A stretch of 64,000 nt of DNA from Alteromonas stellipolaris (GTDB lineage: Bacteria; Pseudomonadota; Gammaproteobacteria; Enterobacterales; Alteromonadaceae), in contig NZ_CP013926.1 in assembly GCF_001562115.1 (NCBI RefSeq), positions 2,418,001 to 2,482,000 on the forward strand. Direction: 5' to 3'. Under the pieces are notes generated by a model. It had not been told where the DNA came from. It searched no databases and worked only from the letters and a program-made list of their open reading frames with translations. Shown here one piece after another: positions 1-64,000 of this stretch (position 1 is its first letter; the number at the start of each line of letters is the position of its first letter). A program made the translations under genes and the position numbers.

Positions 1-743
1 AATTCTTTCATACGCACGGTAAAGGGTGCTTTTGGCGTATTTTGTGGCTCAACGTTACTTTCAGCGCTTAGGCCTTTGTATCTATTGTACTCTTCTGGTG
101 AGTACTCTTTGGTGCGAAACACCGTCCAAATTACCGTACCAAGCAATACCGTAGCACCAATATAGAAAGCCCAAATAACAGAAGGCGCGACTTCGCCCAT
201 TTGTGCAGTATTTTCAAGACCAACCACGTTAGTTAATACGAATGGCAATATTGAACCAATAACGGCCCCAATATTGATAAGCAACGATTGGATAGAGTAC
301 CCAATGTTACGCTGCGACGGTGGCACCATATCAGACACTAAAGAACGGAAAGGCTGGAAGCACACATTAAAAGATGCATCCATTAGCGCGACCATCAGCG
401 CCCCCATTAGCATTGGCGCTAGAAAGGCCACAAATAAAGGCGCATTAGGTAATAAAATCATACCTAGCACTGCAGCTACAGCACCGGCAAGAATAAAAGG
501 TCGTCTTCGACCTAAACGGTTCCAGGTTCTATCAGACGCTGAGCCAACAATAGGTTGTACAATCAACCCCATAATTGGCGCTACAAGCCAGAAGAGTGAT
601 AACGAATGAAGGTCTGCCCCTAGGTCGGAAAGAATTCGGCTTACGTTGGCATTTTGCAGCGCAAAACCAAATTGTACACCAAGAAAGCCAAAACTGACGT
701 TCCATATTTGCCAGAAAGAAAGGCGAGGTTGAGTTGCTTGCAT
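1..743 (-). CDS. MFS sugar transporter, SLC45/maltose type (3' end cut by window edge)
   Basis: This is the first 247 or so codons of an inner-membrane transporter; the rest lies beyond the left edge. The start ATG is at 743, and the protein begins MQATQPRLSFWQIWNVSFG. Several hydrophobic segments are visible, with the motif QPIVGSASDRTWNRLGRRRP between helices 2 and 3, which is the MFS/GPH-type cytoplasmic loop. The combination of WNVSFGFLGVQFGF and SDRTWNRLGRRRPF resembles the SLC45 sucrose/maltose transporters of marine gammaproteobacteria. It lies 38 bp downstream of a GH13 enzyme on the same strand, so the two are probably co-transcribed from the promoter region holding the operator at 2826-2839. 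I infer inner-membrane uptake of maltose or maltodextrin; the exact substrate cannot be read from the sequence. Confidence 0.85.
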   Translation of the reverse strand, partial: MQATQPRLSFWQIWNVSFGFLGVQFGFALQNANVSRILSDLGADLHSLSLFWLVAPIMGLIVQPIVGSASDRTWNRLGRRRPFILAGAVAAVLGMILLPNAPLFVAFLAPMLMGALMVALMDASFNVCFQPFRSLVSDMVPPSQRNIGYSIQSLLINIGAVIGSILPFVLTNVVGLENTAQMGEVAPSVIWAFYIGATVLLGTVIWTVFRTKEYSPEEYNRYKGLSAESNVEPQNTPKAPFTVRMKE

Positions 744-781
744 ATTTTGCTCTATTTATTGTTTTACTATGATAATTCGCA

Positions 782-2746
782 TTAATGCGCAATATAAACG
801 GTTGCGGACATTGCCGGTAAAGATATGGTATCAGTGGTTTTGTATGACTTACCATCGCTTACACGCGTTAACGTTTTGTGTGAAGACAACATTTCGTCAT
901 AGGTAGTCAGCGGTATATCCACAGGCTCTTTATTTAAGATAACCATAATTTTGTCGCCTCGCGTTTCATTTGGCGTTGGCGCGTTAACCTTGCTATTTTT
1001 CTTGCCTTCGGGTGTAGAAATAGGCTCACGGAAAAACGTATAAACACCATCAGTTGGGGCGTAATGTTTAAGGGAGCCTTCAAATTGTAATGGGTGCGTT
1101 TTTCGCAGTTGAAGAAGTTGTTTGATCCGTTGCTGAGCCCAACGTTCATCGGTAGTTAACCCTTCGCCAGTAAATGCATTTTTCTTACTATCAGAAGGCC
1201 AACCGCCTGGAAAGTCAGAACGAATAATGCCGTGGTCCTCACTGCCCTCGTTTTGCATGAGTATTTCGGTGCCGTAAAACACCTGAGGTATCCCACGAGT
1301 CGTAAGCAGTAACGACATCGCCATATTCCACTTTTCTACATCATGACCAAGTTGTGTATAAATTCGACTCATGTCATGGTTGTCAGGAAAGATAACCAAG
1401 TTGTTCGGATCGCCGTAAAGAAAATCAGTGGCGAGTGTCTCATATATACTGATAAATCCCGAGTTCCAACTTTCTTCGTTAGTCAGCGCCTTAATGACTG
1501 CCGCTTGTAGTGGAAAATCCATGACGGAAGGCAACGCGCTATCGTAGTCATCATGTCTCTTACTTCCTGCTTGCCAATAAGCTGTTATAGCAGGGTTAAC
1601 TGACCATTCTTCTCCTACTATATTGAGATTCGGGTACTCGCTGATTAGACGGTTCGTCCAATCGCTTAAAAAAGCTTTATCGGGGTACGAATACGTATCT
1701 ACTCGAATCCCACTTAAATTAGCACTTTCAACCCACCAAATGGCATTTTGGATAAGATAGTTTGCAAGGTGAGGATTGCGTTGATTTAAATCTGGCATGG
1801 TAGGCACAAACCAACCATCGCTAAACCCTTTGATATCACTTTTTATCGCATGAGGGTCGTGAAGTGATTCACGTTTATGCGTAGTACCAATAAACTTACT
1901 ATTGTTGTTTATCCAGTCATTTGAAGGGGTATCTTCCATCCATTTGTGATTGCTACCTATATGGTTGAGAACCATATCCATGATAACACCAATACCCCTT
2001 TTATTTGCTGCGCGACTTAACATCAAGAAGTCTTCGTTAGTACCATAGCGAGGGTCAATTTGGTAATAGTCTGTAGTCGAATAACCATGATAGCTATATG
2101 TATCCATAGCGTTTTCAAGCAGCGGCATGGACCACAGTTGGGTAAAGCCTAACGCTTCTATGTAATCAAGATGCTGAATAATACCTTCAATGTCACCGCC
2201 ATGCCGACCGCCTTTTAACGAGCGATCCGCCTTATCAATAAATCCCTCAACATCGTCGTTGTCTTTGTCGCCATTAACAAACCTGTCTGGAGCAATCAAG
2301 TAGATAGCATCTCGCGGACCAAAACCTTTTCGTAACGCTGAACCATCCCTTCTCTTTTGCAACGAATAACTAATGTCGCGTGTAGAGCCATCAGTATCGA
2401 CAAATCGGAGTTTGACATCTCCAGCTTTTGCTTTTGAAGTATCTAATGTAACGAACAAGTAGTTCGCGCTTTCAAGTGCATGCTTTTCTCGAAGCACAAC
2501 GTCACTATTAACAATGGTAACGGTATCATCAGCTATATCGTCGCCATAGATCATCAGTTCAACGTTACTATCATGCATACCTACCCACCAGTTAGGTGGG
2601 TAAACGTCAATACTACTTTCTTGTGATGAATAACAGTTAAATACGGGAAGTGTTAAAGCAGATGTAAAAAGTGCCATTAGAACACTTTTTCGCTTTGAAA
2701 TGCCTATTGGACGAACGGCCTTATTTACGCGGTTTAAATTGAACAC
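782..2746 (-). CDS. GH13 alpha-amylase family protein, cyclomaltodextrinase/neopullulanase type
   Basis: A 654-residue secreted glycoside hydrolase. After a basic N-terminus (SKRKSVLMALFTSALTLPVF, probable signal peptide) comes a domain resembling the cyclomaltodextrinase N-terminal domain (PPNWWVGMHDSNVELMIYG), then the GH13 barrel. Catalytic residues are visible as D350 (GIRVDTYSY), E379 (IVGEEWS) and D458 (PDNHDMSR); region I is VIMDMVLNHIG. The C-terminal beta domain ends in SLPAMSATVYIAH. The start is a GTG at 2746 with a weak GGGG upstream; an internal ATG at codon 24 would leave a bare signal peptide and is less likely. The likely role is hydrolysis of maltodextrins or cyclodextrins in the periplasm, feeding the transporter encoded 38 bp downstream. 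An operator-like palindrome sits 80 bp upstream. Confidence 0.9.
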   Translation of the reverse strand: MFNLNRVNKAVRPIGISKRKSVLMALFTSALTLPVFNCYSSQESSIDVYPPNWWVGMHDSNVELMIYGDDIADDTVTIVNSDVVLREKHALESANYLFVTLDTSKAKAGDVKLRFVDTDGSTRDISYSLQKRRDGSALRKGFGPRDAIYLIAPDRFVNGDKDNDDVEGFIDKADRSLKGGRHGGDIEGIIQHLDYIEALGFTQLWSMPLLENAMDTYSYHGYSTTDYYQIDPRYGTNEDFLMLSRAANKRGIGVIMDMVLNHIGSNHKWMEDTPSNDWINNNSKFIGTTHKRESLHDPHAIKSDIKGFSDGWFVPTMPDLNQRNPHLANYLIQNAIWWVESANLSGIRVDTYSYPDKAFLSDWTNRLISEYPNLNIVGEEWSVNPAITAYWQAGSKRHDDYDSALPSVMDFPLQAAVIKALTNEESWNSGFISIYETLATDFLYGDPNNLVIFPDNHDMSRIYTQLGHDVEKWNMAMSLLLTTRGIPQVFYGTEILMQNEGSEDHGIIRSDFPGGWPSDSKKNAFTGEGLTTDERWAQQRIKQLLQLRKTHPLQFEGSLKHYAPTDGVYTFFREPISTPEGKKNSKVNAPTPNETRGDKIMVILNKEPVDIPLTTYDEMLSSHKTLTRVSDGKSYKTTDTISLPAMSATVYIAH

Positions 2747-2825
2747 ATCAACCCCATGTTAAAATTACGTTAAGTGAAAGACAGAATTCAGATACTAACC
2801 TGCGCTTTGATTGGAACCAATGTTA

Positions 2826-2839
2826 TGCATACGTATTCA
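2826..2839 (-). promoter_or_regulatory. Putative maltose-regulon operator, copy 1
   Basis: The sequence TGCATACGTATTCA (TGAATACGTATGCA on the minus strand) is a 14-bp palindrome with one mismatch, centred on CG, as in LacI-family operators. It lies 80 bp upstream of the GH13-MFS transcription unit. Exact copies occur at 15643 and 20595, and a one-base variant at 4977. The regulator is inferred and is not in this window. Confidence 0.7.
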
Positions 2840-2922
2840 CGAATCGGCATGTAAGAATCCATGCGAATTAACATAAATAGAAGGTTTTGATTCTGCAATC
2901 GAAGCAAAATTCACACAAATAG

Positions 2923-4950
2923 TTAAAATGCGAATACTCTTGTTTCTAATCCGTTTAATGAAAGTGTCGCTGTGTAATTCGAACCACTGAGATTAAATGT
3001 TATTCCCTTATGAGTAAGTAAAGGCTCAAGAGTGAGTTCAGTGGTATTTTTTTGCAGTGACGAAATAGGAATGGTTAACGTTATAGGGCCAGTAGATTCT
3101 GTACTAAAGTTAGCAATAACAACTATACCATGCTCATTTTTTTCTCTCATAAAAGCAAATTGCATTTCCGTGTATGCTGTGCCGTCTGCGGCGAGATTCA
3201 ATGCATGTAGGCTTTCATATTTTCCGGTTACAGCAGGATTAGTAGCAACAATACCCATAGTCTCTTTATAGAAATTGTGTAATGCTTTTTCTTCGCTTGA
3301 AGACTGGCCTGCGTCAAACTTGCCACCATTCATAAACCGCTGATGTGCGGGCACACCAATATAGTCAAAGATTGAAGTACGACTAGGGTCTCCAAACCCC
3401 GCTTCTTCACTACCGTCCTCACCTAAATCCTGACCAAAATACAAGAGGATTGGTGAAGCACTTATCAGTGCGCTAACGGCGAGCGCAGGTTTACCTTTTT
3501 CTGCACCTCCAGCAAATTCTGGACTAGCGATACGTTGTTCGTCGTGGTTCTCAAGAAAGTGCAGCATATGAGTCGAAATATCGCTAACTTCATCGTGCAC
3601 ACTTACCAACTCACTTACCTTACCCTCTCCTTTCATTATCGTTTTCAAGGTGTCATAAAAGCCCACTTTATCGTAGAGATAATCCATCTTACCTAGCTGA
3701 ATGTAGTCTCTGTATTTATCGGGTTGATAAACTTCCGCTAGCAAAAACGCATCAGGGTTTCTCTGTTTAATGGCACTGTTTAAAAATGACCAGAATGCTA
3801 CGGGCACCATTTCAGCCATGTCGAACCGAAAACCATCAACGCCTTTATCTAGCCAGTAGATGGCAATGTCTCTAAATTTGTACCAAGAGTCTGGTAATGA
3901 TTTGTCAGCCCAAAAAGCAGCATGCTCTTGCACAGACTTATCTCGATACGCTTCTGGTAACTCAGGAAAGTCATGGGTTCCGTCGGGTCTTACACCGTAA
4001 TTTATTTTAACGGTTTCGTACCAATCATTAATATCAGGCTGTGATGCTCGACTGCCATTGCCCGTCCATTTAGCCGGAAATTCATCAAACTTTCCGTCAA
4101 CCAATTGATGCTGATTTTTTTCAGTAGCTTTGCCGCCTAAAACGGTATCTGCAACGCCCTCTGGCAATACGAAAGGTGTATTGGGTATGTAATAGAAATT
4201 ATTGTCTCGAGCATACTCTTGCGATTTATCATCGTTAGCACCGAAGTTATCATGGCGTGGCGAAAAAGATTGATAACGGCGTGCAACATGATTAGGCACT
4301 ATATCGATAACCACTTTCATACCGTGCTGATGAGTGCGCTGGATAAGCGCTTCAAATTCATGTAATCGATTTGCAGGGTTGTCTGCTAAATCAGGATTAA
4401 CATTGTAATAATCTTTAACTGCATAAGGCGAACCTGCACGTCCTTTAATTACATCGGGATCATCGTCATCAATACCGTATTCTAAGTAGCTAGTGGCGAG
4501 GGCATGATGGGGTACACCGGTATACCAAATATGTGTAGTACCTAAGGCTTTTATGCTTTGAAGGGCTTGCGGTGTGAAATCACTAAATTTCCCCACACCA
4601 TTTTCTTCGATGGTGCCCCAAGGTTTATTAGTTGTATTGGTATTCCCGAACAATCGAGTAAAGACCTGATATACCACGGGCTTGCCAGAATTAGGGGGAA
4701 TTTGTGTTCGTGGGTGATTCGCGTTCTCATTTTCCATGAGATCGGCTCCTGACTGTGAGTAAGCGATGCATGATAAGAGGCCAAGTGATAAAGCCACTAC
4801 TGTCAGTTTCTTAACCGCCGAGCTTTTGTTTACGCTTTTTATAGGAGTGTGTGCCGCGTTTTCTGCTGCACATTTCACCGTGTGGAGGTGATTTGTCTTT
4901 TTGATATCTAACACTACAAGCATACCTTTGCATTGAATTGCCAATAGCAT
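2923..4950 (-). CDS. Alpha-amylase, GH13, probable lipoprotein
   Basis: A 675-residue (as written) starch-degrading enzyme. The GH13 barrel is complete: region I VVIDIVPNHVAR, nucleophile D377 (GFRFDMAEM), acid/base E406 (LLAEVYQ) and D470 (LENHDEQR), followed by an all-beta C-terminal domain ending ETRVFAF. A hydrophobic stretch VVALSLGLLSC near residues 51-61 ends in a lipobox-like LLSC, suggesting a lipoprotein. That leaves about 45 residues before the signal peptide, so the true start is probably downstream of the ATG at 4950, for example at the ATG or GTG near 4923-4914 after AAAGG; I cannot settle it. The operator at 4977-4990 is only 27 bp upstream of 4950, which also favours a later start. 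It is followed by the GH13-MFS unit at 2746. Confidence 0.88.
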   Translation of the reverse strand: MLLAIQCKGMLVVLDIKKTNHLHTVKCAAENAAHTPIKSVNKSSAVKKLTVVALSLGLLSCIAYSQSGADLMENENANHPRTQIPPNSGKPVVYQVFTRLFGNTNTTNKPWGTIEENGVGKFSDFTPQALQSIKALGTTHIWYTGVPHHALATSYLEYGIDDDDPDVIKGRAGSPYAVKDYYNVNPDLADNPANRLHEFEALIQRTHQHGMKVVIDIVPNHVARRYQSFSPRHDNFGANDDKSQEYARDNNFYYIPNTPFVLPEGVADTVLGGKATEKNQHQLVDGKFDEFPAKWTGNGSRASQPDINDWYETVKINYGVRPDGTHDFPELPEAYRDKSVQEHAAFWADKSLPDSWYKFRDIAIYWLDKGVDGFRFDMAEMVPVAFWSFLNSAIKQRNPDAFLLAEVYQPDKYRDYIQLGKMDYLYDKVGFYDTLKTIMKGEGKVSELVSVHDEVSDISTHMLHFLENHDEQRIASPEFAGGAEKGKPALAVSALISASPILLYFGQDLGEDGSEEAGFGDPSRTSIFDYIGVPAHQRFMNGGKFDAGQSSSEEKALHNFYKETMGIVATNPAVTGKYESLHALNLAADGTAYTEMQFAFMREKNEHGIVVIANFSTESTGPITLTIPISSLQKNTTELTLEPLLTHKGITFNLSGSNYTATLSLNGLETRVFAF

Positions 4951-4976
4951 ACTCGTTAAGGGAATGTTAAAACAAT

Positions 4977-4990
4977 TCCATACGTATTCA
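4977..4990 (-). promoter_or_regulatory. Putative maltose-regulon operator, copy 2 (variant)
   Basis: TCCATACGTATTCA differs by one base from the other three copies; the core ATACGTATTCA is intact. It is directly upstream of the GH13 alpha-amylase gene. Its nearness to the annotated start suggests that the promoter overlaps the site or that the gene starts further downstream. Confidence 0.6.
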
Positions 4991-5102
4991 GTAATAAATT
5001 AGTACGATGTGATTGCTTTCTTCCGTTTCCCTTGTTCTTCGATTTGTCCTTTAATCTATTAGTAGTTTTTAAATAAGAGAAGTGCGTAATACAACACTGA
5101 TA

Positions 5103-6065
5103 CTATGCCGCTTTACTGGCTGTAAACTCTTCCTCTACTTTCATGCTGGCGCCAAACATATTTTCAGTTAAGCTGCCCGCCAGGTCATTTTTAATTCGTA
5201 ATAAAAAGCTACGCAGCGCCGGAGTTAATTCACTCTCAATAGATTTGGGCTTGATACGATACACCGCACGTAAGCCATTGTAGTCAATCGGATCGCCCAA
5301 ACGTTCAAAATTAAACCCGAACATTTTTAATCTGCGAGCCAATTTAGGTTCCATCAATACATAGGCATATTCCATTTCCTGTTCAACGCAAATACTCAGA
5401 GCGATGAAGTAGAGCGCCAAAGATAAATAAGGTATGTGTTCCAGTAGAACGCTTTCTGCTTTACTCACCTTTTGTTTACCAGAAGGTTTGAACGGCGCTT
5501 TAGCTTTAAGCTGTCTAACTCTAAACGATTTAGGAATGGCTAGACGAGAGATTTCGCAGATTGAAGTTCTACCCAATTGAGCGGGCACTAACGCTTTGTC
5601 TTCAATGGCGTGAATACATTTTTCTTCCAACGGCAGGGCTTGATTGCGAATAGCAGGCATAATGATACGAATCGTACCTGCACAATCTCCTGTCGGTAGA
5701 TGTTTGATGTAACAATTGACAGAATAGTCATCATATCTATCAATTTCTAATCCTGTAGAGCGCTCTTTTTCGAAGTTCATTTCTTCACAATAAACTTCGT
5801 GCCTTGTGCTGAAACATGTCTCTCGGTCTTCGTTATTTTGTGCGACCACAAGTGAGTAACGACTAAAGAAAAAACTTGATAGTTCATCCATCTGTTTTTT
5901 CTTTCTTTTGTTTCTCAATTTCTTCAAATTAGCAGAAATATGGCTATGAATTGTTTTTAATTTACTTAGCGAAGTAGCGACACGTTTTTTCAATTTTTGG
6001 TCCTCTATAGATTTAGCAGGCCCAGTTTGAAAAGCATGACAAAAGCTCACCTTGCGCTCACGCAC
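5103..6065 (-). CDS. PEP-CTERM/exosortase-associated-type acyltransferase homologue (GNAT-like)
   Basis: A 320-residue cytosolic protein resembling the PEP-CTERM/exosortase-associated acyltransferase family (relatives of N-acyl amino acid and acyl-homoserine lactone synthases). The region from about residue 65 contains CFSTRHEVYCEEMNFEK, DRYDDYS and CAGTIRIIMP, the usual start of that fold, and SICEISRLAIPKSFR matches its second conserved block. A very basic segment (residues 18-57, many K and R) precedes it. I used the GTG at 6065, which has GAGAG upstream; the ATG at 5891 (codon 59) would give a 262-aa protein closer to family length but lacks a good Shine-Dalgarno. No exosortase or PEP-CTERM protein is encoded nearby, so the substrate is unknown. 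Confidence 0.7.
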   Translation of the reverse strand: MRERKVSFCHAFQTGPAKSIEDQKLKKRVATSLSKLKTIHSHISANLKKLRNKRKKKQMDELSSFFFSRYSLVVAQNNEDRETCFSTRHEVYCEEMNFEKERSTGLEIDRYDDYSVNCYIKHLPTGDCAGTIRIIMPAIRNQALPLEEKCIHAIEDKALVPAQLGRTSICEISRLAIPKSFRVRQLKAKAPFKPSGKQKVSKAESVLLEHIPYLSLALYFIALSICVEQEMEYAYVLMEPKLARRLKMFGFNFERLGDPIDYNGLRAVYRIKPKSIESELTPALRSFLLRIKNDLAGSLTENMFGASMKVEEEFTASKAA

Positions 6066-6099
6066 AATTTCACTCTCGAATACAACGATTCAAACCGAT

Positions 6100-6615
6100 T
6101 TATAGTTTTGATTGATTATTATTATCCCGGCTCTCACGTATGAGGCTATTACCTGAGATATACTCTGATTTTGCTAAGCGATCGTAAAGTACCACGTTAG
6201 CGGTAGCAGCTAGATTCATGCACGAATAGGTAGGTATGTAGACAACATGGTCACACCACTCAAGCACGCTTTTATCTAAACTGCCATCTTCTGGTCCGAA
6301 AATGTACATTGCGTTTTCGGGATGTTTAAATTCTGGTAAAGGTAACGCGCCTTCTACTAGCTCTATGGCTACTACACTTGCATTCTCGGGCACGACCTCT
6401 TTTAAATCATCAACGCCGATAGTAGGGATCTTTTTATGGAAAGCCTTCGTATCAGCATTAAAGTTCTTCGCAATACGGTATCGGTATCCGGTGTAAAACA
6501 CGCTTGAAACACCGTAACAACCTGCTGCTCGTAAGATAGAGGCAACATTCACGGGATTTTTAGGGTTTACTAACCCAATGCTTACTGTTTGCTTTGATAG
6601 CGAAAGGGAACTCAC
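6100..6615 (-). CDS. TrmH/SpoU family RNA 2'-O-methyltransferase
   Basis: A 171-residue SPOUT-class enzyme, the size of a single knotted catalytic domain without an RNA-binding extension. The three SpoU motifs are present: NPKNPVNVASILRAA (motif 1, with the conserved Asn), YIFGPEDGSLD (motif 2) and YIPTYSCMNLAATANVVLYD (motif 3, SAM-binding knot). It methylates ribose 2'-OH in tRNA or rRNA; the position cannot be told from sequence alone, so no symbol is given. The start is GTG at 6615 with AGAGG four to five bases upstream. The gene stands between the acyltransferase and the patatin on the same strand, with short gaps but no obvious functional link. Confidence 0.85.
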   Translation of the reverse strand: MSSLSLSKQTVSIGLVNPKNPVNVASILRAAGCYGVSSVFYTGYRYRIAKNFNADTKAFHKKIPTIGVDDLKEVVPENASVVAIELVEGALPLPEFKHPENAMYIFGPEDGSLDKSVLEWCDHVVYIPTYSCMNLAATANVVLYDRLAKSEYISGNSLIRESRDNNNQSKL

Positions 6616-6749
6616 ACGACCTCTTCTTATTATTTATTATTTTGTTATTTTGTTGCGCAATCGTTTTTCAGCACTGCCATCTTATCTATTGCAGCTTTAC
6701 GCCATTCTAATTTATTAGTTACTTCGGTATTGAGCGTTATTCTTATACT

Positions 6750-7625
6750 TTAGTTTAGTTGCGCGACGGTTTTATTACTCTGTGCAGTCTGCAATTCTTT
6801 TTGCCAATTCGATATAGCACGTCTTGCCATCCGCCTTCCCTGCCCGTAGCCACGTAATAGTTTCTTTTTATCCATTGTTAAACGTTTAACGCAGAACGCC
6901 TCATCAGGCGCAATGACAGTAATTTTGCAATCAGACGGCGGATTTAAGAGAAAATTCAATGTTTCGTTATAAATATTTGATCTTTTCGTCATCTTATCTA
7001 GTAAGGCGGGTTGAGCGCCATACATTTTTTCTAAAAGCCACGCTGTTTTTACTGCCGGCTTCGTGAAGCCCTTAGGTTGAGATAGCACTACCGTTATATC
7101 ACGTGCCCCCATCTCATAAGCTTTTATTGCCGGTATAGCATCAGCCACTCCGCCGTCAACATAGCGGTTGCCATCTATTATGGGTTGTTCTCTAAACGCT
7201 GTTGGAATGGCACAGGATGCTACCATCAACGCATCAACATTTTCTTCCGTAGCTTGTATGTATTCACATTCACCCGACTCAACATTAGTGATCCCAACAT
7301 ACAGTGGCATTGCTGTTTTTTCACCTGGTGCAGGTATGCCCAACGACTTTTTAGAGTGATGCCATAACCAATGAACATCAGTCATATGCCCACCTTTAAT
7401 AAAACGTATTGGGCTGAAAAACTCTCGTTTAGTGGCATGCTGCGTGATAATGGTCTTACTAAGGCCTGGCATTCTAGCTACGTATGTTGAGAGGTTTGTT
7501 GCCCCAGCCGACACTCCTATCGCGAAATCAAACGGATAGTAATTTTCCTCCATAAACTTATCCAATACGCCAGCTGCAAATACGCCACGCATCGCCCCAC
7601 CTTCTACCACTAAAGCTGATTTCAT
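6750..7625 (-). CDS. Patatin-like phospholipase (YjjU type)
   Basis: A 291-residue serine lipid acyl hydrolase. The oxyanion glycine-rich loop GGAMRGVFAAG (residues 8-18), the nucleophile elbow GVSAG with S39 and the catalytic aspartate D157 in DGGVAD form the complete patatin Ser-Asp dyad. No signal peptide is visible, so it is probably cytosolic or membrane-associated. The start ATG at 7625 has GGAG nine bases upstream. The gene is separated from the pullulanase by 373 bp containing that gene's terminator, so it is transcribed on its own or with the SpoU gene downstream. The physiological substrate is unknown; the family includes bacterial phospholipases and esterases. Confidence 0.88.
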   Translation of the reverse strand: MKSALVVEGGAMRGVFAAGVLDKFMEENYYPFDFAIGVSAGATNLSTYVARMPGLSKTIITQHATKREFFSPIRFIKGGHMTDVHWLWHHSKKSLGIPAPGEKTAMPLYVGITNVESGECEYIQATEENVDALMVASCAIPTAFREQPIIDGNRYVDGGVADAIPAIKAYEMGARDITVVLSQPKGFTKPAVKTAWLLEKMYGAQPALLDKMTKRSNIYNETLNFLLNPPSDCKITVIAPDEAFCVKRLTMDKKKLLRGYGQGRRMARRAISNWQKELQTAQSNKTVAQLN

Positions 7626-7998
7626 TGTCTGAATCTCCGTTATAGCAATATATAAAATTACTACTTAATTAAATCCTTCTATTAGAGCACCCTTAGCCAT
7701 CTAAAAGCTCAGGAAAAACAATGTTGTTCAGCAATGCCTATTATTAACCACACCTATTGCTGAAGCGCCAATGTGCATAAACATGCACTTTTGCTAAGTT
7801 GCAATTGTGTGTAGCGTTCATCTACTACATAGGTTGAACAAAGCAAAGTATGTTCCAATAGTGCGAATTTTTAATTTTGCCGTAATCGGGTGAGAAAGAT
7901 GCAAGAGAAAAACTGATTGGCTTAATGGAAAAAACTGTTTAAAGAATAAAAAAGCCGTGAAAATCCACGGCTTTAGTTTTTTGATTCAACGCTAATAG
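7626..7998. other. Intergenic stretch between patatin and pullulanase genes
   Basis: 373 bp without a convincing reading frame. It holds the pullulanase terminator at 7951-7974 and must contain the patatin promoter. A short inverted repeat GTGCAT/ATGCAC occurs near 7770-7786. No operator copy is present, in contrast to the gaps upstream of the starch genes. Confidence 0.6.
7951..7974 (-). terminator. Rho-independent terminator after pullulanase gene
   Basis: A perfect 9-bp stem (AAAGCCGTG / CACGGCTTT) with a 6-base loop, followed on the minus strand by a T-rich tail. It lies 24 bp past the pullulanase stop. The T-run on the plus strand could let it work in both directions. Confidence 0.85.
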
Positions 7999-8990
7999 TT
8001 ATTTTGCGCTCACGGTGAGTGTAGGCGACTCTCCATTAGGACCAGACACTTTAAATTCGTAAAGCCCAGCATCAGTGACGTCAATAACAAGATTGTTGTT
8101 GCTAAATGACAACACTTTTGGCTGACCCGGCGTTACTAGGTTAGATGCCGCATCGTTTGGGTTACCTAAATTAACAGTATTCCAATCTTCTGATGCCACC
8201 TTGAACTCCGCACTTCCTATGCTGAGTTCAATATCTACCGTGTACTCACCCTCACCTTGGTAGGTAAATAGGTCAGTAGTTCCCCACCCGTTCATACCAC
8301 CGCGAATGTACACTTCTGTATCACCGAAATAGGCTTCTTTATACACACCTATGGTGGGATTGTTTTCGTCATTTACATCAAAAACAAATACATAACGGTC
8401 AGCTTCTTCAATAGTCAAAAGCAGATTATCGTTTGTTCTTGCCAAAGCAGTCGTTTGACCTACGTTAACATTCTTATCTGCATCATCAGCACTCAATGCG
8501 CCAAAATTAACCGTATCCCAATCTTCAGAAGCGACTTTGAATTCATAACTGCCTGGGTCTATATCCATTGTCACTATATAGATACGCCCCCCTTGATACA
8601 CAAGTTCGTCATTAGTGCCCCAATCGTTCACTGCACCTCGAATAAACACAGGTGTGCCAACATAGGGCTCTTCGTTAACAATAGTGAGTACTGGGGACTC
8701 TGAATCCGAGGCGTTTATGGTAAACAGATACGTAGCACCAATAGCCGGAGTGAATGATAAATTATTATTAGTTCTAGCCAAGATTTTAGGCTCACTTTCT
8801 ACAAACGCAGCATCATCTCCGTCTGCGGCACCAAAATTAACCGTTTCCCAATCCTCTGAGGCAAACTTAAAGCCATAAGTGATTCCCGCTTCCAAGGCAA
8901 CAGCAACTTCATAAATGCCATCCCCTTTATAAATAAATGGATTATCAGTCGTCCAACCGTTCATATCGCCGCGAAGGTAAGGCGTAGTTT
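7999..8990 (-). repeat. Three tandem ~111-residue modules at the pullulanase C-terminus
   Basis: The conserved Trp codon of the RGxxNxW turn falls at 8953-8955, 8620-8622 and 8284-8286, so the units are 111 and 112 codons apart. Each unit contains Y.RG..N.W, an (F/Y)xxxx(D/E)G or QGG turn and (F)KxASEDWxTVN. DNA similarity is clear but not identical, so this is an old duplication. The CBM family is not assigned. Confidence 0.8.
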
Positions 8991-11900
8991 CACCATAAGG
9001 CACAACATCCGGGGCACCAGAAGTTGCGTAGGCCGACAAACCGTAACCTTGTGCGCCAGATTGCGGCTTCACAAATACGGCAATGGTCAGTGCTGGAACC
9101 GTGAATATACCATTCCCGTCTTCAGCTTCGTTAAACGTAGCGCCTCGCACAGTTTCATCACTTGATTTCATTTGCGTCGCATGTAATGAAAACCCGGTTG
9201 CGGTATTGATGCTTATAGATTGCGTTTCGTACCCCGTATTCACAAGTACAACGATGGCATCATTTTGCATATCGAGGTCGGTACGTAGCGTTTCAGCATC
9301 AGCCGTAACACCATCATCAATACTCATGGCTATTAAGCCTTTTTGCTGGTTTGAACCGATATTATGAAAGCCAATACGGTTAATGATGTCCTCTGCGGTA
9401 GTTAAACGAAATAACGGACTTTCCATACGAATGGCAAGCAACTCGTTAAATACATCCGACGCGAGCAATATATCAGTCATCGTTGCTGCTCGTTCTGGGC
9501 TATAAATAAATTCACCCATTTCTTCCCAGCGAACTTCATTGTCTTGTGCTAACGGTAAACCCACATTCCAGTTGTTGGTTTCATAGGTAAAATCAACGAA
9601 GTTGAACCAGTCACCTGCATCATAGGTGTTTCTGTCCATAGACTTAGAGCGCAGTAAATCGCCCCCCATTTGCAAGAATGGAATACCTTGAGACACCAGT
9701 GGAATACCGATAGCGACATTCTGTGCACGTACGCGCTCACTCAACGAAATATCCATTGGCAAGGTGTAGTTCAGTTGATCCCATAAGGTTTCATTATCAT
9801 GTTTAGACACATAGTTAATAATGTCGGCAGGATCGAGTGCGTAACCACCTAGGTTACTGGTATTGCTGGCCACACCAGCCGAGGTTTCAAGCACATAGTC
9901 TTGTAGGGTGCCTACCATGCTCATCTTCACTTTATCTTGATCGCTCAATAGCGCGTCAGAATCAGGTGAAAAGATATTCCCTTGGCGAATAGCTTCACGA
10001 ATTCTATCGTTGTACGTGCCTATTTGCGTACCGGCCATATTTAGCTGGTTCGCTTGCTCATAACCTCTGTCAATGCGCGTCCAGCCTTCGCCGTAGAAGT
10101 AATTGTCTTCATCTAATGCTTGTACGCTGTTGCGCAATTGCAACATGGTTTCTTTAGAAGCTTGGCTCATAATGTCGAAACGAAAAGCGTCGTATTTGTA
10201 ATGCTCGGTCCACATAAGTAGTGAATCTTGCATCAATTTTTCCATCATGACGTTGCGCGGTTCAGTGTCGTCACAGCAGGTTTCGCGAACAATATCACCC
10301 GTGTCTGTTTCATATCGATGGAAATAGCCAGGGACTACTTTGTCCAGTACAGATTTAGCAAACACGCCAGAGGCATTGGTATGATTAAATACCACATCTA
10401 AAGCAACTCGAAGGCCCATTTCATGCAGCGCTTGAATCATGGCCCGCATTTCAACTATACGTTCTACCCCCTCGGCGCTTGACGCATAGCTACCTTCAGG
10501 AGCGTTAAAATGATGTGGATCATAACCCCAATTAAAACCATCAATGGCACGCATATCACTTGTAAGCTGTTGAGCTTTCGCTGCTTCAGCTAGTGGGTCG
10601 TAGCTGTTGTATACATCAATAAGTTGTGTGGCACTGTTTTCTTCCTCACAAACTGCAGCTTCGGTATTTAGACGACACAAGTCCGCAACCGTATCAAATA
10701 AACCAACCGTTTTAGTCGGGTCCTCATCAATAGTGGCAATATCGTTCGCTGGCAGTACATGAAAGTAATTTAGCCCCGCTTCAACCAGTTTTTGTAGGTG
10801 TAAAACAGGTGCCGTGTTTTGCTCAGTAAATGCCATGTACTTGCCACGATTTGCTTCGCTTGTAGACATATCGCGAATACTGAAGTCTCGTACATGACCT
10901 TCATAAATAACGGCATCCTCAGGGTTTTCCAACGTAGGAATGACCTGCGTATCCCACCCCTCTGGTTTTAAATCGTCATCAGCTAAGTTAACAAAGCGAG
11001 AAAAGCGGCCATTGGTGCTAAGGCTTACCGAATAAGGGTCAGTAACTTCAAGTTTTTCTACCGCCCCCGTTTGCGGATGAAAAACCGTCACTTCATAGCG
11101 GTAAAGCTGTCTATCTAACGACATGTCTCCTTCAAATTGCCAAATACCTGTAACGGTGTCGCGTGTCATGCTATAGCGATTAGCGAGGGTTTTGTTATCG
11201 TTGAAGGTCAGCAAATCTACATTTTGAGCCGTGGGTGCCCATACCGCCACCGCAATACCCGTGTCAGAATATACGGCCCCTAAACTTGCTTCATTTGCAT
11301 CTTCATCACCCGCCGTATAAATAGCATCAATAACCTTTGCGTTTTGTAAGCCTGTTGCTGCTATTAAAACGCCATCACTGTCATACCCACCTACTACGGC
11401 TTGAGTGGTTAAGACCGTTTTTGCATCCTCTAGGCTCCAGTCACCTTCCCACGCCTGAAGACCCGCTAGGTTTTCTGCTTTAGCAGTTTGGCTATCGTCT
11501 AACGTGGCAGGCATTAACGCTACTGACGTGCCGTTAATTCCACTTTCCAATGAACTTTCTAAGTCAGCATTCGGTGAATAGTGAAGCTTCACGGTAGATA
11601 CGGTATCAGCCACATCCCACAATATCGTATTCGCATCTAACCAATGTGCGCCAAACCCCACTATATCCACTGGCTGTGGCCCAAGTGACATAATTGGGTA
11701 TTCAAATAAAGTGGGCTCTCCCGATAAGGTAAAGTTCATTCGCACGTAAGTATCATCATCTTGAACTAGCGAAGCTTGGAAGTCAGAACCACCCAGCTCT
11801 TTGCCTGCATCGTCAGTGCCTAAGTGAATGATAAAATTGTGGCAATCATCAAAATCATTTTTTAAATCTAAAACCCAATACGCGCCATAATTAGGATCGA

Positions 11901-12348
11901 TCCCCGTATGTTGACGTCCGTTGGCCCAATCAGTATCTGAATCGGCATATGCGTCACATTCATCGTTGTTCCAGGTATGCAAACGCCAGCCTTCGTACAC
12001 GGGATCGTTTGTGGAATTATCAGCATCAACTGCCGCGCGGTTGTAGTATAAAACCGCTTGATTATCTGCAGGGAAAAATACCGGTAGTGGCAAACTTGGA
12101 TCGGCGCCAACCACACACGCATCATTAGTTTCATTTGGTACCGTAGGTGCATCACACTGAATAGGCGGGGGTGCGACACACGCGCTGCCGTCTGCATTAG
12201 GTACGTTTGGTACATTACAAGTCAGTAAATTGTTAGAGCCAGATTCAACACCTGAGCCCCCGCAACCTACTACAAGAAGCGCCGTTAGAATAAGTGCTGC
12301 AATACGCCATACATTCAGCATTGGCGTTGATAAGGGTTTCGTTAACAT
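7999..12348 (-). CDS. Pullulanase-type alpha-1,6-glucosidase, lipoprotein, with three C-terminal repeat modules
   Basis: A 1449-residue debranching enzyme cleaving alpha-1,6 bonds of starch or pullulan at the cell surface. Order of domains: signal ending VVGC (lipobox), proline-rich CNVP/CDAPTVP repeats, a PUD/CBM41-like module (VLYYNR...GWRLHTWN), a CBM48 module (YSDTGIAVAVWAPTA), then the GH13 barrel with D725 (FRFDIMSQ), E754 (YGEGWT) and D851 (KHDNET). Three tandem modules of about 111 residues follow, each with an RGxxNxWG-like turn and an ASEDWxTVN motif, probably starch-binding. I chose the ATG at 12348 because GGAG lies six bases upstream and it gives a normal lipoprotein signal. The frame extends to an ATG at 12438 that overlaps the receptor stop (ATGA), a possible alternative start by coupling. 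It forms one unit with the upstream TonB-dependent receptor. Confidence 0.92.
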   Translation of the reverse strand: MLTKPLSTPMLNVWRIAALILTALLVVGCGGSGVESGSNNLLTCNVPNVPNADGSACVAPPPIQCDAPTVPNETNDACVVGADPSLPLPVFFPADNQAVLYYNRAAVDADNSTNDPVYEGWRLHTWNNDECDAYADSDTDWANGRQHTGIDPNYGAYWVLDLKNDFDDCHNFIIHLGTDDAGKELGGSDFQASLVQDDDTYVRMNFTLSGEPTLFEYPIMSLGPQPVDIVGFGAHWLDANTILWDVADTVSTVKLHYSPNADLESSLESGINGTSVALMPATLDDSQTAKAENLAGLQAWEGDWSLEDAKTVLTTQAVVGGYDSDGVLIAATGLQNAKVIDAIYTAGDEDANEASLGAVYSDTGIAVAVWAPTAQNVDLLTFNDNKTLANRYSMTRDTVTGIWQFEGDMSLDRQLYRYEVTVFHPQTGAVEKLEVTDPYSVSLSTNGRFSRFVNLADDDLKPEGWDTQVIPTLENPEDAVIYEGHVRDFSIRDMSTSEANRGKYMAFTEQNTAPVLHLQKLVEAGLNYFHVLPANDIATIDEDPTKTVGLFDTVADLCRLNTEAAVCEEENSATQLIDVYNSYDPLAEAAKAQQLTSDMRAIDGFNWGYDPHHFNAPEGSYASSAEGVERIVEMRAMIQALHEMGLRVALDVVFNHTNASGVFAKSVLDKVVPGYFHRYETDTGDIVRETCCDDTEPRNVMMEKLMQDSLLMWTEHYKYDAFRFDIMSQASKETMLQLRNSVQALDEDNYFYGEGWTRIDRGYEQANQLNMAGTQIGTYNDRIREAIRQGNIFSPDSDALLSDQDKVKMSMVGTLQDYVLETSAGVASNTSNLGGYALDPADIINYVSKHDNETLWDQLNYTLPMDISLSERVRAQNVAIGIPLVSQGIPFLQMGGDLLRSKSMDRNTYDAGDWFNFVDFTYETNNWNVGLPLAQDNEVRWEEMGEFIYSPERAATMTDILLASDVFNELLAIRMESPLFRLTTAEDIINRIGFHNIGSNQQKGLIAMSIDDGVTADAETLRTDLDMQNDAIVVLVNTGYETQSISINTATGFSLHATQMKSSDETVRGATFNEAEDGNGIFTVPALTIAVFVKPQSGAQGYGLSAYATSGAPDVVPYGETTPYLRGDMNGWTTDNPFIYKGDGIYEVAVALEAGITYGFKFASEDWETVNFGAADGDDAAFVESEPKILARTNNNLSFTPAIGATYLFTINASDSESPVLTIVNEEPYVGTPVFIRGAVNDWGTNDELVYQGGRIYIVTMDIDPGSYEFKVASEDWDTVNFGALSADDADKNVNVGQTTALARTNDNLLLTIEEADRYVFVFDVNDENNPTIGVYKEAYFGDTEVYIRGGMNGWGTTDLFTYQGEGEYTVDIELSIGSAEFKVASEDWNTVNLGNPNDAASNLVTPGQPKVLSFSNNNLVIDVTDAGLYEFKVSGPNGESPTLTVSAK

Positions 12349-12354
12349 GGATAA

Positions 12355-12358
12355 CTCC
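12355..12358 (-). promoter_or_regulatory. Shine-Dalgarno deciding the pullulanase start
   Basis: GGAG on the minus strand, six bases before the ATG at 12348. No comparable site precedes the in-frame ATG codons at 12375 or 12438. Confidence 0.65.
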
Positions 12359-12434
12359 AAATTTTTCTTTTTCATAAACGCAGTATTGGCATTGATTGCC
12401 TTAGGATTCAGCTTTTGGGAGAGAGGTAAAATAC

Positions 12435-15400
12435 TCATAATTGGTATGTCATCCCTAAGTAATACTGCGTACCGAAAAACTGAATGGTGCCGGTTTGTTC
12501 AGAAGAGGTGAAATAGCTTTTGGTAGGTTCGTCGGTAACGTTGTTAACTTGAAACAAAACGCTCCAATTATCGTTAATTTCATAGGATGCTTGGTAATCA
12601 ACAACCAGTTCAGAATCAAAATTAACGGTTTGATCGTTCACCGCCACTTGTTCAGAAACGAAGAAATCTCGATAACGCCCAGATAAGCGAGTTTCAAACC
12701 CTTCGTATTCCCAAAATAGCGTTACCGTGGCGACATTTTCGGATAAGCCAGGCAAGCTATCCGAATACACCGAACTACTCAGCGTACGTTGAATTTCACT
12801 TTCCGTGTAAGAGTAACTAGCCGTAACCCCTAAGCCAGACCAGAAATCCGGCAACTTGCTATAAATTTCAGTGTAGGCAATTTCAACACCTCGAATATAG
12901 CCGCCTTCAGCGTTATTTACTGCCGTACTATAGCTCCCATTTTCTGTAGGAACCGTAACAAAGATAGGGTTGCCGTCGGCATCCCGAGACAACTCAGCCT
13001 CTTGACCCACAAACTCAGGCTCAAGATAGACAGGTACCTGTACCGAATCTGGAACCACAATACCGTTGCCACTGAAGTCATAAGGTTCTATGTTAATTTC
13101 TTCAATGAAAGACTCTATGTCTTTGTAAAACGCTGCCAGTATCAATGCCCCTTCGGTATCCTCAAAATAGTATTCCCATGAAATATCATATTGGGTGGCA
13201 TAAAAAGGCTCTAGGTAAGGGCTATTTGTTGCGTTCCCGTTTACCTTGGCGGTAGGTTGCGACAACGTAACCTCCCCCGAGTCTCTATCCTGCACAGCAG
13301 TCACCGTTTCAACGGTGGTAGAAGCATTTGCTGCAAACCTATTGATAGGCGCACGGCCCATCACTTTTGCTGCAGCGACTCTTAGTTGGGTATTATCTGT
13401 AAGCGCAAAATTTAGATTAATAGACGGCAACACATCGTCGTATTCGTGAGTAAGCGTTGTGAAGCGATAAAAATTGTTAATTAAGCCGGCATCGTCGGTA
13501 ATATTTTGTGCGCCCGCGGTGGGATCACTCACCTCTATTGTGACACCCGTTTCTGGGTCGGTAATTAACGACGTAGCACGCTGGTATGTAGTAGAGCTTT
13601 GTTTGGTTTTTACATACCGGACACCCACGTTACCCGTTACTGGCATTCCCGCTATCTCAGTGCTTAGACCCGCCATCACATAAGCAGAGTTTACCGTTTC
13701 AAACACCTGACCACTTTCTTGCATAGTCCAAGAGGTAGACGGCCCTGTACCTGGACCATTAATCACGCCAGCAGCCCCTGGCCCCCAAGTTTGAACCGGT
13801 TGAGGATAGCCGCTTGGAAACCATGCGTTAAGCGCACTGTTTAAGTCTACCGACAAATAGCTTGGGAAATAGCTAAAATCGCCAGCCCAATCGACTTGCT
13901 CCACCATGTCATTTGTTAACCTCAGCGGTGGCTCACTTACTGAAAATGCACTGTCATTGCCGTATTCAAATACTGAACGATCGTTGCTGTACTCTCTATC
14001 AGAATAGCGATAGCCAAACTCCAAGCCAGTCACGATAGGCATGTCGATAAAGTATTGGAAATCGACCTTGTAAGCATCAAGCTCATCTTTGTTTACAAAC
14101 GGATAAATACCGTACTTACTGACCATCACCCTATCAATATCGGAAAACGCATCTGCTTGATTAAAGGCTAAATCAGGAAGATTATTACCATTCAACAAAT
14201 ACGAAATTTGAACGTTCTCATCAAACACAGGGCTGATGGCGTTGGCATCTTCACTGACTAACGACCATAGCAAGCCATTACGGAAATCACTTTTCGCGGT
14301 GGAACGAGACACATCAAATTGCACCGACAAGTCAGCACTAATTTCCCAATCTGCGTTAATACCAAAGTTTTCAACGCTATCGAAATCCTGGTTGTCGTCG
14401 TTAACTAGTTCAACCCGAGTAAAGCTGTTGTCTGTTCGAGAAAAAGTGCCACCAATCACACTATTATTCACAATGACAGGGTTCGTGATGCCTGCCGTTA
14501 TACCGCCTAATTTTACTCGATACCCACGGGCAAATTCTTCTGAATCGAATTTAGAAATAAATGCATCGGCTTTTAAGGTGAAATTTTCCAGTGGTGCCCA
14601 TTCTATGGCTGCAACGTACCCATCACGAGTTTGCTCACCACCCTTGTGTTGCATTTCAAAGCCTTCTGAAATGAGCTCACACTCTGGGCAGTCTGTGCCT
14701 GCTCTGTCGATGTCACCTTCAATACCATCTACATCAACAGCCCCGTTATATGCTAAGCCCACAAATTGGGTAGATACACTAGGTTGGAATAAACGTGCAT
14801 AACCAAGAGATAAACCTACGGTGTCGTCCATGAACTTCCCTTGATAGGAAAAACTCAATCGATGGCCGTATTCACTGGCATCAGATATCTCATTGGCTCG
14901 ATCGTTATACATACCCCGCATATTGGCACTAAACTTATGCTGCTCTTCCATGGCTAATGGGCTTGCTGTTTTCAGTTCTACCGTTCCCGCAATCCCCCCT
15001 TCAATGAGCGATGCTTTAGGCGATTTGTATACACTGGCTTCGGTGATCAATTCTGATGGGTACTGGTCGAACTCAATGGCTCGGCTTCCACTCGTAGACA
15101 CTTGCTCACGACCATTGAGTGTAGAGAACACAAAGTCACCGGCTAAACCACGAATGTTAATCTCAGCCGCTTGTCCCCCTGTTCGAACAGCTGATATACC
15201 CGGCAATCGGGTAAGGGCATCTGCCATAGATACATCAGGCAAACCGCCCAAATCATCCGCTGAAATTTGTTCTGACACTGTGTCAGAAAAACGTTTCTGG
15301 TTGAGTGATTGAATGAGGCTAGTACTAAACCCCCTCACCTCTATACGTTCGAGCGTGTCCTCAGATATGTCATCAGCAGCTGGTTGACCGCGCGATTGCT

Positions 15401-15530
15401 CAATTGAAGTTTCGTTACCGACTTCATCAATGGTGTCTTCCGACGTTTGCTGTGCGTAAATTGGCAGGGAAAATGCCAACCCACTACTGACTAACGCCAC
15501 CATGATAGGCTTAAGTTTGAATGTTCTCAT
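12435..15530 (-). CDS. TonB-dependent receptor, maltodextrin/starch type
   Basis: A 1031-residue outer-membrane receptor. A signal peptide (KPIMVALVSSGLAFSLPIYA) precedes the plug domain, seen in TVSEQISADDLGGLPDVSMADALTRLPGI and the IRGLAGDF block, then a long beta-barrel that ends in the typical aromatic-rich strand YYLGMTYQL. One loop carries the pair CPEC (near residue 275), which could form a disulfide. The stop overlaps an ATG (ATGA) in frame with the pullulanase, and an operator copy lies 113 bp upstream. By linkage it probably imports branched or long maltodextrins produced by the lipoprotein pullulanase; this is inference. Energy would come from a TonB system such as the one at 63321-63968. 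Confidence 0.9.
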   Translation of the reverse strand: MRTFKLKPIMVALVSSGLAFSLPIYAQQTSEDTIDEVGNETSIEQSRGQPAADDISEDTLERIEVRGFSTSLIQSLNQKRFSDTVSEQISADDLGGLPDVSMADALTRLPGISAVRTGGQAAEINIRGLAGDFVFSTLNGREQVSTSGSRAIEFDQYPSELITEASVYKSPKASLIEGGIAGTVELKTASPLAMEEQHKFSANMRGMYNDRANEISDASEYGHRLSFSYQGKFMDDTVGLSLGYARLFQPSVSTQFVGLAYNGAVDVDGIEGDIDRAGTDCPECELISEGFEMQHKGGEQTRDGYVAAIEWAPLENFTLKADAFISKFDSEEFARGYRVKLGGITAGITNPVIVNNSVIGGTFSRTDNSFTRVELVNDDNQDFDSVENFGINADWEISADLSVQFDVSRSTAKSDFRNGLLWSLVSEDANAISPVFDENVQISYLLNGNNLPDLAFNQADAFSDIDRVMVSKYGIYPFVNKDELDAYKVDFQYFIDMPIVTGLEFGYRYSDREYSNDRSVFEYGNDSAFSVSEPPLRLTNDMVEQVDWAGDFSYFPSYLSVDLNSALNAWFPSGYPQPVQTWGPGAAGVINGPGTGPSTSWTMQESGQVFETVNSAYVMAGLSTEIAGMPVTGNVGVRYVKTKQSSTTYQRATSLITDPETGVTIEVSDPTAGAQNITDDAGLINNFYRFTTLTHEYDDVLPSINLNFALTDNTQLRVAAAKVMGRAPINRFAANASTTVETVTAVQDRDSGEVTLSQPTAKVNGNATNSPYLEPFYATQYDISWEYYFEDTEGALILAAFYKDIESFIEEINIEPYDFSGNGIVVPDSVQVPVYLEPEFVGQEAELSRDADGNPIFVTVPTENGSYSTAVNNAEGGYIRGVEIAYTEIYSKLPDFWSGLGVTASYSYTESEIQRTLSSSVYSDSLPGLSENVATVTLFWEYEGFETRLSGRYRDFFVSEQVAVNDQTVNFDSELVVDYQASYEINDNWSVLFQVNNVTDEPTKSYFTSSEQTGTIQFFGTQYYLGMTYQL

Positions 15531-15642
15531 TGGTGCCCCGTTCCTTATTTTTTATCAACGGTTCGGGAATACCACACCCAAACTCGTCACTTATGGTTCT
15601 GCCACAAATAGTATCGGGTTGTATAAAAAGAGAGCAACACTA

Positions 15643-15656
15643 TGCATACGTATTCA
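15643..15656 (-). promoter_or_regulatory. Putative maltose-regulon operator, copy 3
   Basis: TGCATACGTATTCA, identical to the copies at 2826 and 20595, 113 bp upstream of the TonB-dependent receptor that precedes the pullulanase gene. Confidence 0.7.
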
Positions 15657-15742
15657 TTTACATTAAATTTACACAGCAATACATATTAGCAACACCTGAC
15701 TTAACGGGGTGTGTAAATTATTGAATTTAAATGAGGAATAGA

Positions 15743-15763
15743 CCCTCAAGGAAAGCTTGAGGG
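15743..15763 (-). other. Stem-loop without T-run, downstream of halogenase-like gene
   Basis: CCCTCAAG / CTTGAGGG, 8-bp stem with a 5-base loop. No run of T follows on either strand, so it is a doubtful terminator; it could protect the 3' end of the halogenase transcript or pause transcription. Confidence 0.4.
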
Positions 15764-15928
15764 GTACATAGAATGGTTAGGTGTTAATAAATGTTAATTT
15801 TTCAGCCGTGCTGCACACCAACGCTCAGTGAGGCGAACCGAACACAAAGTATGTTGAGGCAAAGCTAAATACGATGAAATAAATAGCACATAGGCCCGCA
15901 ACACACCTGCAATAAAAATCCAAATCAA

Positions 15929-17515
15929 TTAAAAGCTCACAGACGTTTTATTTGCACTATCAATCATAGATTGAATGTACGCATCATGTGTTGGTAACGA
16001 TGCTATTGGTTCCCGTTTAATCTTATATAAGGACGCTAACATAGCTTGCGTTTTTTCATCAGAAAAGCTATTCGTTAACCCATGATAATCTTCAGGGACT
16101 AGCCCTTGCCCATACATAACTTGTAGCCAAGAACTTTCTAAAAATAAGTCACTCTGCTCGCGCACTAAATTGCCATTTTGTTTAAACAGCGCCATTTTGT
16201 GCACCAACGAGTCTGGTAATGTTAAGTGGCGCATATCTCGCCAGAAATCACTGTCTTCGCGTTCATTTAAACAATAATGCAATACTAGGAAATCTCGTAT
16301 TTGCTCAAATTCTACTTTTGATTGTGCGTTGTATTCGGCAACAGCACTATCTGAAATACCTTGGTGTGGAAATAGTTTAATTAACCTTACGATGGCTGAT
16401 TGAATCAGGTGAATACTTGTAGATTCCAAAGGCTCTAAGAATCCACTAGAGAGGCCTACCGCAACCACATTTTTATACCACTGCTGTCTACGACGACCGG
16501 TAGTAAATTTAATGAGTTTAGGATCGCCTAATGGTTTGGTATCTAAGTTAGCCATTAGCGTATCGTGGGCTTGGTTATCACTAATATAACGTGAACTATA
16601 AACGTGACCATTGCCATTACGATGTTGCAATGGAATACGCCACTGCCAGCCCGCATCGTGGGCGATAGAACGGGTAAAAGGTGCAGTATTTTCGTGGCGT
16701 TCAGAAGGCACTGCGATAGCCGAATCGCAAGGCAACAAATGAGACCAATCATCATAACCGGCCCCCAGGGTTTCGTTAATCAACAACCCTCGAAAACCAG
16801 TGCAGTCGATAAACAAGTCGCCATCAATGGCGTGGCCATTTTCGAGATGCAATGCTTTTACATTGCCACTGAGTTTGTGCCTTGATACATGACTGATTTT
16901 ACCTTCAACCCTTCTAACCCCCATTCCTTCACTGAGTTTACGGAGATATTGTGCATAGAGTGAGGCGTCAAAGTGGTAAGCAAAAGGAAGCTCTAAAACC
17001 GGATCTTTCGCATTAATACGTGCAAATTTACCTGCCTCTGCCGCTAAATAATTAAGATCATAATCCCATAAATCGTGTTTCAAACCCTGCTGACGCGCTT
17101 TTAGCCAAAAGTGATGAAAGTGACAAAAGGCCATGCTTTTACCTGGCGCGCCGAACGTGTGGTAGTAGTGCTGCCCTTGCTGCTTCCAGTTTTCAAATCG
17201 AATTGCTAGCTTAATGGTAGCTTTGGTATCACGAAGAAAGGTTGCCTCGTCAATACCTAGCACTTGGTTAACTAAGCGGATGGGCGGAATGGTGGCCTCG
17301 CCTACTCCAACTGTGCCGATAGCTTCAGATTCTACGAGGGTAATATTCACAGCTTCGCCAATGACTTTTTTCAGTAACGCGGCCGCTAGCCACCCTGCCG
17401 TTCCGCCCCCAGCAACAACAACACGTTTCACTGGCGTATGCTTAGCTTCTTGGTGATCCCTTGTCTGTTGATCCGTTGCTTGTTGATTCGCCTCTTTTTG
17501 ATTTGCCACTGCCAT
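15929..17515 (-). CDS. Tryptophan-halogenase-like flavoprotein of the starch locus
   Basis: A 528-residue FAD-dependent protein of the tryptophan halogenase family. Visible motifs: dinucleotide fold GGGTAGW, second flavin motif GVGEATIP, the halogenase signature WQWRIP near residue 291, K102 (ATIKLAIRFENW) aligning with the catalytic Lys79 of PrnA, and E364 (FLEPLES) aligning with Glu346. The PrnA halide-site T-G becomes T-S here (T366-S367). The ATG at 17515 has AAGGG six bases upstream; the in-frame TTG two codons earlier directly abuts it. It follows a TonB-dependent receptor on the same strand. Such genes are common beside TonB receptors for carbohydrates, but the substrate and even halogenation are unproven. 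Confidence 0.85.
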   Translation of the reverse strand: MAVANQKEANQQATDQQTRDHQEAKHTPVKRVVVAGGGTAGWLAAALLKKVIGEAVNITLVESEAIGTVGVGEATIPPIRLVNQVLGIDEATFLRDTKATIKLAIRFENWKQQGQHYYHTFGAPGKSMAFCHFHHFWLKARQQGLKHDLWDYDLNYLAAEAGKFARINAKDPVLELPFAYHFDASLYAQYLRKLSEGMGVRRVEGKISHVSRHKLSGNVKALHLENGHAIDGDLFIDCTGFRGLLINETLGAGYDDWSHLLPCDSAIAVPSERHENTAPFTRSIAHDAGWQWRIPLQHRNGNGHVYSSRYISDNQAHDTLMANLDTKPLGDPKLIKFTTGRRRQQWYKNVVAVGLSSGFLEPLESTSIHLIQSAIVRLIKLFPHQGISDSAVAEYNAQSKVEFEQIRDFLVLHYCLNEREDSDFWRDMRHLTLPDSLVHKMALFKQNGNLVREQSDLFLESSWLQVMYGQGLVPEDYHGLTNSFSDEKTQAMLASLYKIKREPIASLPTHDAYIQSMIDSANKTSVSF

Positions 17516-17521
17516 ATTCAA

Positions 17522-17526
17522 CCCTT
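17522..17526 (-). promoter_or_regulatory. Shine-Dalgarno deciding the halogenase-like start
   Basis: AAGGG on the minus strand with six bases to the ATG at 17515. It touches the upstream TTG, which therefore cannot be the start. Confidence 0.65.
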
Positions 17527-17578
17527 ACTACTTACTTCACCACACTGTAGATGGTTTGCCTGTCTTTTTACAATAAAA

Positions 17579-17637
17579 AACCACCTTTTGCTTCGCCGCC
17601 GGAATTCATATTCGAGCGCTGAAACAACAAGGTGGTT
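17579..17637 (-). terminator. Possible terminator after the first TonB-dependent receptor gene
   Basis: AACCACCTT and AAGGTGGTT form a 9-bp stem around a 41-base insert, followed on the minus strand by TTTTTT. The long loop makes it weaker than the others, but the position, 35 bp past the receptor stop, fits. Read-through to the halogenase-like gene remains likely. Confidence 0.5.
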
Positions 17638-17671
17638 AGTATCTATCCTAATGTTGGCTTTCGCTCAACCA

Positions 17672-20476
17672 TTAGAAGGTATAGTTAAAGCCTAACAAGT
17701 AGTTAGTACCGTAAGATTGATATTGCGTGATTTGACGAGAATCCGCCTGTGACGCTTGAATATCATCTTCATCAGTTAAGTTTTGCGCTTGGAAAGTAAC
17801 ACGGAGGCCTTCCAGAGACTCAATACCAGACTCGCTAAAGTCGTAACCGATTTGTGCGTCAACCAATGTACCGCCTTGCTTAGTAGCATCTACTAATGCC
17901 AAGCTAGTACCGCGTTCTTCTGTTAGGTAGTCATCACGCTTCGTTGCCGCAACACGGAATTCGAAACCATTGCTTTCATAGAAGAATGTCATGCTGTATG
18001 ACTCTTCAGACAAACCTGGAATACGGGTTTCTGTTTGCGTAGGTGCTGCATCTACTTCACCTTCCATGAAGGTAGCACTTGCGAACAAGCCAAAGCCTTC
18101 AAGTGAGTCATGAAGCAATTCACCTGGTAACGAACCTTGAAGTTCATAACCGCGCACATATCCTTCAAAACCATCAAGTACACTGCCTACTGAACCTAAG
18201 AAAGTTGCTGGCGTTTGACCTTCTGAACCTTGGTGTAAATCAGGAATGTACACATCAGAGAAATCAGTCAGTACACTCGTATCACGATGCCAGTTTTTAA
18301 TATCCTTATAGAAGAATGAAGCCGCTACATAACCCGTATCAGAGAAGTAGTTTTCATAAGCGATATCCAACTGGTTAGCTTCAAGAGGCTTAAGTTCAGG
18401 GTTACCTGAGCTACCACTCCAAGGCCCATTTTCAGGATCGGTACTGGTAATTTGGTTATCGTTGAATGCAAAAGACGCCTGCGTATTTGGACGCATATCG
18501 TCCATACGTGGTCTTGAAATCACTTTACCCAAAGCGAAACGTACAAACTGACCTTCCGCTACTTCTGCAGAAAGGTTAAGTGTTGGTAGTACATCTGTGT
18601 AATCAGCACCACCAGAAACCGGTACCGCTACTGTCATTCCATCAGCATCTGACGTAGTTGAGAAACCGGTAGATTGTTGGTCAGCATTAACCACTTGCAC
18701 ACCCACGTTACCGCGAATATAAACATCACCCACTTCCATTTCTAAATCAAATTTAGTGTAGAAAGTCAGTAATTCTTCATCAACCGTGTAGCTATCTCCT
18801 AAACGATCGTTTTGTACAAGCTTGGCGTCTGTCGCTGTGTAATAACCACTTTGGAACAGTCCAAGTGAATCATACGCAAGAATACCATCTATACCGATGA
18901 AATCTAAAGGTACTACACCTAGTACATCTGGAATAGCCGCATCACCAGGATAGCTAGGCGCAGTTAAATATGCACCGTTGTTTTCTTTGGTTTTGCTGCG
19001 GTCTGAGTAGATAACGCCCGCAGACATGCCAGTCACTACGCCCCATTCAACGTACCCTTTTGCATCAAAGCGGTAAGTATCTAGGTCTTCTTCATAGTTT
19101 GGTTGGTTAACAAAACCATCTTGTGCGTCTGCGCCAATAATAGGTGCGCCCCACGCTTGTGGGCCTGCAAGACGAATTAAGCTTTCGTCGGTAAGGTCAA
19201 CCGGTGCAATGCTTGGGTGATCAGAATATACCGCGCCAGTCGACGTCATTTCCCAACTACGAGCAGTAATAGGACGACCATCAATACCCGCACGGCCTAC
19301 ACCTGAATAACTCTCTACATCGATAATGTCTTTTTCAACTTTACCGGTAGAGTAATCAAACTCAAGCGTCCAGTTATCATTTAAAATGTATTCAGCGTTA
19401 ACGCCCACTGTTGTTAAGTCAGCTTCTTGAGTACGAGCGTCGTTACGAATAACTGAATAGAAGCCATCGTAGTAGCCTGATGTCACTAAACCGTTTTCAA
19501 CACCAGTAATAGTATATTCGCCAGTACCCCATTCAGCACCGCCTTCTTCAAGACCACGACGAACGTCATCTTCAACAAAATCGATGTAAAGCGCATCTAC
19601 TTGAACATTTAATTTATCATTAGGCGCCCATTCAACCACAGCTGCGATAGAGTCACGCTCTAACATAGCTGAACGTGCAAATGAATCGTGTCCACCTAGA
19701 ATCGTAGTTCCTTCTGCAACATCTACACCGTCAACGGCATTATCTGCGTTAGCACCCGCGTAACCCCAACCACGGAAGTGTTGTTCTTGACGAGGTGATT
19801 CCATGCTAGCAACAGTTAATGCTAAACCAATGGTATCGTCGGCAAATTGATCAACGTAGTTTACTGAAATACGATGCCCATTATTGTCGAAGTCTGGGTT
19901 AGGAGAATCTTCAGCATTCTTTTCATACGAGCCATTGATAGCAAAAGTACTTTTTGCTGTTAGTGGGCTAATCGTTTGAAGATCAATTGAACCACCAATG
20001 TTTTGGGTAGTCATGCCAGCTTCTGCTGTTTTATAAACAACAATGCTAGAAATGATTTCTGTAGGGTAAAGATCGAATTCAACGCCGCGGTTGTCACCCA
20101 TACCTAATAATTCACGACCGTTAAGTGATGTACCTACGTAGTTTTCGTTGAAACCACGTACTGAAATACCACTTGTACGACCGTTTCTACGCTCACCGGC
20201 TAGACCAGGCAAACGTGAAATAGATTCTGCAATACTTGTATCCGGTAATTTACCGATGTCTTCTGCGGATAACGCTTCAACAATAGATGTATTGTCCATC
20301 TTAATTGCTTGAGCGCGTTGTAAGCTGCCACGTATACCGCTAACTTGAATAACTTCAACGTTAGCTTCATCAGCTGCTTCAGAATTTGTTTCTTGTGCAA
20401 ATGTAGGCGAACAACCAAAAGCTACGCCACCAGTGATCAGCGCAACCTTGATGAGATTTGGTTTAAATTGTTTCAT
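17672..20476 (-). CDS. TonB-dependent receptor, maltodextrin type
   Basis: A 934-residue outer-membrane receptor. It starts MKQFKPNLIKVALITGG and has a signal peptide ending near SPTFA. The plug contains IEALSAEDIGKLPDTSIAESISRLPG and VRGFNENYVGTSLNGRELL; the barrel ends YLLGFNYTF with the terminal Phe used by the BAM complex. The ATG at 20476 was chosen over the upstream in-frame codon because the 22 extra residues are polar and would hide the signal peptide; GGGACA lies about eight bases before it. An operator copy lies 119 bp upstream, and the halogenase-like gene follows. Uptake of maltodextrins is inferred from the locus and the shared operator. Confidence 0.9.
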   Translation of the reverse strand: MKQFKPNLIKVALITGGVAFGCSPTFAQETNSEAADEANVEVIQVSGIRGSLQRAQAIKMDNTSIVEALSAEDIGKLPDTSIAESISRLPGLAGERRNGRTSGISVRGFNENYVGTSLNGRELLGMGDNRGVEFDLYPTEIISSIVVYKTAEAGMTTQNIGGSIDLQTISPLTAKSTFAINGSYEKNAEDSPNPDFDNNGHRISVNYVDQFADDTIGLALTVASMESPRQEQHFRGWGYAGANADNAVDGVDVAEGTTILGGHDSFARSAMLERDSIAAVVEWAPNDKLNVQVDALYIDFVEDDVRRGLEEGGAEWGTGEYTITGVENGLVTSGYYDGFYSVIRNDARTQEADLTTVGVNAEYILNDNWTLEFDYSTGKVEKDIIDVESYSGVGRAGIDGRPITARSWEMTSTGAVYSDHPSIAPVDLTDESLIRLAGPQAWGAPIIGADAQDGFVNQPNYEEDLDTYRFDAKGYVEWGVVTGMSAGVIYSDRSKTKENNGAYLTAPSYPGDAAIPDVLGVVPLDFIGIDGILAYDSLGLFQSGYYTATDAKLVQNDRLGDSYTVDEELLTFYTKFDLEMEVGDVYIRGNVGVQVVNADQQSTGFSTTSDADGMTVAVPVSGGADYTDVLPTLNLSAEVAEGQFVRFALGKVISRPRMDDMRPNTQASFAFNDNQITSTDPENGPWSGSSGNPELKPLEANQLDIAYENYFSDTGYVAASFFYKDIKNWHRDTSVLTDFSDVYIPDLHQGSEGQTPATFLGSVGSVLDGFEGYVRGYELQGSLPGELLHDSLEGFGLFASATFMEGEVDAAPTQTETRIPGLSEESYSMTFFYESNGFEFRVAATKRDDYLTEERGTSLALVDATKQGGTLVDAQIGYDFSESGIESLEGLRVTFQAQNLTDEDDIQASQADSRQITQYQSYGTNYLLGFNYTF

Positions 20477-20594
20477 AAAACAGGTGTCCCATTCAGTTAT
20501 ATTTGTTGTCTTTTTGTTATTTTTATGACAATCGAATGACAATGTATCCAGTCGCTGACAATCCTATAGAGCACATGGGCTTTGCACAATTGCT

Positions 20595-20608
20595 TGCATA
20601 CGTATTCA
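20595..20608 (-). promoter_or_regulatory. Putative maltose-regulon operator, copy 4
   Basis: TGCATACGTATTCA, identical to copies 1 and 3, upstream of the TonB-dependent receptor that leads the receptor/halogenase-like unit. Confidence 0.7.
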
Positions 20609-20834
20609 TAGAAAATATTCAACACCCCATTAACATTAACCATCATGAAATTATTGAAATTTAACAACAAAATTACGCAAATTAACGCCAAAACACCTTT
20701 TATGTTGTAATTTTGTTACCTTGAAAGATGGCAGAGTTGAGGTGGTAAGCACACTTAAAACTGTGGAAAATGATAGTATTCATTACGTATAATTATAAAT
20801 TAATAATGTCACCGTTAACTAACAGCAGGTACAA

Positions 20835-20859
20835 AAAAGCCCGCTTAAAGCGGGCTTTT
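20835..20859 (-). terminator. Rho-independent terminator of the suc operon
   Basis: AAAAGCCCGC / GCGGGCTTTT, a 10-bp stem with a 5-base loop, followed on the minus strand by a run of T. It is about 20 bp past the sucD stop. Confidence 0.9.
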
Positions 20860-20881
20860 AAAATGACTAATAAGCGTTAGC

Positions 20882-21754
20882 TTACCAACCAGTAGTTTCG
20901 CGAAGTGCCTTGCCGATTTCAGCAAGAGAGCGAACCGTTTTAACGCCCGCATCTTCTAGTGCTTTAAATTTCTCGTCAGCTGTACCTTTACCGCCTGCAA
21001 TGATTGCACCAGCGTGACCCATACGCTTACCTTCAGGTGCAGTTACACCCGCAATGTAAGAAACAACAGGCTTAGTTACGTTAGCTTTGATGAATTCAGC
21101 AGCTTCTTCTTCTGCTGTACCACCAATTTCACCAATCATAACAATAGCTTCTGTTTGAGGATCATCTTGGAACAACTGCAAAATGTCGATGAAGTTAGAA
21201 CCAGGAATTGGGTCCCCACCGATACCAACACAGCTAGACTGGCCAAAACCTTCGTCAGTAGTTTGCTTAACCGCTTCGTACGTAAGCGTACCAGAGCGAG
21301 AAACAATACCTACTTTACCAGGCTTATGAATGTGACCAGGCATGATACCAATCTTACACTCTCCAGGAGTAATAACACCTGGGCAGTTTGGACCAATCAT
21401 GCGAACGCCTTTAGCATTTACGTATTCTTTTACGTAAAGCATATCAAGCGTAGGAATACCTTCAGTAATACAAACGATAAGCTCGATGCCAGCATCAGCA
21501 GCTTCAACGATTGAATCTTTACAGAATGCAGCTGGTACATAGATAACAGTTGCAGTTGCGCCTGTTGCTTCTACCGCTTCACGTACTGTATTGAATACTG
21601 GAAGACCTAGGTGCTCAGTGCCGCCTTTGCCTGGTGTAACACCACCAACCATCTGCGTACCGTAAGCAATGGCTTGCTCAGAGTGGAAAGTACCTTGACC
21701 ACCAGTGAAACCTTGACAGATTACTTTGGTATCTTTGTTAATTAATACAGACAT
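20882..21754 (-). CDS. sucD: Succinyl-CoA synthetase (ADP-forming) alpha subunit
   Basis: 290 residues, the usual length. It makes succinate, CoA and ATP from succinyl-CoA with SucC in the TCA cycle. The CoA-binding Rossmann part includes [19 protein letters not shown], and the phospho-histidine region includes [17 protein letters not shown] (active His in GHAGA). The start ATG at 21754 shares one base with the sucC stop (TAATG), indicating translational coupling. It is the last gene of the suc operon; a strong terminator follows. Confidence 0.97.
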
Positions 21755-22920
21755 TATTTGCCCTCCGCAGCAGCAACAACTTTCTCAGCTGCATCAGTTA
21801 GCGACTCAGCAGCAATGATATCTAGACCAGAGTTCGCTAGAACTTCACGGCCAAGCTCTGCGTTTGTACCTTCAAGACGTACAACAACAGGAACACTAAC
21901 GCCAACTTCTTTAACCGCGCCAATGATACCTTCAGCAATCATGTCACAACGAACGATACCGCCGAAGATGTTAACTAAAACAGCTTTAACGTTGTCGTCA
22001 GATAAGATGATTTTGAATGCTTCTGCAACACGTTCTTTAGTCGCGCCGCCACCAACATCTAGGAAGTTAGCTGGCTTGCCACCGTGTAGGTTTACGATGT
22101 CCATTGTACCCATTGCTAGGCCGGCACCGTTAACCATACAACCTACGTTACCGTCTAGAGCAACATAGTTAAGTTCAAACTCAGCAGCATGCGCTTCACG
22201 TGCATCTTCTTGAGTAGGATCTTGCATAGCTTTAACTTTAGGCTGGCGATATAACGCGTTGCCGTCGATAGCTAGCTTAGCGTCAAGACAGTGAAGGTCA
22301 CCGTCTTCTTTAATTACAAGCGGGTTAATTTCAATCAATGCAACATCAAGATCTTCAAACATCTTAGCTAGGCCAAGGAAAATCTTAGTGAATTGTTTGA
22401 TTTGAACGCCAGAAAGACCAAGTTTAAACGCCATTTCGCGCGCTTGGTAAGGCTGAGCACCAACAATTGGATCGATTTCAGCTTTAAGAATTTTTTCTGG
22501 CGTTTCTTCAGCAACAGTTTCAATCTCAACGCCACCTTCAGTAGAAGCCATAAACACAACACGACGGGTTGTGCGGTCAACTACTGCACCAAGGTACAAT
22601 TCGTTTGCGATATCTGTGCAAGTTTCAACAAGGATTTTGCTCACAGGCTGACCATTTTCGTCAGTCTGGAAAGTCACCAAATTTTTGCCAAGCCAGTTTT
22701 CTGCGAAAGCTTTAATTGCGTCAGTATCTTTTACTAACTTAACGCCACCTGCTTTACCGCGACCACCTGCGTGGACCTGACATTTAACTACCCACTCACT
22801 ACCGCCAATGCGGTTAGCGGCTTCTACAGCACTTTCAGGAGTGTCTGCTGCGTATCCTTCAGAAACAGGTAGACCGTATTCTTTGAATAGCTGCTTACCT
22901 TGGTATTCATGCAAATTCAT
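21754..22920 (-). CDS. sucC: Succinyl-CoA synthetase (ADP-forming) beta subunit
   Basis: 388 residues, full length. The N-terminal ATP-grasp domain ([40 protein letters not shown]) binds nucleotide; the C-terminal domain ([16 protein letters not shown]) contacts SucD. It works as an alpha/beta complex in the cytosol. It overlaps sucD by one base. The 152-bp gap to sucB upstream is large for an operon and contains a candidate -10 element (TATAAT, minus strand, 22985-22990), so sucCD may also be transcribed separately. Confidence 0.97.
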
Positions 22921-22984
22921 GGTGTTTCTATCCGATTTTTAGTAAGACAAAAGCCGCTCGCGCGACTTGATTAATTAGACTGAT

Positions 22985-22990
22985 ATTATA
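22985..22990 (-). promoter_or_regulatory. Candidate -10 element of an internal sucCD promoter
   Basis: A perfect TATAAT on the minus strand in the 152-bp sucB-sucC gap. The -35 position holds only poor matches (CTGCCA or similar). It lies within a small inverted repeat (GATATT / AATATC). Confidence 0.3.
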
Positions 22991-23072
22991 GGGCGAATAT
23001 CAGCGTTGTGGCAGTAACGCTCCTTACCTCAATAAGAAACGCTGCTGCACACAATAACAAGAGAGGAAAGCC

Positions 23073-24569
23073 TTACACGTCTAATAGAAGGCGTGTTGGA
23101 TCTTCAAGCATCTCTTTGATTGTTACCAAGAAGCCTACTGACTCTTTACCATCAACAATACGATGGTCATAAGACAGAGCGAGGTACATCATTGGCAGAA
23201 TTTCCACCTTACCGTTAACAGCCATTGGACGATCTTGGATTTTATGCATACCCAAAATAGCGCTCTGTGGCGGGTTAATGATAGGCGTAGACATCAATGA
23301 ACCAAACACACCACCGTTAGTGATAGTAAAGTTACCGCCTTGAAGGTCTGCCATCGACAATTTGCCATCACGGCCTTTAATTGCCAATTCTTTAATTCCT
23401 TTCTCAACACCGGCCATACCTAGCGTATCCGTATCTTTTAAGATAGGCGTAACTAGGCCGCGAGGCGTTGATACCGCGATAGAGATATCGAAGTAGTTGT
23501 GATAAACAATGTCATCACCGTCAATTGATGCGTTCACATCTGGGAAACGTTTAAGGGCTTCAGTTACCGCTTTCACATAGAAAGACATGAAACCTAAACG
23601 AATACCGTGACGTTTCTCAAAGCTCTCTTGGTACTGCTTACGAAGTTCCATAATTGGCTTCATGTTAACTTCGTTGAACGTAGTTAGCATAGCAGTAGAG
23701 TTTTTAGCTTCAAGTAAACGTGTTGCAATCGTTTTACGAAGACGTGTCATAGGAACACGTTTTTCAGTGCGATTACCCGTAGGTAATTCAGCTGTGTCGG
23801 CTGTAGCAGATGGTGCTGAGGCCGCTGGTGCACTACCACCTTTAAGGTGCTTTTCTACGTCTTCTTTAGTGATACGGCCATTTTTGCCCGTACCTTTAAC
23901 TTTTGCTGCGTCTACGCCTTTTTCCGCCAATAAACGGCGAACTGAAGGACTAAGTGCATCGCTGCTTTCATCTGAATCATCAGATGATGCTTCAGACGAC
24001 TCAGATGCAGCTGCACCTGATGACGCGCCTTCAACAAATTTAGCAATCACTTCTTCAGCTGTCACTGTTGCGCCTTCTTCGGCAACAATCTCAGATAGTG
24101 AGCCATCAGCTGGCGCAACTACTTCTAGAACCACTTTATCAGTTTCGATATCAACCAAGTTTTGGTCACGGCTTACCGCTTCGCCTACTGCAACATGCCA
24201 TGTGGCGATGGTTGCATCAGCTACCGACTCAGGTAATACAGGCACTTTAACGTCTGACGTTTTACCGCTAGATGCAGGTGCAGCTTCTTTTTTAGATTCA
24301 GCTTTCGCTTCAGATTTAGCTGGCGCAGCGCCACCTTCTTCTAATTTAGCAATAACTTGTTCGCCTAGTACCGTTGCACCCTCTTCATTAAGAAGCTCAC
24401 CGATAGTTTCGTCGGCTGGTGCTACAACTTCCAGCACAACTTTATCAGTTTCAATGTCAACCAGGTTCTGGTCACGCTTTACCGCGTCGCCGGCCTTTAC
24501 GTGCCAAGTTGCAATGGTGGCATCGGCAACTGACTCTGGTAGGACCGGAACTTTTATCTCAATTGTCAT
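23073..24569 (-). CDS. sucB: 2-oxoglutarate dehydrogenase E2, dihydrolipoyl succinyltransferase, with two lipoyl domains
   Basis: 498 residues, longer than the roughly 400 of single-lipoyl SucB. Two lipoyl domains are visible, each with [18 protein letters not shown] and the lipoylation site ETDKVVLEV (residues 2-78 and about 105-180). An S/D/A-rich linker, the peripheral subunit-binding domain ([26 protein letters not shown]) and the catalytic domain with [14 protein letters not shown] follow. It transfers the succinyl group to CoA in the 2-oxoglutarate dehydrogenase complex. The ATG at 24569 has AAGGA six bases upstream; the ATG one codon earlier is too close. The gene lies 9 bp after sucA. 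E3 (lpd) is not in the window. Confidence 0.96.
24014..24566 (-). repeat. Duplicated lipoyl domain within sucB
   Basis: Two copies of the domain share long identical protein blocks such as [19 protein letters not shown], whereas their codons differ at many third positions. The duplication is therefore not recent, and the protein sequence is held by selection or within-gene constraint. Confidence 0.85.
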
Positions 24570-24578
24570 CATTGTTCC

Positions 24579-27398
24579 TTATTTAATAGTGAGTGCGTCT
24601 TCAACCAGCGCTTTTTGCTGCTGATTGTGAACGGAAACATAACCTACTGCAGGTGAAGAAGATGCTTCACGACCTGCATATGTTAATTTGGCGCCATCTG
24701 GAATTGCTTGCCAGAAGTGGTGTTGACTGCAATACCAAGCTCCTTGGTTTTGCGGTTCTTCCTGACACCAAACCCAATCTGTAACGTGGCTGTATTGTGC
24801 CACAACTTTAGCGCATTCTTCTTGCGGGAACGGATAAAGTTGCTCCAATCTTACGATTGCAACGTCTGTTTGTTCATTTTTACGGCGCTGATCAAGCAAA
24901 TCATAGTAAACCTTGCCTGAACACATCACCACACGCTTAACATCTTTCGGATTAATATCGTCAATTTCGCCAATGACGTTATGGAATTTACCTTCCGCCA
25001 ACTCTTCAAGAGAAGAGGTAGCTAACGGATGACGCAACAAAGATTTAGGCGACATAACGATAAGCGGTTTACGCATTGGGCGAACCACTTGACGACGAAG
25101 CATGTTAAATACTTGCGCTGGTGTAGAAGGTACACATACTTGCCAGTTGTGATCAGCACACATTTGCAAGAAGCGTTCAAGACGCGCCGAGCTGTGCTCA
25201 GGACCTTGGCCTTCATAACCGTGCGGTAGCAGCATAGTTAGACCACATAAACGGCCCCACTTCGCTTCACCTGAACTCAAGAATTGGTCAAATACAACCT
25301 GTGCACCGTTTGCAAAGTCACCAAACTGGGCTTCCCAAATGGTTAAGCACTCAGGTTCTGCCGTTGCGTAACCATATTCAAACGCCATAACCGCTTCTTC
25401 TGAAAGCACAGAGTCGTAAATCTCAATCTCACCTTGGCCTTCCCGAATGTTTTGCAGCGGCATATACGTCGAGCCATCAGCTTGATTATGCAATACTGCA
25501 TGGCGGTGAAAGAAAGTACCACGGCCAGAATCCTGACCTGTCATACGTATATCTTCACCAGAGTCCACCAACGATGCGTAAGCAAGGTTCTCTGCCATTC
25601 CCCAATCAAGTTTCTTCTCACCACTCACCATGGCCTTGCGGTCTTGGTATAGTTTGTTTACACGTGATTGAAGTTTATGTCCTTCAGGGAAAGTCGTTAG
25701 TGCTTCACCAAGTTCTTTAAGTTTTTCAACACTGATAGCGCCATCATATGGGGTATCCCAATCGTGACCTAAGTACGGAGACCAGTCTACGCTGTGCTCT
25801 GTCATCGGACGCCATTCTTCAACCACACACGCACCATGATCAAGTGCAGCGCGATATTCTTCTATAAAGCGGTCTGCATCACGCTGCTCTATAACGCCTT
25901 CAGCAATTAGCTGGTCGGCGTAAATAGCGCGAGGAACAGGATGTTTCTTCACTTTTTGGTACATGAGGGGCTGAGTTGCATTTGGCTCATCAGCTTCGTT
26001 ATGACCATGACGGCGATAGCAAACTAAATCGATAACCACATCGCGCTTGAATTTGTTACGGTATTCAAGGGCAAGTTGAGTCACAAAAGCTACCGCTTCT
26101 GGATCATCAGAGTTAACGTGGAAAATAGGCGCCTGAACCATCTTAGCAATATCAGTACAGTATTGCGTAGAACGGGTATCTTCTGTCTTCGACGTTGTGA
26201 AACCAACTTGGTTATTCACTACAATACGCACAGTTCCGCCCACGGCAAAACCGCGAGTTTGTGACATATTGAAGGTTTCTTGCACGACACCCTGCCCAGC
26301 AATTGCTGAGTCACCGTGAATGGTGATAGGAAGTACGGTATTGGTATCGTCGTTTCGACGTTCAAGACGCGCACGAACCGAGCCCATCACTACCGGATTA
26401 ACAATCTCAAGGTGAGACGGGTTAAATGCAAGCGCTAGGTGAACATTGCCACCTGGGGTAGCAAAATCTGATGAGAACCCAGCGTGGTATTTAACATCAC
26501 CAGCACCTAATGAATCATCATGCTTACCTGCGAATTCGTCGAACAATACAGATGGGTTTTTACCCAGTACGTTAACGAGTACGTTTAGACGACCACGGTG
26601 AGCCATACCAATAACCACTTCTTTGGTACCGGCAGCACCTGCATTAGTGATTAGGTTTTTGAGCATTGGAACCAACGCATCACCACCTTCCAGTGAGAAG
26701 CGTTTTGCACCTGGGAATTTAGACCCAAGATACTTTTCCATACCGTCAGCTGCCGTTAGCCCTTTAAGTAGGGTAAGTTTTTCATCTTTAGAAAACTCAG
26801 GCTTGGCTTGTACTGACTCAATTTTTTGCTGTAACCAGCGTTTTTGGTCTGTATCGGTAATGTGCATGTACTCAGCACCGATAGAGCCACAATATGTTCT
26901 ATTAAGTGATTTAAACAACTCACCTAATGACATCGAATCTTTACCAATGGCAAAAGACCCTACGTTGAACACACTGTCAAAATCTTTATCAGACAGGTTA
27001 TGGTGAGAAAGTTCTAAATCACGAACGCGCTCTTGTTTCCATAATCCTAGCGGATCAAGGTTGGCATGTTGGTGTCCTCGGAAGCGAAAGGCGTTGATAA
27101 GCTGTAACACTTTAACTTGCCTGTCATCCGAGACCGGAGTGCCTTCAACTGGTGCGCTCGACATTCGTGCTGTCGGGCCTAGAGCAGCTAGCTTCCTAAA
27201 CTGGTCTTTAACACTAGTATGGTTGGTTTCAAGTTCAACGCCTTCGACCTTGGGGAGGCTATCAAAGATTTGACGCCAAGTATCGGAAACGCTCTGCGGG
27301 TCTTCCAAATACGATTCGTACAATTCTTCAACATAGGCAGCGTTGGCACCTGCCATATGCGAGGAATCCCACCACGCTTTCATCACGCTTTCTTGCAT
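24579..27398 (-). CDS. sucA: 2-oxoglutarate dehydrogenase E1 component
   Basis: 939 residues, normal length. It carries out thiamine-diphosphate-dependent decarboxylation of 2-oxoglutarate and passes the succinyl group to SucB. The N-terminus (MKAWWDSSHMAGANAAYVEELYESY) matches the E2-binding tail of this family. The ThDP-binding part includes GMAHRGRLNVLVN and HGDSAIAGQGVVQET; the transketolase-like C-terminal half includes SGRGTFFHRH and LLPHGYEGQGPEHSSAR. The ATG at 27398 follows AAGG. A terminator upstream (27500-27528) separates it from sdhB, so it must have its own promoter in the gap 27399-27499, or depend on read-through. Confidence 0.97.
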   Translation of the reverse strand: MQESVMKAWWDSSHMAGANAAYVEELYESYLEDPQSVSDTWRQIFDSLPKVEGVELETNHTSVKDQFRKLAALGPTARMSSAPVEGTPVSDDRQVKVLQLINAFRFRGHQHANLDPLGLWKQERVRDLELSHHNLSDKDFDSVFNVGSFAIGKDSMSLGELFKSLNRTYCGSIGAEYMHITDTDQKRWLQQKIESVQAKPEFSKDEKLTLLKGLTAADGMEKYLGSKFPGAKRFSLEGGDALVPMLKNLITNAGAAGTKEVVIGMAHRGRLNVLVNVLGKNPSVLFDEFAGKHDDSLGAGDVKYHAGFSSDFATPGGNVHLALAFNPSHLEIVNPVVMGSVRARLERRNDDTNTVLPITIHGDSAIAGQGVVQETFNMSQTRGFAVGGTVRIVVNNQVGFTTSKTEDTRSTQYCTDIAKMVQAPIFHVNSDDPEAVAFVTQLALEYRNKFKRDVVIDLVCYRRHGHNEADEPNATQPLMYQKVKKHPVPRAIYADQLIAEGVIEQRDADRFIEEYRAALDHGACVVEEWRPMTEHSVDWSPYLGHDWDTPYDGAISVEKLKELGEALTTFPEGHKLQSRVNKLYQDRKAMVSGEKKLDWGMAENLAYASLVDSGEDIRMTGQDSGRGTFFHRHAVLHNQADGSTYMPLQNIREGQGEIEIYDSVLSEEAVMAFEYGYATAEPECLTIWEAQFGDFANGAQVVFDQFLSSGEAKWGRLCGLTMLLPHGYEGQGPEHSSARLERFLQMCADHNWQVCVPSTPAQVFNMLRRQVVRPMRKPLIVMSPKSLLRHPLATSSLEELAEGKFHNVIGEIDDINPKDVKRVVMCSGKVYYDLLDQRRKNEQTDVAIVRLEQLYPFPQEECAKVVAQYSHVTDWVWCQEEPQNQGAWYCSQHHFWQAIPDGAKLTYAGREASSSPAVGYVSVHNQQQKALVEDALTIK

Positions 27399-27499
27399 TT
27401 AATTTGCCTTGCTACGTTTTGTAAATTCTATTAACCATCGGTTTGTATTATAAGGTTATTCGTGACATAACCAAGCGTTATACCGATGAATACAAAAAA

Positions 27500-27528
27500 A
27501 AATAGCCATCACATCCGGATGGCTATTT
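27500..27528 (-). terminator. Terminator between sdhB and sucA
   Basis: AAATAGCCATC / GATGGCTATTT, an 11-bp stem with a 7-base loop, followed on the minus strand by eight T. It ends the sdhCDAB transcript before sucA, unlike the classical E. coli single transcript. Confidence 0.9.
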
Positions 27529-27571
27529 AGAGCATTGCTTTCTGTCACTCAGGAGTAAACAGAATATAGTA

Positions 27572-28282
27572 CTAAACAGCCCGTTGTAAAAGCATAGACT
27601 TAATGTGTCCAATTGCCTTTGTCGGGTTTAATCCTTTCGGACATACACTTACACAGTTCATGATACCGTGACAGCGGAATACGCTAAATGCGTCATCTAG
27701 GTCGTTCAAGCGTTCGTCGGTTGCAGTATCACGACTATCGATAAGGAAACGATAAGCGTGAAGCAAACCAGCTGGCCCGATAAATTTATCCGGGTTCCAC
27801 CAGAACGATGGGCACGACGTAGAACAACATGCACATAGAATACATTCATACAGCCCATCAAGCTTAGCACGTTCTTCAGGAGACTGAAGGTGTTCTCTTG
27901 CAGGAGGCTGTTTATCATCGTTGATTAAGAATGGCTTAATCTTTTCATACTGGGTGTAAAATTGTGTCATATCAACCACAAGGTCGCGTACTACTGGCAA
28001 ACCTGGAAGTGGACGAACAACAACTTTACCTTTACCTAATGCAGACAATGGCGTAATGCAGGCAAGACCATTCTTACCATTCATATTGACACCGTCTGAA
28101 CCACACACACCTTCACGGCACGAGCGGCGGAATGATAACGTTGGATCTTGCTCTTTAAGAGCAATAAGTGCATCCAACACCATCATGTCACGACCTTCCT
28201 CTACTTCTAGAGTGTAGTCTTGCATGCGTGGCTTGTTATCAACATCAGGGTTGTAACGATATATCGAAAATTGTAATTGCAT
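27572..28282 (-). CDS. sdhB: Succinate dehydrogenase iron-sulfur subunit
   Basis: 236 residues. It carries the three iron-sulfur clusters linking SdhA to quinone: the plant-type 2Fe-2S motif CREGVCGSDG with a later Cys, CILCACCSTSCP for 4Fe-4S/3Fe-4S, and CVSVCPKGL. It is peripheral on the cytoplasmic face of the inner membrane. It lies 14 bp after sdhA, so translation is probably coupled or closely linked. All cluster ligands expected for the family are visible. Confidence 0.97.
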   Translation of the reverse strand: MQLQFSIYRYNPDVDNKPRMQDYTLEVEEGRDMMVLDALIALKEQDPTLSFRRSCREGVCGSDGVNMNGKNGLACITPLSALGKGKVVVRPLPGLPVVRDLVVDMTQFYTQYEKIKPFLINDDKQPPAREHLQSPEERAKLDGLYECILCACCSTSCPSFWWNPDKFIGPAGLLHAYRFLIDSRDTATDERLNDLDDAFSVFRCHGIMNCVSVCPKGLNPTKAIGHIKSMLLQRAV

Positions 28283-28296
28283 GATCGTTGCCTCTA

Positions 28297-30069
28297 TTAA
28301 TATGAACGCACTTTAGGCGGGAAAGCTTCCCGAAGCTTAGGCGCCATATTGACATCACGTTTAAGCATTTTTTCAGTATTCGGATCGTAAACGCTGTGGC
28401 ATAACCAGTTCTCATCGTCACGGTCCGGGAAATCGAAGCGGCTGTGTGCGCCACGGCTTTCCGTTCTGAAGTTCGCTGCTACTGCTGTGCTGTACGCGGT
28501 TTCCATAAGGTTATCAAGCTCAAGACATTCAATACGCTGTGTATTGAAATCGGCACTCTTATCATCAAGGCGAGCATTCTGAAGACGTTCACGAATTTCA
28601 CCAAGTTGCTTAAGACCGTCTGCCATGGCTTCACCTTCACGGAATACTGAGAAGTTAAGCTGCATGCATTCTTGCATATCTTTTTTGATTTGAACCGGAT
28701 CTTCGCCCTTGCCTTTCTCTGAGTTTTCCCAGCGATTGAAGCGAGACATAGCCACTTCAAGGTCAGACTCTGATGCTTCGCGGAATGGCGATACGTCAGA
28801 AAGGGTTTTACCTAAGTGTAGTCCAGTCGCACGACCGAATACTACAAGGTCAAGTAGTGAGTTACCGCCTAAGCGGTTAGCGCCATGTACAGATACACAT
28901 GCAATTTCACCACAAGCGAATAAGCCATTTACCACTTTATCGTTACCGTCAGCATCTACAGTTAGACATTGACCGTCAACAGTAGTGGGAATACCACCCA
29001 TCATATAGTGACATGTAGGTATTACAGGAATCGGTTCTTTAACTGGATCAACGTGAGCAAACGTACGAGAAAGCTCAAGAATACCTGGTAAACGAGACTC
29101 AAGTACGTCTTTACCAAGGTGATCAAGTTTGAGTTTACAGTGAGGTCCCCAAGGGCCATCAAACCCGCGGCCTTCGCGAATTTCTGTCATCATTGAACGT
29201 GCTACAACGTCACGACCAGCGAGGTCTTTCGCGTTAGGCGCATAACGTTCCATGAAGCGTTCACCGTCTTTATTAAGTAGGTAACCACCTTCACCACGAC
29301 AACCTTCCGTTACTAGCGTACCAGCACCGGCGATACCCGTAGGGTGGAACTGCCACATTTCCATATCTTGTAGTGCAACACCAGCGCGAATTGCCATACC
29401 AACACCGTCACCGGTGTTAATGTGTGCATTGGTAGTAGAAGCGAAAATACGCCCTGCTCCACCTGTCGCAAGTACTACCGCTTTAGACTTGAAATAAACC
29501 ACTTCGCCTGTTTCGATATCGATAGCAGTACAACCAACAACATCACCGTCTTGGTTTTTAACTAGGTCGAGTGCATACCACTCAGAAAAGACCTTTGTTT
29601 TATTCTTTACGTTTTGCTGATAAAGCAAATGCAGCAAGGCGTGACCAGTACGGTCAGCGGCGGCTGCGGTTCGAGCTGCTTGCTCGCCACCGAAATTTCT
29701 TGATTGACCACCGAAAGGACGCTGGTAAACCTTACCATTCTCAAAGCGTGAGAAAGGTAAACCCATGTTTTCCATCTCAATGATGGCTTCTGGGCCGGTT
29801 TTACACATATATTCGATAGCGTCTTGGTCACCAATGTAGTCCGACCCTTTTACAGTGTCGTACATGTGCCATTCCCAGTTATCTTCATGGGAATTACCTA
29901 GCGCAACAGTGATACCACCTTGCGCTGATACCGTATGTGAACGGGTAGGAAATACTTTAGACAGTAGTGCACATGATTTTCCAGATTCTGAAATCTGTAA
30001 TGCTGCACGCATACCAGCGCCACCAGCACCAATAACTACTGCGTCAAACTCGTGAACGGGTAAACTCAT
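28297..30069 (-). CDS. sdhA: Succinate dehydrogenase flavoprotein subunit
   Basis: 590 residues. It oxidises succinate to fumarate with covalently bound FAD. The FAD-binding start is [16 protein letters not shown], the covalent His region is [11 protein letters not shown], and the capping and active-site blocks RCTGCGG-like [12 protein letters not shown] and [18 protein letters not shown] are present. The ATG at 30069 was chosen because GGAG precedes it by six bases and the protein then begins [12 protein letters not shown] like its relatives; an in-frame codon at 30120 would add 17 hydrophobic residues overlapping sdhD. One base separates it from the sdhD stop. Confidence 0.97.
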
Positions 30070-30070
30070 C

Positions 30071-30418
30071 TTACACTCCCCACAATACAAACAGACCAAC
30101 AGCGACGTAACCAAAAGCAATGATGTTTAGCACATACTGAATGATTGCACGCAAACCAGACGCCTTCACATAATCGGTAAGTACTTGCCATAGGCCGATA
30201 CGAACGTGGATCATGATGGCGATAAGTGCTGCCAGTGTGAACACCTTCATCGCTAACCCAGAAAATAATCCGTGCCATTCAATGAAAGTAATATTATCAG
30301 TGGATATAAAAAACCACGCCATGAATACCGTATAAGCAAAAATTATTGCAGCGGTAGTACGTAGTGACACGTAATCTTGAATACCATTACGCTTTAAGCT
30401 TGCTTGGTTTCCTAGCAT
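30071..30418 (-). CDS. sdhD: Succinate dehydrogenase membrane anchor subunit
   Basis: 115 residues with three hydrophobic helices ([59 protein letters not shown]). The His in [15 protein letters not shown] is in the position of the heme b ligand. The ATG at 30418 follows GGGAG and overlaps the sdhC end by seven bases; an in-frame codon at 30454 adds 12 polar residues and is less likely. It anchors SdhAB to the inner membrane with SdhC and helps form the quinone site. Confidence 0.93.
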
Positions 30419-30786
30419 AGTGCTACTCCCAATACTACTGTCAGCACAATCCAAAGAGCGATAGCTATTTTGGCGCTGAGGTTTCCTGACTCCAACTCTT
30501 CCCAGTGACCTAAATCCATAACAACATGTCTTAGGCCGCCTAAAATGTGATAAGTCAGCGCTGATAAAGTGCCTATTGCGATCACTTTTCCAATGATACC
30601 GTCCATCATCGCTTGTACGTTCGCAAACCCTTCAGGCGAGGAAACAGATACTGCCCATGCCCAAATAACAAAGAGTAATGCGAAAAACATTGCGACACCG
30701 GTAACACGGTGGAGAATTGACGAAATAGCGGCAGGCGGAAATTTAATAGTATTGAGTTCTAAATTTACTGGTCTTTGCTTTTTCAC
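30412..30786 (-). CDS. sdhC: Succinate dehydrogenase cytochrome b556 subunit
   Basis: 124 residues with three membrane helices. The start VKKQRPVNLELNTIKFPPAAISSILHRVTG matches SdhC, with the quinone-site S and R in SILHR and the heme-ligand His in LTYHILGGLRHVVMDLG. The GTG at 30786 (AGG eight bases upstream) puts the N-terminus in register with the family; the GTG at 30828, preceded by AGGA, is a possible alternative that adds 14 residues. It is the first gene of sdhCDAB and is divergent from gltA. Confidence 0.93.
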   Translation of the reverse strand: MKKQRPVNLELNTIKFPPAAISSILHRVTGVAMFFALLFVIWAWAVSVSSPEGFANVQAMMDGIIGKVIAIGTLSALTYHILGGLRHVVMDLGHWEELESGNLSAKIAIALWIVLTVVLGVALC

Positions 30787-30828
30787 AATGTATGCCTGTT
30801 TAATCCGTAGGGATAATGAATTACTCAC

Positions 30829-31487
30829 CGTTATTATGTCCTGTGCGAGTTAATTCGTTTATTACCTGTTAATTACCTCATCCAATGAGTTGTTAACAAT
30901 TTGTGAATTATTCTTTAATGCAATTTACAGAATAATTATTCTGTTTTAATGCACCGCTGAGTATATCCAGCACAGTATATAATTACAATTTTTTGTGCTG
31001 CAGTAAGACTTTAGTCTTTTTTGACAAATCTTCCTGATAAACACAAAGAAAAATAGTCACAAATACTAACAACAAGCATGGAATGCTTAATAAACAAGGC
31101 TGTAAAGTGTATCAGCACTAAACTAGAATAACACTATTTTCACTAGTAAAATTAAGGTCTTTTAATGAAAACGAGCAATTCTCAATCGACAAAAGGTTAA
31201 TATTTCAGCTAAGCTGTTAATAAATTTGGTAAACGGTGGTTTACCTTTTGCTAAAAGACATTGATAATTACCCCGAAACGGGTTTAGTGCGATTACCAAA
31301 ATGTTAACGATACAGATTCCGGCTGAGTATTATAAATCTCAGTAATTCGGAATATTTATTGTGCATAAATGCAATTAAATTGACTTATTGGTACATAATA
31401 AAGTACAAATACGCCACTTTTCCCCAACGAAACGAGCATTTTCGCCCGTTTTCGCTGCAAACAGAACCATTCTGAGGAGAGCATTTT
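30829..31487. other. Divergent regulatory region between sdhCDAB and gltA
   Basis: About 660 bp, AT-rich, with no convincing gene. It must hold promoters for both operons. A TTGACA occurs at 31021-31026 but without a good -10. GTTAA repeats occur near 31196-31220 and 30867-30897, reminiscent of ArcA-type repeats, but their spacing (about 20-26 bp) does not clearly fit the 10-11 bp rule. Confidence 0.5.
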
Positions 31488-32765
31488 ATGGCAGATCAGA
31501 AAGCCATTCTTAAAGCCGGCGGTAAGGAAATCGAGCTTCCTATCTTGTCTGGCACCGAAGGACAAGACGTAATCGACGTCCGTTCACTTGGTCAACACGG
31601 TTACTTCACCTACGACCCTGGTTTTATGGCGACAGGATCTTGCGAGTCAGCTATTACTTATATTGATGGCGCTGCTGGTGTTCTTTTACACCGTGGTTTC
31701 CCAATTGAAGAACTAGCGCGCGATGCAGACTACCTTGAAGTTTGTCATATGCTTCTACACGGCGATGCGCCGTCTAAAGAAGAATATGAAGAATTCAAAT
31801 CAACGATTACACGCCACACCATGGTACATGAGCAAATCAACATGTTCTTCCATGGCTTCCGCAACGATGCCCACCCTATGGCAATGTTATGCGGTACTGT
31901 TGGTGGTATGTCATCTTTCTATCACAGCGACTTAGACGTTTCTAACGATGAAGAGCGTAAACGTAGTGCACATCGCTTAATTGCGAAAATGCCTACATTG
32001 GTAGCCATGTGTTACAAGTACAACATTGGCCAACCTTTCGTTTATCCACGTAACGATTTGAGCTATGCAGCTAACTTCTTGAACATGATGTTCTCAGTTC
32101 CTGCTGAAGAATTTGAGATTAGCCCTGCGGTTGAACGTGCAATGGATCGTATCTTTACGCTTCATGCTGACCACGAGCAAAACGCATCTACCTCTACTGT
32201 TCGTCTAGCTGGTTCATCTGGTGCTAACCCTTATGCATGTATTGCGGCTGGTGTTGCCTCACTTTGGGGCCCTGCCCACGGTGGTGCTAACGAAGCATGT
32301 TTAAATATGCTTGAGGAAATTGGTACTGTTGACCGCATTCCTGAGTTTATTGCACGCGCTAAAGATAAGGCAGACCCGTTCCGTCTTATGGGCTTTGGTC
32401 ACCGTGTATATAAAAACCACGATCCACGTGCAACAGTAATGCGTGAAAGCTGTCACGAAGTACTTAGCGAACTTAATGTTAAAGATCCACTACTTGAAGT
32501 AGCAATGGAACTTGAAAAGATTGCATTGAGCGACCCGTACTTCGCAGAGAAGAAATTGTTCCCTAACGTAGATTTCTACTCGGGTATCGTACTTAAAGCT
32601 ATTGGTATTCCTACCAATATGTTTACGTGTATCTTCGCACTGTCTCGTACAGTGGGTTGGATTTCACACTGGCATGAAATGATGAGCGATCCCAAACAAA
32701 AAATTGGCCGTCCTCGTCAGCTATACACTGGTCACAACCAGCGTAAGTACACGCCATTAAAATAA
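31488..32765 (+). CDS. gltA: Citrate synthase, type II
   Basis: 425 residues, the NADH-sensitive hexameric type by length. It condenses oxaloacetate and acetyl-CoA. The catalytic His regions are [15 protein letters not shown] and [11 protein letters not shown], and the Asp region is [17 protein letters not shown]. The ATG at 31488 has GAGGAGAG upstream. It is transcribed away from sdhCDAB and ends in a strong terminator, the usual gammaproteobacterial arrangement. Confidence 0.98.
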
Positions 32766-32791
32766 GCGTGAACAGGTAAATATTTGTTCAT

Positions 32792-32817
32792 AAAATAGCG
32801 CCTTACGGCGCTATTTT
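32792..32817 (+). terminator. Rho-independent terminator after gltA
   Basis: AAAATAGCGCC / GGCGCTATTTT, an 11-bp stem with loop TTAC, followed by a T-run. Confidence 0.92.
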
Positions 32818-32889
32818 TTTAGCTCTTTTTTAATAAAATTACTGTTGTAAAACAAATTTATTAAAATAACCGCAGAAGGATTATGTTAC

Positions 32890-33312
32890 ATGCCCTACTC
32901 TGTTGTGTTACTTGGCGTGGCTGGGCTCATCCCATTTTTAGCTATGCCAATAGCCTATTCTCTTAATCTTTTGTCATTAACCCAAAGCGCTATTTACTTT
33001 ATGCAGTACTCAGCGGTTTTGCTGTCATTTTTTGGTGGGATTCATTGGTGGGATTCCATCAGTAATCAGCGCTATGGTAAACAAATGTATATCGCCATGC
33101 TACCGAGCATTATCGGTTGGCTTTGTCTGGTGTTTAGCCACGACCCGAAAACCTTAGGGGTGTTATCGCTTAGCTACGTTGCCATTTTAGTTTACGATAA
33201 ATTCACGCTTAGCCTTCCTAAAGGCCAAATTGTGAGTTACATCAGTTTACGTATAGCCCTTACCTCTGTTGTGGTGATTAGCCATGCTTGGATGATTTAC
33301 CTCATTACCTAA
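32890..33312 (+). CDS. DUF3429 family membrane protein
   Basis: 140 residues with four to five hydrophobic helices (VVLLGVAGLIPFLAMPIAYSL; IYFMQYSAVLLSFFGGIHWW; MYIAMLPSIIGWLCLVF; LGVLSLSYVAILVYD; IALTSVVVISHAWMIYLI). LGxAGLIPF and SFFGGIHWW are typical of DUF3429 inner-membrane proteins, whose function is not known. AAGGA lies nine bases before the ATG at 32890. It stands alone after the gltA terminator. Confidence 0.85.
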   Translation: MPYSVVLLGVAGLIPFLAMPIAYSLNLLSLTQSAIYFMQYSAVLLSFFGGIHWWDSISNQRYGKQMYIAMLPSIIGWLCLVFSHDPKTLGVLSLSYVAILVYDKFTLSLPKGQIVSYISLRIALTSVVVISHAWMIYLIT

Positions 33313-33422
33313 TTGCCATAAAAGACATACAGCACATGTTGTCAGCACAGCATCGTAATTAGTGGCTAATTCTGCAAGTGGTGGCAAATTCCTGAGATGG
33401 CACTTGCCAGTAATACACAAAA

Positions 33423-33455
33423 AAAGCGCAGTCATTACTAACATGACTGCGCTTT
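33423..33455 (-). terminator. Terminator shared by DUF3429 and phosphomannomutase genes
   Basis: AAAGCGCAGTCAT / ATGACTGCGCTTT, a perfect 13-bp stem with a 7-base loop between convergent genes. The T-run is stronger on the minus strand (TTTTTTTGTG), so it chiefly ends the phosphomannomutase transcript. Confidence 0.85.
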
Positions 33456-33549
33456 ATATTTGTTCCAATTTTCATGTTCCGGTTTTTATCTTTTAATGCT
33501 TACTCAGTTTTTGAAAAGTAAGAAGTAAAAAGAATTAAAAAGCGGAATA

Positions 33550-35010
33550 TTATTCGTCACGTATTACCGAAAGCAACTCAGCCGTTTTCTCTTCCATTAA
33601 AGCAATATCACCTCGGCTTTCTACGTTTAAGCGAATAACCGGTTCGGTGTTCGATTTACGCAAATTGAAGCGCCATGTATCAAATTCCAATCCAAGGCCG
33701 TCGGTAGTATCGATAACCGTTGCAAGCGGCTTATATTTAGATGTCGCGCGCTCAAGTGCAGCATCGGCGTCTTTAAGCTTGCTGTTAATTTCACCCGATG
33801 ATGGGAACGCTTCAATGCGTGCTTTAACCATGCTGGCTAACGATTGTTTTTTAACACACACGAGTTCGGCTATTAATAACCAAGGGATCATGCCTGAGTC
33901 ACAGTAAGCGAAATCTCTGAAATAGTGGTGCGCACTCATTTCACCGCCATAAACAGCATCTTCTTTGCGCATACGCTCTTTAATAAACGCATGCCCTGTT
34001 TTTGACTTAATGGGTGTACCGCCAGCATTCGCCACGATGTCTTCTGTATTCCAAAATACCCGTGGGTCATAAATAATTTTGCTGTCTTGGTTTTTCTCAA
34101 TGAACGCTGCCGCAAGCAAGCCAACAATGTAATAGCCTTCAATAAAGTTTCCTTCGGCATCGAACAAGAAACAACGATCGAAGTCGCCATCCCACGCCAC
34201 ACCAAAATCCGCATTATATTTTATAACAGCATCGGCAGTGTCTGCTCTGTTTTCAGGTAACAATGGATTAGGAATACCATGAGGGAACGTGCCATCTGCC
34301 TCGTGGTGCACTTTGATGAAGCTAATTGGAATTTGTCTGCTTGCTAACTCAGCCTCAATAGCATCAAGCGCTGGTCCTGCAGCACCATTGCCCGCATTGA
34401 CCACTATTTTAAGAGGCGTGAACGAATCAAGGTTAACGTAAGACAACATGTGATCTACGTAAGCTGACATACAGCTATCTTCTACATAGCTTCCTGTGTC
34501 TGTTAAATGTGAAACCTTTATGTGTGCATGACCATTATAAAAGGCATCAGCATCGATGGCTTCGCCTTGGGTGTAATAGGCAAGGCGCTGTGATACAGCT
34601 TCATCGCTTAACTGCTCAGCACGCGTTTTAATCGCATTTAAGCCAGTGTCGCCACTAATGGGTACAGAATCAGCTTTTACCAACTTCATGCCATTGTAGT
34701 TAATGGGGTTGTGACTAGCGGTCACTTCTATTCCGCCATCAACACCTAAGTGTTTAGTCGCGAAGTATATTTCTTCCGTTCCTGCCATACCAATATCGGT
34801 GACGTTCGCGCCAGCATCAATGAGCCCTGCGCTCAAGGCAAGTTTTAACGGGGTAGAGGTTAAACGAACATCGCTGCCTACTACTACCGTTTTCGCATTC
34901 AACTCTTCAGCAAAGGCGTAACCAATGCGGTAAGCCGTTGCTTCATCAAGTTGGCTGTTAAGCTCACCGCGTATGTCATATGCTTTAAAGCACGTAATTG
35001 GTTTAGTCAT
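33550..35010 (-). CDS. Phosphomannomutase/phosphoglucomutase
   Basis: 486 residues of the alpha-D-phosphohexomutase family. The phosphoserine S99 lies in [13 protein letters not shown], the metal-binding loop is [11 protein letters not shown], the sugar-binding loop [10 protein letters not shown], and the C-terminal phosphate-binding loop [15 protein letters not shown]. The GEMSAHHYF form is the one of ManB/CpsG-type enzymes that interconvert mannose 6- and 1-phosphate for GDP-mannose and surface polysaccharide. The neighbours give no pathway context, so I leave the symbol blank (manB and cpsG are both used). Confidence 0.92.
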
Positions 35011-35160
35011 GTATTAGAGTCTCTGTTCCCTGTTAAAGATATTATTGGTCACTAGTGTTATAAGAAAAAGTGTTACAAGAAAAGTAACCAGTATCATTCT
35101 AAAGTAGATGGTATAAAACCCCTCACCTTCGCGCAATGCGCTTTTGAAATTACCATGCAA

Positions 35161-36129
35161 TTAAGCTGGCTTTATTGCTTCTCTGTTGTGGGGAGCCATT
35201 AAATCTTGTTTTGGGCCAACGGGAATGACTTGGGTAGGGTTAATCATGGTGTGACTATAATAATAATGACGTTTGATATGATCAAAATTCACCGTATTCG
35301 CCACACCAGGATATTGATACAACTCCTTCATGTAGCCAAACAAGTTGGGGTAGTCCGCTATTTGGCGAATATTGCATTTAAAGTGGCCGTGGTACACCGC
35401 ATCAAAGCGGATCAAGGTAGTGAATAAGCGCCAATCTGCTTCGGTAATTTGATGGCCAACTAAATAACGCTGTGTAGACAATCGCGTTTCCAACGTATCT
35501 AACGCCTCAAATAAGTCCTCAACCGCTTCTTCATAGGCACGTTGAGTGGTAGCAAAACCCGCCTTGTACACACCATTATTAATAGCGTGATACACCATTT
35601 TATTAATATCGTCTATATCTTCGCGCAGTGGTGCAGGGTAAAAATCTTGTTTGTCACCCGTAAGCGCATTGAAGTCACTATTAAAAATACGAATAATATC
35701 TGCCGATTCATTATTCACTATGGATTGGGTTTGCTTATCCCACAAAACCGGAACCGTTACCCGGGTGGTAACATCATGCTTTGCTTTGGTATAAAGCTGG
35801 TGCAGGTAGTCAAAGTGGTAAAGCTTATCGCCAGTGCTACCTGGGTAATCTGAAAAACTCCAACCATCCCCCAGCATATCTGGGTTTACCACTGAAACAT
35901 CAATGTGTTCAGTGAGCCCTTTTAGTTGTCTTAAAATTAACGCACGATGGGCCCACGGACATGCATAAGCGACATAAAGATGATATCGACCAGATTCAGG
36001 GGGGTGCTGCGCACCGGCTTCACCGCCAATTGCACCTCTAAACTTCGACGCTTGGCGTTCAAATTTACCGCCATTCTCACTCGTGTCGTACCATTTATCT
36101 TGCCATATTCCATCTACAAGCAATCCCAT
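35161..36129 (-). CDS. Glutathionyl-hydroquinone reductase (YqjG/ECM4 type)
   Basis: 322 residues, a Xi-class glutathione transferase that reduces glutathionyl-hydroquinones. The active Cys lies in YACPWAHRALILRQLKGL. The N-terminal WQDKWYDTSENGGKF block and the C-terminal all-alpha GST domain (GHQITEADWRLFTTLIRFD) are typical. The ATG at 36129 was chosen because GGAG lies at 36136-36139; the upstream in-frame TTG at 36141 overlaps that site. It is in the same direction as the broken lhgO, about 115 bp downstream. Confidence 0.92.
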   Translation of the reverse strand: MGLLVDGIWQDKWYDTSENGGKFERQASKFRGAIGGEAGAQHPPESGRYHLYVAYACPWAHRALILRQLKGLTEHIDVSVVNPDMLGDGWSFSDYPGSTGDKLYHFDYLHQLYTKAKHDVTTRVTVPVLWDKQTQSIVNNESADIIRIFNSDFNALTGDKQDFYPAPLREDIDDINKMVYHAINNGVYKAGFATTQRAYEEAVEDLFEALDTLETRLSTQRYLVGHQITEADWRLFTTLIRFDAVYHGHFKCNIRQIADYPNLFGYMKELYQYPGVANTVNFDHIKRHYYYSHTMINPTQVIPVGPKQDLMAPHNREAIKPA

Positions 36130-36135
36130 ATATTT

Positions 36136-36139
36136 CTCC
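36136..36139 (-). promoter_or_regulatory. Shine-Dalgarno deciding the glutathionyl-hydroquinone reductase start
   Basis: GGAG, six bases before the ATG at 36129; it lies inside the alternative TTG start and so argues against it. Confidence 0.6.
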
Positions 36140-36246
36140 AAGCATTCATTTTAAAACGTGTTATTCAAACATGTATAGCTTTGAACGTAATGCCTGTATT
36201 TTTGGATTTAACTTCCTAGTTTTTAGAACGAATAGGTAGAGCAAGT

Positions 36247-36672
36247 CTACATAGCGTCGATTTTATCGATGATGGCTCTGGCAATGGGCATGGCGCTAGT
36301 AGCTGCAGGAGAAGGTGCATTGCCAACGTTACTCTGTCAGTTGATAAAAAGGTTATCAAGCTTATGCAACTCATCAGTGTTGGTCGCCACTATAAGCTTA
36401 CCGCATTGCTCAAACGGTAAATGATGGTCTCTACACCACGCAATAGTATCTTCTAAACCTTGCCTACAATACTGTGACTTTAACGAACCAGGCGGGTAAT
36501 ACACCCCAGCGTGGATCACTCCCGAGTTTCTGCCAGTTTGATGAAATGCAGCTACAGGCTCTTTTTCAATTAAGTGAACCTTGTGCTGTGGATAGCGCTT
36601 TTGATACTCATAAAGTACAGCCGCACCCACTATCCCAGCACCTACAATGGCAATATCGTACCGTTTTGACAT
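36247..36672 (-). pseudogene. lhgO: L-2-hydroxyglutarate dehydrogenase/oxidase, internal-deletion remnant
   Basis: The first 111 codons (ATG at 36672) are clear LhgO N-terminus: FAD fold AIVGAGIVGAAV, EKEPVAAFHQTGRNSGVIHAGVYY and CGKLIVATN. The frame then meets TGA at 36337-36339. Directly after, in the same frame, comes QSNVGNAPSPAATSAMPIARAI up to TAG at 36247-36249. NAPSPAATS is the C-terminal FAD-binding block of this family. The intact enzyme has about 400 residues, so about 260 from the centre, including the substrate-binding domain, are missing. No active enzyme can result. The healthy enzyme oxidises L-2-hydroxyglutarate to 2-oxoglutarate. I see no repeat at the junction that would explain the deletion. 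Confidence 0.85.
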
Positions 36673-36879
36673 GTCTTACTTAATGTTTAAAGAAGATCCC
36701 TTGCAATATTACGCTTTTTTGCGATCATGCGCCCCTTATGTAAACGCTTTTAATTTATTGTTTAAACTGCTGTGTTTATTCGCCGCCTCCAAGTGTTGGC
36801 AGAGCAGTGTCAGCAAAGCAATGTTGACGGGGCAGTTTTAACAAACAGGCTATTGGCATAGCAACAACTGGAATACATA

Positions 36880-37662
36880 GTGAGTATATTGGAAGATCAA
36901 AGGTTTGGCGGCATCGTGCGCCTATACGGCGCAGACGCCGCAGAAAAACTTGCAATGAGCCATGTGTGCGTTGTGGGTATTGGTGGTGTTGGAAGCTGGA
37001 GTGCAGAAGCACTTGCGCGCTCTGGCATCGGTAAAATCACCCTGATTGATTTAGATGACGTATGTGTAACCAACACCAACCGACAAATTCATGCCATGGC
37101 AGATACTATAGGCGACGCAAAGGTTGACGCTATTGCTGAGCGTATTAAACGTATAAACCCAAATTGCGAAATCGTATGTATTGAAGACTTCGTTACACCT
37201 GAAAACACGGTTGAGCTGTTAACCCAAGATATGCATGCCGTGATTGACGCAACCGATAGCATTAGAGCGAAAGCTGCCATGGTTGCCCATTGTAAACGCG
37301 CTAAAATACCCATTGTGACCGTTGGTGGTGCCGGCGGACAGATTGACCCTACCCAAGTCACTAGGGGCGATTTATCGAAGACCACCCAAGATCCTCTTGC
37401 AGCTAAATTGCGCAGTGAATTAAGACGCAATTATAATTTCAGCAAAAATCCTAAACGCCGCTTTGGGGTTGAATGTATCTATTCAACTGAACAGTTGCGC
37501 TATCCCCAACCTGACGGCAGCGTGTGTTATAACAAATCGGCTATGGAAGGCGGTACTCGGCTAGATTGTGCTGGTGGTTTTGGCGCGGTGGTAACCGTAA
37601 CGGCTACCTTTGGTATGTTCGCGTCAGCCAGTGTAATCAATCGCTTAACCGGTCATAAATAG
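36880..37662 (+). CDS. tcdA: tRNA threonylcarbamoyladenosine dehydratase
   Basis: 260 residues of the E1/ThiF-like ATP-dependent family. It cyclises t6A37 of tRNAs to ct6A. The nucleotide-binding GIGGVGSWSAEALARSGIGKI and TLIDLDDVCVTNTNRQIHA are those of TcdA/CsdL, and the rest of the ATP-binding fold is full length. The start is GTG at 36880 (GGAA about ten bases before); no ATG is available in this region. The gene is divergent from the lhgO remnant and followed by an unknown small gene. Confidence 0.93.
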   Translation: MSILEDQRFGGIVRLYGADAAEKLAMSHVCVVGIGGVGSWSAEALARSGIGKITLIDLDDVCVTNTNRQIHAMADTIGDAKVDAIAERIKRINPNCEIVCIEDFVTPENTVELLTQDMHAVIDATDSIRAKAAMVAHCKRAKIPIVTVGGAGGQIDPTQVTRGDLSKTTQDPLAAKLRSELRRNYNFSKNPKRRFGVECIYSTEQLRYPQPDGSVCYNKSAMEGGTRLDCAGGFGAVVTVTATFGMFASASVINRLTGHK

Positions 37663-37775
37663 ACAAACGGGAATAACTACCGCACAATGTTGAAAGCTGG
37701 GTTATCAGCAGGTTTAAAAATGACGATAGCTAACATCACACTATCGCGTAAAGGTTAAAAGAGAAGGATAATAAA

Positions 37776-38183
37776 ATGTCACCCATAGAGCTCGAAAAAT
37801 TAATGAAGGACTGCGCAGAAGATGCGGTTGCTACAGCCCAAGAAGAGTTCAGTTTAACCTTAGATTATTCTGCTGAAAGTATTTCACTTGTAGATGATAT
37901 TTTACTTAGTTTTTTAGACAAATATCATGACAGCGCGCTAGAAGATGAGGCAGTTTTCACCATTTGTAATATCTTTGGAGCCTACGTAGGAGAAACGTTT
38001 CAGCGTTTTGTGGGTGGAACCTGGCTTTATGACCAATCGAATCCCAAAGCACCTTATGTGTTACTGGTGGTGGGTGAAAACTCTTATGCCTTTGCGGGTA
38101 TTTGCTACGAGCGACTAGTGAACGACAGCCAAGTTAGTGTTAAAGCTTATTTCGACCAATCTGTAAGTAATCACCGCCAGTAA
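37776..38183 (+). CDS. Uncharacterised 135-residue acidic protein
   Basis: I do not recognise a family. The protein is soluble, with no signal peptide or membrane segment. The N-terminal half is helical and acidic (MSPIELEKLMKDCAEDAV, FLDKYHDSALEDEAVFTICNIFGAYVGETF), and the C-terminal half looks like beta strands (YVLLVVGENSYAFAGICYERLV). AAGGA precedes the ATG at 37776, so the frame is well supported. It follows tcdA by 113 bp on the same strand and may share its transcript. Confidence 0.75.
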   Translation: MSPIELEKLMKDCAEDAVATAQEEFSLTLDYSAESISLVDDILLSFLDKYHDSALEDEAVFTICNIFGAYVGETFQRFVGGTWLYDQSNPKAPYVLLVVGENSYAFAGICYERLVNDSQVSVKAYFDQSVSNHRQ

Positions 38184-38286
38184 TCGGTCTGTATTGCACT
38201 TCTTCGTGTGGGGCTTTTATTTCTTGCCTCACACGCTATTCGCGATTTGCATGTAATTTAATATCTGTATGTAATTTAATGGTAAT

Positions 38287-38769
38287 TTACTCGCAATGAG
38301 GCTTTTTCCAATCTTGTATCATCCAGCGCAAATGCCGACTTCGGCTAATACAATATAGACTGATAATCGACACCACCACTTTGATGGCCGTTATTATCTC
38401 AAACCCCCAATGTACTGACACAACATGATAAAACTGCACACTCAACGACGCTATCACTCCCACTAAAATAAGTGGCAACAATGCACCAGACCAACTTGTG
38501 TATCCCTTATTCCAAAGCCTTTCACGTTGCGATATAAGCGCAAGCCCTAGCACTATCGGCACACTGCTTAATAATGCCAAGCCTAAACTTTCACTTTGAG
38601 GATAAAACAACTTGAGTAATGCTTCTGTTTGCGAACGCGAGGCTAACGAAAAAATAAACGCAATCCAGTCCAAACTAAATAGCGCTAGTATGACGTACAG
38701 CCATTTCGGCGGTAAAATGCGGCCAGATTCATCGTAATATTTTAATGGCAGTTTTAGCATGAAAAACAC
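38287..38769 (-). CDS. DUF2919 (YfeZ-type) inner-membrane protein
   Basis: 160 residues with about four membrane helices (LYVILALFSLDWIAFIFSLA; LGLALLSSVPIVLGLALI; LLPLILVGVIASLSVQFYHVV; ITAIKVVVSIISLYCI). The start YYDESGRILPPKWLYVILALF is the conserved N-terminus of DUF2919; no function is known. The first start is GTG at 38769, very close to AAGG; the ATG three codons later is equally possible. It is followed by no obvious terminator. Confidence 0.8.
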   Translation of the reverse strand: MFFMLKLPLKYYDESGRILPPKWLYVILALFSLDWIAFIFSLASRSQTEALLKLFYPQSESLGLALLSSVPIVLGLALISQRERLWNKGYTSWSGALLPLILVGVIASLSVQFYHVVSVHWGFEIITAIKVVVSIISLYCISRSRHLRWMIQDWKKPHCE

Positions 38770-38867
38770 ATAGCCTTGCTTTAAAGAATAATTAATAGCT
38801 CAGTTATTATTGGGCTAATAATGCAAACTTAAAGCGCTAAAAGAAAATATCCGACAATTTGGCAGGT

Positions 38868-40502
38868 TTATAAATGCTTTAATATAAACGACACGGCATC
38901 AGGTGATTTAAATGAGTTATGTTTAGATACAACAATGAGCCTTTCTAGCGCTTCTGGTATATCTGCACTTTCGTAGGTCACCACGCCATCAGTGAGTAAT
39001 AAACACACTTCCCTTTTTTCACATTCGGTTTCTTTTTTTGACCCAATAATTGAATAAGCTTTTCCCTGAATGCGCATAGGATACAGGGTGTTCATTAAAG
39101 GGTGGCCTGGCTTTAATGAGTCGAGGCTTTTGAATTTAGTGTCTGTTAGATAGCTCTGCATGTCTGACTGAACAATGTCTAACCCTTTCTCATCAAGTAA
39201 ACCAACAAACATATTTTTAAGTTCATAGGGTATTTGTACTAACGACGAGCCAATATAACCGATTGCCGATGCCGCCAATGCCGAGCCCTTATGGGGCGTA
39301 TCTAAATAAAAAACCGTGTTAGTTTTAAACCTAGGCTCAAAGAAAAAGGTGTCCCGAATATCTTCAGATATCGACTTTTCAACCTGCTCTGGTGACACGG
39401 CAAAGGTAGTATCCCAAAAGGCATCACCAGAAGATACCGTCAGTAACTTGGTTATAAGCCCTCCTAGGCTGTGCCCAATAAACACCGCCTCGCGAGTAAT
39501 AACGGGGTTATCAATAGTGTCCAGTAGTGCATCAAGCTCTCTCCTAATTTTCATGGCGCTGTACAGTGGCGGCTGGCCTGAAGGGTAAAGCACATGCCAA
39601 ATTTGATAGCGTTCGTTTAACCATTCGTCATTCATCACGGCCATGGTTAAGTAACGCCAAATCAAGGGATCGGAATTAAGACCATGGATCATAACAAGGG
39701 GAATTTTAGTGTCTGACATCTCCCCAATAACGTAAATTCCTCTAAGGGCTTTTGCTTGCTTAGTACCCACAAACCCTTTCCAACGAAGCCCGCCCACGGT
39801 TGCATCATTCAATAAGGCTAAATACGTGGCGCTTGGAGAGTAGCGCGCCATGTAGGCATTATTACCCACACGTACCGTGGTTCGTCCGTGGATTTTCTGG
39901 GCATCTAAGGTAATGTGCACCTCGTTACCGTCTAACTTAATGCCTTGGAACATTAAGGTGTAACTACTGTAAGTCCCTTCTTGAGGGTAATAAGTTTGTT
40001 CTGCTTCTGTGGTCGCTGGTTCTCTTACTACCACGGCAACGCCGTATTCCCCTAATATGTTGGGTTGCAGCGCCTCTTCTGAAGGCAGCATCCTAGAAGC
40101 AAAAATAATTGGTTGGTCTAAAGTCAAATGGGTGTGAAAATGTGCTTCATCTTCTTTCCCAGACATGCGCAATGTTAGCAAACTCATTAGTGCTTCTCGA
40201 TGGCGCTTTAATGCAAAGTGGCGTTCGTCAGCACTGACATCATTCCTACCAAGTAGAGCTTGAGTACACAACAAGCTATTAATTAACCCTTCTGTCGAAC
40301 GAGGTAGTACTGTTACGCAGCCCCAATAAAGCTCGCGTGTGGTGTGCGCATCATAATCAAGGGTGTATTGTGGCGTATCAGACAAACGCAAAGTGAGTGA
40401 TGGGGGCTTGGGTTTATAATAGTCGGAAGAACATGACGCCAAGCCAAGCGCAAGCAAGCTAAACAGGATGGCTAACCTTTTTCTGCAATTAAAACTGCCC
40501 AT
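38868..40502 (-). CDS. Lipoprotein alpha/beta hydrolase (esterase/lipase-like)
   Basis: 544 residues. Signal peptide RKRLAILFSLLALGLASC ends in a clear lipobox (LASC). A long N-terminal region without recognised motif precedes an alpha/beta hydrolase domain: IPLVMIHGLNSDPLIW (oxyanion strand), S345 in FIGHSLGGL, YLDTPHKGS, and a His late in the chain (SKHNSFKSPDAV). Acidic residue candidates lie between (LTDGVV). The family includes uncharacterised lipases and acyltransferases. The ATG at 40502 has CAGGG before it. The gene is divergent from rimO. Confidence 0.85.
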   Translation of the reverse strand: MGSFNCRKRLAILFSLLALGLASCSSDYYKPKPPSLTLRLSDTPQYTLDYDAHTTRELYWGCVTVLPRSTEGLINSLLCTQALLGRNDVSADERHFALKRHREALMSLLTLRMSGKEDEAHFHTHLTLDQPIIFASRMLPSEEALQPNILGEYGVAVVVREPATTEAEQTYYPQEGTYSSYTLMFQGIKLDGNEVHITLDAQKIHGRTTVRVGNNAYMARYSPSATYLALLNDATVGGLRWKGFVGTKQAKALRGIYVIGEMSDTKIPLVMIHGLNSDPLIWRYLTMAVMNDEWLNERYQIWHVLYPSGQPPLYSAMKIRRELDALLDTIDNPVITREAVFIGHSLGGLITKLLTVSSGDAFWDTTFAVSPEQVEKSISEDIRDTFFFEPRFKTNTVFYLDTPHKGSALAASAIGYIGSSLVQIPYELKNMFVGLLDEKGLDIVQSDMQSYLTDTKFKSLDSLKPGHPLMNTLYPMRIQGKAYSIIGSKKETECEKREVCLLLTDGVVTYESADIPEALERLIVVSKHNSFKSPDAVSFILKHL

Positions 40503-40638
40503 GAAGCCCTGCCGTAAACCTAGTTGAGAAGAGCGAAAGAGTATGATGAATTTTTGTTCAGTATTCCACTAATTGGCAGTATTGTCGTTAGTTGAAAAAG
40601 TTTTACCTCAAAGAGCTGCGAACCCGTCATACTTACTG

Positions 40639-40644
40639 TATAAT
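40639..40644 (+). promoter_or_regulatory. Candidate -10 element upstream of rimO
   Basis: TATAAT about 50 bp before the rimO start. No good -35 is seen at the right distance, so this is tentative. Confidence 0.35.
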
Positions 40645-40694
40645 CCGCGGCCATTTTAGGCACAAGTAGCGTCGTTTACCGGGTGATATTTTAG

Positions 40695-42137
40695 ATGACT
40701 GTAGAAACCTTCAATCCAAGTAAAGCAGCAAACAAAACCACTACTTTAGAAACGCCAGTTAGAACTCTAACTGAAAATCGTAGTACAGGTGCAAGCAACG
40801 GCGCCCGCATTGGGTTTGTCAGCTTAGGCTGCCCTAAAAACTTGGTAGACTCCGAGCGCATTCTTACGCAATTGCGTACAGAAGGCTACGATGTTGTTCC
40901 TACATACAACGATGCTGATTTAGTCATTGTTAATACCTGCGGCTTTATTGATGCCGCGGTGGAAGAGTCACTTGATACCATTGGTGAAGCGCTAAAAGAA
41001 AATGGCAAAGTCATCGTGACTGGTTGTTTGGGCATTAAAGAAGATGAAATTCGTGAAGTACATCCTAATGTACTGGCTATTACCGGTCCTCACGCTTATG
41101 AATCGGTAGTTGAGCAAGTTCACGAACACTTACCTAAGCCTCAACATAATCCGTTTGAACATTTAGTGCCCGATCACGGTGTTAAACTTACCCCTCGTCA
41201 TTACGCGTATTTAAAAATATCAGAAGGCTGTAACCACAGATGCACTTTCTGCATCATTCCTTCCATGCGTGGCGATTTGGTAAGCCGCCCTGTAGGCAGT
41301 GTGCTTGATGAAGCTAAACGTTTAAAAGCTGCGGGTGTGAAAGAGCTACTGGTTATTTCACAAGATACCAGTGCCTACGGCGTTGATGTGAAACATAGAA
41401 CAGGCTTCTGGGATGGTATGCCCGTAAAAACACACATGCAGCAATTGTGTGAGAAATTGGGTGAAATGGGTATTTGGGTGCGCCTTCATTATGTTTACCC
41501 CTACCCACATGTTGATGACCTTATTCCCTTAATGAATGAAGGTAAAATTCTTCCTTACCTTGATATCCCATTTCAGCATGCCAATAAACGTATTTTACGT
41601 TTAATGAAACGCCCTGGTAGTGCAGATCGTACCCTAGAACGAGTTAAGAAATGGCGTGAAGCCTGCCCTTCATTGGTAATACGCTCAACCTTTATCGTAG
41701 GTTTTCCGGGTGAAACCGAAGAAGAGTTTGAAGAGTTGCTCGACTTTATTCGTGAAGCACAGCTAGATCGTGTGGGCGCATTTGCTTATTCACCAGTTGA
41801 AGGTGCTCGTGCCAACGATTTACCTGATCCTGTGCCAGAAGACGTTAAACAAGAACGCTTAGCACGCTTTATGGAAGTTCAAGGTGAAATTAGCGCCCAG
41901 CGCTTACAAGCTCGCATTGGTAATGAATACCAAGTGGTTATTGACAGTGTAGACAGCGAAGGTGCTGTAGGGCGAACGTACGCCGATGCGCCTGAAGTTG
42001 ATGGCTTAGTTCACCTTAATGGCGTTTACGATGTAAAACCGGGTCAACGGGTGTGGGCTGAAGTCATTCACGCTAATGAACACGACGTGTGGGCTGTGCT
42101 GTCTGAAGACCAAGACGAAGACGAAAGCCAAGGCTAA
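40695..42137 (+). CDS. rimO: Ribosomal protein S12 methylthiotransferase
   Basis: 480 residues. A radical-SAM enzyme that adds a methylthio group to Asp89 of ribosomal protein S12. The N-terminal UPF0004 domain ([30 protein letters not shown]) binds one 4Fe-4S cluster, and [11 protein letters not shown] binds the radical-SAM cluster. A TRAM domain forms the C-terminus ([21 protein letters not shown]). Compared with the E. coli enzyme it has about 35 extra N-terminal residues before GARIGFVSL; a later start is possible, but GGGTGA precedes the ATG at 40695. Confidence 0.96.
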
Positions 42138-42194
42138 TTTTAGAAGCAGCCAGCAAGCGTTCAACTCGCTAGCTACATTAAACACAGTTTAGAA

Positions 42195-42230
42195 AAAACC
42201 GGTAAGTCCTAAGGCTTTACCGGTTTTTTT
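42195..42230 (+). terminator. Rho-independent terminator after rimO
   Basis: AACCGGTAAG and CTTTACCGGTT form a stem with one mismatch or bulge, followed by seven T. The A-run on the other side may let it also serve the SDR gene. Confidence 0.85.
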
Positions 42231-42291
42231 ATGTGTTCTTTAATCTAAGAAAAGTAACAAATATACTTTATATAAAGGACTTACTTAGGGC

Positions 42292-42951
42292 TTACCAAGG
42301 CAATTCATCGCCATTGGAATGAATAAAACGCCCTGCATTATCAAGAGTCATCTCAGCTATTCGAGCCACTAATCTTTGTGCAGAGGTATCTGCATCAATA
42401 TCTCCGCTTCCATTCACCATTTCAGTTTGCACAAACCCTGGGTGAAATAAACCTACCGCTATTCCTTGTGGCTTGAGATCGTTTGCTAATGACACACCAG
42501 CAGCATTTAGTGCGGCTTTCGACATTCTATAGCCATAATACCCGCCAGAGGTGTTATCCGTCATAGAGCCCATTCTGCTGGTGATCATGGCTATCTTACT
42601 GTTGTCGGCCATTGATGAAAGCAGAGTTTGCGTGACAAGCAGTGGCCCCATAGCGTTCACTCTAAACTGATAATCTATGGTATGAGGTTCCCAGTCATCC
42701 AAGGTTTCTCTGCCCAACACACCAGCGTTATTAATAAGCAGGTCAATTTTAACGTCTGTTAATTCCGCTAAACTATCTGCCAGTGTATCTGGCTGCGACA
42801 CGTCAACACCGGTAATTACTTTGACGCCAGAGGAATTGAGCTCATCACAGCTATTACGACAGGTGGCATACACAGTCGCACCTTGCGCTTTATATTGTTT
42901 AACGAGGGCTAGACCAATACCGCGGTTGCCCCCTGTAATGACTACGTTCAT
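42292..42951 (-). CDS. Short-chain dehydrogenase/reductase family protein
   Basis: 219 residues, a classical SDR. The dinucleotide motif TGGNRGIGLALVKQY, the NNAGVLGR motif and the active Tyr-Lys in YYGYRMSKAALN are present, with the upstream Ser in ITSRMGS. C-factor/CsgA-like SDRs have this length and pattern, but the substrate is not evident. The ATG at 42951 has AGGGAG upstream. It is encoded alone, converging with rimO. Confidence 0.9.
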   Translation of the reverse strand: MNVVITGGNRGIGLALVKQYKAQGATVYATCRNSCDELNSSGVKVITGVDVSQPDTLADSLAELTDVKIDLLINNAGVLGRETLDDWEPHTIDYQFRVNAMGPLLVTQTLLSSMADNSKIAMITSRMGSMTDNTSGGYYGYRMSKAALNAAGVSLANDLKPQGIAVGLFHPGFVQTEMVNGSGDIDADTSAQRLVARIAEMTLDNAGRFIHSNGDELPW

Positions 42952-43067
42952 TTTAACGCTCCCTATTTTTATGCTGCACCCGATTTAGAATATGCCAGTC
43001 GTATTTCGAGAAAACCAGGCTGAATGCACTCACAATGAAAGAATGTATTAACCGTCTTTGGCAACGG

Positions 43068-43097
43068 TAAGATTTGTCTTTAAGCAGGCAAATCTTA
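43068..43097 (+). other. Stem-loop directly upstream of the boxA-like element
   Basis: TAAGATTTG / CAAATCTTA, a 9-bp stem with a 12-base loop, one base before TTGCTCTTTAACA. A second small inverted repeat (ACCGT/ACGGT, 43051-43068) precedes it. It could be the 3' structure of kdsB on the minus strand, but no T-run follows there. Confidence 0.5.
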
Positions 43098-43098
43098 T

Positions 43099-43110
43099 TG
43101 CTCTTTAACA
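43099..43110 (+). promoter_or_regulatory. boxA-like antitermination element (TGCTCTTTAACA)
   Basis: An exact match to the E. coli rRNA boxA, on the plus strand, in the 229-bp gap between kdsB and the SDR gene. A stem-loop precedes it, like the boxB-boxA order of rRNA leaders. No rRNA gene is visible in the window, and no plus-strand gene follows. A chance match to a 12-mer in 64 kb is unlikely (about 1 in 130 counting both strands) but possible. Confidence 0.45.
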
Positions 43111-43180
43111 CGTTATATCACGTAGCTTTTTTATCTTTACTGGTTTACAGCCACCTAAAAAAGCGAGTAAAAAGTGCGGC

Positions 43181-43930
43181 CTACCCTAGCGACGCCAGCA
43201 AACGCGCGAGATCTTCAGGTGTATCAATACCTACTGGTGGTTTGGCATTTGCCACAGTACAGTGGATTTTGTCGCCATACCACAAGGCCCGAAGCTGCTC
43301 GAGAGATTCAATTTGCTCAAGAGCACTAGGCTGATAACTTACGTACTGCTGCACGTATTGTGCACGGTACGCATAAATGCCTATATGTCGAAAATACAAT
43401 TTAGGATCAACACTTTGACGGTTTTCCATCATACGATCGCGCTCAAATGGAATAGCCGAACGCGAAAAATACATCGCTTCTTGATGTGCGTTAACCAGTA
43501 CTTTAACCATATTAGGGTTGAATACATCGTCGCTTTCTAAAATGGGCGTAGACAAGGTAGCCATCACACATTGAGGTGCATTCGACAAATTACTTGCCAC
43601 TTGCTTAATGTTCGCCGCAGGAATGAAAGGTTCATCGCCTTGCACATTGACTACTATGCTATCAGCAGCAATGTTTTCTTTCTCAATGACCTCGGCAATA
43701 CGTTCGGTGCCTGATTGATGTGTATCGGCGGTCATACATACATGAGAAAATTCGTTAGCAACGTCGGCAATGCGCATATCGTCAGTGGCGACAATGATTC
43801 GATCAGCCCCCGCCTCAATGGCTCGCTCCACCACATGCTGAATCATGGGTTTACCATTAATGTCAGCTAGGGGTTTACCTGGAAAACGGCTAGAGCCATA
43901 TCGTGCGGGAATAACTACTGTAAATGCCAT
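43181..43930 (-). CDS. kdsB: 3-deoxy-manno-octulosonate cytidylyltransferase (CMP-KDO synthetase)
   Basis: 249 residues. It activates KDO with CTP for addition to lipid A. The signature [30 protein letters not shown], and the [11 protein letters not shown] / [11 protein letters not shown] blocks are those of KdsB. The ATG at 43930 has AGGT about eight bases upstream; the GTG one codon earlier is less likely. It is the last gene of the comEC-msbA-lpxK-trm112-kdsB operon. Confidence 0.95.
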
Positions 43931-43937
43931 CACACAC

Positions 43938-44132
43938 CTATCGCGTTGCGTCTACTTCATCAAGTGTCATTACCGTTGCTTTGCTTTCGATAAGCACCGG
44001 AATACCGTCTTTAATATCGTAAGCTAAACGGTCGAAGCGGCAAATTAGTTTATCTTTTTCATCATTAAGCACCAATTTGCCTTTGCACACTGGGCATGCC
44101 AGTACTTCTAATAATTTATTATCAAATGCCAT
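43938..44132 (-). CDS. Trm112-like (YcaR family) small protein
   Basis: 64 residues. The start [16 protein letters not shown] keeps a CPxC zinc-ribbon half; the usual second Cys pair is reduced to a lone Cys (LICRFDR). The family is found beside lpxK and kdsB in gammaproteobacteria (ycaR of E. coli); its role is not established. AAGGA lies about seven bases before the ATG at 44132. It is 7 bp from kdsB and 16 bp from lpxK. Confidence 0.88.
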
Positions 44133-44148
44133 TATATTTCCTTGCTTG

Positions 44149-45159
44149 CTAAGGCGTCATTGTTAAGCCAGCATTAACCAGCTTGTCATCTATTTGCGTG
44201 AAAAACTTCTGGTCGATACTTGCCGAAACCGGCAAATACCAACAATCGCTATGAGCGATTTCACTTACCTTCACCGCATCTTTTTCGGTCATTAGTACCG
44301 TACCCGAAGGGATATCGTTTGCTGTAAATTGGTGATGATCAGGAAACGGTAATGTGCTGGACAAATTCAACCCCATACTCTTTAACTGAGAGAAAAAACG
44401 TTCAGGAGCACCAATACCCGCCATTGCGGTAATATTTTTACCCGTAAAGCTAGTCAGTTCAGCCTGCTCGGTGGGCTTCGTAACAGAGCACATTTCACCG
44501 GCTACCAACTTCATAAGGTACTGAGGAGTTTGACCCGCTTTAAGCTCTGGCTTTTTGTTATCAGCACGGTTATGCACGATAGCATTCACCGTTGCCAGCC
44601 GCCAATGACCTTCTCTAAGCGGCCCCATCGGTATTAAAAAGCCGCTACCGGTTAAACGCTCGTCCATTACCACTACTTCAACATCTCGCGCTAACGCATA
44701 ATGTTGAAGGCCATCATCACAGATAATTAGGTCGCAATTAAGAACATTTGAAAGGTAATTTGCGCCCCGGCTACGTAGGGGGTCTATGACGACTGGCACT
44801 TGGCTACGAATGGCCAGTAATCGAGGTTCATCCCCTACTTCACTGGCATCATCGTTACCGGTAACTTGTCGAGGATAGAAGCTAGACTTACCGCCATACC
44901 CCCTACTTAAAATACCAACTCGCACACCCTTTTTGCGATAATACTGCGCGAGTGCAAGTACTACGGGTGTTTTACCGTTACCGCCAACCGAAATGTTGCC
45001 TACGACAATAACCTTGGCATGGCCTCGATACACTTTTTTCAGGCCTGTAGAAAACAAACACCTACGAAAAGCAGTTATCAGCCAGAAAAGTATCGCAAGT
45101 GGCGATAACAGCCAAACTAATGGGTGACCAGCGTACCAGCGCTTCACCATACGGCTCAC
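44149..45159 (-). CDS. lpxK: Tetraacyldisaccharide 4'-kinase
   Basis: 336 residues. It phosphorylates the 4' position of the tetra-acylated disaccharide, the sixth step of lipid A synthesis, at the inner membrane. An N-terminal membrane helix (LVWLLSPLAILFWLITAFRR) is followed by VVGNISVGGNGKTPVVLAL (P-loop) and DGLQHYALARDVEVVVMD. GTG at 45159 directly follows the msbA stop, so translation is coupled; an ATG three codons later is the other option. It belongs to the msbA operon. Confidence 0.95.
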   Translation of the reverse strand: MSRMVKRWYAGHPLVWLLSPLAILFWLITAFRRCLFSTGLKKVYRGHAKVIVVGNISVGGNGKTPVVLALAQYYRKKGVRVGILSRGYGGKSSFYPRQVTGNDDASEVGDEPRLLAIRSQVPVVIDPLRSRGANYLSNVLNCDLIICDDGLQHYALARDVEVVVMDERLTGSGFLIPMGPLREGHWRLATVNAIVHNRADNKKPELKAGQTPQYLMKLVAGEMCSVTKPTEQAELTSFTGKNITAMAGIGAPERFFSQLKSMGLNLSSTLPFPDHHQFTANDIPSGTVLMTEKDAVKVSEIAHSDCWYLPVSASIDQKFFTQIDDKLVNAGLTMTP

Positions 45160-46905
45160 TTAGTTATCACCAAACTGCAGTGCGTGAAGCTGAGCATAAT
45201 GCCCACCTTTCTCAAGTAACTCGTGATGCTTACCACTTTCAATGATTCGACCTTGCTCAACCACCATGATGGTATCAGCATTTTCAATAGTCGATAACCT
45301 GTGTGCTACTACAATACTGGTACAACGTTTTTGTAATGTTTCTAATGCATCTTGAATGAGTCTTTCCGATTCAGTATCTAGCGCCGAGGTAGCTTCGTCT
45401 AAAATTAGAATTGGCGCATCGGCTAAAATAGCGCGGGCAATAGCAATACGTTGGCGCTGACCGCCCGATAGCATAAGGCCATTTTCACCAATAACGGTAT
45501 CGATACCTTCAGGTAAATTACCTAAAAATTCATCGACATGGGCCATTTTACAGGCTTGCTCGATTTGTGCTTGCGTCACCGTTTCTTTCGCACCATAAGC
45601 AATGTTATTGGCAATAGAATCGTTGAACAAAGTCACATTTTGCGATACCACAGCAAACTGCGCCCGTAGTGATTTCAAATCAATACTGTCTAAAGGATTA
45701 TCATCCAACCTGACTTGCCCACTTTGCGGGGAATAGAATCGGGTAAGCAATGAGGAGATAGTCGACTTACCGCTTCCCGAACGCCCGACCAAAGCAACAG
45801 AATGCCCAGGCTCTACAGTAAACGAAACGTTCGACAGCGCAGGTGAATGCTTGCCTGGATAAGTAAAGGTCACATCATCGAATTCAATTTTACCCACTGC
45901 GCGTTCTACTTTTATGTCGCCAGAATCAGCTTCGTTTTCTCTGTCTAGTATTTCAAATACGCTTACGCAGGCAGTCATGCCTTTTTGAAATTCATTATTA
46001 ATTGTAGTTAACTGTTTAAGTGGCTTTAATAGCATCACCATACAAAACACTACGTTAATAAATACACCAGCAGAGAGCTTTTCTACCATGCCAGGGGTAC
46101 TGGCAATATAGAGCACTACGGCTAACGCAACAGAGGCAATAACTTGAATAGACGACACACTTAGAATTTGGGTAACCGCCAGCTTCATGGTTTGTTGACG
46201 ATTATTATTATTTTTCTGCTCGAAGCGTTTTTGTTCGATAGTTTGCCCACCAAACATAATCACTACTTTATGGCCTTTTACCGCCTGCTCTACCGCAGAG
46301 GTTAAATTGCCCATGGCTTGCTGAATGTTTCGACTAACCACCCTAAACCGTTTACTCACGAATGAGACAATAACTGCAACCAAGGGGCCAATCAGCAAGA
46401 AGATAATAGATAATTGCCACGAGTAATAAAACATAACGGCGAGCAAACCAATAACCAGCGCTCCTTCCCGCACCAAGGTTAACAAGGCTTTACCGGAAGC
46501 ATTTGCAACTTGCTCTGTGTCGTAGGTCACTTTACTTATTAACGCGCCCACCGCTTGCGTATCGTGAAATGACACCGGTAAATGGATATATTTATCGAAT
46601 AACTGTTGTCGCATGCGCATGACAACCTGCGCACCAATCCACGTTAGTGTGTAGGTACCAAGAAAGTTAAATAAGCCCCGTAACAAAAACAAAGGGACTA
46701 TGGCATAGGCGGCCAACCTTAGGTAAGCATGATCATTTTTCCCTAATGACTCGTCAATCATGGGCTGCAATTGTGCAAATACAAAAGTATCTACCGCGGA
46801 GTAGCCCACCATGCCAATAACGGCAACGAAGAAAGGGAGTTTATATTCACGCAGATAGCGTAAAAAGCGTTTAACCTGGAAGGCCGACGGATCGGTTTGT
46901 TGCAT
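45160..46905 (-). CDS. msbA: Lipid A export ATP-binding/permease protein
   Basis: 581 residues, a half-size ABC exporter flipping lipid A-core across the inner membrane. Six hydrophobic segments occupy the first 320 residues. The ATPase domain has Walker A GRSGSGKST, the signature LSGGQRQRIAIARA, Walker B ILILDEATSALD and the H-loop VVAHRLST. The ATG at 46905 was preferred to the TTG one codon before. The stop abuts lpxK, and comEC lies about 70 bp upstream. Confidence 0.96.
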   Translation of the reverse strand: MQQTDPSAFQVKRFLRYLREYKLPFFVAVIGMVGYSAVDTFVFAQLQPMIDESLGKNDHAYLRLAAYAIVPLFLLRGLFNFLGTYTLTWIGAQVVMRMRQQLFDKYIHLPVSFHDTQAVGALISKVTYDTEQVANASGKALLTLVREGALVIGLLAVMFYYSWQLSIIFLLIGPLVAVIVSFVSKRFRVVSRNIQQAMGNLTSAVEQAVKGHKVVIMFGGQTIEQKRFEQKNNNNRQQTMKLAVTQILSVSSIQVIASVALAVVLYIASTPGMVEKLSAGVFINVVFCMVMLLKPLKQLTTINNEFQKGMTACVSVFEILDRENEADSGDIKVERAVGKIEFDDVTFTYPGKHSPALSNVSFTVEPGHSVALVGRSGSGKSTISSLLTRFYSPQSGQVRLDDNPLDSIDLKSLRAQFAVVSQNVTLFNDSIANNIAYGAKETVTQAQIEQACKMAHVDEFLGNLPEGIDTVIGENGLMLSGGQRQRIAIARAILADAPILILDEATSALDTESERLIQDALETLQKRCTSIVVAHRLSTIENADTIMVVEQGRIIESGKHHELLEKGGHYAQLHALQFGDN

Positions 46906-46976
46906 CAAAGTGTTTTAACCTGTTCGTTATTCATTACTTTCACCCTAGCTATTGTACTAGTACTTGAGTCATTTCC

Positions 46977-49580
46977 CTAATCAACCCTATGCTTTGCTTG
47001 GAAAATGTCCGTTTTCTTCACTTCAGATTCTGAAGAAATAAGATGCCTTGGCGTGTAACGTGGCAAATACCAACGGTTTTGGGCGTCTTTTCGTTCTGAA
47101 CTAACTATATAGCCACCTTCTGCGAACTCAAGTCGAATGAAACCAAATTCACTGGTGGTGAATTGGCGAACGCCATAATGTTGGTAGCGAGAAAAGACTG
47201 AATGGCTTGGAAATTTCCACCTGTTTTCATACCCTTGCGTATAAACAACCACATCAGGGGAAACACGTTTAATCCATATATCAGTAGATGAGGTTTTACT
47301 GCCATGATGAGGCGCAATTAACACATCAGCATCCACTGCCATTTTTTCGAAGTGGCTTTTATTATCTTGAGCGCTGCTTATGCCCGCATTATCCCCATTA
47401 GTCATTTGCTTTTGTTCTGCATGTAATATGGCGTACTCACTGGAACGCTCAATATCACCAGGTAGTAAAATACTGTGATGTCCATCATCAATTTTTATCA
47501 CGCAAGACATGGCATTACTGTCTTCTAGGTTTCCTTTTTCAGGCCACAGAAAAGTAAGGGTTAAACCTTGCCAGTTAATTACCCGGCCTCGCTCACACCC
47601 GTCTATTGGGCTTATCCATGAGGGCTGAATACCTTCGTTGTCTAACCAAGCTTTAAATGCAGCTTTTCCGCCAGCGTGATCAGTATCGCCATGACTATGA
47701 ATAACCATGTCTACTTGCTCACTGTTATTTCGCTTAAGAAATGCAGGTATCACCTTACTCGCCAATGGCGCTTCACCGTTATACATAGGCCCTGTATCTA
47801 CAATGATGGCATGTACACCTTTGGTTAACGCTATTGCAGTCCCCTGCCCAGCATCAAATACATTGACAAACCACCGGGCTGGTGATGAAGGGATAAGAGA
47901 AAAGGTAACTGGCAGTATTAGCAATAACACACATGGCCATTTGTAGCGCCACCTGGGCAAAACCACAAATAACATGGCGATAAGTAGGCAAAGCATTGAA
48001 CCCGTGCTGGGATAGAAGTGTATTGCACTTATTCCCCAAGATGCCGCTTCGCTTAAGCAGCTTAAAAGCCAGCCCAATACTGTATCTATTTTGAGAAGCA
48101 CCCAAACAGTAAAGTCTAAGCTTGGAGAAAAATAGAACCCTGCCATTAAAGCAAGCAGTGCAACAGGAAGAATAAGCGTAATAACCGGCAATACAAAGAG
48201 ATTAGCGATAATACCAATTGTGCTAGCCGTACCAAACCACAAAAGAGTGATAGGCGCCATCACTACACTCACGCCTAACTGCATATAAAATAACGCTTTG
48301 TACCAAGGCATTGCTTGAAATCGAAACCGCCAATTAAGCAGCCAAATACTTATCACCGCGCCAATACTTAAATAAAAACTGGCTTGTAGTAACGACAAAG
48401 GGAACAACACAATACAGGTAAACAACATAAACACGCCCATATGTAATGGCCGTAACACATTATTGAATGCAGCAAAGCCTATGCCCACCACTAATAAAAC
48501 AAACGCCCTTACGACAGGCAGTGCCATACCACTTAGCATGACATACAATGCCGCACTACTAACCAAAGTTATTAATACGTAACCCCTTAGGTTTATAAAA
48601 GCCGACTTTCCTTTCACTATGCTGCTAGCAACAAAAATAAACGCGCTACACCCATAAAATGCTGTCATGGCGATTATCGATAAATGCATGCCCGATATAC
48701 TGAAAATATGCGCGGTACCGGTTTGTCCAATAGTATGCCAGTCTTCCTTGGTTAACAGACTGCGTTCACCAATCAATAACGCCTGAAACCAGCGCATTTG
48801 ATTAAGAGGCAACGTAGATAAAAAAACTGACATGTTATGACGAGTACTATGGTTATGAAGCACAGATTCATGATGTAGCTGTTTTATATAGCCCGTGGCC
48901 ACAATTTGTTGGCTGGCAAGGTATTGTTGCCGATTAAAGCCTACTGGGTTAAGCGTGCCGTAGGCCGGTTTTAATTTCACCGTAGCTGTAAATTCATCAC
49001 CGTTGTGTAAACAGGCACCGGTCACGCGATGACTTAATGTCATTTTACGAGTGAATCTGAGTGCTAAGTCATCTAGGGCGTTAACCTTTACGGTGTACGC
49101 CATAAATCGCTGTTCGCTTTCATCATGCCCTGCGCTTTGAGTAGGTTTTGATTTACTTGAGTTTGCCGTGCTTTCTGTATTTTCCCTATTTAATGCATTC
49201 TCTCTATTTTTTAGGCTGGGCTCGGCGTTTTTTTGACCACTTAGACAGCCTCCATGGTCAACCACCGCATTTATTGTGACATCTTGTTGAATTTTGCTCT
49301 GTGGTAGTTGCCAAGATAGGTGCCAATACCCTAAACTCGCCAACCATGTAGCACCTATAAAAGCGCCACTAACTGCAATAAGCACAAACTTTATCCAAGA
49401 CGTTTGTTTCTCACCGCTTATTGTATGAAAGTGAAAATTGCACTTTGAAAGGAACAGCAGTACACCACCACCTATGGCAAGCGTCATCACTAGGTTTAGC
49501 GATGGCAACTCGGGCCATAAAACAGCGGTTGTTGCGCTAACACAAAAACTGCCACACCAAATTGTGATACGATTTACCAT
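46977..49580 (-). CDS. comEC: ComEC/Rec2 family DNA-uptake channel protein
   Basis: 867 residues from the ATG at 49580. It forms the inner-membrane channel for single-stranded DNA during natural competence. Order: two N-terminal helices and a DUF4131-like beta domain with an unusually polar S/N/E-rich stretch (GQKNAEPSLKNRENALNREN), the ComEC competence membrane domain (GTAHIFSISGMHLSIIAM), and a metallo-beta-lactamase-like domain (VDTGP, HSHGDTDHAGGK, LIAPHHGSKTS). A longer frame to 49739 would overlap the divergent DUF2062 gene, so I used the inner start. In E. coli the same slot holds ycaI. Confidence 0.92.
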   Translation of the reverse strand: MVNRITIWCGSFCVSATTAVLWPELPSLNLVMTLAIGGGVLLFLSKCNFHFHTISGEKQTSWIKFVLIAVSGAFIGATWLASLGYWHLSWQLPQSKIQQDVTINAVVDHGGCLSGQKNAEPSLKNRENALNRENTESTANSSKSKPTQSAGHDESEQRFMAYTVKVNALDDLALRFTRKMTLSHRVTGACLHNGDEFTATVKLKPAYGTLNPVGFNRQQYLASQQIVATGYIKQLHHESVLHNHSTRHNMSVFLSTLPLNQMRWFQALLIGERSLLTKEDWHTIGQTGTAHIFSISGMHLSIIAMTAFYGCSAFIFVASSIVKGKSAFINLRGYVLITLVSSAALYVMLSGMALPVVRAFVLLVVGIGFAAFNNVLRPLHMGVFMLFTCIVLFPLSLLQASFYLSIGAVISIWLLNWRFRFQAMPWYKALFYMQLGVSVVMAPITLLWFGTASTIGIIANLFVLPVITLILPVALLALMAGFYFSPSLDFTVWVLLKIDTVLGWLLSCLSEAASWGISAIHFYPSTGSMLCLLIAMLFVVLPRWRYKWPCVLLLILPVTFSLIPSSPARWFVNVFDAGQGTAIALTKGVHAIIVDTGPMYNGEAPLASKVIPAFLKRNNSEQVDMVIHSHGDTDHAGGKAAFKAWLDNEGIQPSWISPIDGCERGRVINWQGLTLTFLWPEKGNLEDSNAMSCVIKIDDGHHSILLPGDIERSSEYAILHAEQKQMTNGDNAGISSAQDNKSHFEKMAVDADVLIAPHHGSKTSSTDIWIKRVSPDVVVYTQGYENRWKFPSHSVFSRYQHYGVRQFTTSEFGFIRLEFAEGGYIVSSERKDAQNRWYLPRYTPRHLISSESEVKKTDIFQAKHRVD

Positions 49581-49649
49581 TGTTTTACGTAGCAATAAAT
49601 ATAGCTGGCTGAATGTAGCCCATATGTTGATAGTTAACGAACGAGTGTT

Positions 49650-50186
49650 ATGCCTAAGAAATTTATTAGACGCTTCCTGCCTGAACCGCAGGCTGTAAAG
49701 AACAACAAAATTCTGCGCGTATTCGGCAGCGTTTTGCACGAACCTAATTTATGGCATTTAAACAGACGTTCAGCGGCAGGCGGATTTTGTATAGGGCTGT
49801 TTTTTGCATTTTGGCCTGTACCCTTTCAAATGTGGCTTTCTGCGGGTGTCGCCATTCCTTTTCGTGCGAATTTACCGTTATCGGTAGCCACAGTTTGGGT
49901 TACCAACCCCTTCACCATACCGCCCATATTTTATGCTGCTTATAAAATTGGTTCTACTGTACTTGGGACCAAACCTGAGCACTTTGAATTCCAATTCAGT
50001 TGGCAATGGGTGGTAGAAAGCATCAGTACCATTGGCCCCGCATTCTTGGTTGGCTGCGCCATTTGTTCCATCATCGCCAGTGCTGTGGGTTACTTCACCC
50101 TGAACTGGATTTGGCGTTTTCAGGTCAAAAAGGCGTGGGAACGCAGAAGATTGGCGCGTGCAAAAGCCAAGGTACAAGCACAGTAA
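49650..50186 (+). CDS. DUF2062 family membrane protein
   Basis: 178 residues. MPKKFIRRFLPEPQAVK, then HLNRRSAAGGFCIGLFFAFWPVPFQMW and VTNPFTIPPIFYAAYKIG, are typical of DUF2062; two to three membrane helices are visible and the C-terminus is very basic (KKAWERRRLARAKAK). The function is unknown, although the family often adjoins comEC and msbA. It is divergent from comEC, with about 70 bp between the two starts. Confidence 0.88.
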   Translation: MPKKFIRRFLPEPQAVKNNKILRVFGSVLHEPNLWHLNRRSAAGGFCIGLFFAFWPVPFQMWLSAGVAIPFRANLPLSVATVWVTNPFTIPPIFYAAYKIGSTVLGTKPEHFEFQFSWQWVVESISTIGPAFLVGCAICSIIASAVGYFTLNWIWRFQVKKAWERRRLARAKAKVQAQ

Positions 50187-50298
50187 CGCGCTGTCCCTGT
50201 TTCTAAACAGAAGAGTAGAGGCAAAGTATTGGCGGGTAGATAGCCTACCGTACATTTTCTGAATACATAGCTACCCCAAAAATACCCACGCAGAAACG

Positions 50299-50326
50299 AA
50301 AAAGGCGCTTTATTAAGCGCCTTTTT
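50299..50326 (-). terminator. Bidirectional terminator between DUF2062 and ligA genes
   Basis: AAAAAGGCGCTT / AAGCGCCTTTTT, a perfect 12-bp stem with loop TATT. It lies between convergent genes and has A and T runs on both sides. Confidence 0.9.
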
Positions 50327-50363
50327 ACGTTCCAATGATAAGCATGCTGTTAATTATAAAGTG

Positions 50364-52445
<2,082 letters not shown>

Positions 52446-52538
52446 CTAAGTAAAACAGAAGCAGTACCCTCACTCAATATTAATTGAGTGGATGTACTTA
52501 ACTACAAATAATTGCCCTAATGGTAGCATGAGATAACA

Positions 52539-52570
52539 AAAAAGGGCCGCTAAAAAGTCAGGCCCTCTTT
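52539..52570 (-). terminator. Terminator after zipA
   Basis: AAAGGGCC and GGCCCTCTTT around a 12-base loop; A-run before and T-run after on the minus strand. It would limit read-through from zipA to ligA. Confidence 0.7.
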
Positions 52571-52588
52571 GATATTTATAGAAAATGA

Positions 52589-54199
52589 CTACTGCCGGGT
52601 AATCATACGTTTGCGCTCAAATTCACGTATCTTTTCCATATATTGCTGTAAACCTTGTTTGGTCAGAACACTACGACGACCATCTAGCACTTGACCACCA
52701 AATTCGTCTGCCAGCTTACGTGCGGCGTTGTGCATCATGTTAAACACTTGATGGGGGTCGCCTTCAATGGGCAGGATCATAAACAAAGAAACACCGTGTG
52801 TGTTGAAGGTTTCAAGGTTATCAATATCGAAAATTCCAGGCTTAAACATATTGGCCAAGCTAAATAACACCGGCCCTTTACCATTTGAATTCACATGGCG
52901 ATGGAAAATATCCTGATCGCCAAACTTAAAGCCAAGGGTAAGTAACATAGGCAATAAGGCCGCACCAGCTATTGGGTCGTTCTCGGGGGCTTTCACATTG
53001 AGTACAAGTACTTCTTGTTCAATTTGCTCGGAAGCGCCTTGATTTTGAGTGCGGCTGTTTGAATCCGTCGCGTTTTGCATACTGTTTTCTTGGCTGACTG
53101 TACTCTCACTTTCTGCACTTCCTGCATTGGCGGTACTGGCTGCACTATCATCGAAATCGATACGCATTTGATCATCGCCAAATTTAGGCTCTTGGCGCTT
53201 GCGAGAAATAGGTTTGCTGCGCTTTCCTTTCATAAAGCGTTTCGCTTGTTCACCTAGGCCGCTGGCACTAACAACTTCAGCACCTTCACTTACCTGATGC
53301 TCAGTCTCTTTGCGGCCTGTCTCTGCGATATTCCCCGACACAGATTGTGTTGCCGGTGAATCTAAACTGAAATCATCTATTTCTGGTGATTTGTGGTCAG
53401 GCGCTGATTGGCTATTGCCTTCATCATGAGACACTGATGTATCGCCAGCGCTATAACTTACAGAAGGCTGGTTGGTAGCGGCAGTTTCAACTTCACTAGC
53501 AGGTTCATCGTCGCCTTCTCGTAATAGAAAACCTGGAGGTTCTGGAAATGAGTCAGAACTAAAACCATCGCCCTCATTTGCAGGGACTGAACTGCTTTGT
53601 AGATGCGGCTTTGGATTAGACACAACCGAACCATAAAGCTTAGGTTTGTCGGCCACCTTTTCTTTCGGCGCATTTGTGTCACCAGCAGAATCTTCAGAGC
53701 TCGCTTTTGAACTATTAGCTTCTTTCTGTGCAGATGTCGCTAGGTGATCACTGGTTTCGTATTCAGGCGACAGTTTATCCGATACATTACTAACATCGCG
53801 CTCATTATCACGCTCAAAATTGCGATCGCTATCATCGGTGTTATCGCTAGCATAGAAGCTTTTTGCTTTAGAGGCATTTGCCCCAGTGTGACTGGCATTG
53901 CTATGTTCATTGCTACTTGCGTCACTTGGGTCTTGCTCATAACTTGCATCGAAATCGTTTTGTGAATTTTCTTGTGCATTACCAGAGCTCACCACGCGAA
54001 CTTGGCCAATACCTAATTCATCAAAACCTTCTGATTGCGAACCTTCTTCTTCGCCAGTATCTGCCCACTGCCGGGGCTCAACCCGAGGTTTACTGCTCGG
54101 TTTTGTGTTTTTGCGAATTTTCCAAATACCGTGTGCAAGCACTGCAATTATAAAGCAGGTACCTGCAAACAATAGTGATAGACGTAATTCATCTTCCAT
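52589..54199 (-). CDS. zipA: Cell division protein ZipA
   Basis: 536 residues, much longer than the roughly 330 of E. coli. The N-terminal membrane anchor (LRLSLLFAGTCFIIAVLAHGIWKIRK) is followed by an S/D/E/N-rich linker of about 330 residues, then the FtsZ-binding domain (VLVLNVKAPENDPIAGAALLPMLLTLGFKFGD; LANMFKPGIFD; DGRRSVLTKQGLQQYMEKIREFERK). It tethers FtsZ filaments to the inner membrane. The linker is where this protein is expanded, mostly acidic and Ser-rich. It lies 19 bp after smc. Confidence 0.93.
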   Translation of the reverse strand: MEDELRLSLLFAGTCFIIAVLAHGIWKIRKNTKPSSKPRVEPRQWADTGEEEGSQSEGFDELGIGQVRVVSSGNAQENSQNDFDASYEQDPSDASSNEHSNASHTGANASKAKSFYASDNTDDSDRNFERDNERDVSNVSDKLSPEYETSDHLATSAQKEANSSKASSEDSAGDTNAPKEKVADKPKLYGSVVSNPKPHLQSSSVPANEGDGFSSDSFPEPPGFLLREGDDEPASEVETAATNQPSVSYSAGDTSVSHDEGNSQSAPDHKSPEIDDFSLDSPATQSVSGNIAETGRKETEHQVSEGAEVVSASGLGEQAKRFMKGKRSKPISRKRQEPKFGDDQMRIDFDDSAASTANAGSAESESTVSQENSMQNATDSNSRTQNQGASEQIEQEVLVLNVKAPENDPIAGAALLPMLLTLGFKFGDQDIFHRHVNSNGKGPVLFSLANMFKPGIFDIDNLETFNTHGVSLFMILPIEGDPHQVFNMMHNAARKLADEFGGQVLDGRRSVLTKQGLQQYMEKIREFERKRMITRQ

Positions 54200-54218
54200 T
54201 TAGCTTCGTCGCCCTTTG

Positions 54219-57200
54219 TTATGCTTCTGCGAAAGCCATTGCTTCATCAACATCAACTGCTACCATCCTAGACACACCAGGTTCTGCCATGGTAACACCG
54301 GTTAAATGAGTTGCCATTTCCATCGCAATCTTATTGTGGGTGATATAAATAAACTGCACCGTTTGCGACATTTCTGAAACCAAGTTACAAAAGCGCCCAA
54401 CGTTAGCATCATCCAATGGTGCATCCACTTCATCCAGCAAACAAAATGGTGCTGGATTAAGCCTAAATATCGCAAATACCAATGATAAAGCGGTTAACGC
54501 TTTTTCTCCACCGCTTAAAAGGTGAATTGTACTATTTTTCTTACCAGGAGGGCGCGCCATGATGGTTACCCCCGTTTCCAGTAAGTCATCGTCGGTTAAG
54601 GCTAAATAGGCTGAGCCTCCCCCGAACACTTTGGGAAACAGGGCTTTCAAATCTTGGTTCACTTGCTCAAATGTGGTAGAAAAACGGGTACGGGTTTCTT
54701 TATCTATTTTACGTATCGCGCTTTGTAACGTTTCTAACGCATCGGTTAAGTCATTATATTGAGTATCAAGGTGTAACTTTCGTTCCGATTGAATCTCGTA
54801 TTCTTCTACCGCGGCTAGGTTAACCGCCCCTAAGCGTGACAAACTCCCTTGAGTGCTTTCAAGTTCACTCTGCCACTTTGTTTCATCAGCCTCGTCTGGC
54901 AATGTTTCAAGAATAGATTTAAGCGACTGTTTGCTGTCTTCTAGCTGCTCTAAAATAGCGGAAGCACGCACTTTAAACCCTTCAATCTCGATATTTAGCT
55001 TTTCAATATTACTTGTGCGCTCTTGAATATCTTTAGCCAACGCCTGTTGACCTTTTTCTGACTCACGCAGTAATTGCTCTATGTCATCCTGCTTAGATTG
55101 GTACTCAGAACGCTTATTTTCAAGTTCATTTTTTTGGGTAAGCAATTCTTGTAGTTGAACTTTTTGAACCGCTTGTGGCGCCGACAAGTCGTTAAGCTCT
55201 TTGCTTAGTGTATCTCGTCTGAATTGATAATCGGTTAGCTGCTGCTGGTTACGCGTTACCTGTTGCGTATATAAATTCTGATGACTTTCCAATTGCTGTA
55301 CTTTTAATGCCATCTCATGAGCCTGATGCGTTAACGACTCGACCTTACTGCGAAGTTGTGCCACCTTATTATCAAATTGTTCTCGGTTGTTTTGTGCCTC
55401 GCGAACGCGCTCTTCGTATTCTGCGAGCTGTGCTTCATGAATTTCAAGTTGACCAGACAATGTTACAAGCTGCGCTTCTTCTTTACCTAACATGACATTT
55501 TGCTTGCTTAATTCGTCTTTAAGTTTTGCATTTCGCGCCGCTAATTGTTCGTTTTGCATCACCAAAACAGACATGGCATTAGTATGTTGAACTAGGGTGT
55601 TTTTAAGGTTTTCATGAGTAAGTTTGGCATTATCACTTAGCTCGGTATTACGAATAACCAGCGTGTTAGCTTTTTCCACTTTTGCTTGAGCTAATGTTAT
55701 ATCGCTTTCAATGCGGTTAAGATTTTTACTTAATTCAGCCAGTTTTGATGCTCTATGCAACACACTGTTCTCAACCTCACCGCCCCGCACTACCCAATCT
55801 TTGGCACACCAAAGCCCTTCTTGAGAAAGTACGGTTTTTCCTTCTGCAAGGGTATCAACACTACGCAGAGCATCAGCATTGGTTTCACATAATAAGATAT
55901 GATTAAACGCTTCTGGTACCCGTTCATTTGGCAAGGCGGCGGCCAGAGTGTTGGGTTGCTTTACATCAGTGAAAGCTGATTGCGCAAACACTCGCCCGCC
56001 CATGGGCAAAAACGTTATCTGATTAACTAATTCGTTTACTTCAAGGGAACCGGCAATATAAGGTTGCTGCCAATAGCGCAATACGGTTTCCACACAGTCA
56101 TTCAAATGTTCTGGAACGGTTAAGTGCTGCCACAACAATTGTAAGTCGCTATGAACGTCTGTATTGCTGGTAGCAGCATCATCTTGCAGTGCAGAGAGTG
56201 CTGCAATGGTAGATTGCAACGATTGTCGTTCGCCATCTAGCTGTCTATGCATTGATTCGGCTTGTGCTAAGGATTGTTGACTGCTTACAAGGGCTTCCTT
56301 GGTATCGTTGTACTGTTCAAACGCCTCGCTTACCTGAACTTCGGCTTCATCAATTTGCGCCGTCAATATCGCAATACGTTCGCTAACATCATCGGTATCA
56401 AGCTGACTAAGCTCATCATTCAGTTCACTCATACGCTGCGTAGTACGAAGTTGCATATTCATTGTCGACTGAATTTGACTGTGGCAAGTTTGTACTTCTT
56501 GTTTTAAGCGATGATAGATTTGTTCGTGCTCACGGCTTTGCGCACTAAAATCACGGCGTTCTTGCTCGGCATTTTCAAACATGTCTTTGGCTTGCGCCAA
56601 GGCTTCATCATTTAATTCTTGCTGGGGTAACAGAGCATCTAAACCTGCTTTAGATGTAGCTAACGCTTGGTTAGCTTCATCTAACCCCGTAACCAACAAG
56701 TTAGTTTGCTCGGTTAACGTGGCTAGTTCCGCTTCAATTTGCTGTTTGCGCTGCTGGCTATGTAATTCGTTTTGTTCAATGCGGGTAATGGCGTTACTGG
56801 TGGTAAATAACTGCTGCTGTACGTCATCGGCGGCTTGTTTATTTTGCGCAAGTTGCTCTTTGTAGATGAGCATGCCCGCTTCGTCACCATGTTGTCGAGA
56901 CACTAATGCATCAAGTGCTTGCTGATGACCTTGTAGTGCATGCTGCAAATTTTCAGTTTGTTCGTTATTTTTCAAAAAGCGGATACCCGCTAACTGCCCT
57001 TTGAGTTCCCGCACTTTTTCACGCAACGCTTTATAGCGATTAGCCGCTGCGGCTTGGCGCTGAAGCTTTTCAAGTTGTTGGCCAAGCTCATCACGCACAT
57101 CATTTAACCGTTCTAGGTTATCTTGAGTATGGCGTATACGGTTTTCGGTTTCTCGCCTTCTTTCTTTGTATTTAGAAATACCGGCCGCTTCTTCAATGAA

Positions 57201-57686
57201 AACACGCAGCTCTTGCGGCTTAGATTCAATTAGCCGAGAAATCATGCCTTGCTCAATAATAGCGTAAGAGCGAGGCCCTAACCCTGTGCCTAAAAACAGA
57301 TCGGTTACATCACGACGACGACACTTAGTGCCATTTAGAAAGTAAGTAGATTGGGCATCGCGGGTGACTAATCGTCTTACCGATAACTCACTGTAGGTAG
57401 CATATTCACCACCAATTCGCCCTGCACTGTTATCAAAAAACAACTCAACACTGCACTGCCCAACAGGTTTACGTGCACTAGAGCCGTTAAAAATAACGTC
57501 TGTCATGGCATCGCCACGTAAATTCTTAGCAGAACTTTCTCCTAACACCCAGCGTACAGCATCGATTACATTCGACTTTCCGCACCCATTTGGGCCAACA
57601 ACTGCGGTCATTTCACTGGGAAAAGGAATGGTGGTTGGGTCTACAAAGGACTTAAAGCCCGCTAACTTGATCTTTTTTAAGCGCAC
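54219..57686 (-). CDS. smc: Chromosome partition protein SMC
   Basis: 1155 residues. A chromosome-organising ATPase of the condensin-like type. Walker A GPNGCGKSNVIDAVRWVLGE near the N-terminus, long coiled coils (about residues 165-500 and 660-1000), a hinge domain between (ENSVLHRASKLAELSKN side, HLNDCVETVLRYW), and the C-terminal head with LLSGGEKALTALSLVFAI and Walker B FCLLDEVDAPLDDAN. The start is GTG at 57686 with AAGG seven bases upstream. It heads the smc-zipA-ligA cluster and is divergent from cysZ. It does not replace mukB by itself; mukBEF cannot be judged from this window. Confidence 0.96.
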   Translation of the reverse strand: MRLKKIKLAGFKSFVDPTTIPFPSEMTAVVGPNGCGKSNVIDAVRWVLGESSAKNLRGDAMTDVIFNGSSARKPVGQCSVELFFDNSAGRIGGEYATYSELSVRRLVTRDAQSTYFLNGTKCRRRDVTDLFLGTGLGPRSYAIIEQGMISRLIESKPQELRVFIEEAAGISKYKERRRETENRIRHTQDNLERLNDVRDELGQQLEKLQRQAAAANRYKALREKVRELKGQLAGIRFLKNNEQTENLQHALQGHQQALDALVSRQHGDEAGMLIYKEQLAQNKQAADDVQQQLFTTSNAITRIEQNELHSQQRKQQIEAELATLTEQTNLLVTGLDEANQALATSKAGLDALLPQQELNDEALAQAKDMFENAEQERRDFSAQSREHEQIYHRLKQEVQTCHSQIQSTMNMQLRTTQRMSELNDELSQLDTDDVSERIAILTAQIDEAEVQVSEAFEQYNDTKEALVSSQQSLAQAESMHRQLDGERQSLQSTIAALSALQDDAATSNTDVHSDLQLLWQHLTVPEHLNDCVETVLRYWQQPYIAGSLEVNELVNQITFLPMGGRVFAQSAFTDVKQPNTLAAALPNERVPEAFNHILLCETNADALRSVDTLAEGKTVLSQEGLWCAKDWVVRGGEVENSVLHRASKLAELSKNLNRIESDITLAQAKVEKANTLVIRNTELSDNAKLTHENLKNTLVQHTNAMSVLVMQNEQLAARNAKLKDELSKQNVMLGKEEAQLVTLSGQLEIHEAQLAEYEERVREAQNNREQFDNKVAQLRSKVESLTHQAHEMALKVQQLESHQNLYTQQVTRNQQQLTDYQFRRDTLSKELNDLSAPQAVQKVQLQELLTQKNELENKRSEYQSKQDDIEQLLRESEKGQQALAKDIQERTSNIEKLNIEIEGFKVRASAILEQLEDSKQSLKSILETLPDEADETKWQSELESTQGSLSRLGAVNLAAVEEYEIQSERKLHLDTQYNDLTDALETLQSAIRKIDKETRTRFSTTFEQVNQDLKALFPKVFGGGSAYLALTDDDLLETGVTIMARPPGKKNSTIHLLSGGEKALTALSLVFAIFRLNPAPFCLLDEVDAPLDDANVGRFCNLVSEMSQTVQFIYITHNKIAMEMATHLTGVTMAEPGVSRMVAVDVDEAMAFAEA

Positions 57687-57943
57687 AGCACTACCTTACG
57701 CATTATAGCTACGTAACAAGAGACGCCCCGTTGATAAGGGTTAAACGTTATAAAAGAAATATTTAGCGTATTGGCTAAGTGCATTAGGAAGCACATTTTT
57801 TTGGTTTTTATTATGCTTGGATTTTACCAAATCTAACAGCTTGTAACAATTACCATTTCGTTTGCGTTAGGGTGTTACGTATAATGTGAAACTCACTGTG
57901 TTTCAGTAATACCGTCTTAGTAAAACCGAGCAATGGAGTAATG

Positions 57944-58693
57944 ATGAGTTCGCGAAGTGGTATACATTATTTTTTTGAAGGGTTTTCATTAATCAAAACT
58001 AAGGGCCTAAAACGTTTTGTTTTTGTTCCTTTAGCTATCAATATTCTGCTTTTTTCCGCCGCATTCTATTTTCTATTTGGCCAAATTGAGTACGGCATAA
58101 GTTATGTTATTAACCTAGTGCCAGAGTGGCTGGGCTGGATTAAAACCGCGGTAAACTTCTTTTTATGGCCATTAGCAGTATTAAGTGTACTGCTTATATT
58201 TGCCCTTATATTCGGCACACTCGCAAACTGGATTGCTGCGCCTTTTAACGGCGTATTATCGGAAAAAGTCGAGCGGCACCTAACAGGGCAAGCCATGGGC
58301 GATGATGGATTACTCGACCTGGTGAAAGACATTCCTCGCACCTTAGGTCGAGAATTTACCAAGCTGTTTTGGTATATCCCTCGTGCTATAGGCTTCTTAA
58401 TACTGTTTATATTTGTGCCTGTGTTCGGGCAAATTCTATGGTTCTTGTTTTCTGCTTGGATGATGGCCATTCAATATTGCGATTACCCTTACGATAATCA
58501 CAAGATTGACTTTAAGCGCATGCAAAATCACTTATCACAACATAAAGGTAAATCGATGTCCTTTGGCGTGATGGTGAATATCTTTTCACTTATTCCGGTG
58601 GTGAATTTTATTGTTATGCCAGTCGCAATTTGTGGCGCTACATCGATGTGGGTAAGTGAATTACGTGATGAGGCATTAAGAAACCGAATGTAG
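57944..58693 (+). CDS. cysZ: Sulfate transporter CysZ
   Basis: 249 residues. GIHYFFEGFSLIKTKGLKRFVFVPLAINILLF is the conserved N-terminus; several long hydrophobic hairpins follow (SVLLIFALIFGTLANWIAAPFNG; ILFIFVPVFGQILWFLFSAWMMAIQYCDYPYDNH). It takes up sulfate across the inner membrane for cysteine synthesis. GGAG lies five bases before the ATG at 57944; the ATG immediately before it is too close. The neighbourhood (cysZ divergent from zipA/ligA) is conserved, with smc inserted here. Confidence 0.94.
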   Translation: MSSRSGIHYFFEGFSLIKTKGLKRFVFVPLAINILLFSAAFYFLFGQIEYGISYVINLVPEWLGWIKTAVNFFLWPLAVLSVLLIFALIFGTLANWIAAPFNGVLSEKVERHLTGQAMGDDGLLDLVKDIPRTLGREFTKLFWYIPRAIGFLILFIFVPVFGQILWFLFSAWMMAIQYCDYPYDNHKIDFKRMQNHLSQHKGKSMSFGVMVNIFSLIPVVNFIVMPVAICGATSMWVSELRDEALRNRM

Positions 58694-58697
58694 CCCC

Positions 58698-60467
58698 CTA
58701 CTCTTCAGTATCGGTATTACTGTCTGAATTTGTAGAGGTAGCAGCATCTGCAGGTGCCTCACTCGCATTAATTTCACCACTGGCTTTGTGGCTTTCGTAG
58801 GCTGCAAGCCATTGCCCTGCTTCTTGTGGCTGTCCGTTTTTATGAAATGCTTGGAACAAGTTCATTGAAATAGGGCGCTGCGCCGCTGGGTTCGCTAATT
58901 GCTCTTGCCACAACGATAAATACAAATCAGGAATTACACCACTATCATGGTGCTCCATAAACGTGATCACGCGGCTAGGCTTGTAGCTGGTTACGTTTAT
59001 TGCACCACAGGTTTTAGCCGTACCTACCCGTAAAGGTAAAAACTCTTCTTTGGCTTTTGTTTCCCATCGATTTACCGTGTTTTGAGGATGATAAGCAATG
59101 GCACCGTCCATAGTTAGATTAGGCGGAGCAAACGTGTTCAACCCTTCTTTGGAGCAGTAACGCCTCGCAGCATTGCGTGACAACGCATATTCGTCAATAA
59201 AGCCCGAGAAGTGCGCCAGCTCGTGCACCATCACTGAGTAAGCATCACTTATATCTAAGTACATCACCCCATTTTGAACATTGGCTTTACCCTGCTCTGA
59301 TACCACGATGGCGTGGGTAATATCCCGCGCTTTTACAATGGGAGCGAGCGGCTTCACGTTACAGGCAAGATTACCTTGCCCTTGAAAATTAGCGTTACAG
59401 TCAAGCACGTTATTTTCAAGCCATATAGGCGGCGCAATACATAGTGGAAGTTCGCTTAGCCGCTCATCATTCTTATAGTCTTTGTATAACTTATCCGCAC
59501 GAGCAATCGTCGCTAAAGACGTGGCCACAAGTTGTATTCGTTGATGGCACATTGTATTTGATTGCCATGCATATTGAGGCACGTTAGAAGGCGTTGTTGG
59601 GCTGTATCGCTTGATAACAGACGCCATTTGCTGCGCTAGTTTGTGACCTTCTTTGGCCGCACGCTGAATAAACCCCTTTGCTTCTTCACGATTGTTTTCA
59701 TCCCACAGCAACCTGCCATACTTAAATGCACTTTGCATATCTTGCATTGCTGTTTTTTGAAGCCAAGGCTTGGCCAATCCTGGTTGAGCGTGTAATAGAT
59801 ACCAATCGGCGAGTGCCGCTTGTGCTGGCATATAACCTTGTTCAGCCGCTCTTATTAACCATTTCTCTCGTTTTTCAGAGTTTTCAGTGGCCATGGCGAA
59901 AGCCAGCTGGGCTTCAGCAACGTTACCAAGAGCAGCTAAGCGAACGAGCCGGTCGGAAGCGGCCTCTTCACCAAGTAGCTGGTACAGAGCCCATGCTGCG
60001 TCAGCGTTATTAATTGAGGCTAGCTGCTCAAGCCAATATTGGGCGTTGTTTTTACTTGCTAGCGTAATAAGAAGGCTTTGCGCTTCTTCGCTGGCACTAT
60101 CGTTGCCTTGACTTGTAGCAGATTGATCATGATTTTGCGCCGCAAGCCAAAGCAGCGCGTAAACGCTTTGCTTTAATGGTTGGGCGTCATTTAATGGAGA
60201 TGGTTTATTCGCAGACGCACTAGACGTTAAATCAGCGCTAGCTGTATCAGAGTCAGCCGCATCAGAGCCAGTTGAATCAGAAACAGTTTGTTCGGGAGTG
60301 AATGACTCGGGTAAATCAGGCTCAGTTGAGAGAGATTCGGCTGCAAGAAATTGCTTGTCGTAAGCGTGTATTGCCGAAGTAGCATTACGCACTAACTGCT
60401 GTGTGTAACGGCCGCTGTCGCCGGCTATCAGCAACAACGCTATTATCGCTAGTGTTAATCCACGCAT
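58698..60467 (-). CDS. Sel1-repeat protein with C-terminal HELAH metallopeptidase-like motif
   Basis: 589 residues; I do not recognise a named family. A short N-terminal hydrophobic helix (LTLAIIALLLIAGD) suggests a signal anchor. A linker of about 50 residues rich in S, T, D and A follows, then Sel1-like repeats (about residues 150-300: WLIRAAEQGYMPAQAALADWY, GFIQRAAKEGHKLAQQM). The C-terminal half has VMVHELAHFSGFIDEY (HELAH at about 413-417) and conserved-looking Cys-containing strands (SMCHQRI-like NTMCHQRIQLV). HExxH with a downstream acidic residue suits a zinc peptidase, but I infer this. It lies 13 bp after nlpI, so probably one operon. Confidence 0.8.
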   Translation of the reverse strand: MRGLTLAIIALLLIAGDSGRYTQQLVRNATSAIHAYDKQFLAAESLSTEPDLPESFTPEQTVSDSTGSDAADSDTASADLTSSASANKPSPLNDAQPLKQSVYALLWLAAQNHDQSATSQGNDSASEEAQSLLITLASKNNAQYWLEQLASINNADAAWALYQLLGEEAASDRLVRLAALGNVAEAQLAFAMATENSEKREKWLIRAAEQGYMPAQAALADWYLLHAQPGLAKPWLQKTAMQDMQSAFKYGRLLWDENNREEAKGFIQRAAKEGHKLAQQMASVIKRYSPTTPSNVPQYAWQSNTMCHQRIQLVATSLATIARADKLYKDYKNDERLSELPLCIAPPIWLENNVLDCNANFQGQGNLACNVKPLAPIVKARDITHAIVVSEQGKANVQNGVMYLDISDAYSVMVHELAHFSGFIDEYALSRNAARRYCSKEGLNTFAPPNLTMDGAIAYHPQNTVNRWETKAKEEFLPLRVGTAKTCGAINVTSYKPSRVITFMEHHDSGVIPDLYLSLWQEQLANPAAQRPISMNLFQAFHKNGQPQEAGQWLAAYESHKASGEINASEAPADAATSTNSDSNTDTEE

Positions 60468-60480
60468 TATTTAGGCGCTG

Positions 60481-61374
60481 TTACTCTTCAGCGTCTGACG
60501 AACTTTGACGAAGGCGGTTAAGCTCCATGCGAGCGTAACGATGCTCAACATAATCGAAGACGTTGGTGCTTAGCGCCAACTTAAAGTAGTTAGAAGCTAT
60601 ACCATTGTTACCGTCTTGGCTATGGTACTTCCCTAAATAAAAGTAGGCTTCACATAACCTGTCGGTTAACGCTTTTTGACTCTTTACACCGTCAAGTAGC
60701 GAATTAAGCACTGCGTTTTCATCCACCACGCCTAAAAATAGATCGGTTAGTGTCGTCGCCCAATGTTCGTTATTTAATTCTGGGCGAATAGCCGCTAAAT
60801 AAGCCTGACCTTCTTCTGGCGACAAATCATAATGGGCAAAATACGCCCACAACGCCCGAAACGGGTCAGAATTATCTTTTTGCAAAAACAAGCCTAAATC
60901 TTCGACAGCCAGTTCGGCTCTACCGCCGTAATACAAGGCAATGCCGCGATTTAAAAAAGCGAAATCGTATTCAGGGTTAATTTCTAGCGTAGAATCGAAG
61001 GAATCGTAGGCTTGAATAAAGTCGCTTTGCTGAATGTAGTGAATACCCATTGAATTATAGGCTTCTGCAAAATCGGGCTTAAGATTAATGGCCTGACTGT
61101 AGTCAAACTGCGCTAGCCCACCTAACCCAACGCTGTCATATAGCATTCCGCGCTGTAGGTGAAGCTCTGCTTTGTCTTCGTCAGACAAGGCACTGCTACC
61201 CAAAATTTGATTGTAACGGGCAATAGCCATTTCAGAGCGAGGATTAACTGGCGCAGGCTCTGCTAACAGTAAATTACCCATTTGTGGTTGGCGAGAAACT
61301 TCTGGAGTTTGTGCACAACCGCCTAAAATACCAACAGATATGAAAAAAAAGATGAGACTAACGTTTCGACGCAT
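60481..61374 (-). CDS. nlpI: Lipoprotein NlpI
   Basis: 297 residues. Signal peptide with lipobox LGGC, then TPR repeats (AELHLQRGMLYDSVGLGGLAQFDYSQAINLKPDFAEAYNSMGIHY; FLNRGIALYYGGRAELAVEDL). In E. coli NlpI is an outer-membrane lipoprotein that works with Prc and with peptidoglycan endopeptidases. The protein is full length. It is the upstream partner of the Sel1/HELAH protein on the same strand. Confidence 0.92.
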   Translation of the reverse strand: MRRNVSLIFFFISVGILGGCAQTPEVSRQPQMGNLLLAEPAPVNPRSEMAIARYNQILGSSALSDEDKAELHLQRGMLYDSVGLGGLAQFDYSQAINLKPDFAEAYNSMGIHYIQQSDFIQAYDSFDSTLEINPEYDFAFLNRGIALYYGGRAELAVEDLGLFLQKDNSDPFRALWAYFAHYDLSPEEGQAYLAAIRPELNNEHWATTLTDLFLGVVDENAVLNSLLDGVKSQKALTDRLCEAYFYLGKYHSQDGNNGIASNYFKLALSTNVFDYVEHRYARMELNRLRQSSSDAEE

Positions 61375-61503
61375 GGTAAAAAAGCATTCTTAAGTAAGAA
61401 AAAACATCCCGCGTTACAGATGCGTAAGCGGCTTTATATGCCGCCAACCTTCTCGCATTTAGTGTAAAAAGTAAAGTTATAAGTCGGGAGAATGTAGGTA
61501 GTT

Positions 61504-61911
61504 ATGGATAATAAAAAGATAAAAAAACTAATAGAACAAGCACAAGAAGTTCAACAACACTCGCACTCACCTTATTCTAATTTCAAAGTAGGTGCTGCTG
61601 TACTTACTGAGTCAGGTGATATTTTTGCAGGCTGCAACGTAGAAAGTGCCGCTTACCCGCTAAGTCAATGTGCTGAAGCCAGCGCCATTGGAAATATGGT
61701 TAGTCACGGCCACAAGCGCATTCATTCTATTGTGGTGGCGAGTCAGAACGACGAGTTTTGCTTTCCTTGCGGAGGCTGTCGACAAAAAATTGCAGAGTTT
61801 GCACCGGATGACACCCCTGTGGTGATGGTTACCAAATCTGGTGAAACCCACGAAACCACCATTGGTGAATTACTGCCCAATGCTTTTAGGGCGCATGACT
61901 TAGGCAAGTAA
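61504..61911 (+). CDS. cdd: Cytidine deaminase
   Basis: 135 residues, the short homotetrameric form. It deaminates cytidine to uridine. Zinc and proton-shuttle residues: CAEASAIGN (Cys and catalytic Glu) and PCGGCRQKIAEF (two Cys). The start SPYSNFKVGAAVLTESG binds substrate. It is divergent from nlpI and is followed by the sigma/anti-sigma group in the other direction. Confidence 0.95.
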   Translation: MDNKKIKKLIEQAQEVQQHSHSPYSNFKVGAAVLTESGDIFAGCNVESAAYPLSQCAEASAIGNMVSHGHKRIHSIVVASQNDEFCFPCGGCRQKIAEFAPDDTPVVMVTKSGETHETTIGELLPNAFRAHDLGK

Positions 61912-62087
61912 TAGGTAAATAGCTACGTTCAAACATAGTGTCTTACGCGGTTATTTTTAGTCATAACACCGCGTAAGGCTTGCGTTTTTCACCTGTTTTA
62001 ATGCTACGTTTCCAGCCCTCATCTTTCTATGTTATGCATTGCCTATTTTACACTCAATTAGCGCGCACTCTTAATTCATACGTCTTA

Positions 62088-62702
62088 TCAGCACATTCTC
62101 GGCGCCCCAGAACGAGTAATGTTCAAGATCAATCCGTTTTGATTAAACGCTAATGCGACTTGATCGCCAATTTCTATGCCCGTGGCGATACGCTGATGCT
62201 CCCTCATACTCGCTACTAGATTATCAGAAAGGGTGATTTGCTTTGACGAGCAGTCGACTAACGTCCATTGATTATCTATGTTCGTAAGTGTTGCTACGCT
62301 TGTTCTTACGGTGTTCAATGTGGCTGCCTGTTGTTCGTAAGCTCTGCTGTAAGCCTTATATTTCTTGCTGTAATCGTTAATATTAACATCAGCTATTTCA
62401 TCACTAAAACCGTGTACTTCAAGTGCAACATCTATAATGTCAATATTTGCTGTATTACTTACCTGGCTTTTAAAGTCGTAAATGCCAACCAACACCACCA
62501 ACACAAATGCGGCCGCGCCAAATGCAAACCAGTCTTTATGCCAACCCCGTAAGAGTTGCCAAAAGCGTACCCCTTTTGCAGTACGTGAATTTTCATGGTG
62601 CTTGGCATTACTTATCACATTACGTTTAATACGGCTTGGCACCTTACGTTGACGCTTACTGTGCTGATATGCCTGACGGAACTGTTCATTTTCGTCGTTC
62701 AT
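62088..62702 (-). CDS. Membrane-anchored putative anti-sigma factor
   Basis: 204 residues. A basic cytoplasmic N-terminus (SKRQRKVPSRIKRNVISNAKHH), one membrane helix (WFAFGAAAFVLVVLVGIYDF), and a periplasmic C-terminus ending with a Cys. There is no recognisable anti-sigma domain such as a zinc motif. The assignment rests on the 4-bp overlap (ATGA) with the sigma factor upstream, the usual arrangement of anti-sigma pairs. Confidence 0.65.
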   Translation of the reverse strand: MNDENEQFRQAYQHSKRQRKVPSRIKRNVISNAKHHENSRTAKGVRFWQLLRGWHKDWFAFGAAAFVLVVLVGIYDFKSQVSNTANIDIIDVALEVHGFSDEIADVNINDYSKKYKAYSRAYEQQAATLNTVRTSVATLTNIDNQWTLVDCSSKQITLSDNLVASMREHQRIATGIEIGDQVALAFNQNGLILNITRSGAPRMC

Positions 62703-63265
62703 GATTGTGACTCCAATGCTTTTCTAAGCTTTTCCCTTGCATAACGAAGACGTGTTTTAACTGTCTCATGAGGGACACAACAAATTGTGCTTATCTCATG
62801 CACGCTGAACCCTTCTTGCTGCAAGGAGAACGCTTCTTTTTGCTCGAAAGGTAACCGCTTTAATAGTTGGTGAAAGTCTGGGATATCATCTAATACGGCG
62901 CTATCTGACACCAAGTTTTCAACTTGATTACAATGGCTATTTTGTTGATGTTGTTTTCTAAGTTCGTCTAACAGGGCGTTGCGTCCAAGGGTAAAAAGCC
63001 AGCCCAAGAATTTTCCTTCATGGCGATACAAGTGCTTTTTTTCTATTACCTTTAGCCAAGTTCTTTGGGTTATATCGGCTGCCATATCGGCGTTACTCAA
63101 CACCAACAGATAGTAATACAGTGCATTGCTATGTTGGTCGTATAAACGAGACAAGACTTTGGGTTCCCCGGTACGCGCATATTGTTCCATTAAGCTTTCA
63201 TCGCTTAAGGGAGCACTAAACCAATCTTTTACTGATATCAGCAGCCCTGCTCTGGCATAACTCAT
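62699..63265 (-). CDS. ECF-type RNA polymerase sigma factor
   Basis: 188 residues. Region 2: LYDQHSNALYYYLLVLSNADMAADITQRTWLKVIEKK (core binding and -10 recognition); region 4: LPFEQKEAFSLQQEGFSVHEISTICCVPHETVKTRLRYAREKLRKAL (helix-turn-helix for -35). No region 1 or 3, as expected of ECF sigmas. ATG at 63265 has AAGGGAG upstream. It overlaps the membrane protein by four bases and lies about 55 bp after a TonB-family gene. Confidence 0.9.
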   Translation of the reverse strand: MSYARAGLLISVKDWFSAPLSDESLMEQYARTGEPKVLSRLYDQHSNALYYYLLVLSNADMAADITQRTWLKVIEKKHLYRHEGKFLGWLFTLGRNALLDELRKQHQQNSHCNQVENLVSDSAVLDDIPDFHQLLKRLPFEQKEAFSLQQEGFSVHEISTICCVPHETVKTRLRYAREKLRKALESQS

Positions 63266-63320
63266 ACGCGTACTCCCTTAATTACCTTTAAGAACAAACA
63301 AAACTAATTAAAACGTATTA

Positions 63321-63968
63321 TTACCGTGCGGATTCAAAACGAAAATCTAATACAACAAACATATCATGCTGAGCCACTGGCACACCATTTTCTATTTTTG
63401 GTTTATATTTCCATTTAGACAAGGCTCGACGGGCTGCACGGTCAAACACACGCTTTGGCTCGGAACCAATGATATGAATATCTTGTACCGTACCATTAGA
63501 CGCTACAGTAAAACCTAACTTAACCCACCCTTCTGTACCATTTCGCAACGCCTCTTGGGGAAAGGTTGGATCTACCCGAAATTGCGGAGAAGCTTGCATA
63601 TCCCTTTTCCCACTTTGAAAATTGGGATTTATATTTACCGTATTGTTTGTAAATTGAGGGGTAAACTTAAACGTTGTATCGGTATCATTGGGCGTAGGAT
63701 CCGCTTTGGGTATTTCCATAGGCGGCTGTGCTACAGGCTTCTCCATGGGTTTTATAGGCGTACGCACAATCACTTCAGGATCATCCAAGGCTAGTACTAC
63801 TGGCCCAACAGTCTGATATTCAGTAACTTTGCTGCCAACCTGATTATTCTCAATTAACTTAGCCATTACGACGAACAAACCAAAGGTGATAAGTATACTC
63901 ATCGCTATGTAAATAAGTGGCTTAACGCTAAAGGGTCGAAATACATTATGTTGTGTAAAAGCGTTCAT
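63321..63968 (-). CDS. TonB-family energy transducer protein
   Basis: 215 residues. A basic N-terminus and one membrane helix (YIAMSILITFGLFVVMAKLI), a P/K-rich periplasmic stretch (PIKPMEKPVAQPPMEIPKADPTPN), and the C-terminal TonB domain (PTFPQEALRNGTEGWVKLGFTV; VFDRAARRALSKWKYKPK). TonB proteins pass proton-motive energy to outer-membrane receptors such as the two in this window, but it is not proved that this one serves them. The ATG at 63968 has GGAGAG upstream. The gene leads the group with the ECF sigma and its partner. Confidence 0.9.
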   Translation of the reverse strand: MNAFTQHNVFRPFSVKPLIYIAMSILITFGLFVVMAKLIENNQVGSKVTEYQTVGPVVLALDDPEVIVRTPIKPMEKPVAQPPMEIPKADPTPNDTDTTFKFTPQFTNNTVNINPNFQSGKRDMQASPQFRVDPTFPQEALRNGTEGWVKLGFTVASNGTVQDIHIIGSEPKRVFDRAARRALSKWKYKPKIENGVPVAQHDMFVVLDFRFESAR

Positions 63969-64000
63969 ATTGCTCTCCTGTTTTCTTACATAACGTAACA

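Follow-up and report, generated by a model that had tools for sequence, protein, structure and literature searches.

LacI-family regulators are mostly repressors. CcpA and Cra, two proteins of this family, activate some genes from upstream of the promoter, and both are global regulators with other ligands and motifs; Enterococcus faecium, which enters the comparison below, is a Gram-positive bacterium. The system described here is the MalR regulon known from Shewanella, extended in Alteromonas, to judge from the available portions of the Shewanella description (PMC2996990). The two share an orthologous LacI-family MalR, and the kinds of neighbours named in those portions (TonB receptor, MalT, GH13 and GH97) are also found at our loci across the order, where operators stand before units of all four classes. 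In the loci of family f6, receptor and GH13 genes are divergently transcribed, which likens them to the Shewanella regulon as far as those portions depict it. Genus g12 of this family was taken as Shewanella because MalR of one of its genomes (G146) matches named Shewanella proteins at 73-97%, and all f6 genomes with sites belong to g12. Alteromonas differs from Shewanella in its units, which are receptor-pullulanase, receptor (then halogenase) and two GH13 units; in an additional unlinked alpha-amylase gene and, probably, a phosphorylase gene; and in that no GH97 gene lies behind the exact sites of the genome under study. Two more systems are alike by description, in the accessible parts of the respective texts: the maltose locus of Xanthomonas campestris and Caulobacter, where the receptor is induced by maltose (PMC1790865), and MalR of Enterococcus faecium, a LacI-family regulator that activates maltodextrin metabolism (PMC3737153).

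The sign of regulation by Shewanella MalR has been read in two ways. RegPrecise annotates the protein as a repressor, as reported in the available text of PMC5443562. According to the same text, mutants in malR and malT resemble each other in Shewanella loihica, with a cofitness of 0.94 (rank 1), similar malR and malT fitness patterns were seen in two other species, and the conclusion drawn there was that MalR is probably an activator. The portions of PMC5343134 and PMC3223726 at hand add nothing further on the sign of MalR, and we saw no experiment on the sign of Alteromonas MalR in the open-licence literature, taken as text without figures or supplements.

The window, i.e., the whole 64-kb stretch of Alteromonas DNA that was analysed (C1:2418001-2482000 of a 4.9-Mb genome), was scanned with the pattern TGMATACGTATKCA. 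This gave three exact copies, at 2826, 15643 and 20595, all of the form TGCATACGTATTCA, and one copy with a single mismatch, TCCATACGTATTCA, at 4977. Exact consensus copies are expected 0.0014 times in the window under a mononucleotide model. When up to three mismatches are allowed, 20 matches are found against 11.6 expected, a count reached by 3 of 100 shuffles, so that the enrichment is mild. Every one of the four copies lies upstream of a minus-strand starch gene, and their positions, as well as their placement before such genes, reproduce what the first-pass annotation had reported. The distances to the longest reading frame of the gene are 80 bp (2826) and 27 bp (4977) for the two GH13 genes, and 113 bp (15643) and 53 bp (20595) for the two TonB-receptor genes. 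Behind 4977 and 20595, the true starts are probably further downstream than the longest frame, because of the putative -10 boxes and the signal-peptide-like starts. The features of the locus are as follows, with window positions unless C1 is given.

C1:2415523-2417253: GH13 gene, third gene of the operator A unit, left of the window
C1:2417253-2418743: MalT-like MFS (GPH-like sugar) transporter, following the gene at 782..2746 and lying partly past the left edge
782..2746, minus strand: GH13 gene with cyclomaltodextrinase N and C domains, behind operator A
2792-2797, minus strand: putative -10 TAGTAT of the operator A promoter
2815..2820, minus strand: putative -35 TTGGTT, 5 bp downstream of operator A, a spacing matched in named loci
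2826..2839, no strand: predicted MalR operator A, before the GH13 cyclomaltodextrinase-like gene, the MalT-like transporter and the GH13 gene
2923..4950, minus strand: GH13 alpha-amylase-family enzyme, behind operator B
4946-4951: putative -10 TATGCT of the operator B promoter, about 3-4 bp closer than at A
4977..4990, no strand: predicted MalR operator B, with one mismatch, before the second GH13 gene
7999..12438, minus strand: pullulanase, starting within the end of receptor 1
12435..15530, minus strand: TonB-dependent receptor 1, behind operator C
15608-15613 and 15632-15637: putative -10 TACTAT and -35 TTGCTC of the operator C promoter
15643..15656, no strand: predicted MalR operator C, before TonB receptor 1 and the pullulanase
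17672..20542, minus strand: TonB-dependent receptor 2 (TIGR01782), behind operator D
20561-20566 and 20584-20589: putative -10 TAGGAT and -35 TTGTGC of the operator D promoter
20595..20608, no strand: predicted MalR operator D, before TonB receptor 2

Because of the overlap between them, receptor 1 and the pullulanase would form one transcription unit. The repeated 14-mer, TGCATAC-GTATTCA, had been called a palindrome in the first-pass annotation; its CG-centred form stands, while strictly it is a near-palindrome, in which 6 of 7 base pairs match, the perfect palindromic form being present in two genomes (G052 and G158). Even palindromes with a central CG are described for LacI-family motifs, the whole motif comprising 16-22 nt (PMC4052901, in its accessible part); the 14-mer is of this kind, with a conserved core of 14 nt. 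In this reading direction, it occurs in no paper text searched in the open-licence literature.

The same annotation had supposed that a LacI-type regulator might be encoded beyond the left edge, and such a gene is indeed there. It is one of 12 LacI-family genes in the genome; malR, at C1:2414336-2415385, starts 3.7 kb and ends 2.6 kb to the left of the window. Between malR and the first gene of the window lie the GH13 gene and the GPH-like sugar transporter, which are part of the operator A unit. MalR has 349 residues, with a LacI helix-turn-helix domain (PF00356, 59.8 bits) and a periplasmic-binding-protein-like domain (PF13377, 120 bits), and it is 96-98% identical to proteins of Alteromonas lipotrueae and two other Alteromonas strains. 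For comparison, we assembled 38 loci around malR from named records of Alteromonas, Salinimonas, Paraglaciecola, Opacimonas and Agaribacter, some of them MAGs. The recognition helix AGVSQSTVSR is present in all 38 of these loci, as well as in 24 of the 27 orthologues at the level of the order, the other three having QP. In up to 400 bp upstream of malR, none of the 38 loci showed a site with three or fewer mismatches, autoregulation being usual for local LacI-family regulators and not defining. Co-occurrence of site and gene, their proximity, the conservation of the helix and the CG-centred form of the motif lead us to predict with high confidence, from sequence, that the 14-mer is the MalR binding site. 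Overall, the four sequences in the window are best regarded as MalR operators forming the core of a starch and maltodextrin regulon, with MalR probably acting to switch it on. Further members would be an alpha-amylase gene, which is unlinked, and probably also the gene for the maltodextrin phosphorylase.

An indication of how these operators may work came from their position. An ungapped alignment of the sites, anchored on the operator and read towards the gene, showed a TTG starting 5 bp past the operator; 17-18 bp beyond that hexamer came an element resembling TA--AT. In the common orientation, TTG was at +5 in 43 of 78 sites, the best position in 300 letter shuffles reaching 9. Among flanks less than 60% identical, it was at +5 in 26 of 58, and no other offset had more than 4. 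Promoter scores averaged 4.90 at the +5 offset (highest of 200 letter shuffles, 3.54). At site A, the first operator beyond malR, the 37 named loci have 36 different flanks, and 36 of the loci have TTG at +5, while the first start codon of a long frame lies at 26 different distances from the operator, between 56 and 337 bp, over the 37 loci. Here the -35 box departs from the consensus in its second half (G or T, then T), and 27 of the 37 match ACA nowhere. The centre of the operator thereby falls about 47.5 bp upstream of the putative transcription start. In the window, operators A, C and D fit this spacing and B is 3-4 bp closer, which leaves the genome under study with TTG at +5 in three of four sites. 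The spacing did not hold throughout: by family, the proportion was 18/20 in f6 (with 14/14 for its receptor sites), 5/5 in f15, 2/2 in f13, 5/12 in f16, 10/29 in the other genomes of our own family (f1), and 0/3 in each of f4 and f14. We saw no earlier description of such a constant spacing in the open-licence literature (text without figures or supplements).

Orientation was also biased, at 56:9 (p=2e-9) for sites with a single qualifying neighbour. The amylase and phosphorylase sites of the genome under study are among 29 sites oriented the other way, and these 29 share no common spacing. A general promoter scan listed 18 promoter-like sites versus 39.2 in shuffles, and the promoters proposed for the operators were not among them because their -35 boxes are too poor to be picked up; the result is in keeping with weak promoters, yet does not count as independent support. 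As a side observation, of eight operator pairs less than 300 bp apart, four are spaced 29-33 bp, or about three helical turns.

Such a geometry makes us favour activation as the probable mode of action of MalR, since an activator, unlike a repressor, depends on being placed at a short and constant distance from a weak -35 box and in a preferred orientation. MalR, presumably with maltose or maltodextrin bound, would sit upstream in the preferred orientation, with the operator centre about 47.5 bp before the transcription start and directly beside the weak -35 box, and would there recruit RNA polymerase; we infer the sugar ligand as well as the starts of transcription. In its most specific form, to which we incline with rather less assurance, MalR of Alteromonadaceae and Shewanella may be a position-specific activator: the conserved, asymmetric TGAATACGTATGCA, read towards the gene, would be separated by exactly 5 bp from a conserved -35 box downstream that departs from the consensus (e.g., TTGGT or TTGCT), and the starch uptake genes would stay silent until MalR touches polymerase. 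On this reading, the way in which MalR faces polymerase would follow from the asymmetry of its operator. This geometry differs from that given for the Shewanella malT site, which the available text of PMC5443562 puts more than 300 bp ahead of the start of transcription. The geometry found here offers an activation mechanism for a regulator that is annotated as a repressor but appears as an activator in the fitness data presented there (PMC5443562). If the scenario is true, relief-of-repression models have the wrong sign for a whole bacterial group.

The most serious alternative is that MalR is a classical LacI-type repressor, as the first-pass annotation assumed, covering the edge of the -35 box when maltodextrin is missing and being released by the sugar. 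Repression is the habit of the family, and an operator 5 bp from the -35 box, as found at many sites, makes occlusion possible; at -47.5, a site could equally stand in the way of polymerase. The annotation of Shewanella MalR in RegPrecise points the same way (PMC5443562, in its accessible part). However, a repressor needs neither a constant 5-bp gap nor a preferred orientation nor a weak -35 box, and 36 of 37 named loci have retained the gap even though their flanks have otherwise diverged. Moreover, the published malR and malT fitness patterns correlate positively (the available text of PMC5443562). We therefore consider repression unlikely, albeit a serious contender: of the earlier proposal, the LacI-family regulator is present, whereas spacing, orientation, the weak promoters and the Shewanella fitness data make its role as a repressor doubtful.

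A different objection concerns the spacing itself, which might reflect the copying of one ancestral operator-promoter module instead of a functional constraint. The receptors are one homologous group, their promoters could share descent, and of the 26 dissimilar flanks that show the spacing, 14 belong to receptor promoters. Nevertheless, flanks less than 60% identical keep the spacing in five gene classes (26/58), and most other flank positions at site A have drifted (36 different flanks over 37 loci) while the spacing has not. Hence, copying appears to us an improbable explanation.

The link between the operators and MalR is supported by their distribution. The exact 14-mer was found within the malR flank in 37 of the 38 named loci, the 38th being a 5-kb contig, and the exact sites of the 37 include at least one to the right of malR, on the side of operator A. 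The second operator, B, was present in 18 of the 38 and exact in 14 of these 18. Receptor 1 was preceded by an exact site in 29 of 30 loci, including our own, and the single miss (L276) begins near a contig end. Across 148 genomes of the order, the exact 14-mer occurred 97 times in 30 genomes, and the reversed control did not occur at all. MalR orthologues with at least 57% identity were found in 27 of these genomes (57-81% in the 26 genomes other than our own). Both MalR and the site were present in 25 genomes, MalR only in 2, the site only in 5, and neither in 116 (Fisher p=3e-21, uncorrected for relatedness). The two genomes with MalR and no exact form carry the variants TGAATACGTATTCA or TGAATACGAATGCA before malT. 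Within Alteromonas, 40 genomes contained 153 exact sites (control, 0); 39 of them carry both malR and the site, and one carries neither. This last genome also lacks receptor 1, so the loss of the regulator is inseparable there from the loss of the locus.

That another transcription factor binds, e.g., one of the other 11 LacI-family proteins, with malR as a mere syntenic neighbour, seems very improbable: the genome does hold 12 LacI-family genes, the site occurs without a malR orthologue in 5 of the 148 genomes, and in two of those five it lies beside a different LacI gene, the helix of one sharing the QS residues, but site and malR co-occur over the order, the exact site is within the malR flank in 37 of 38 named loci, no other LacI-family gene lies less than 250 kb from an exact site in the genome under study, and in the malR-less G058 the sites have receptor and glucokinase genes as neighbours and sit on contigs 7-10 kb long, so that malR may simply be missing from the assembly.

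Of the places across the order at which the site occurs outside the genome under study, 88 of 93 adjoin alpha-glucan genes or related TonB-receptor genes, a proportion given with no random-site baseline. This number comprises 85 places recognised by a script on the adjoining reading frames and 3 by a translated search (L161, L162 and L166, GC-rich and missed by the reading-frame caller, of which L166 is a weak case at 28% identity). Also counted as adjoining were two sites that precede an acyltransferase gene with a GH13-like gene behind it, and a single site flanked by a sodium symporter and a GH13-like gene. What counted as a receptor was decided by homology to the two in the window, and the alpha-glucan substrates of these receptors are predicted only. 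The five places that do not adjoin such genes are L145, L152, L153, L165 and L205, four of them in genomes without malR. Accordingly counted, places qualified in 90 of 91 cases in MalR genomes, our own four included, versus 2 of 6 in MalR-less genomes. The target classes comprise TonB receptors, MalT-like transporters, GH13, GH97, GH31, pullulanase and amylase; in the genome under study, the receptors and the GH13-MalT unit stand behind exact sites. Alteromonas, Paraglaciecola, Shewanella and their relatives are common marine glucan users, and what began as a bare sequence repeat becomes a defined regulon common to them.

A scan of the complete genome with the consensus, proposed in the first-pass annotation together with the notion that a chance-level count would speak against the motif, gave four exact copies against 0.11 expected (mononucleotide model), three of them in the window. 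All four precede genes of the starch locus or an amylase gene, and exact matches in related genomes likewise lead to starch genes. The fourth copy is found about 1.6 Mb away, at C1:4055614, where it precedes the gene of a secreted alpha-amylase by 93 bp. This unlinked amylase gene is found in 4 of 40 Alteromonas genomes, including our own, and the exact site accompanies it in all four. There are six more copies with one mismatch, namely operator B, a site that precedes a maltodextrin/glycogen phosphorylase gene by about 100-115 bp, and four copies (2224284, 3291212, 4031464 and 4264297) that were set aside as lying inside longest reading frames. The copy at 4264297 is only 13 bp from the first codon of its frame and might be intergenic. 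With up to two mismatches, the genome gives 60 matches versus 52 for the reversed control, so the signal is limited to about one mismatch, and weaker sites were not used; the phosphorylase site was the exception and was kept for its conservation. In three one-mismatch forms, it is present in 24 of 30 loci (our own included), drawn from 39 genomes with the gene. The six misses comprise a contig edge (L224, G161), G121, which has no malR, and four loci with malR (L234, L235, L238 and L239), in which the site is absent from a covered upstream region.

Finally, we would like to comment on the genes of the window that have no operator of their own. For the three genes at 5103-7625, before which the first-pass annotation had found no copy, the only match with up to three mismatches is at 5354, inside a gene and with three mismatches. 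The same annotation took these genes for an insertion. Instead, they appear to be long-standing neighbours that lack an operator: relatives of at least one of the three adjoin the second GH13 gene in all 18 of the 38 named loci that have operator B (17 from Alteromonas and one from Salinimonas profundi). All three were seen in eight loci, and in several others the flank ends before or within the third gene.

Behind receptor 2 lie the following features.

15929..17521, minus strand: flavin-dependent (tryptophan-type) halogenase, behind receptor 2
17575..17637, minus strand: terminator-like hairpin and T run between receptor 2 and the halogenase (best hairpin, -29.3 kcal/mol)

The halogenase promoter had been described as having no copy of the motif, which holds: no operator was found in the gap between receptor 2 and the halogenase in the 24 Alteromonas loci, out of 30 halogenase loci, in which the two adjoin. 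The further suggestion that the halogenase is controlled through the receptor unit is doubtful, since a hairpin before a T run occurs in this gap in all 24 loci (by a permissive search with no shuffle control) and such control would need read-through. A standard terminator scan, with loops of 3-8, does not list this hairpin. In G090, from another genus of the family, a halogenase-family gene with 34% identity lies 63 bp from an operator that it shares with malT; thus, a regulatory link between MalR and the halogenase stays plausible.

At two loci (L152 in genome G112 and L153 in G140), the exact 14-mer is flanked by an MFS gene and by a LacI-family gene other than malR, whose product is 25% identical to MalR, the LacI-family regulator encoded just left of the window. 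The recognition helix, read in the L152 protein, is AGVSQSAVSR and has its QS residues in common with MalR. This suggests that these residues contribute to setting the operator sequence.

In four other loci (L146, L147, L156 and L180), two exact operators are spaced 29–33 bp apart, or about three helical turns. The second copy in such pairs could support cooperative binding. Genome G059 encodes a second MalR-like protein, 48% identical (C1:2276833-2277858, L245), whose gene adjoins a TonB-receptor gene; no site with two or fewer mismatches was found in the 20 kb around it.

The following window features concern the neighbours of the starch genes:

5103-7625, GNAT/FeeM-like, SpoU methylase and patatin genes
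15929-17521 (-), tryptophan-type halogenase gene
17672-20542 (-), TonB receptor 2

The first three genes have no operator of their own in this genome. Their place next to the second GH13 gene is conserved: one or more of the three adjoin it in all 18 named loci with operator B, the site preceding that GH13 gene. The halogenase gene comes immediately after that of TonB receptor 2, an order shared by 24 of 30 halogenase loci examined from 40 Alteromonas genomes. In G090 (L139), malT, a MalT-like transporter gene, and a halogenase-family gene have a common operator region. Finally, in two genomes (L172 and L179, family f16), an exact operator is followed by an acyltransferase-3 family gene and then by a GH13-like gene.
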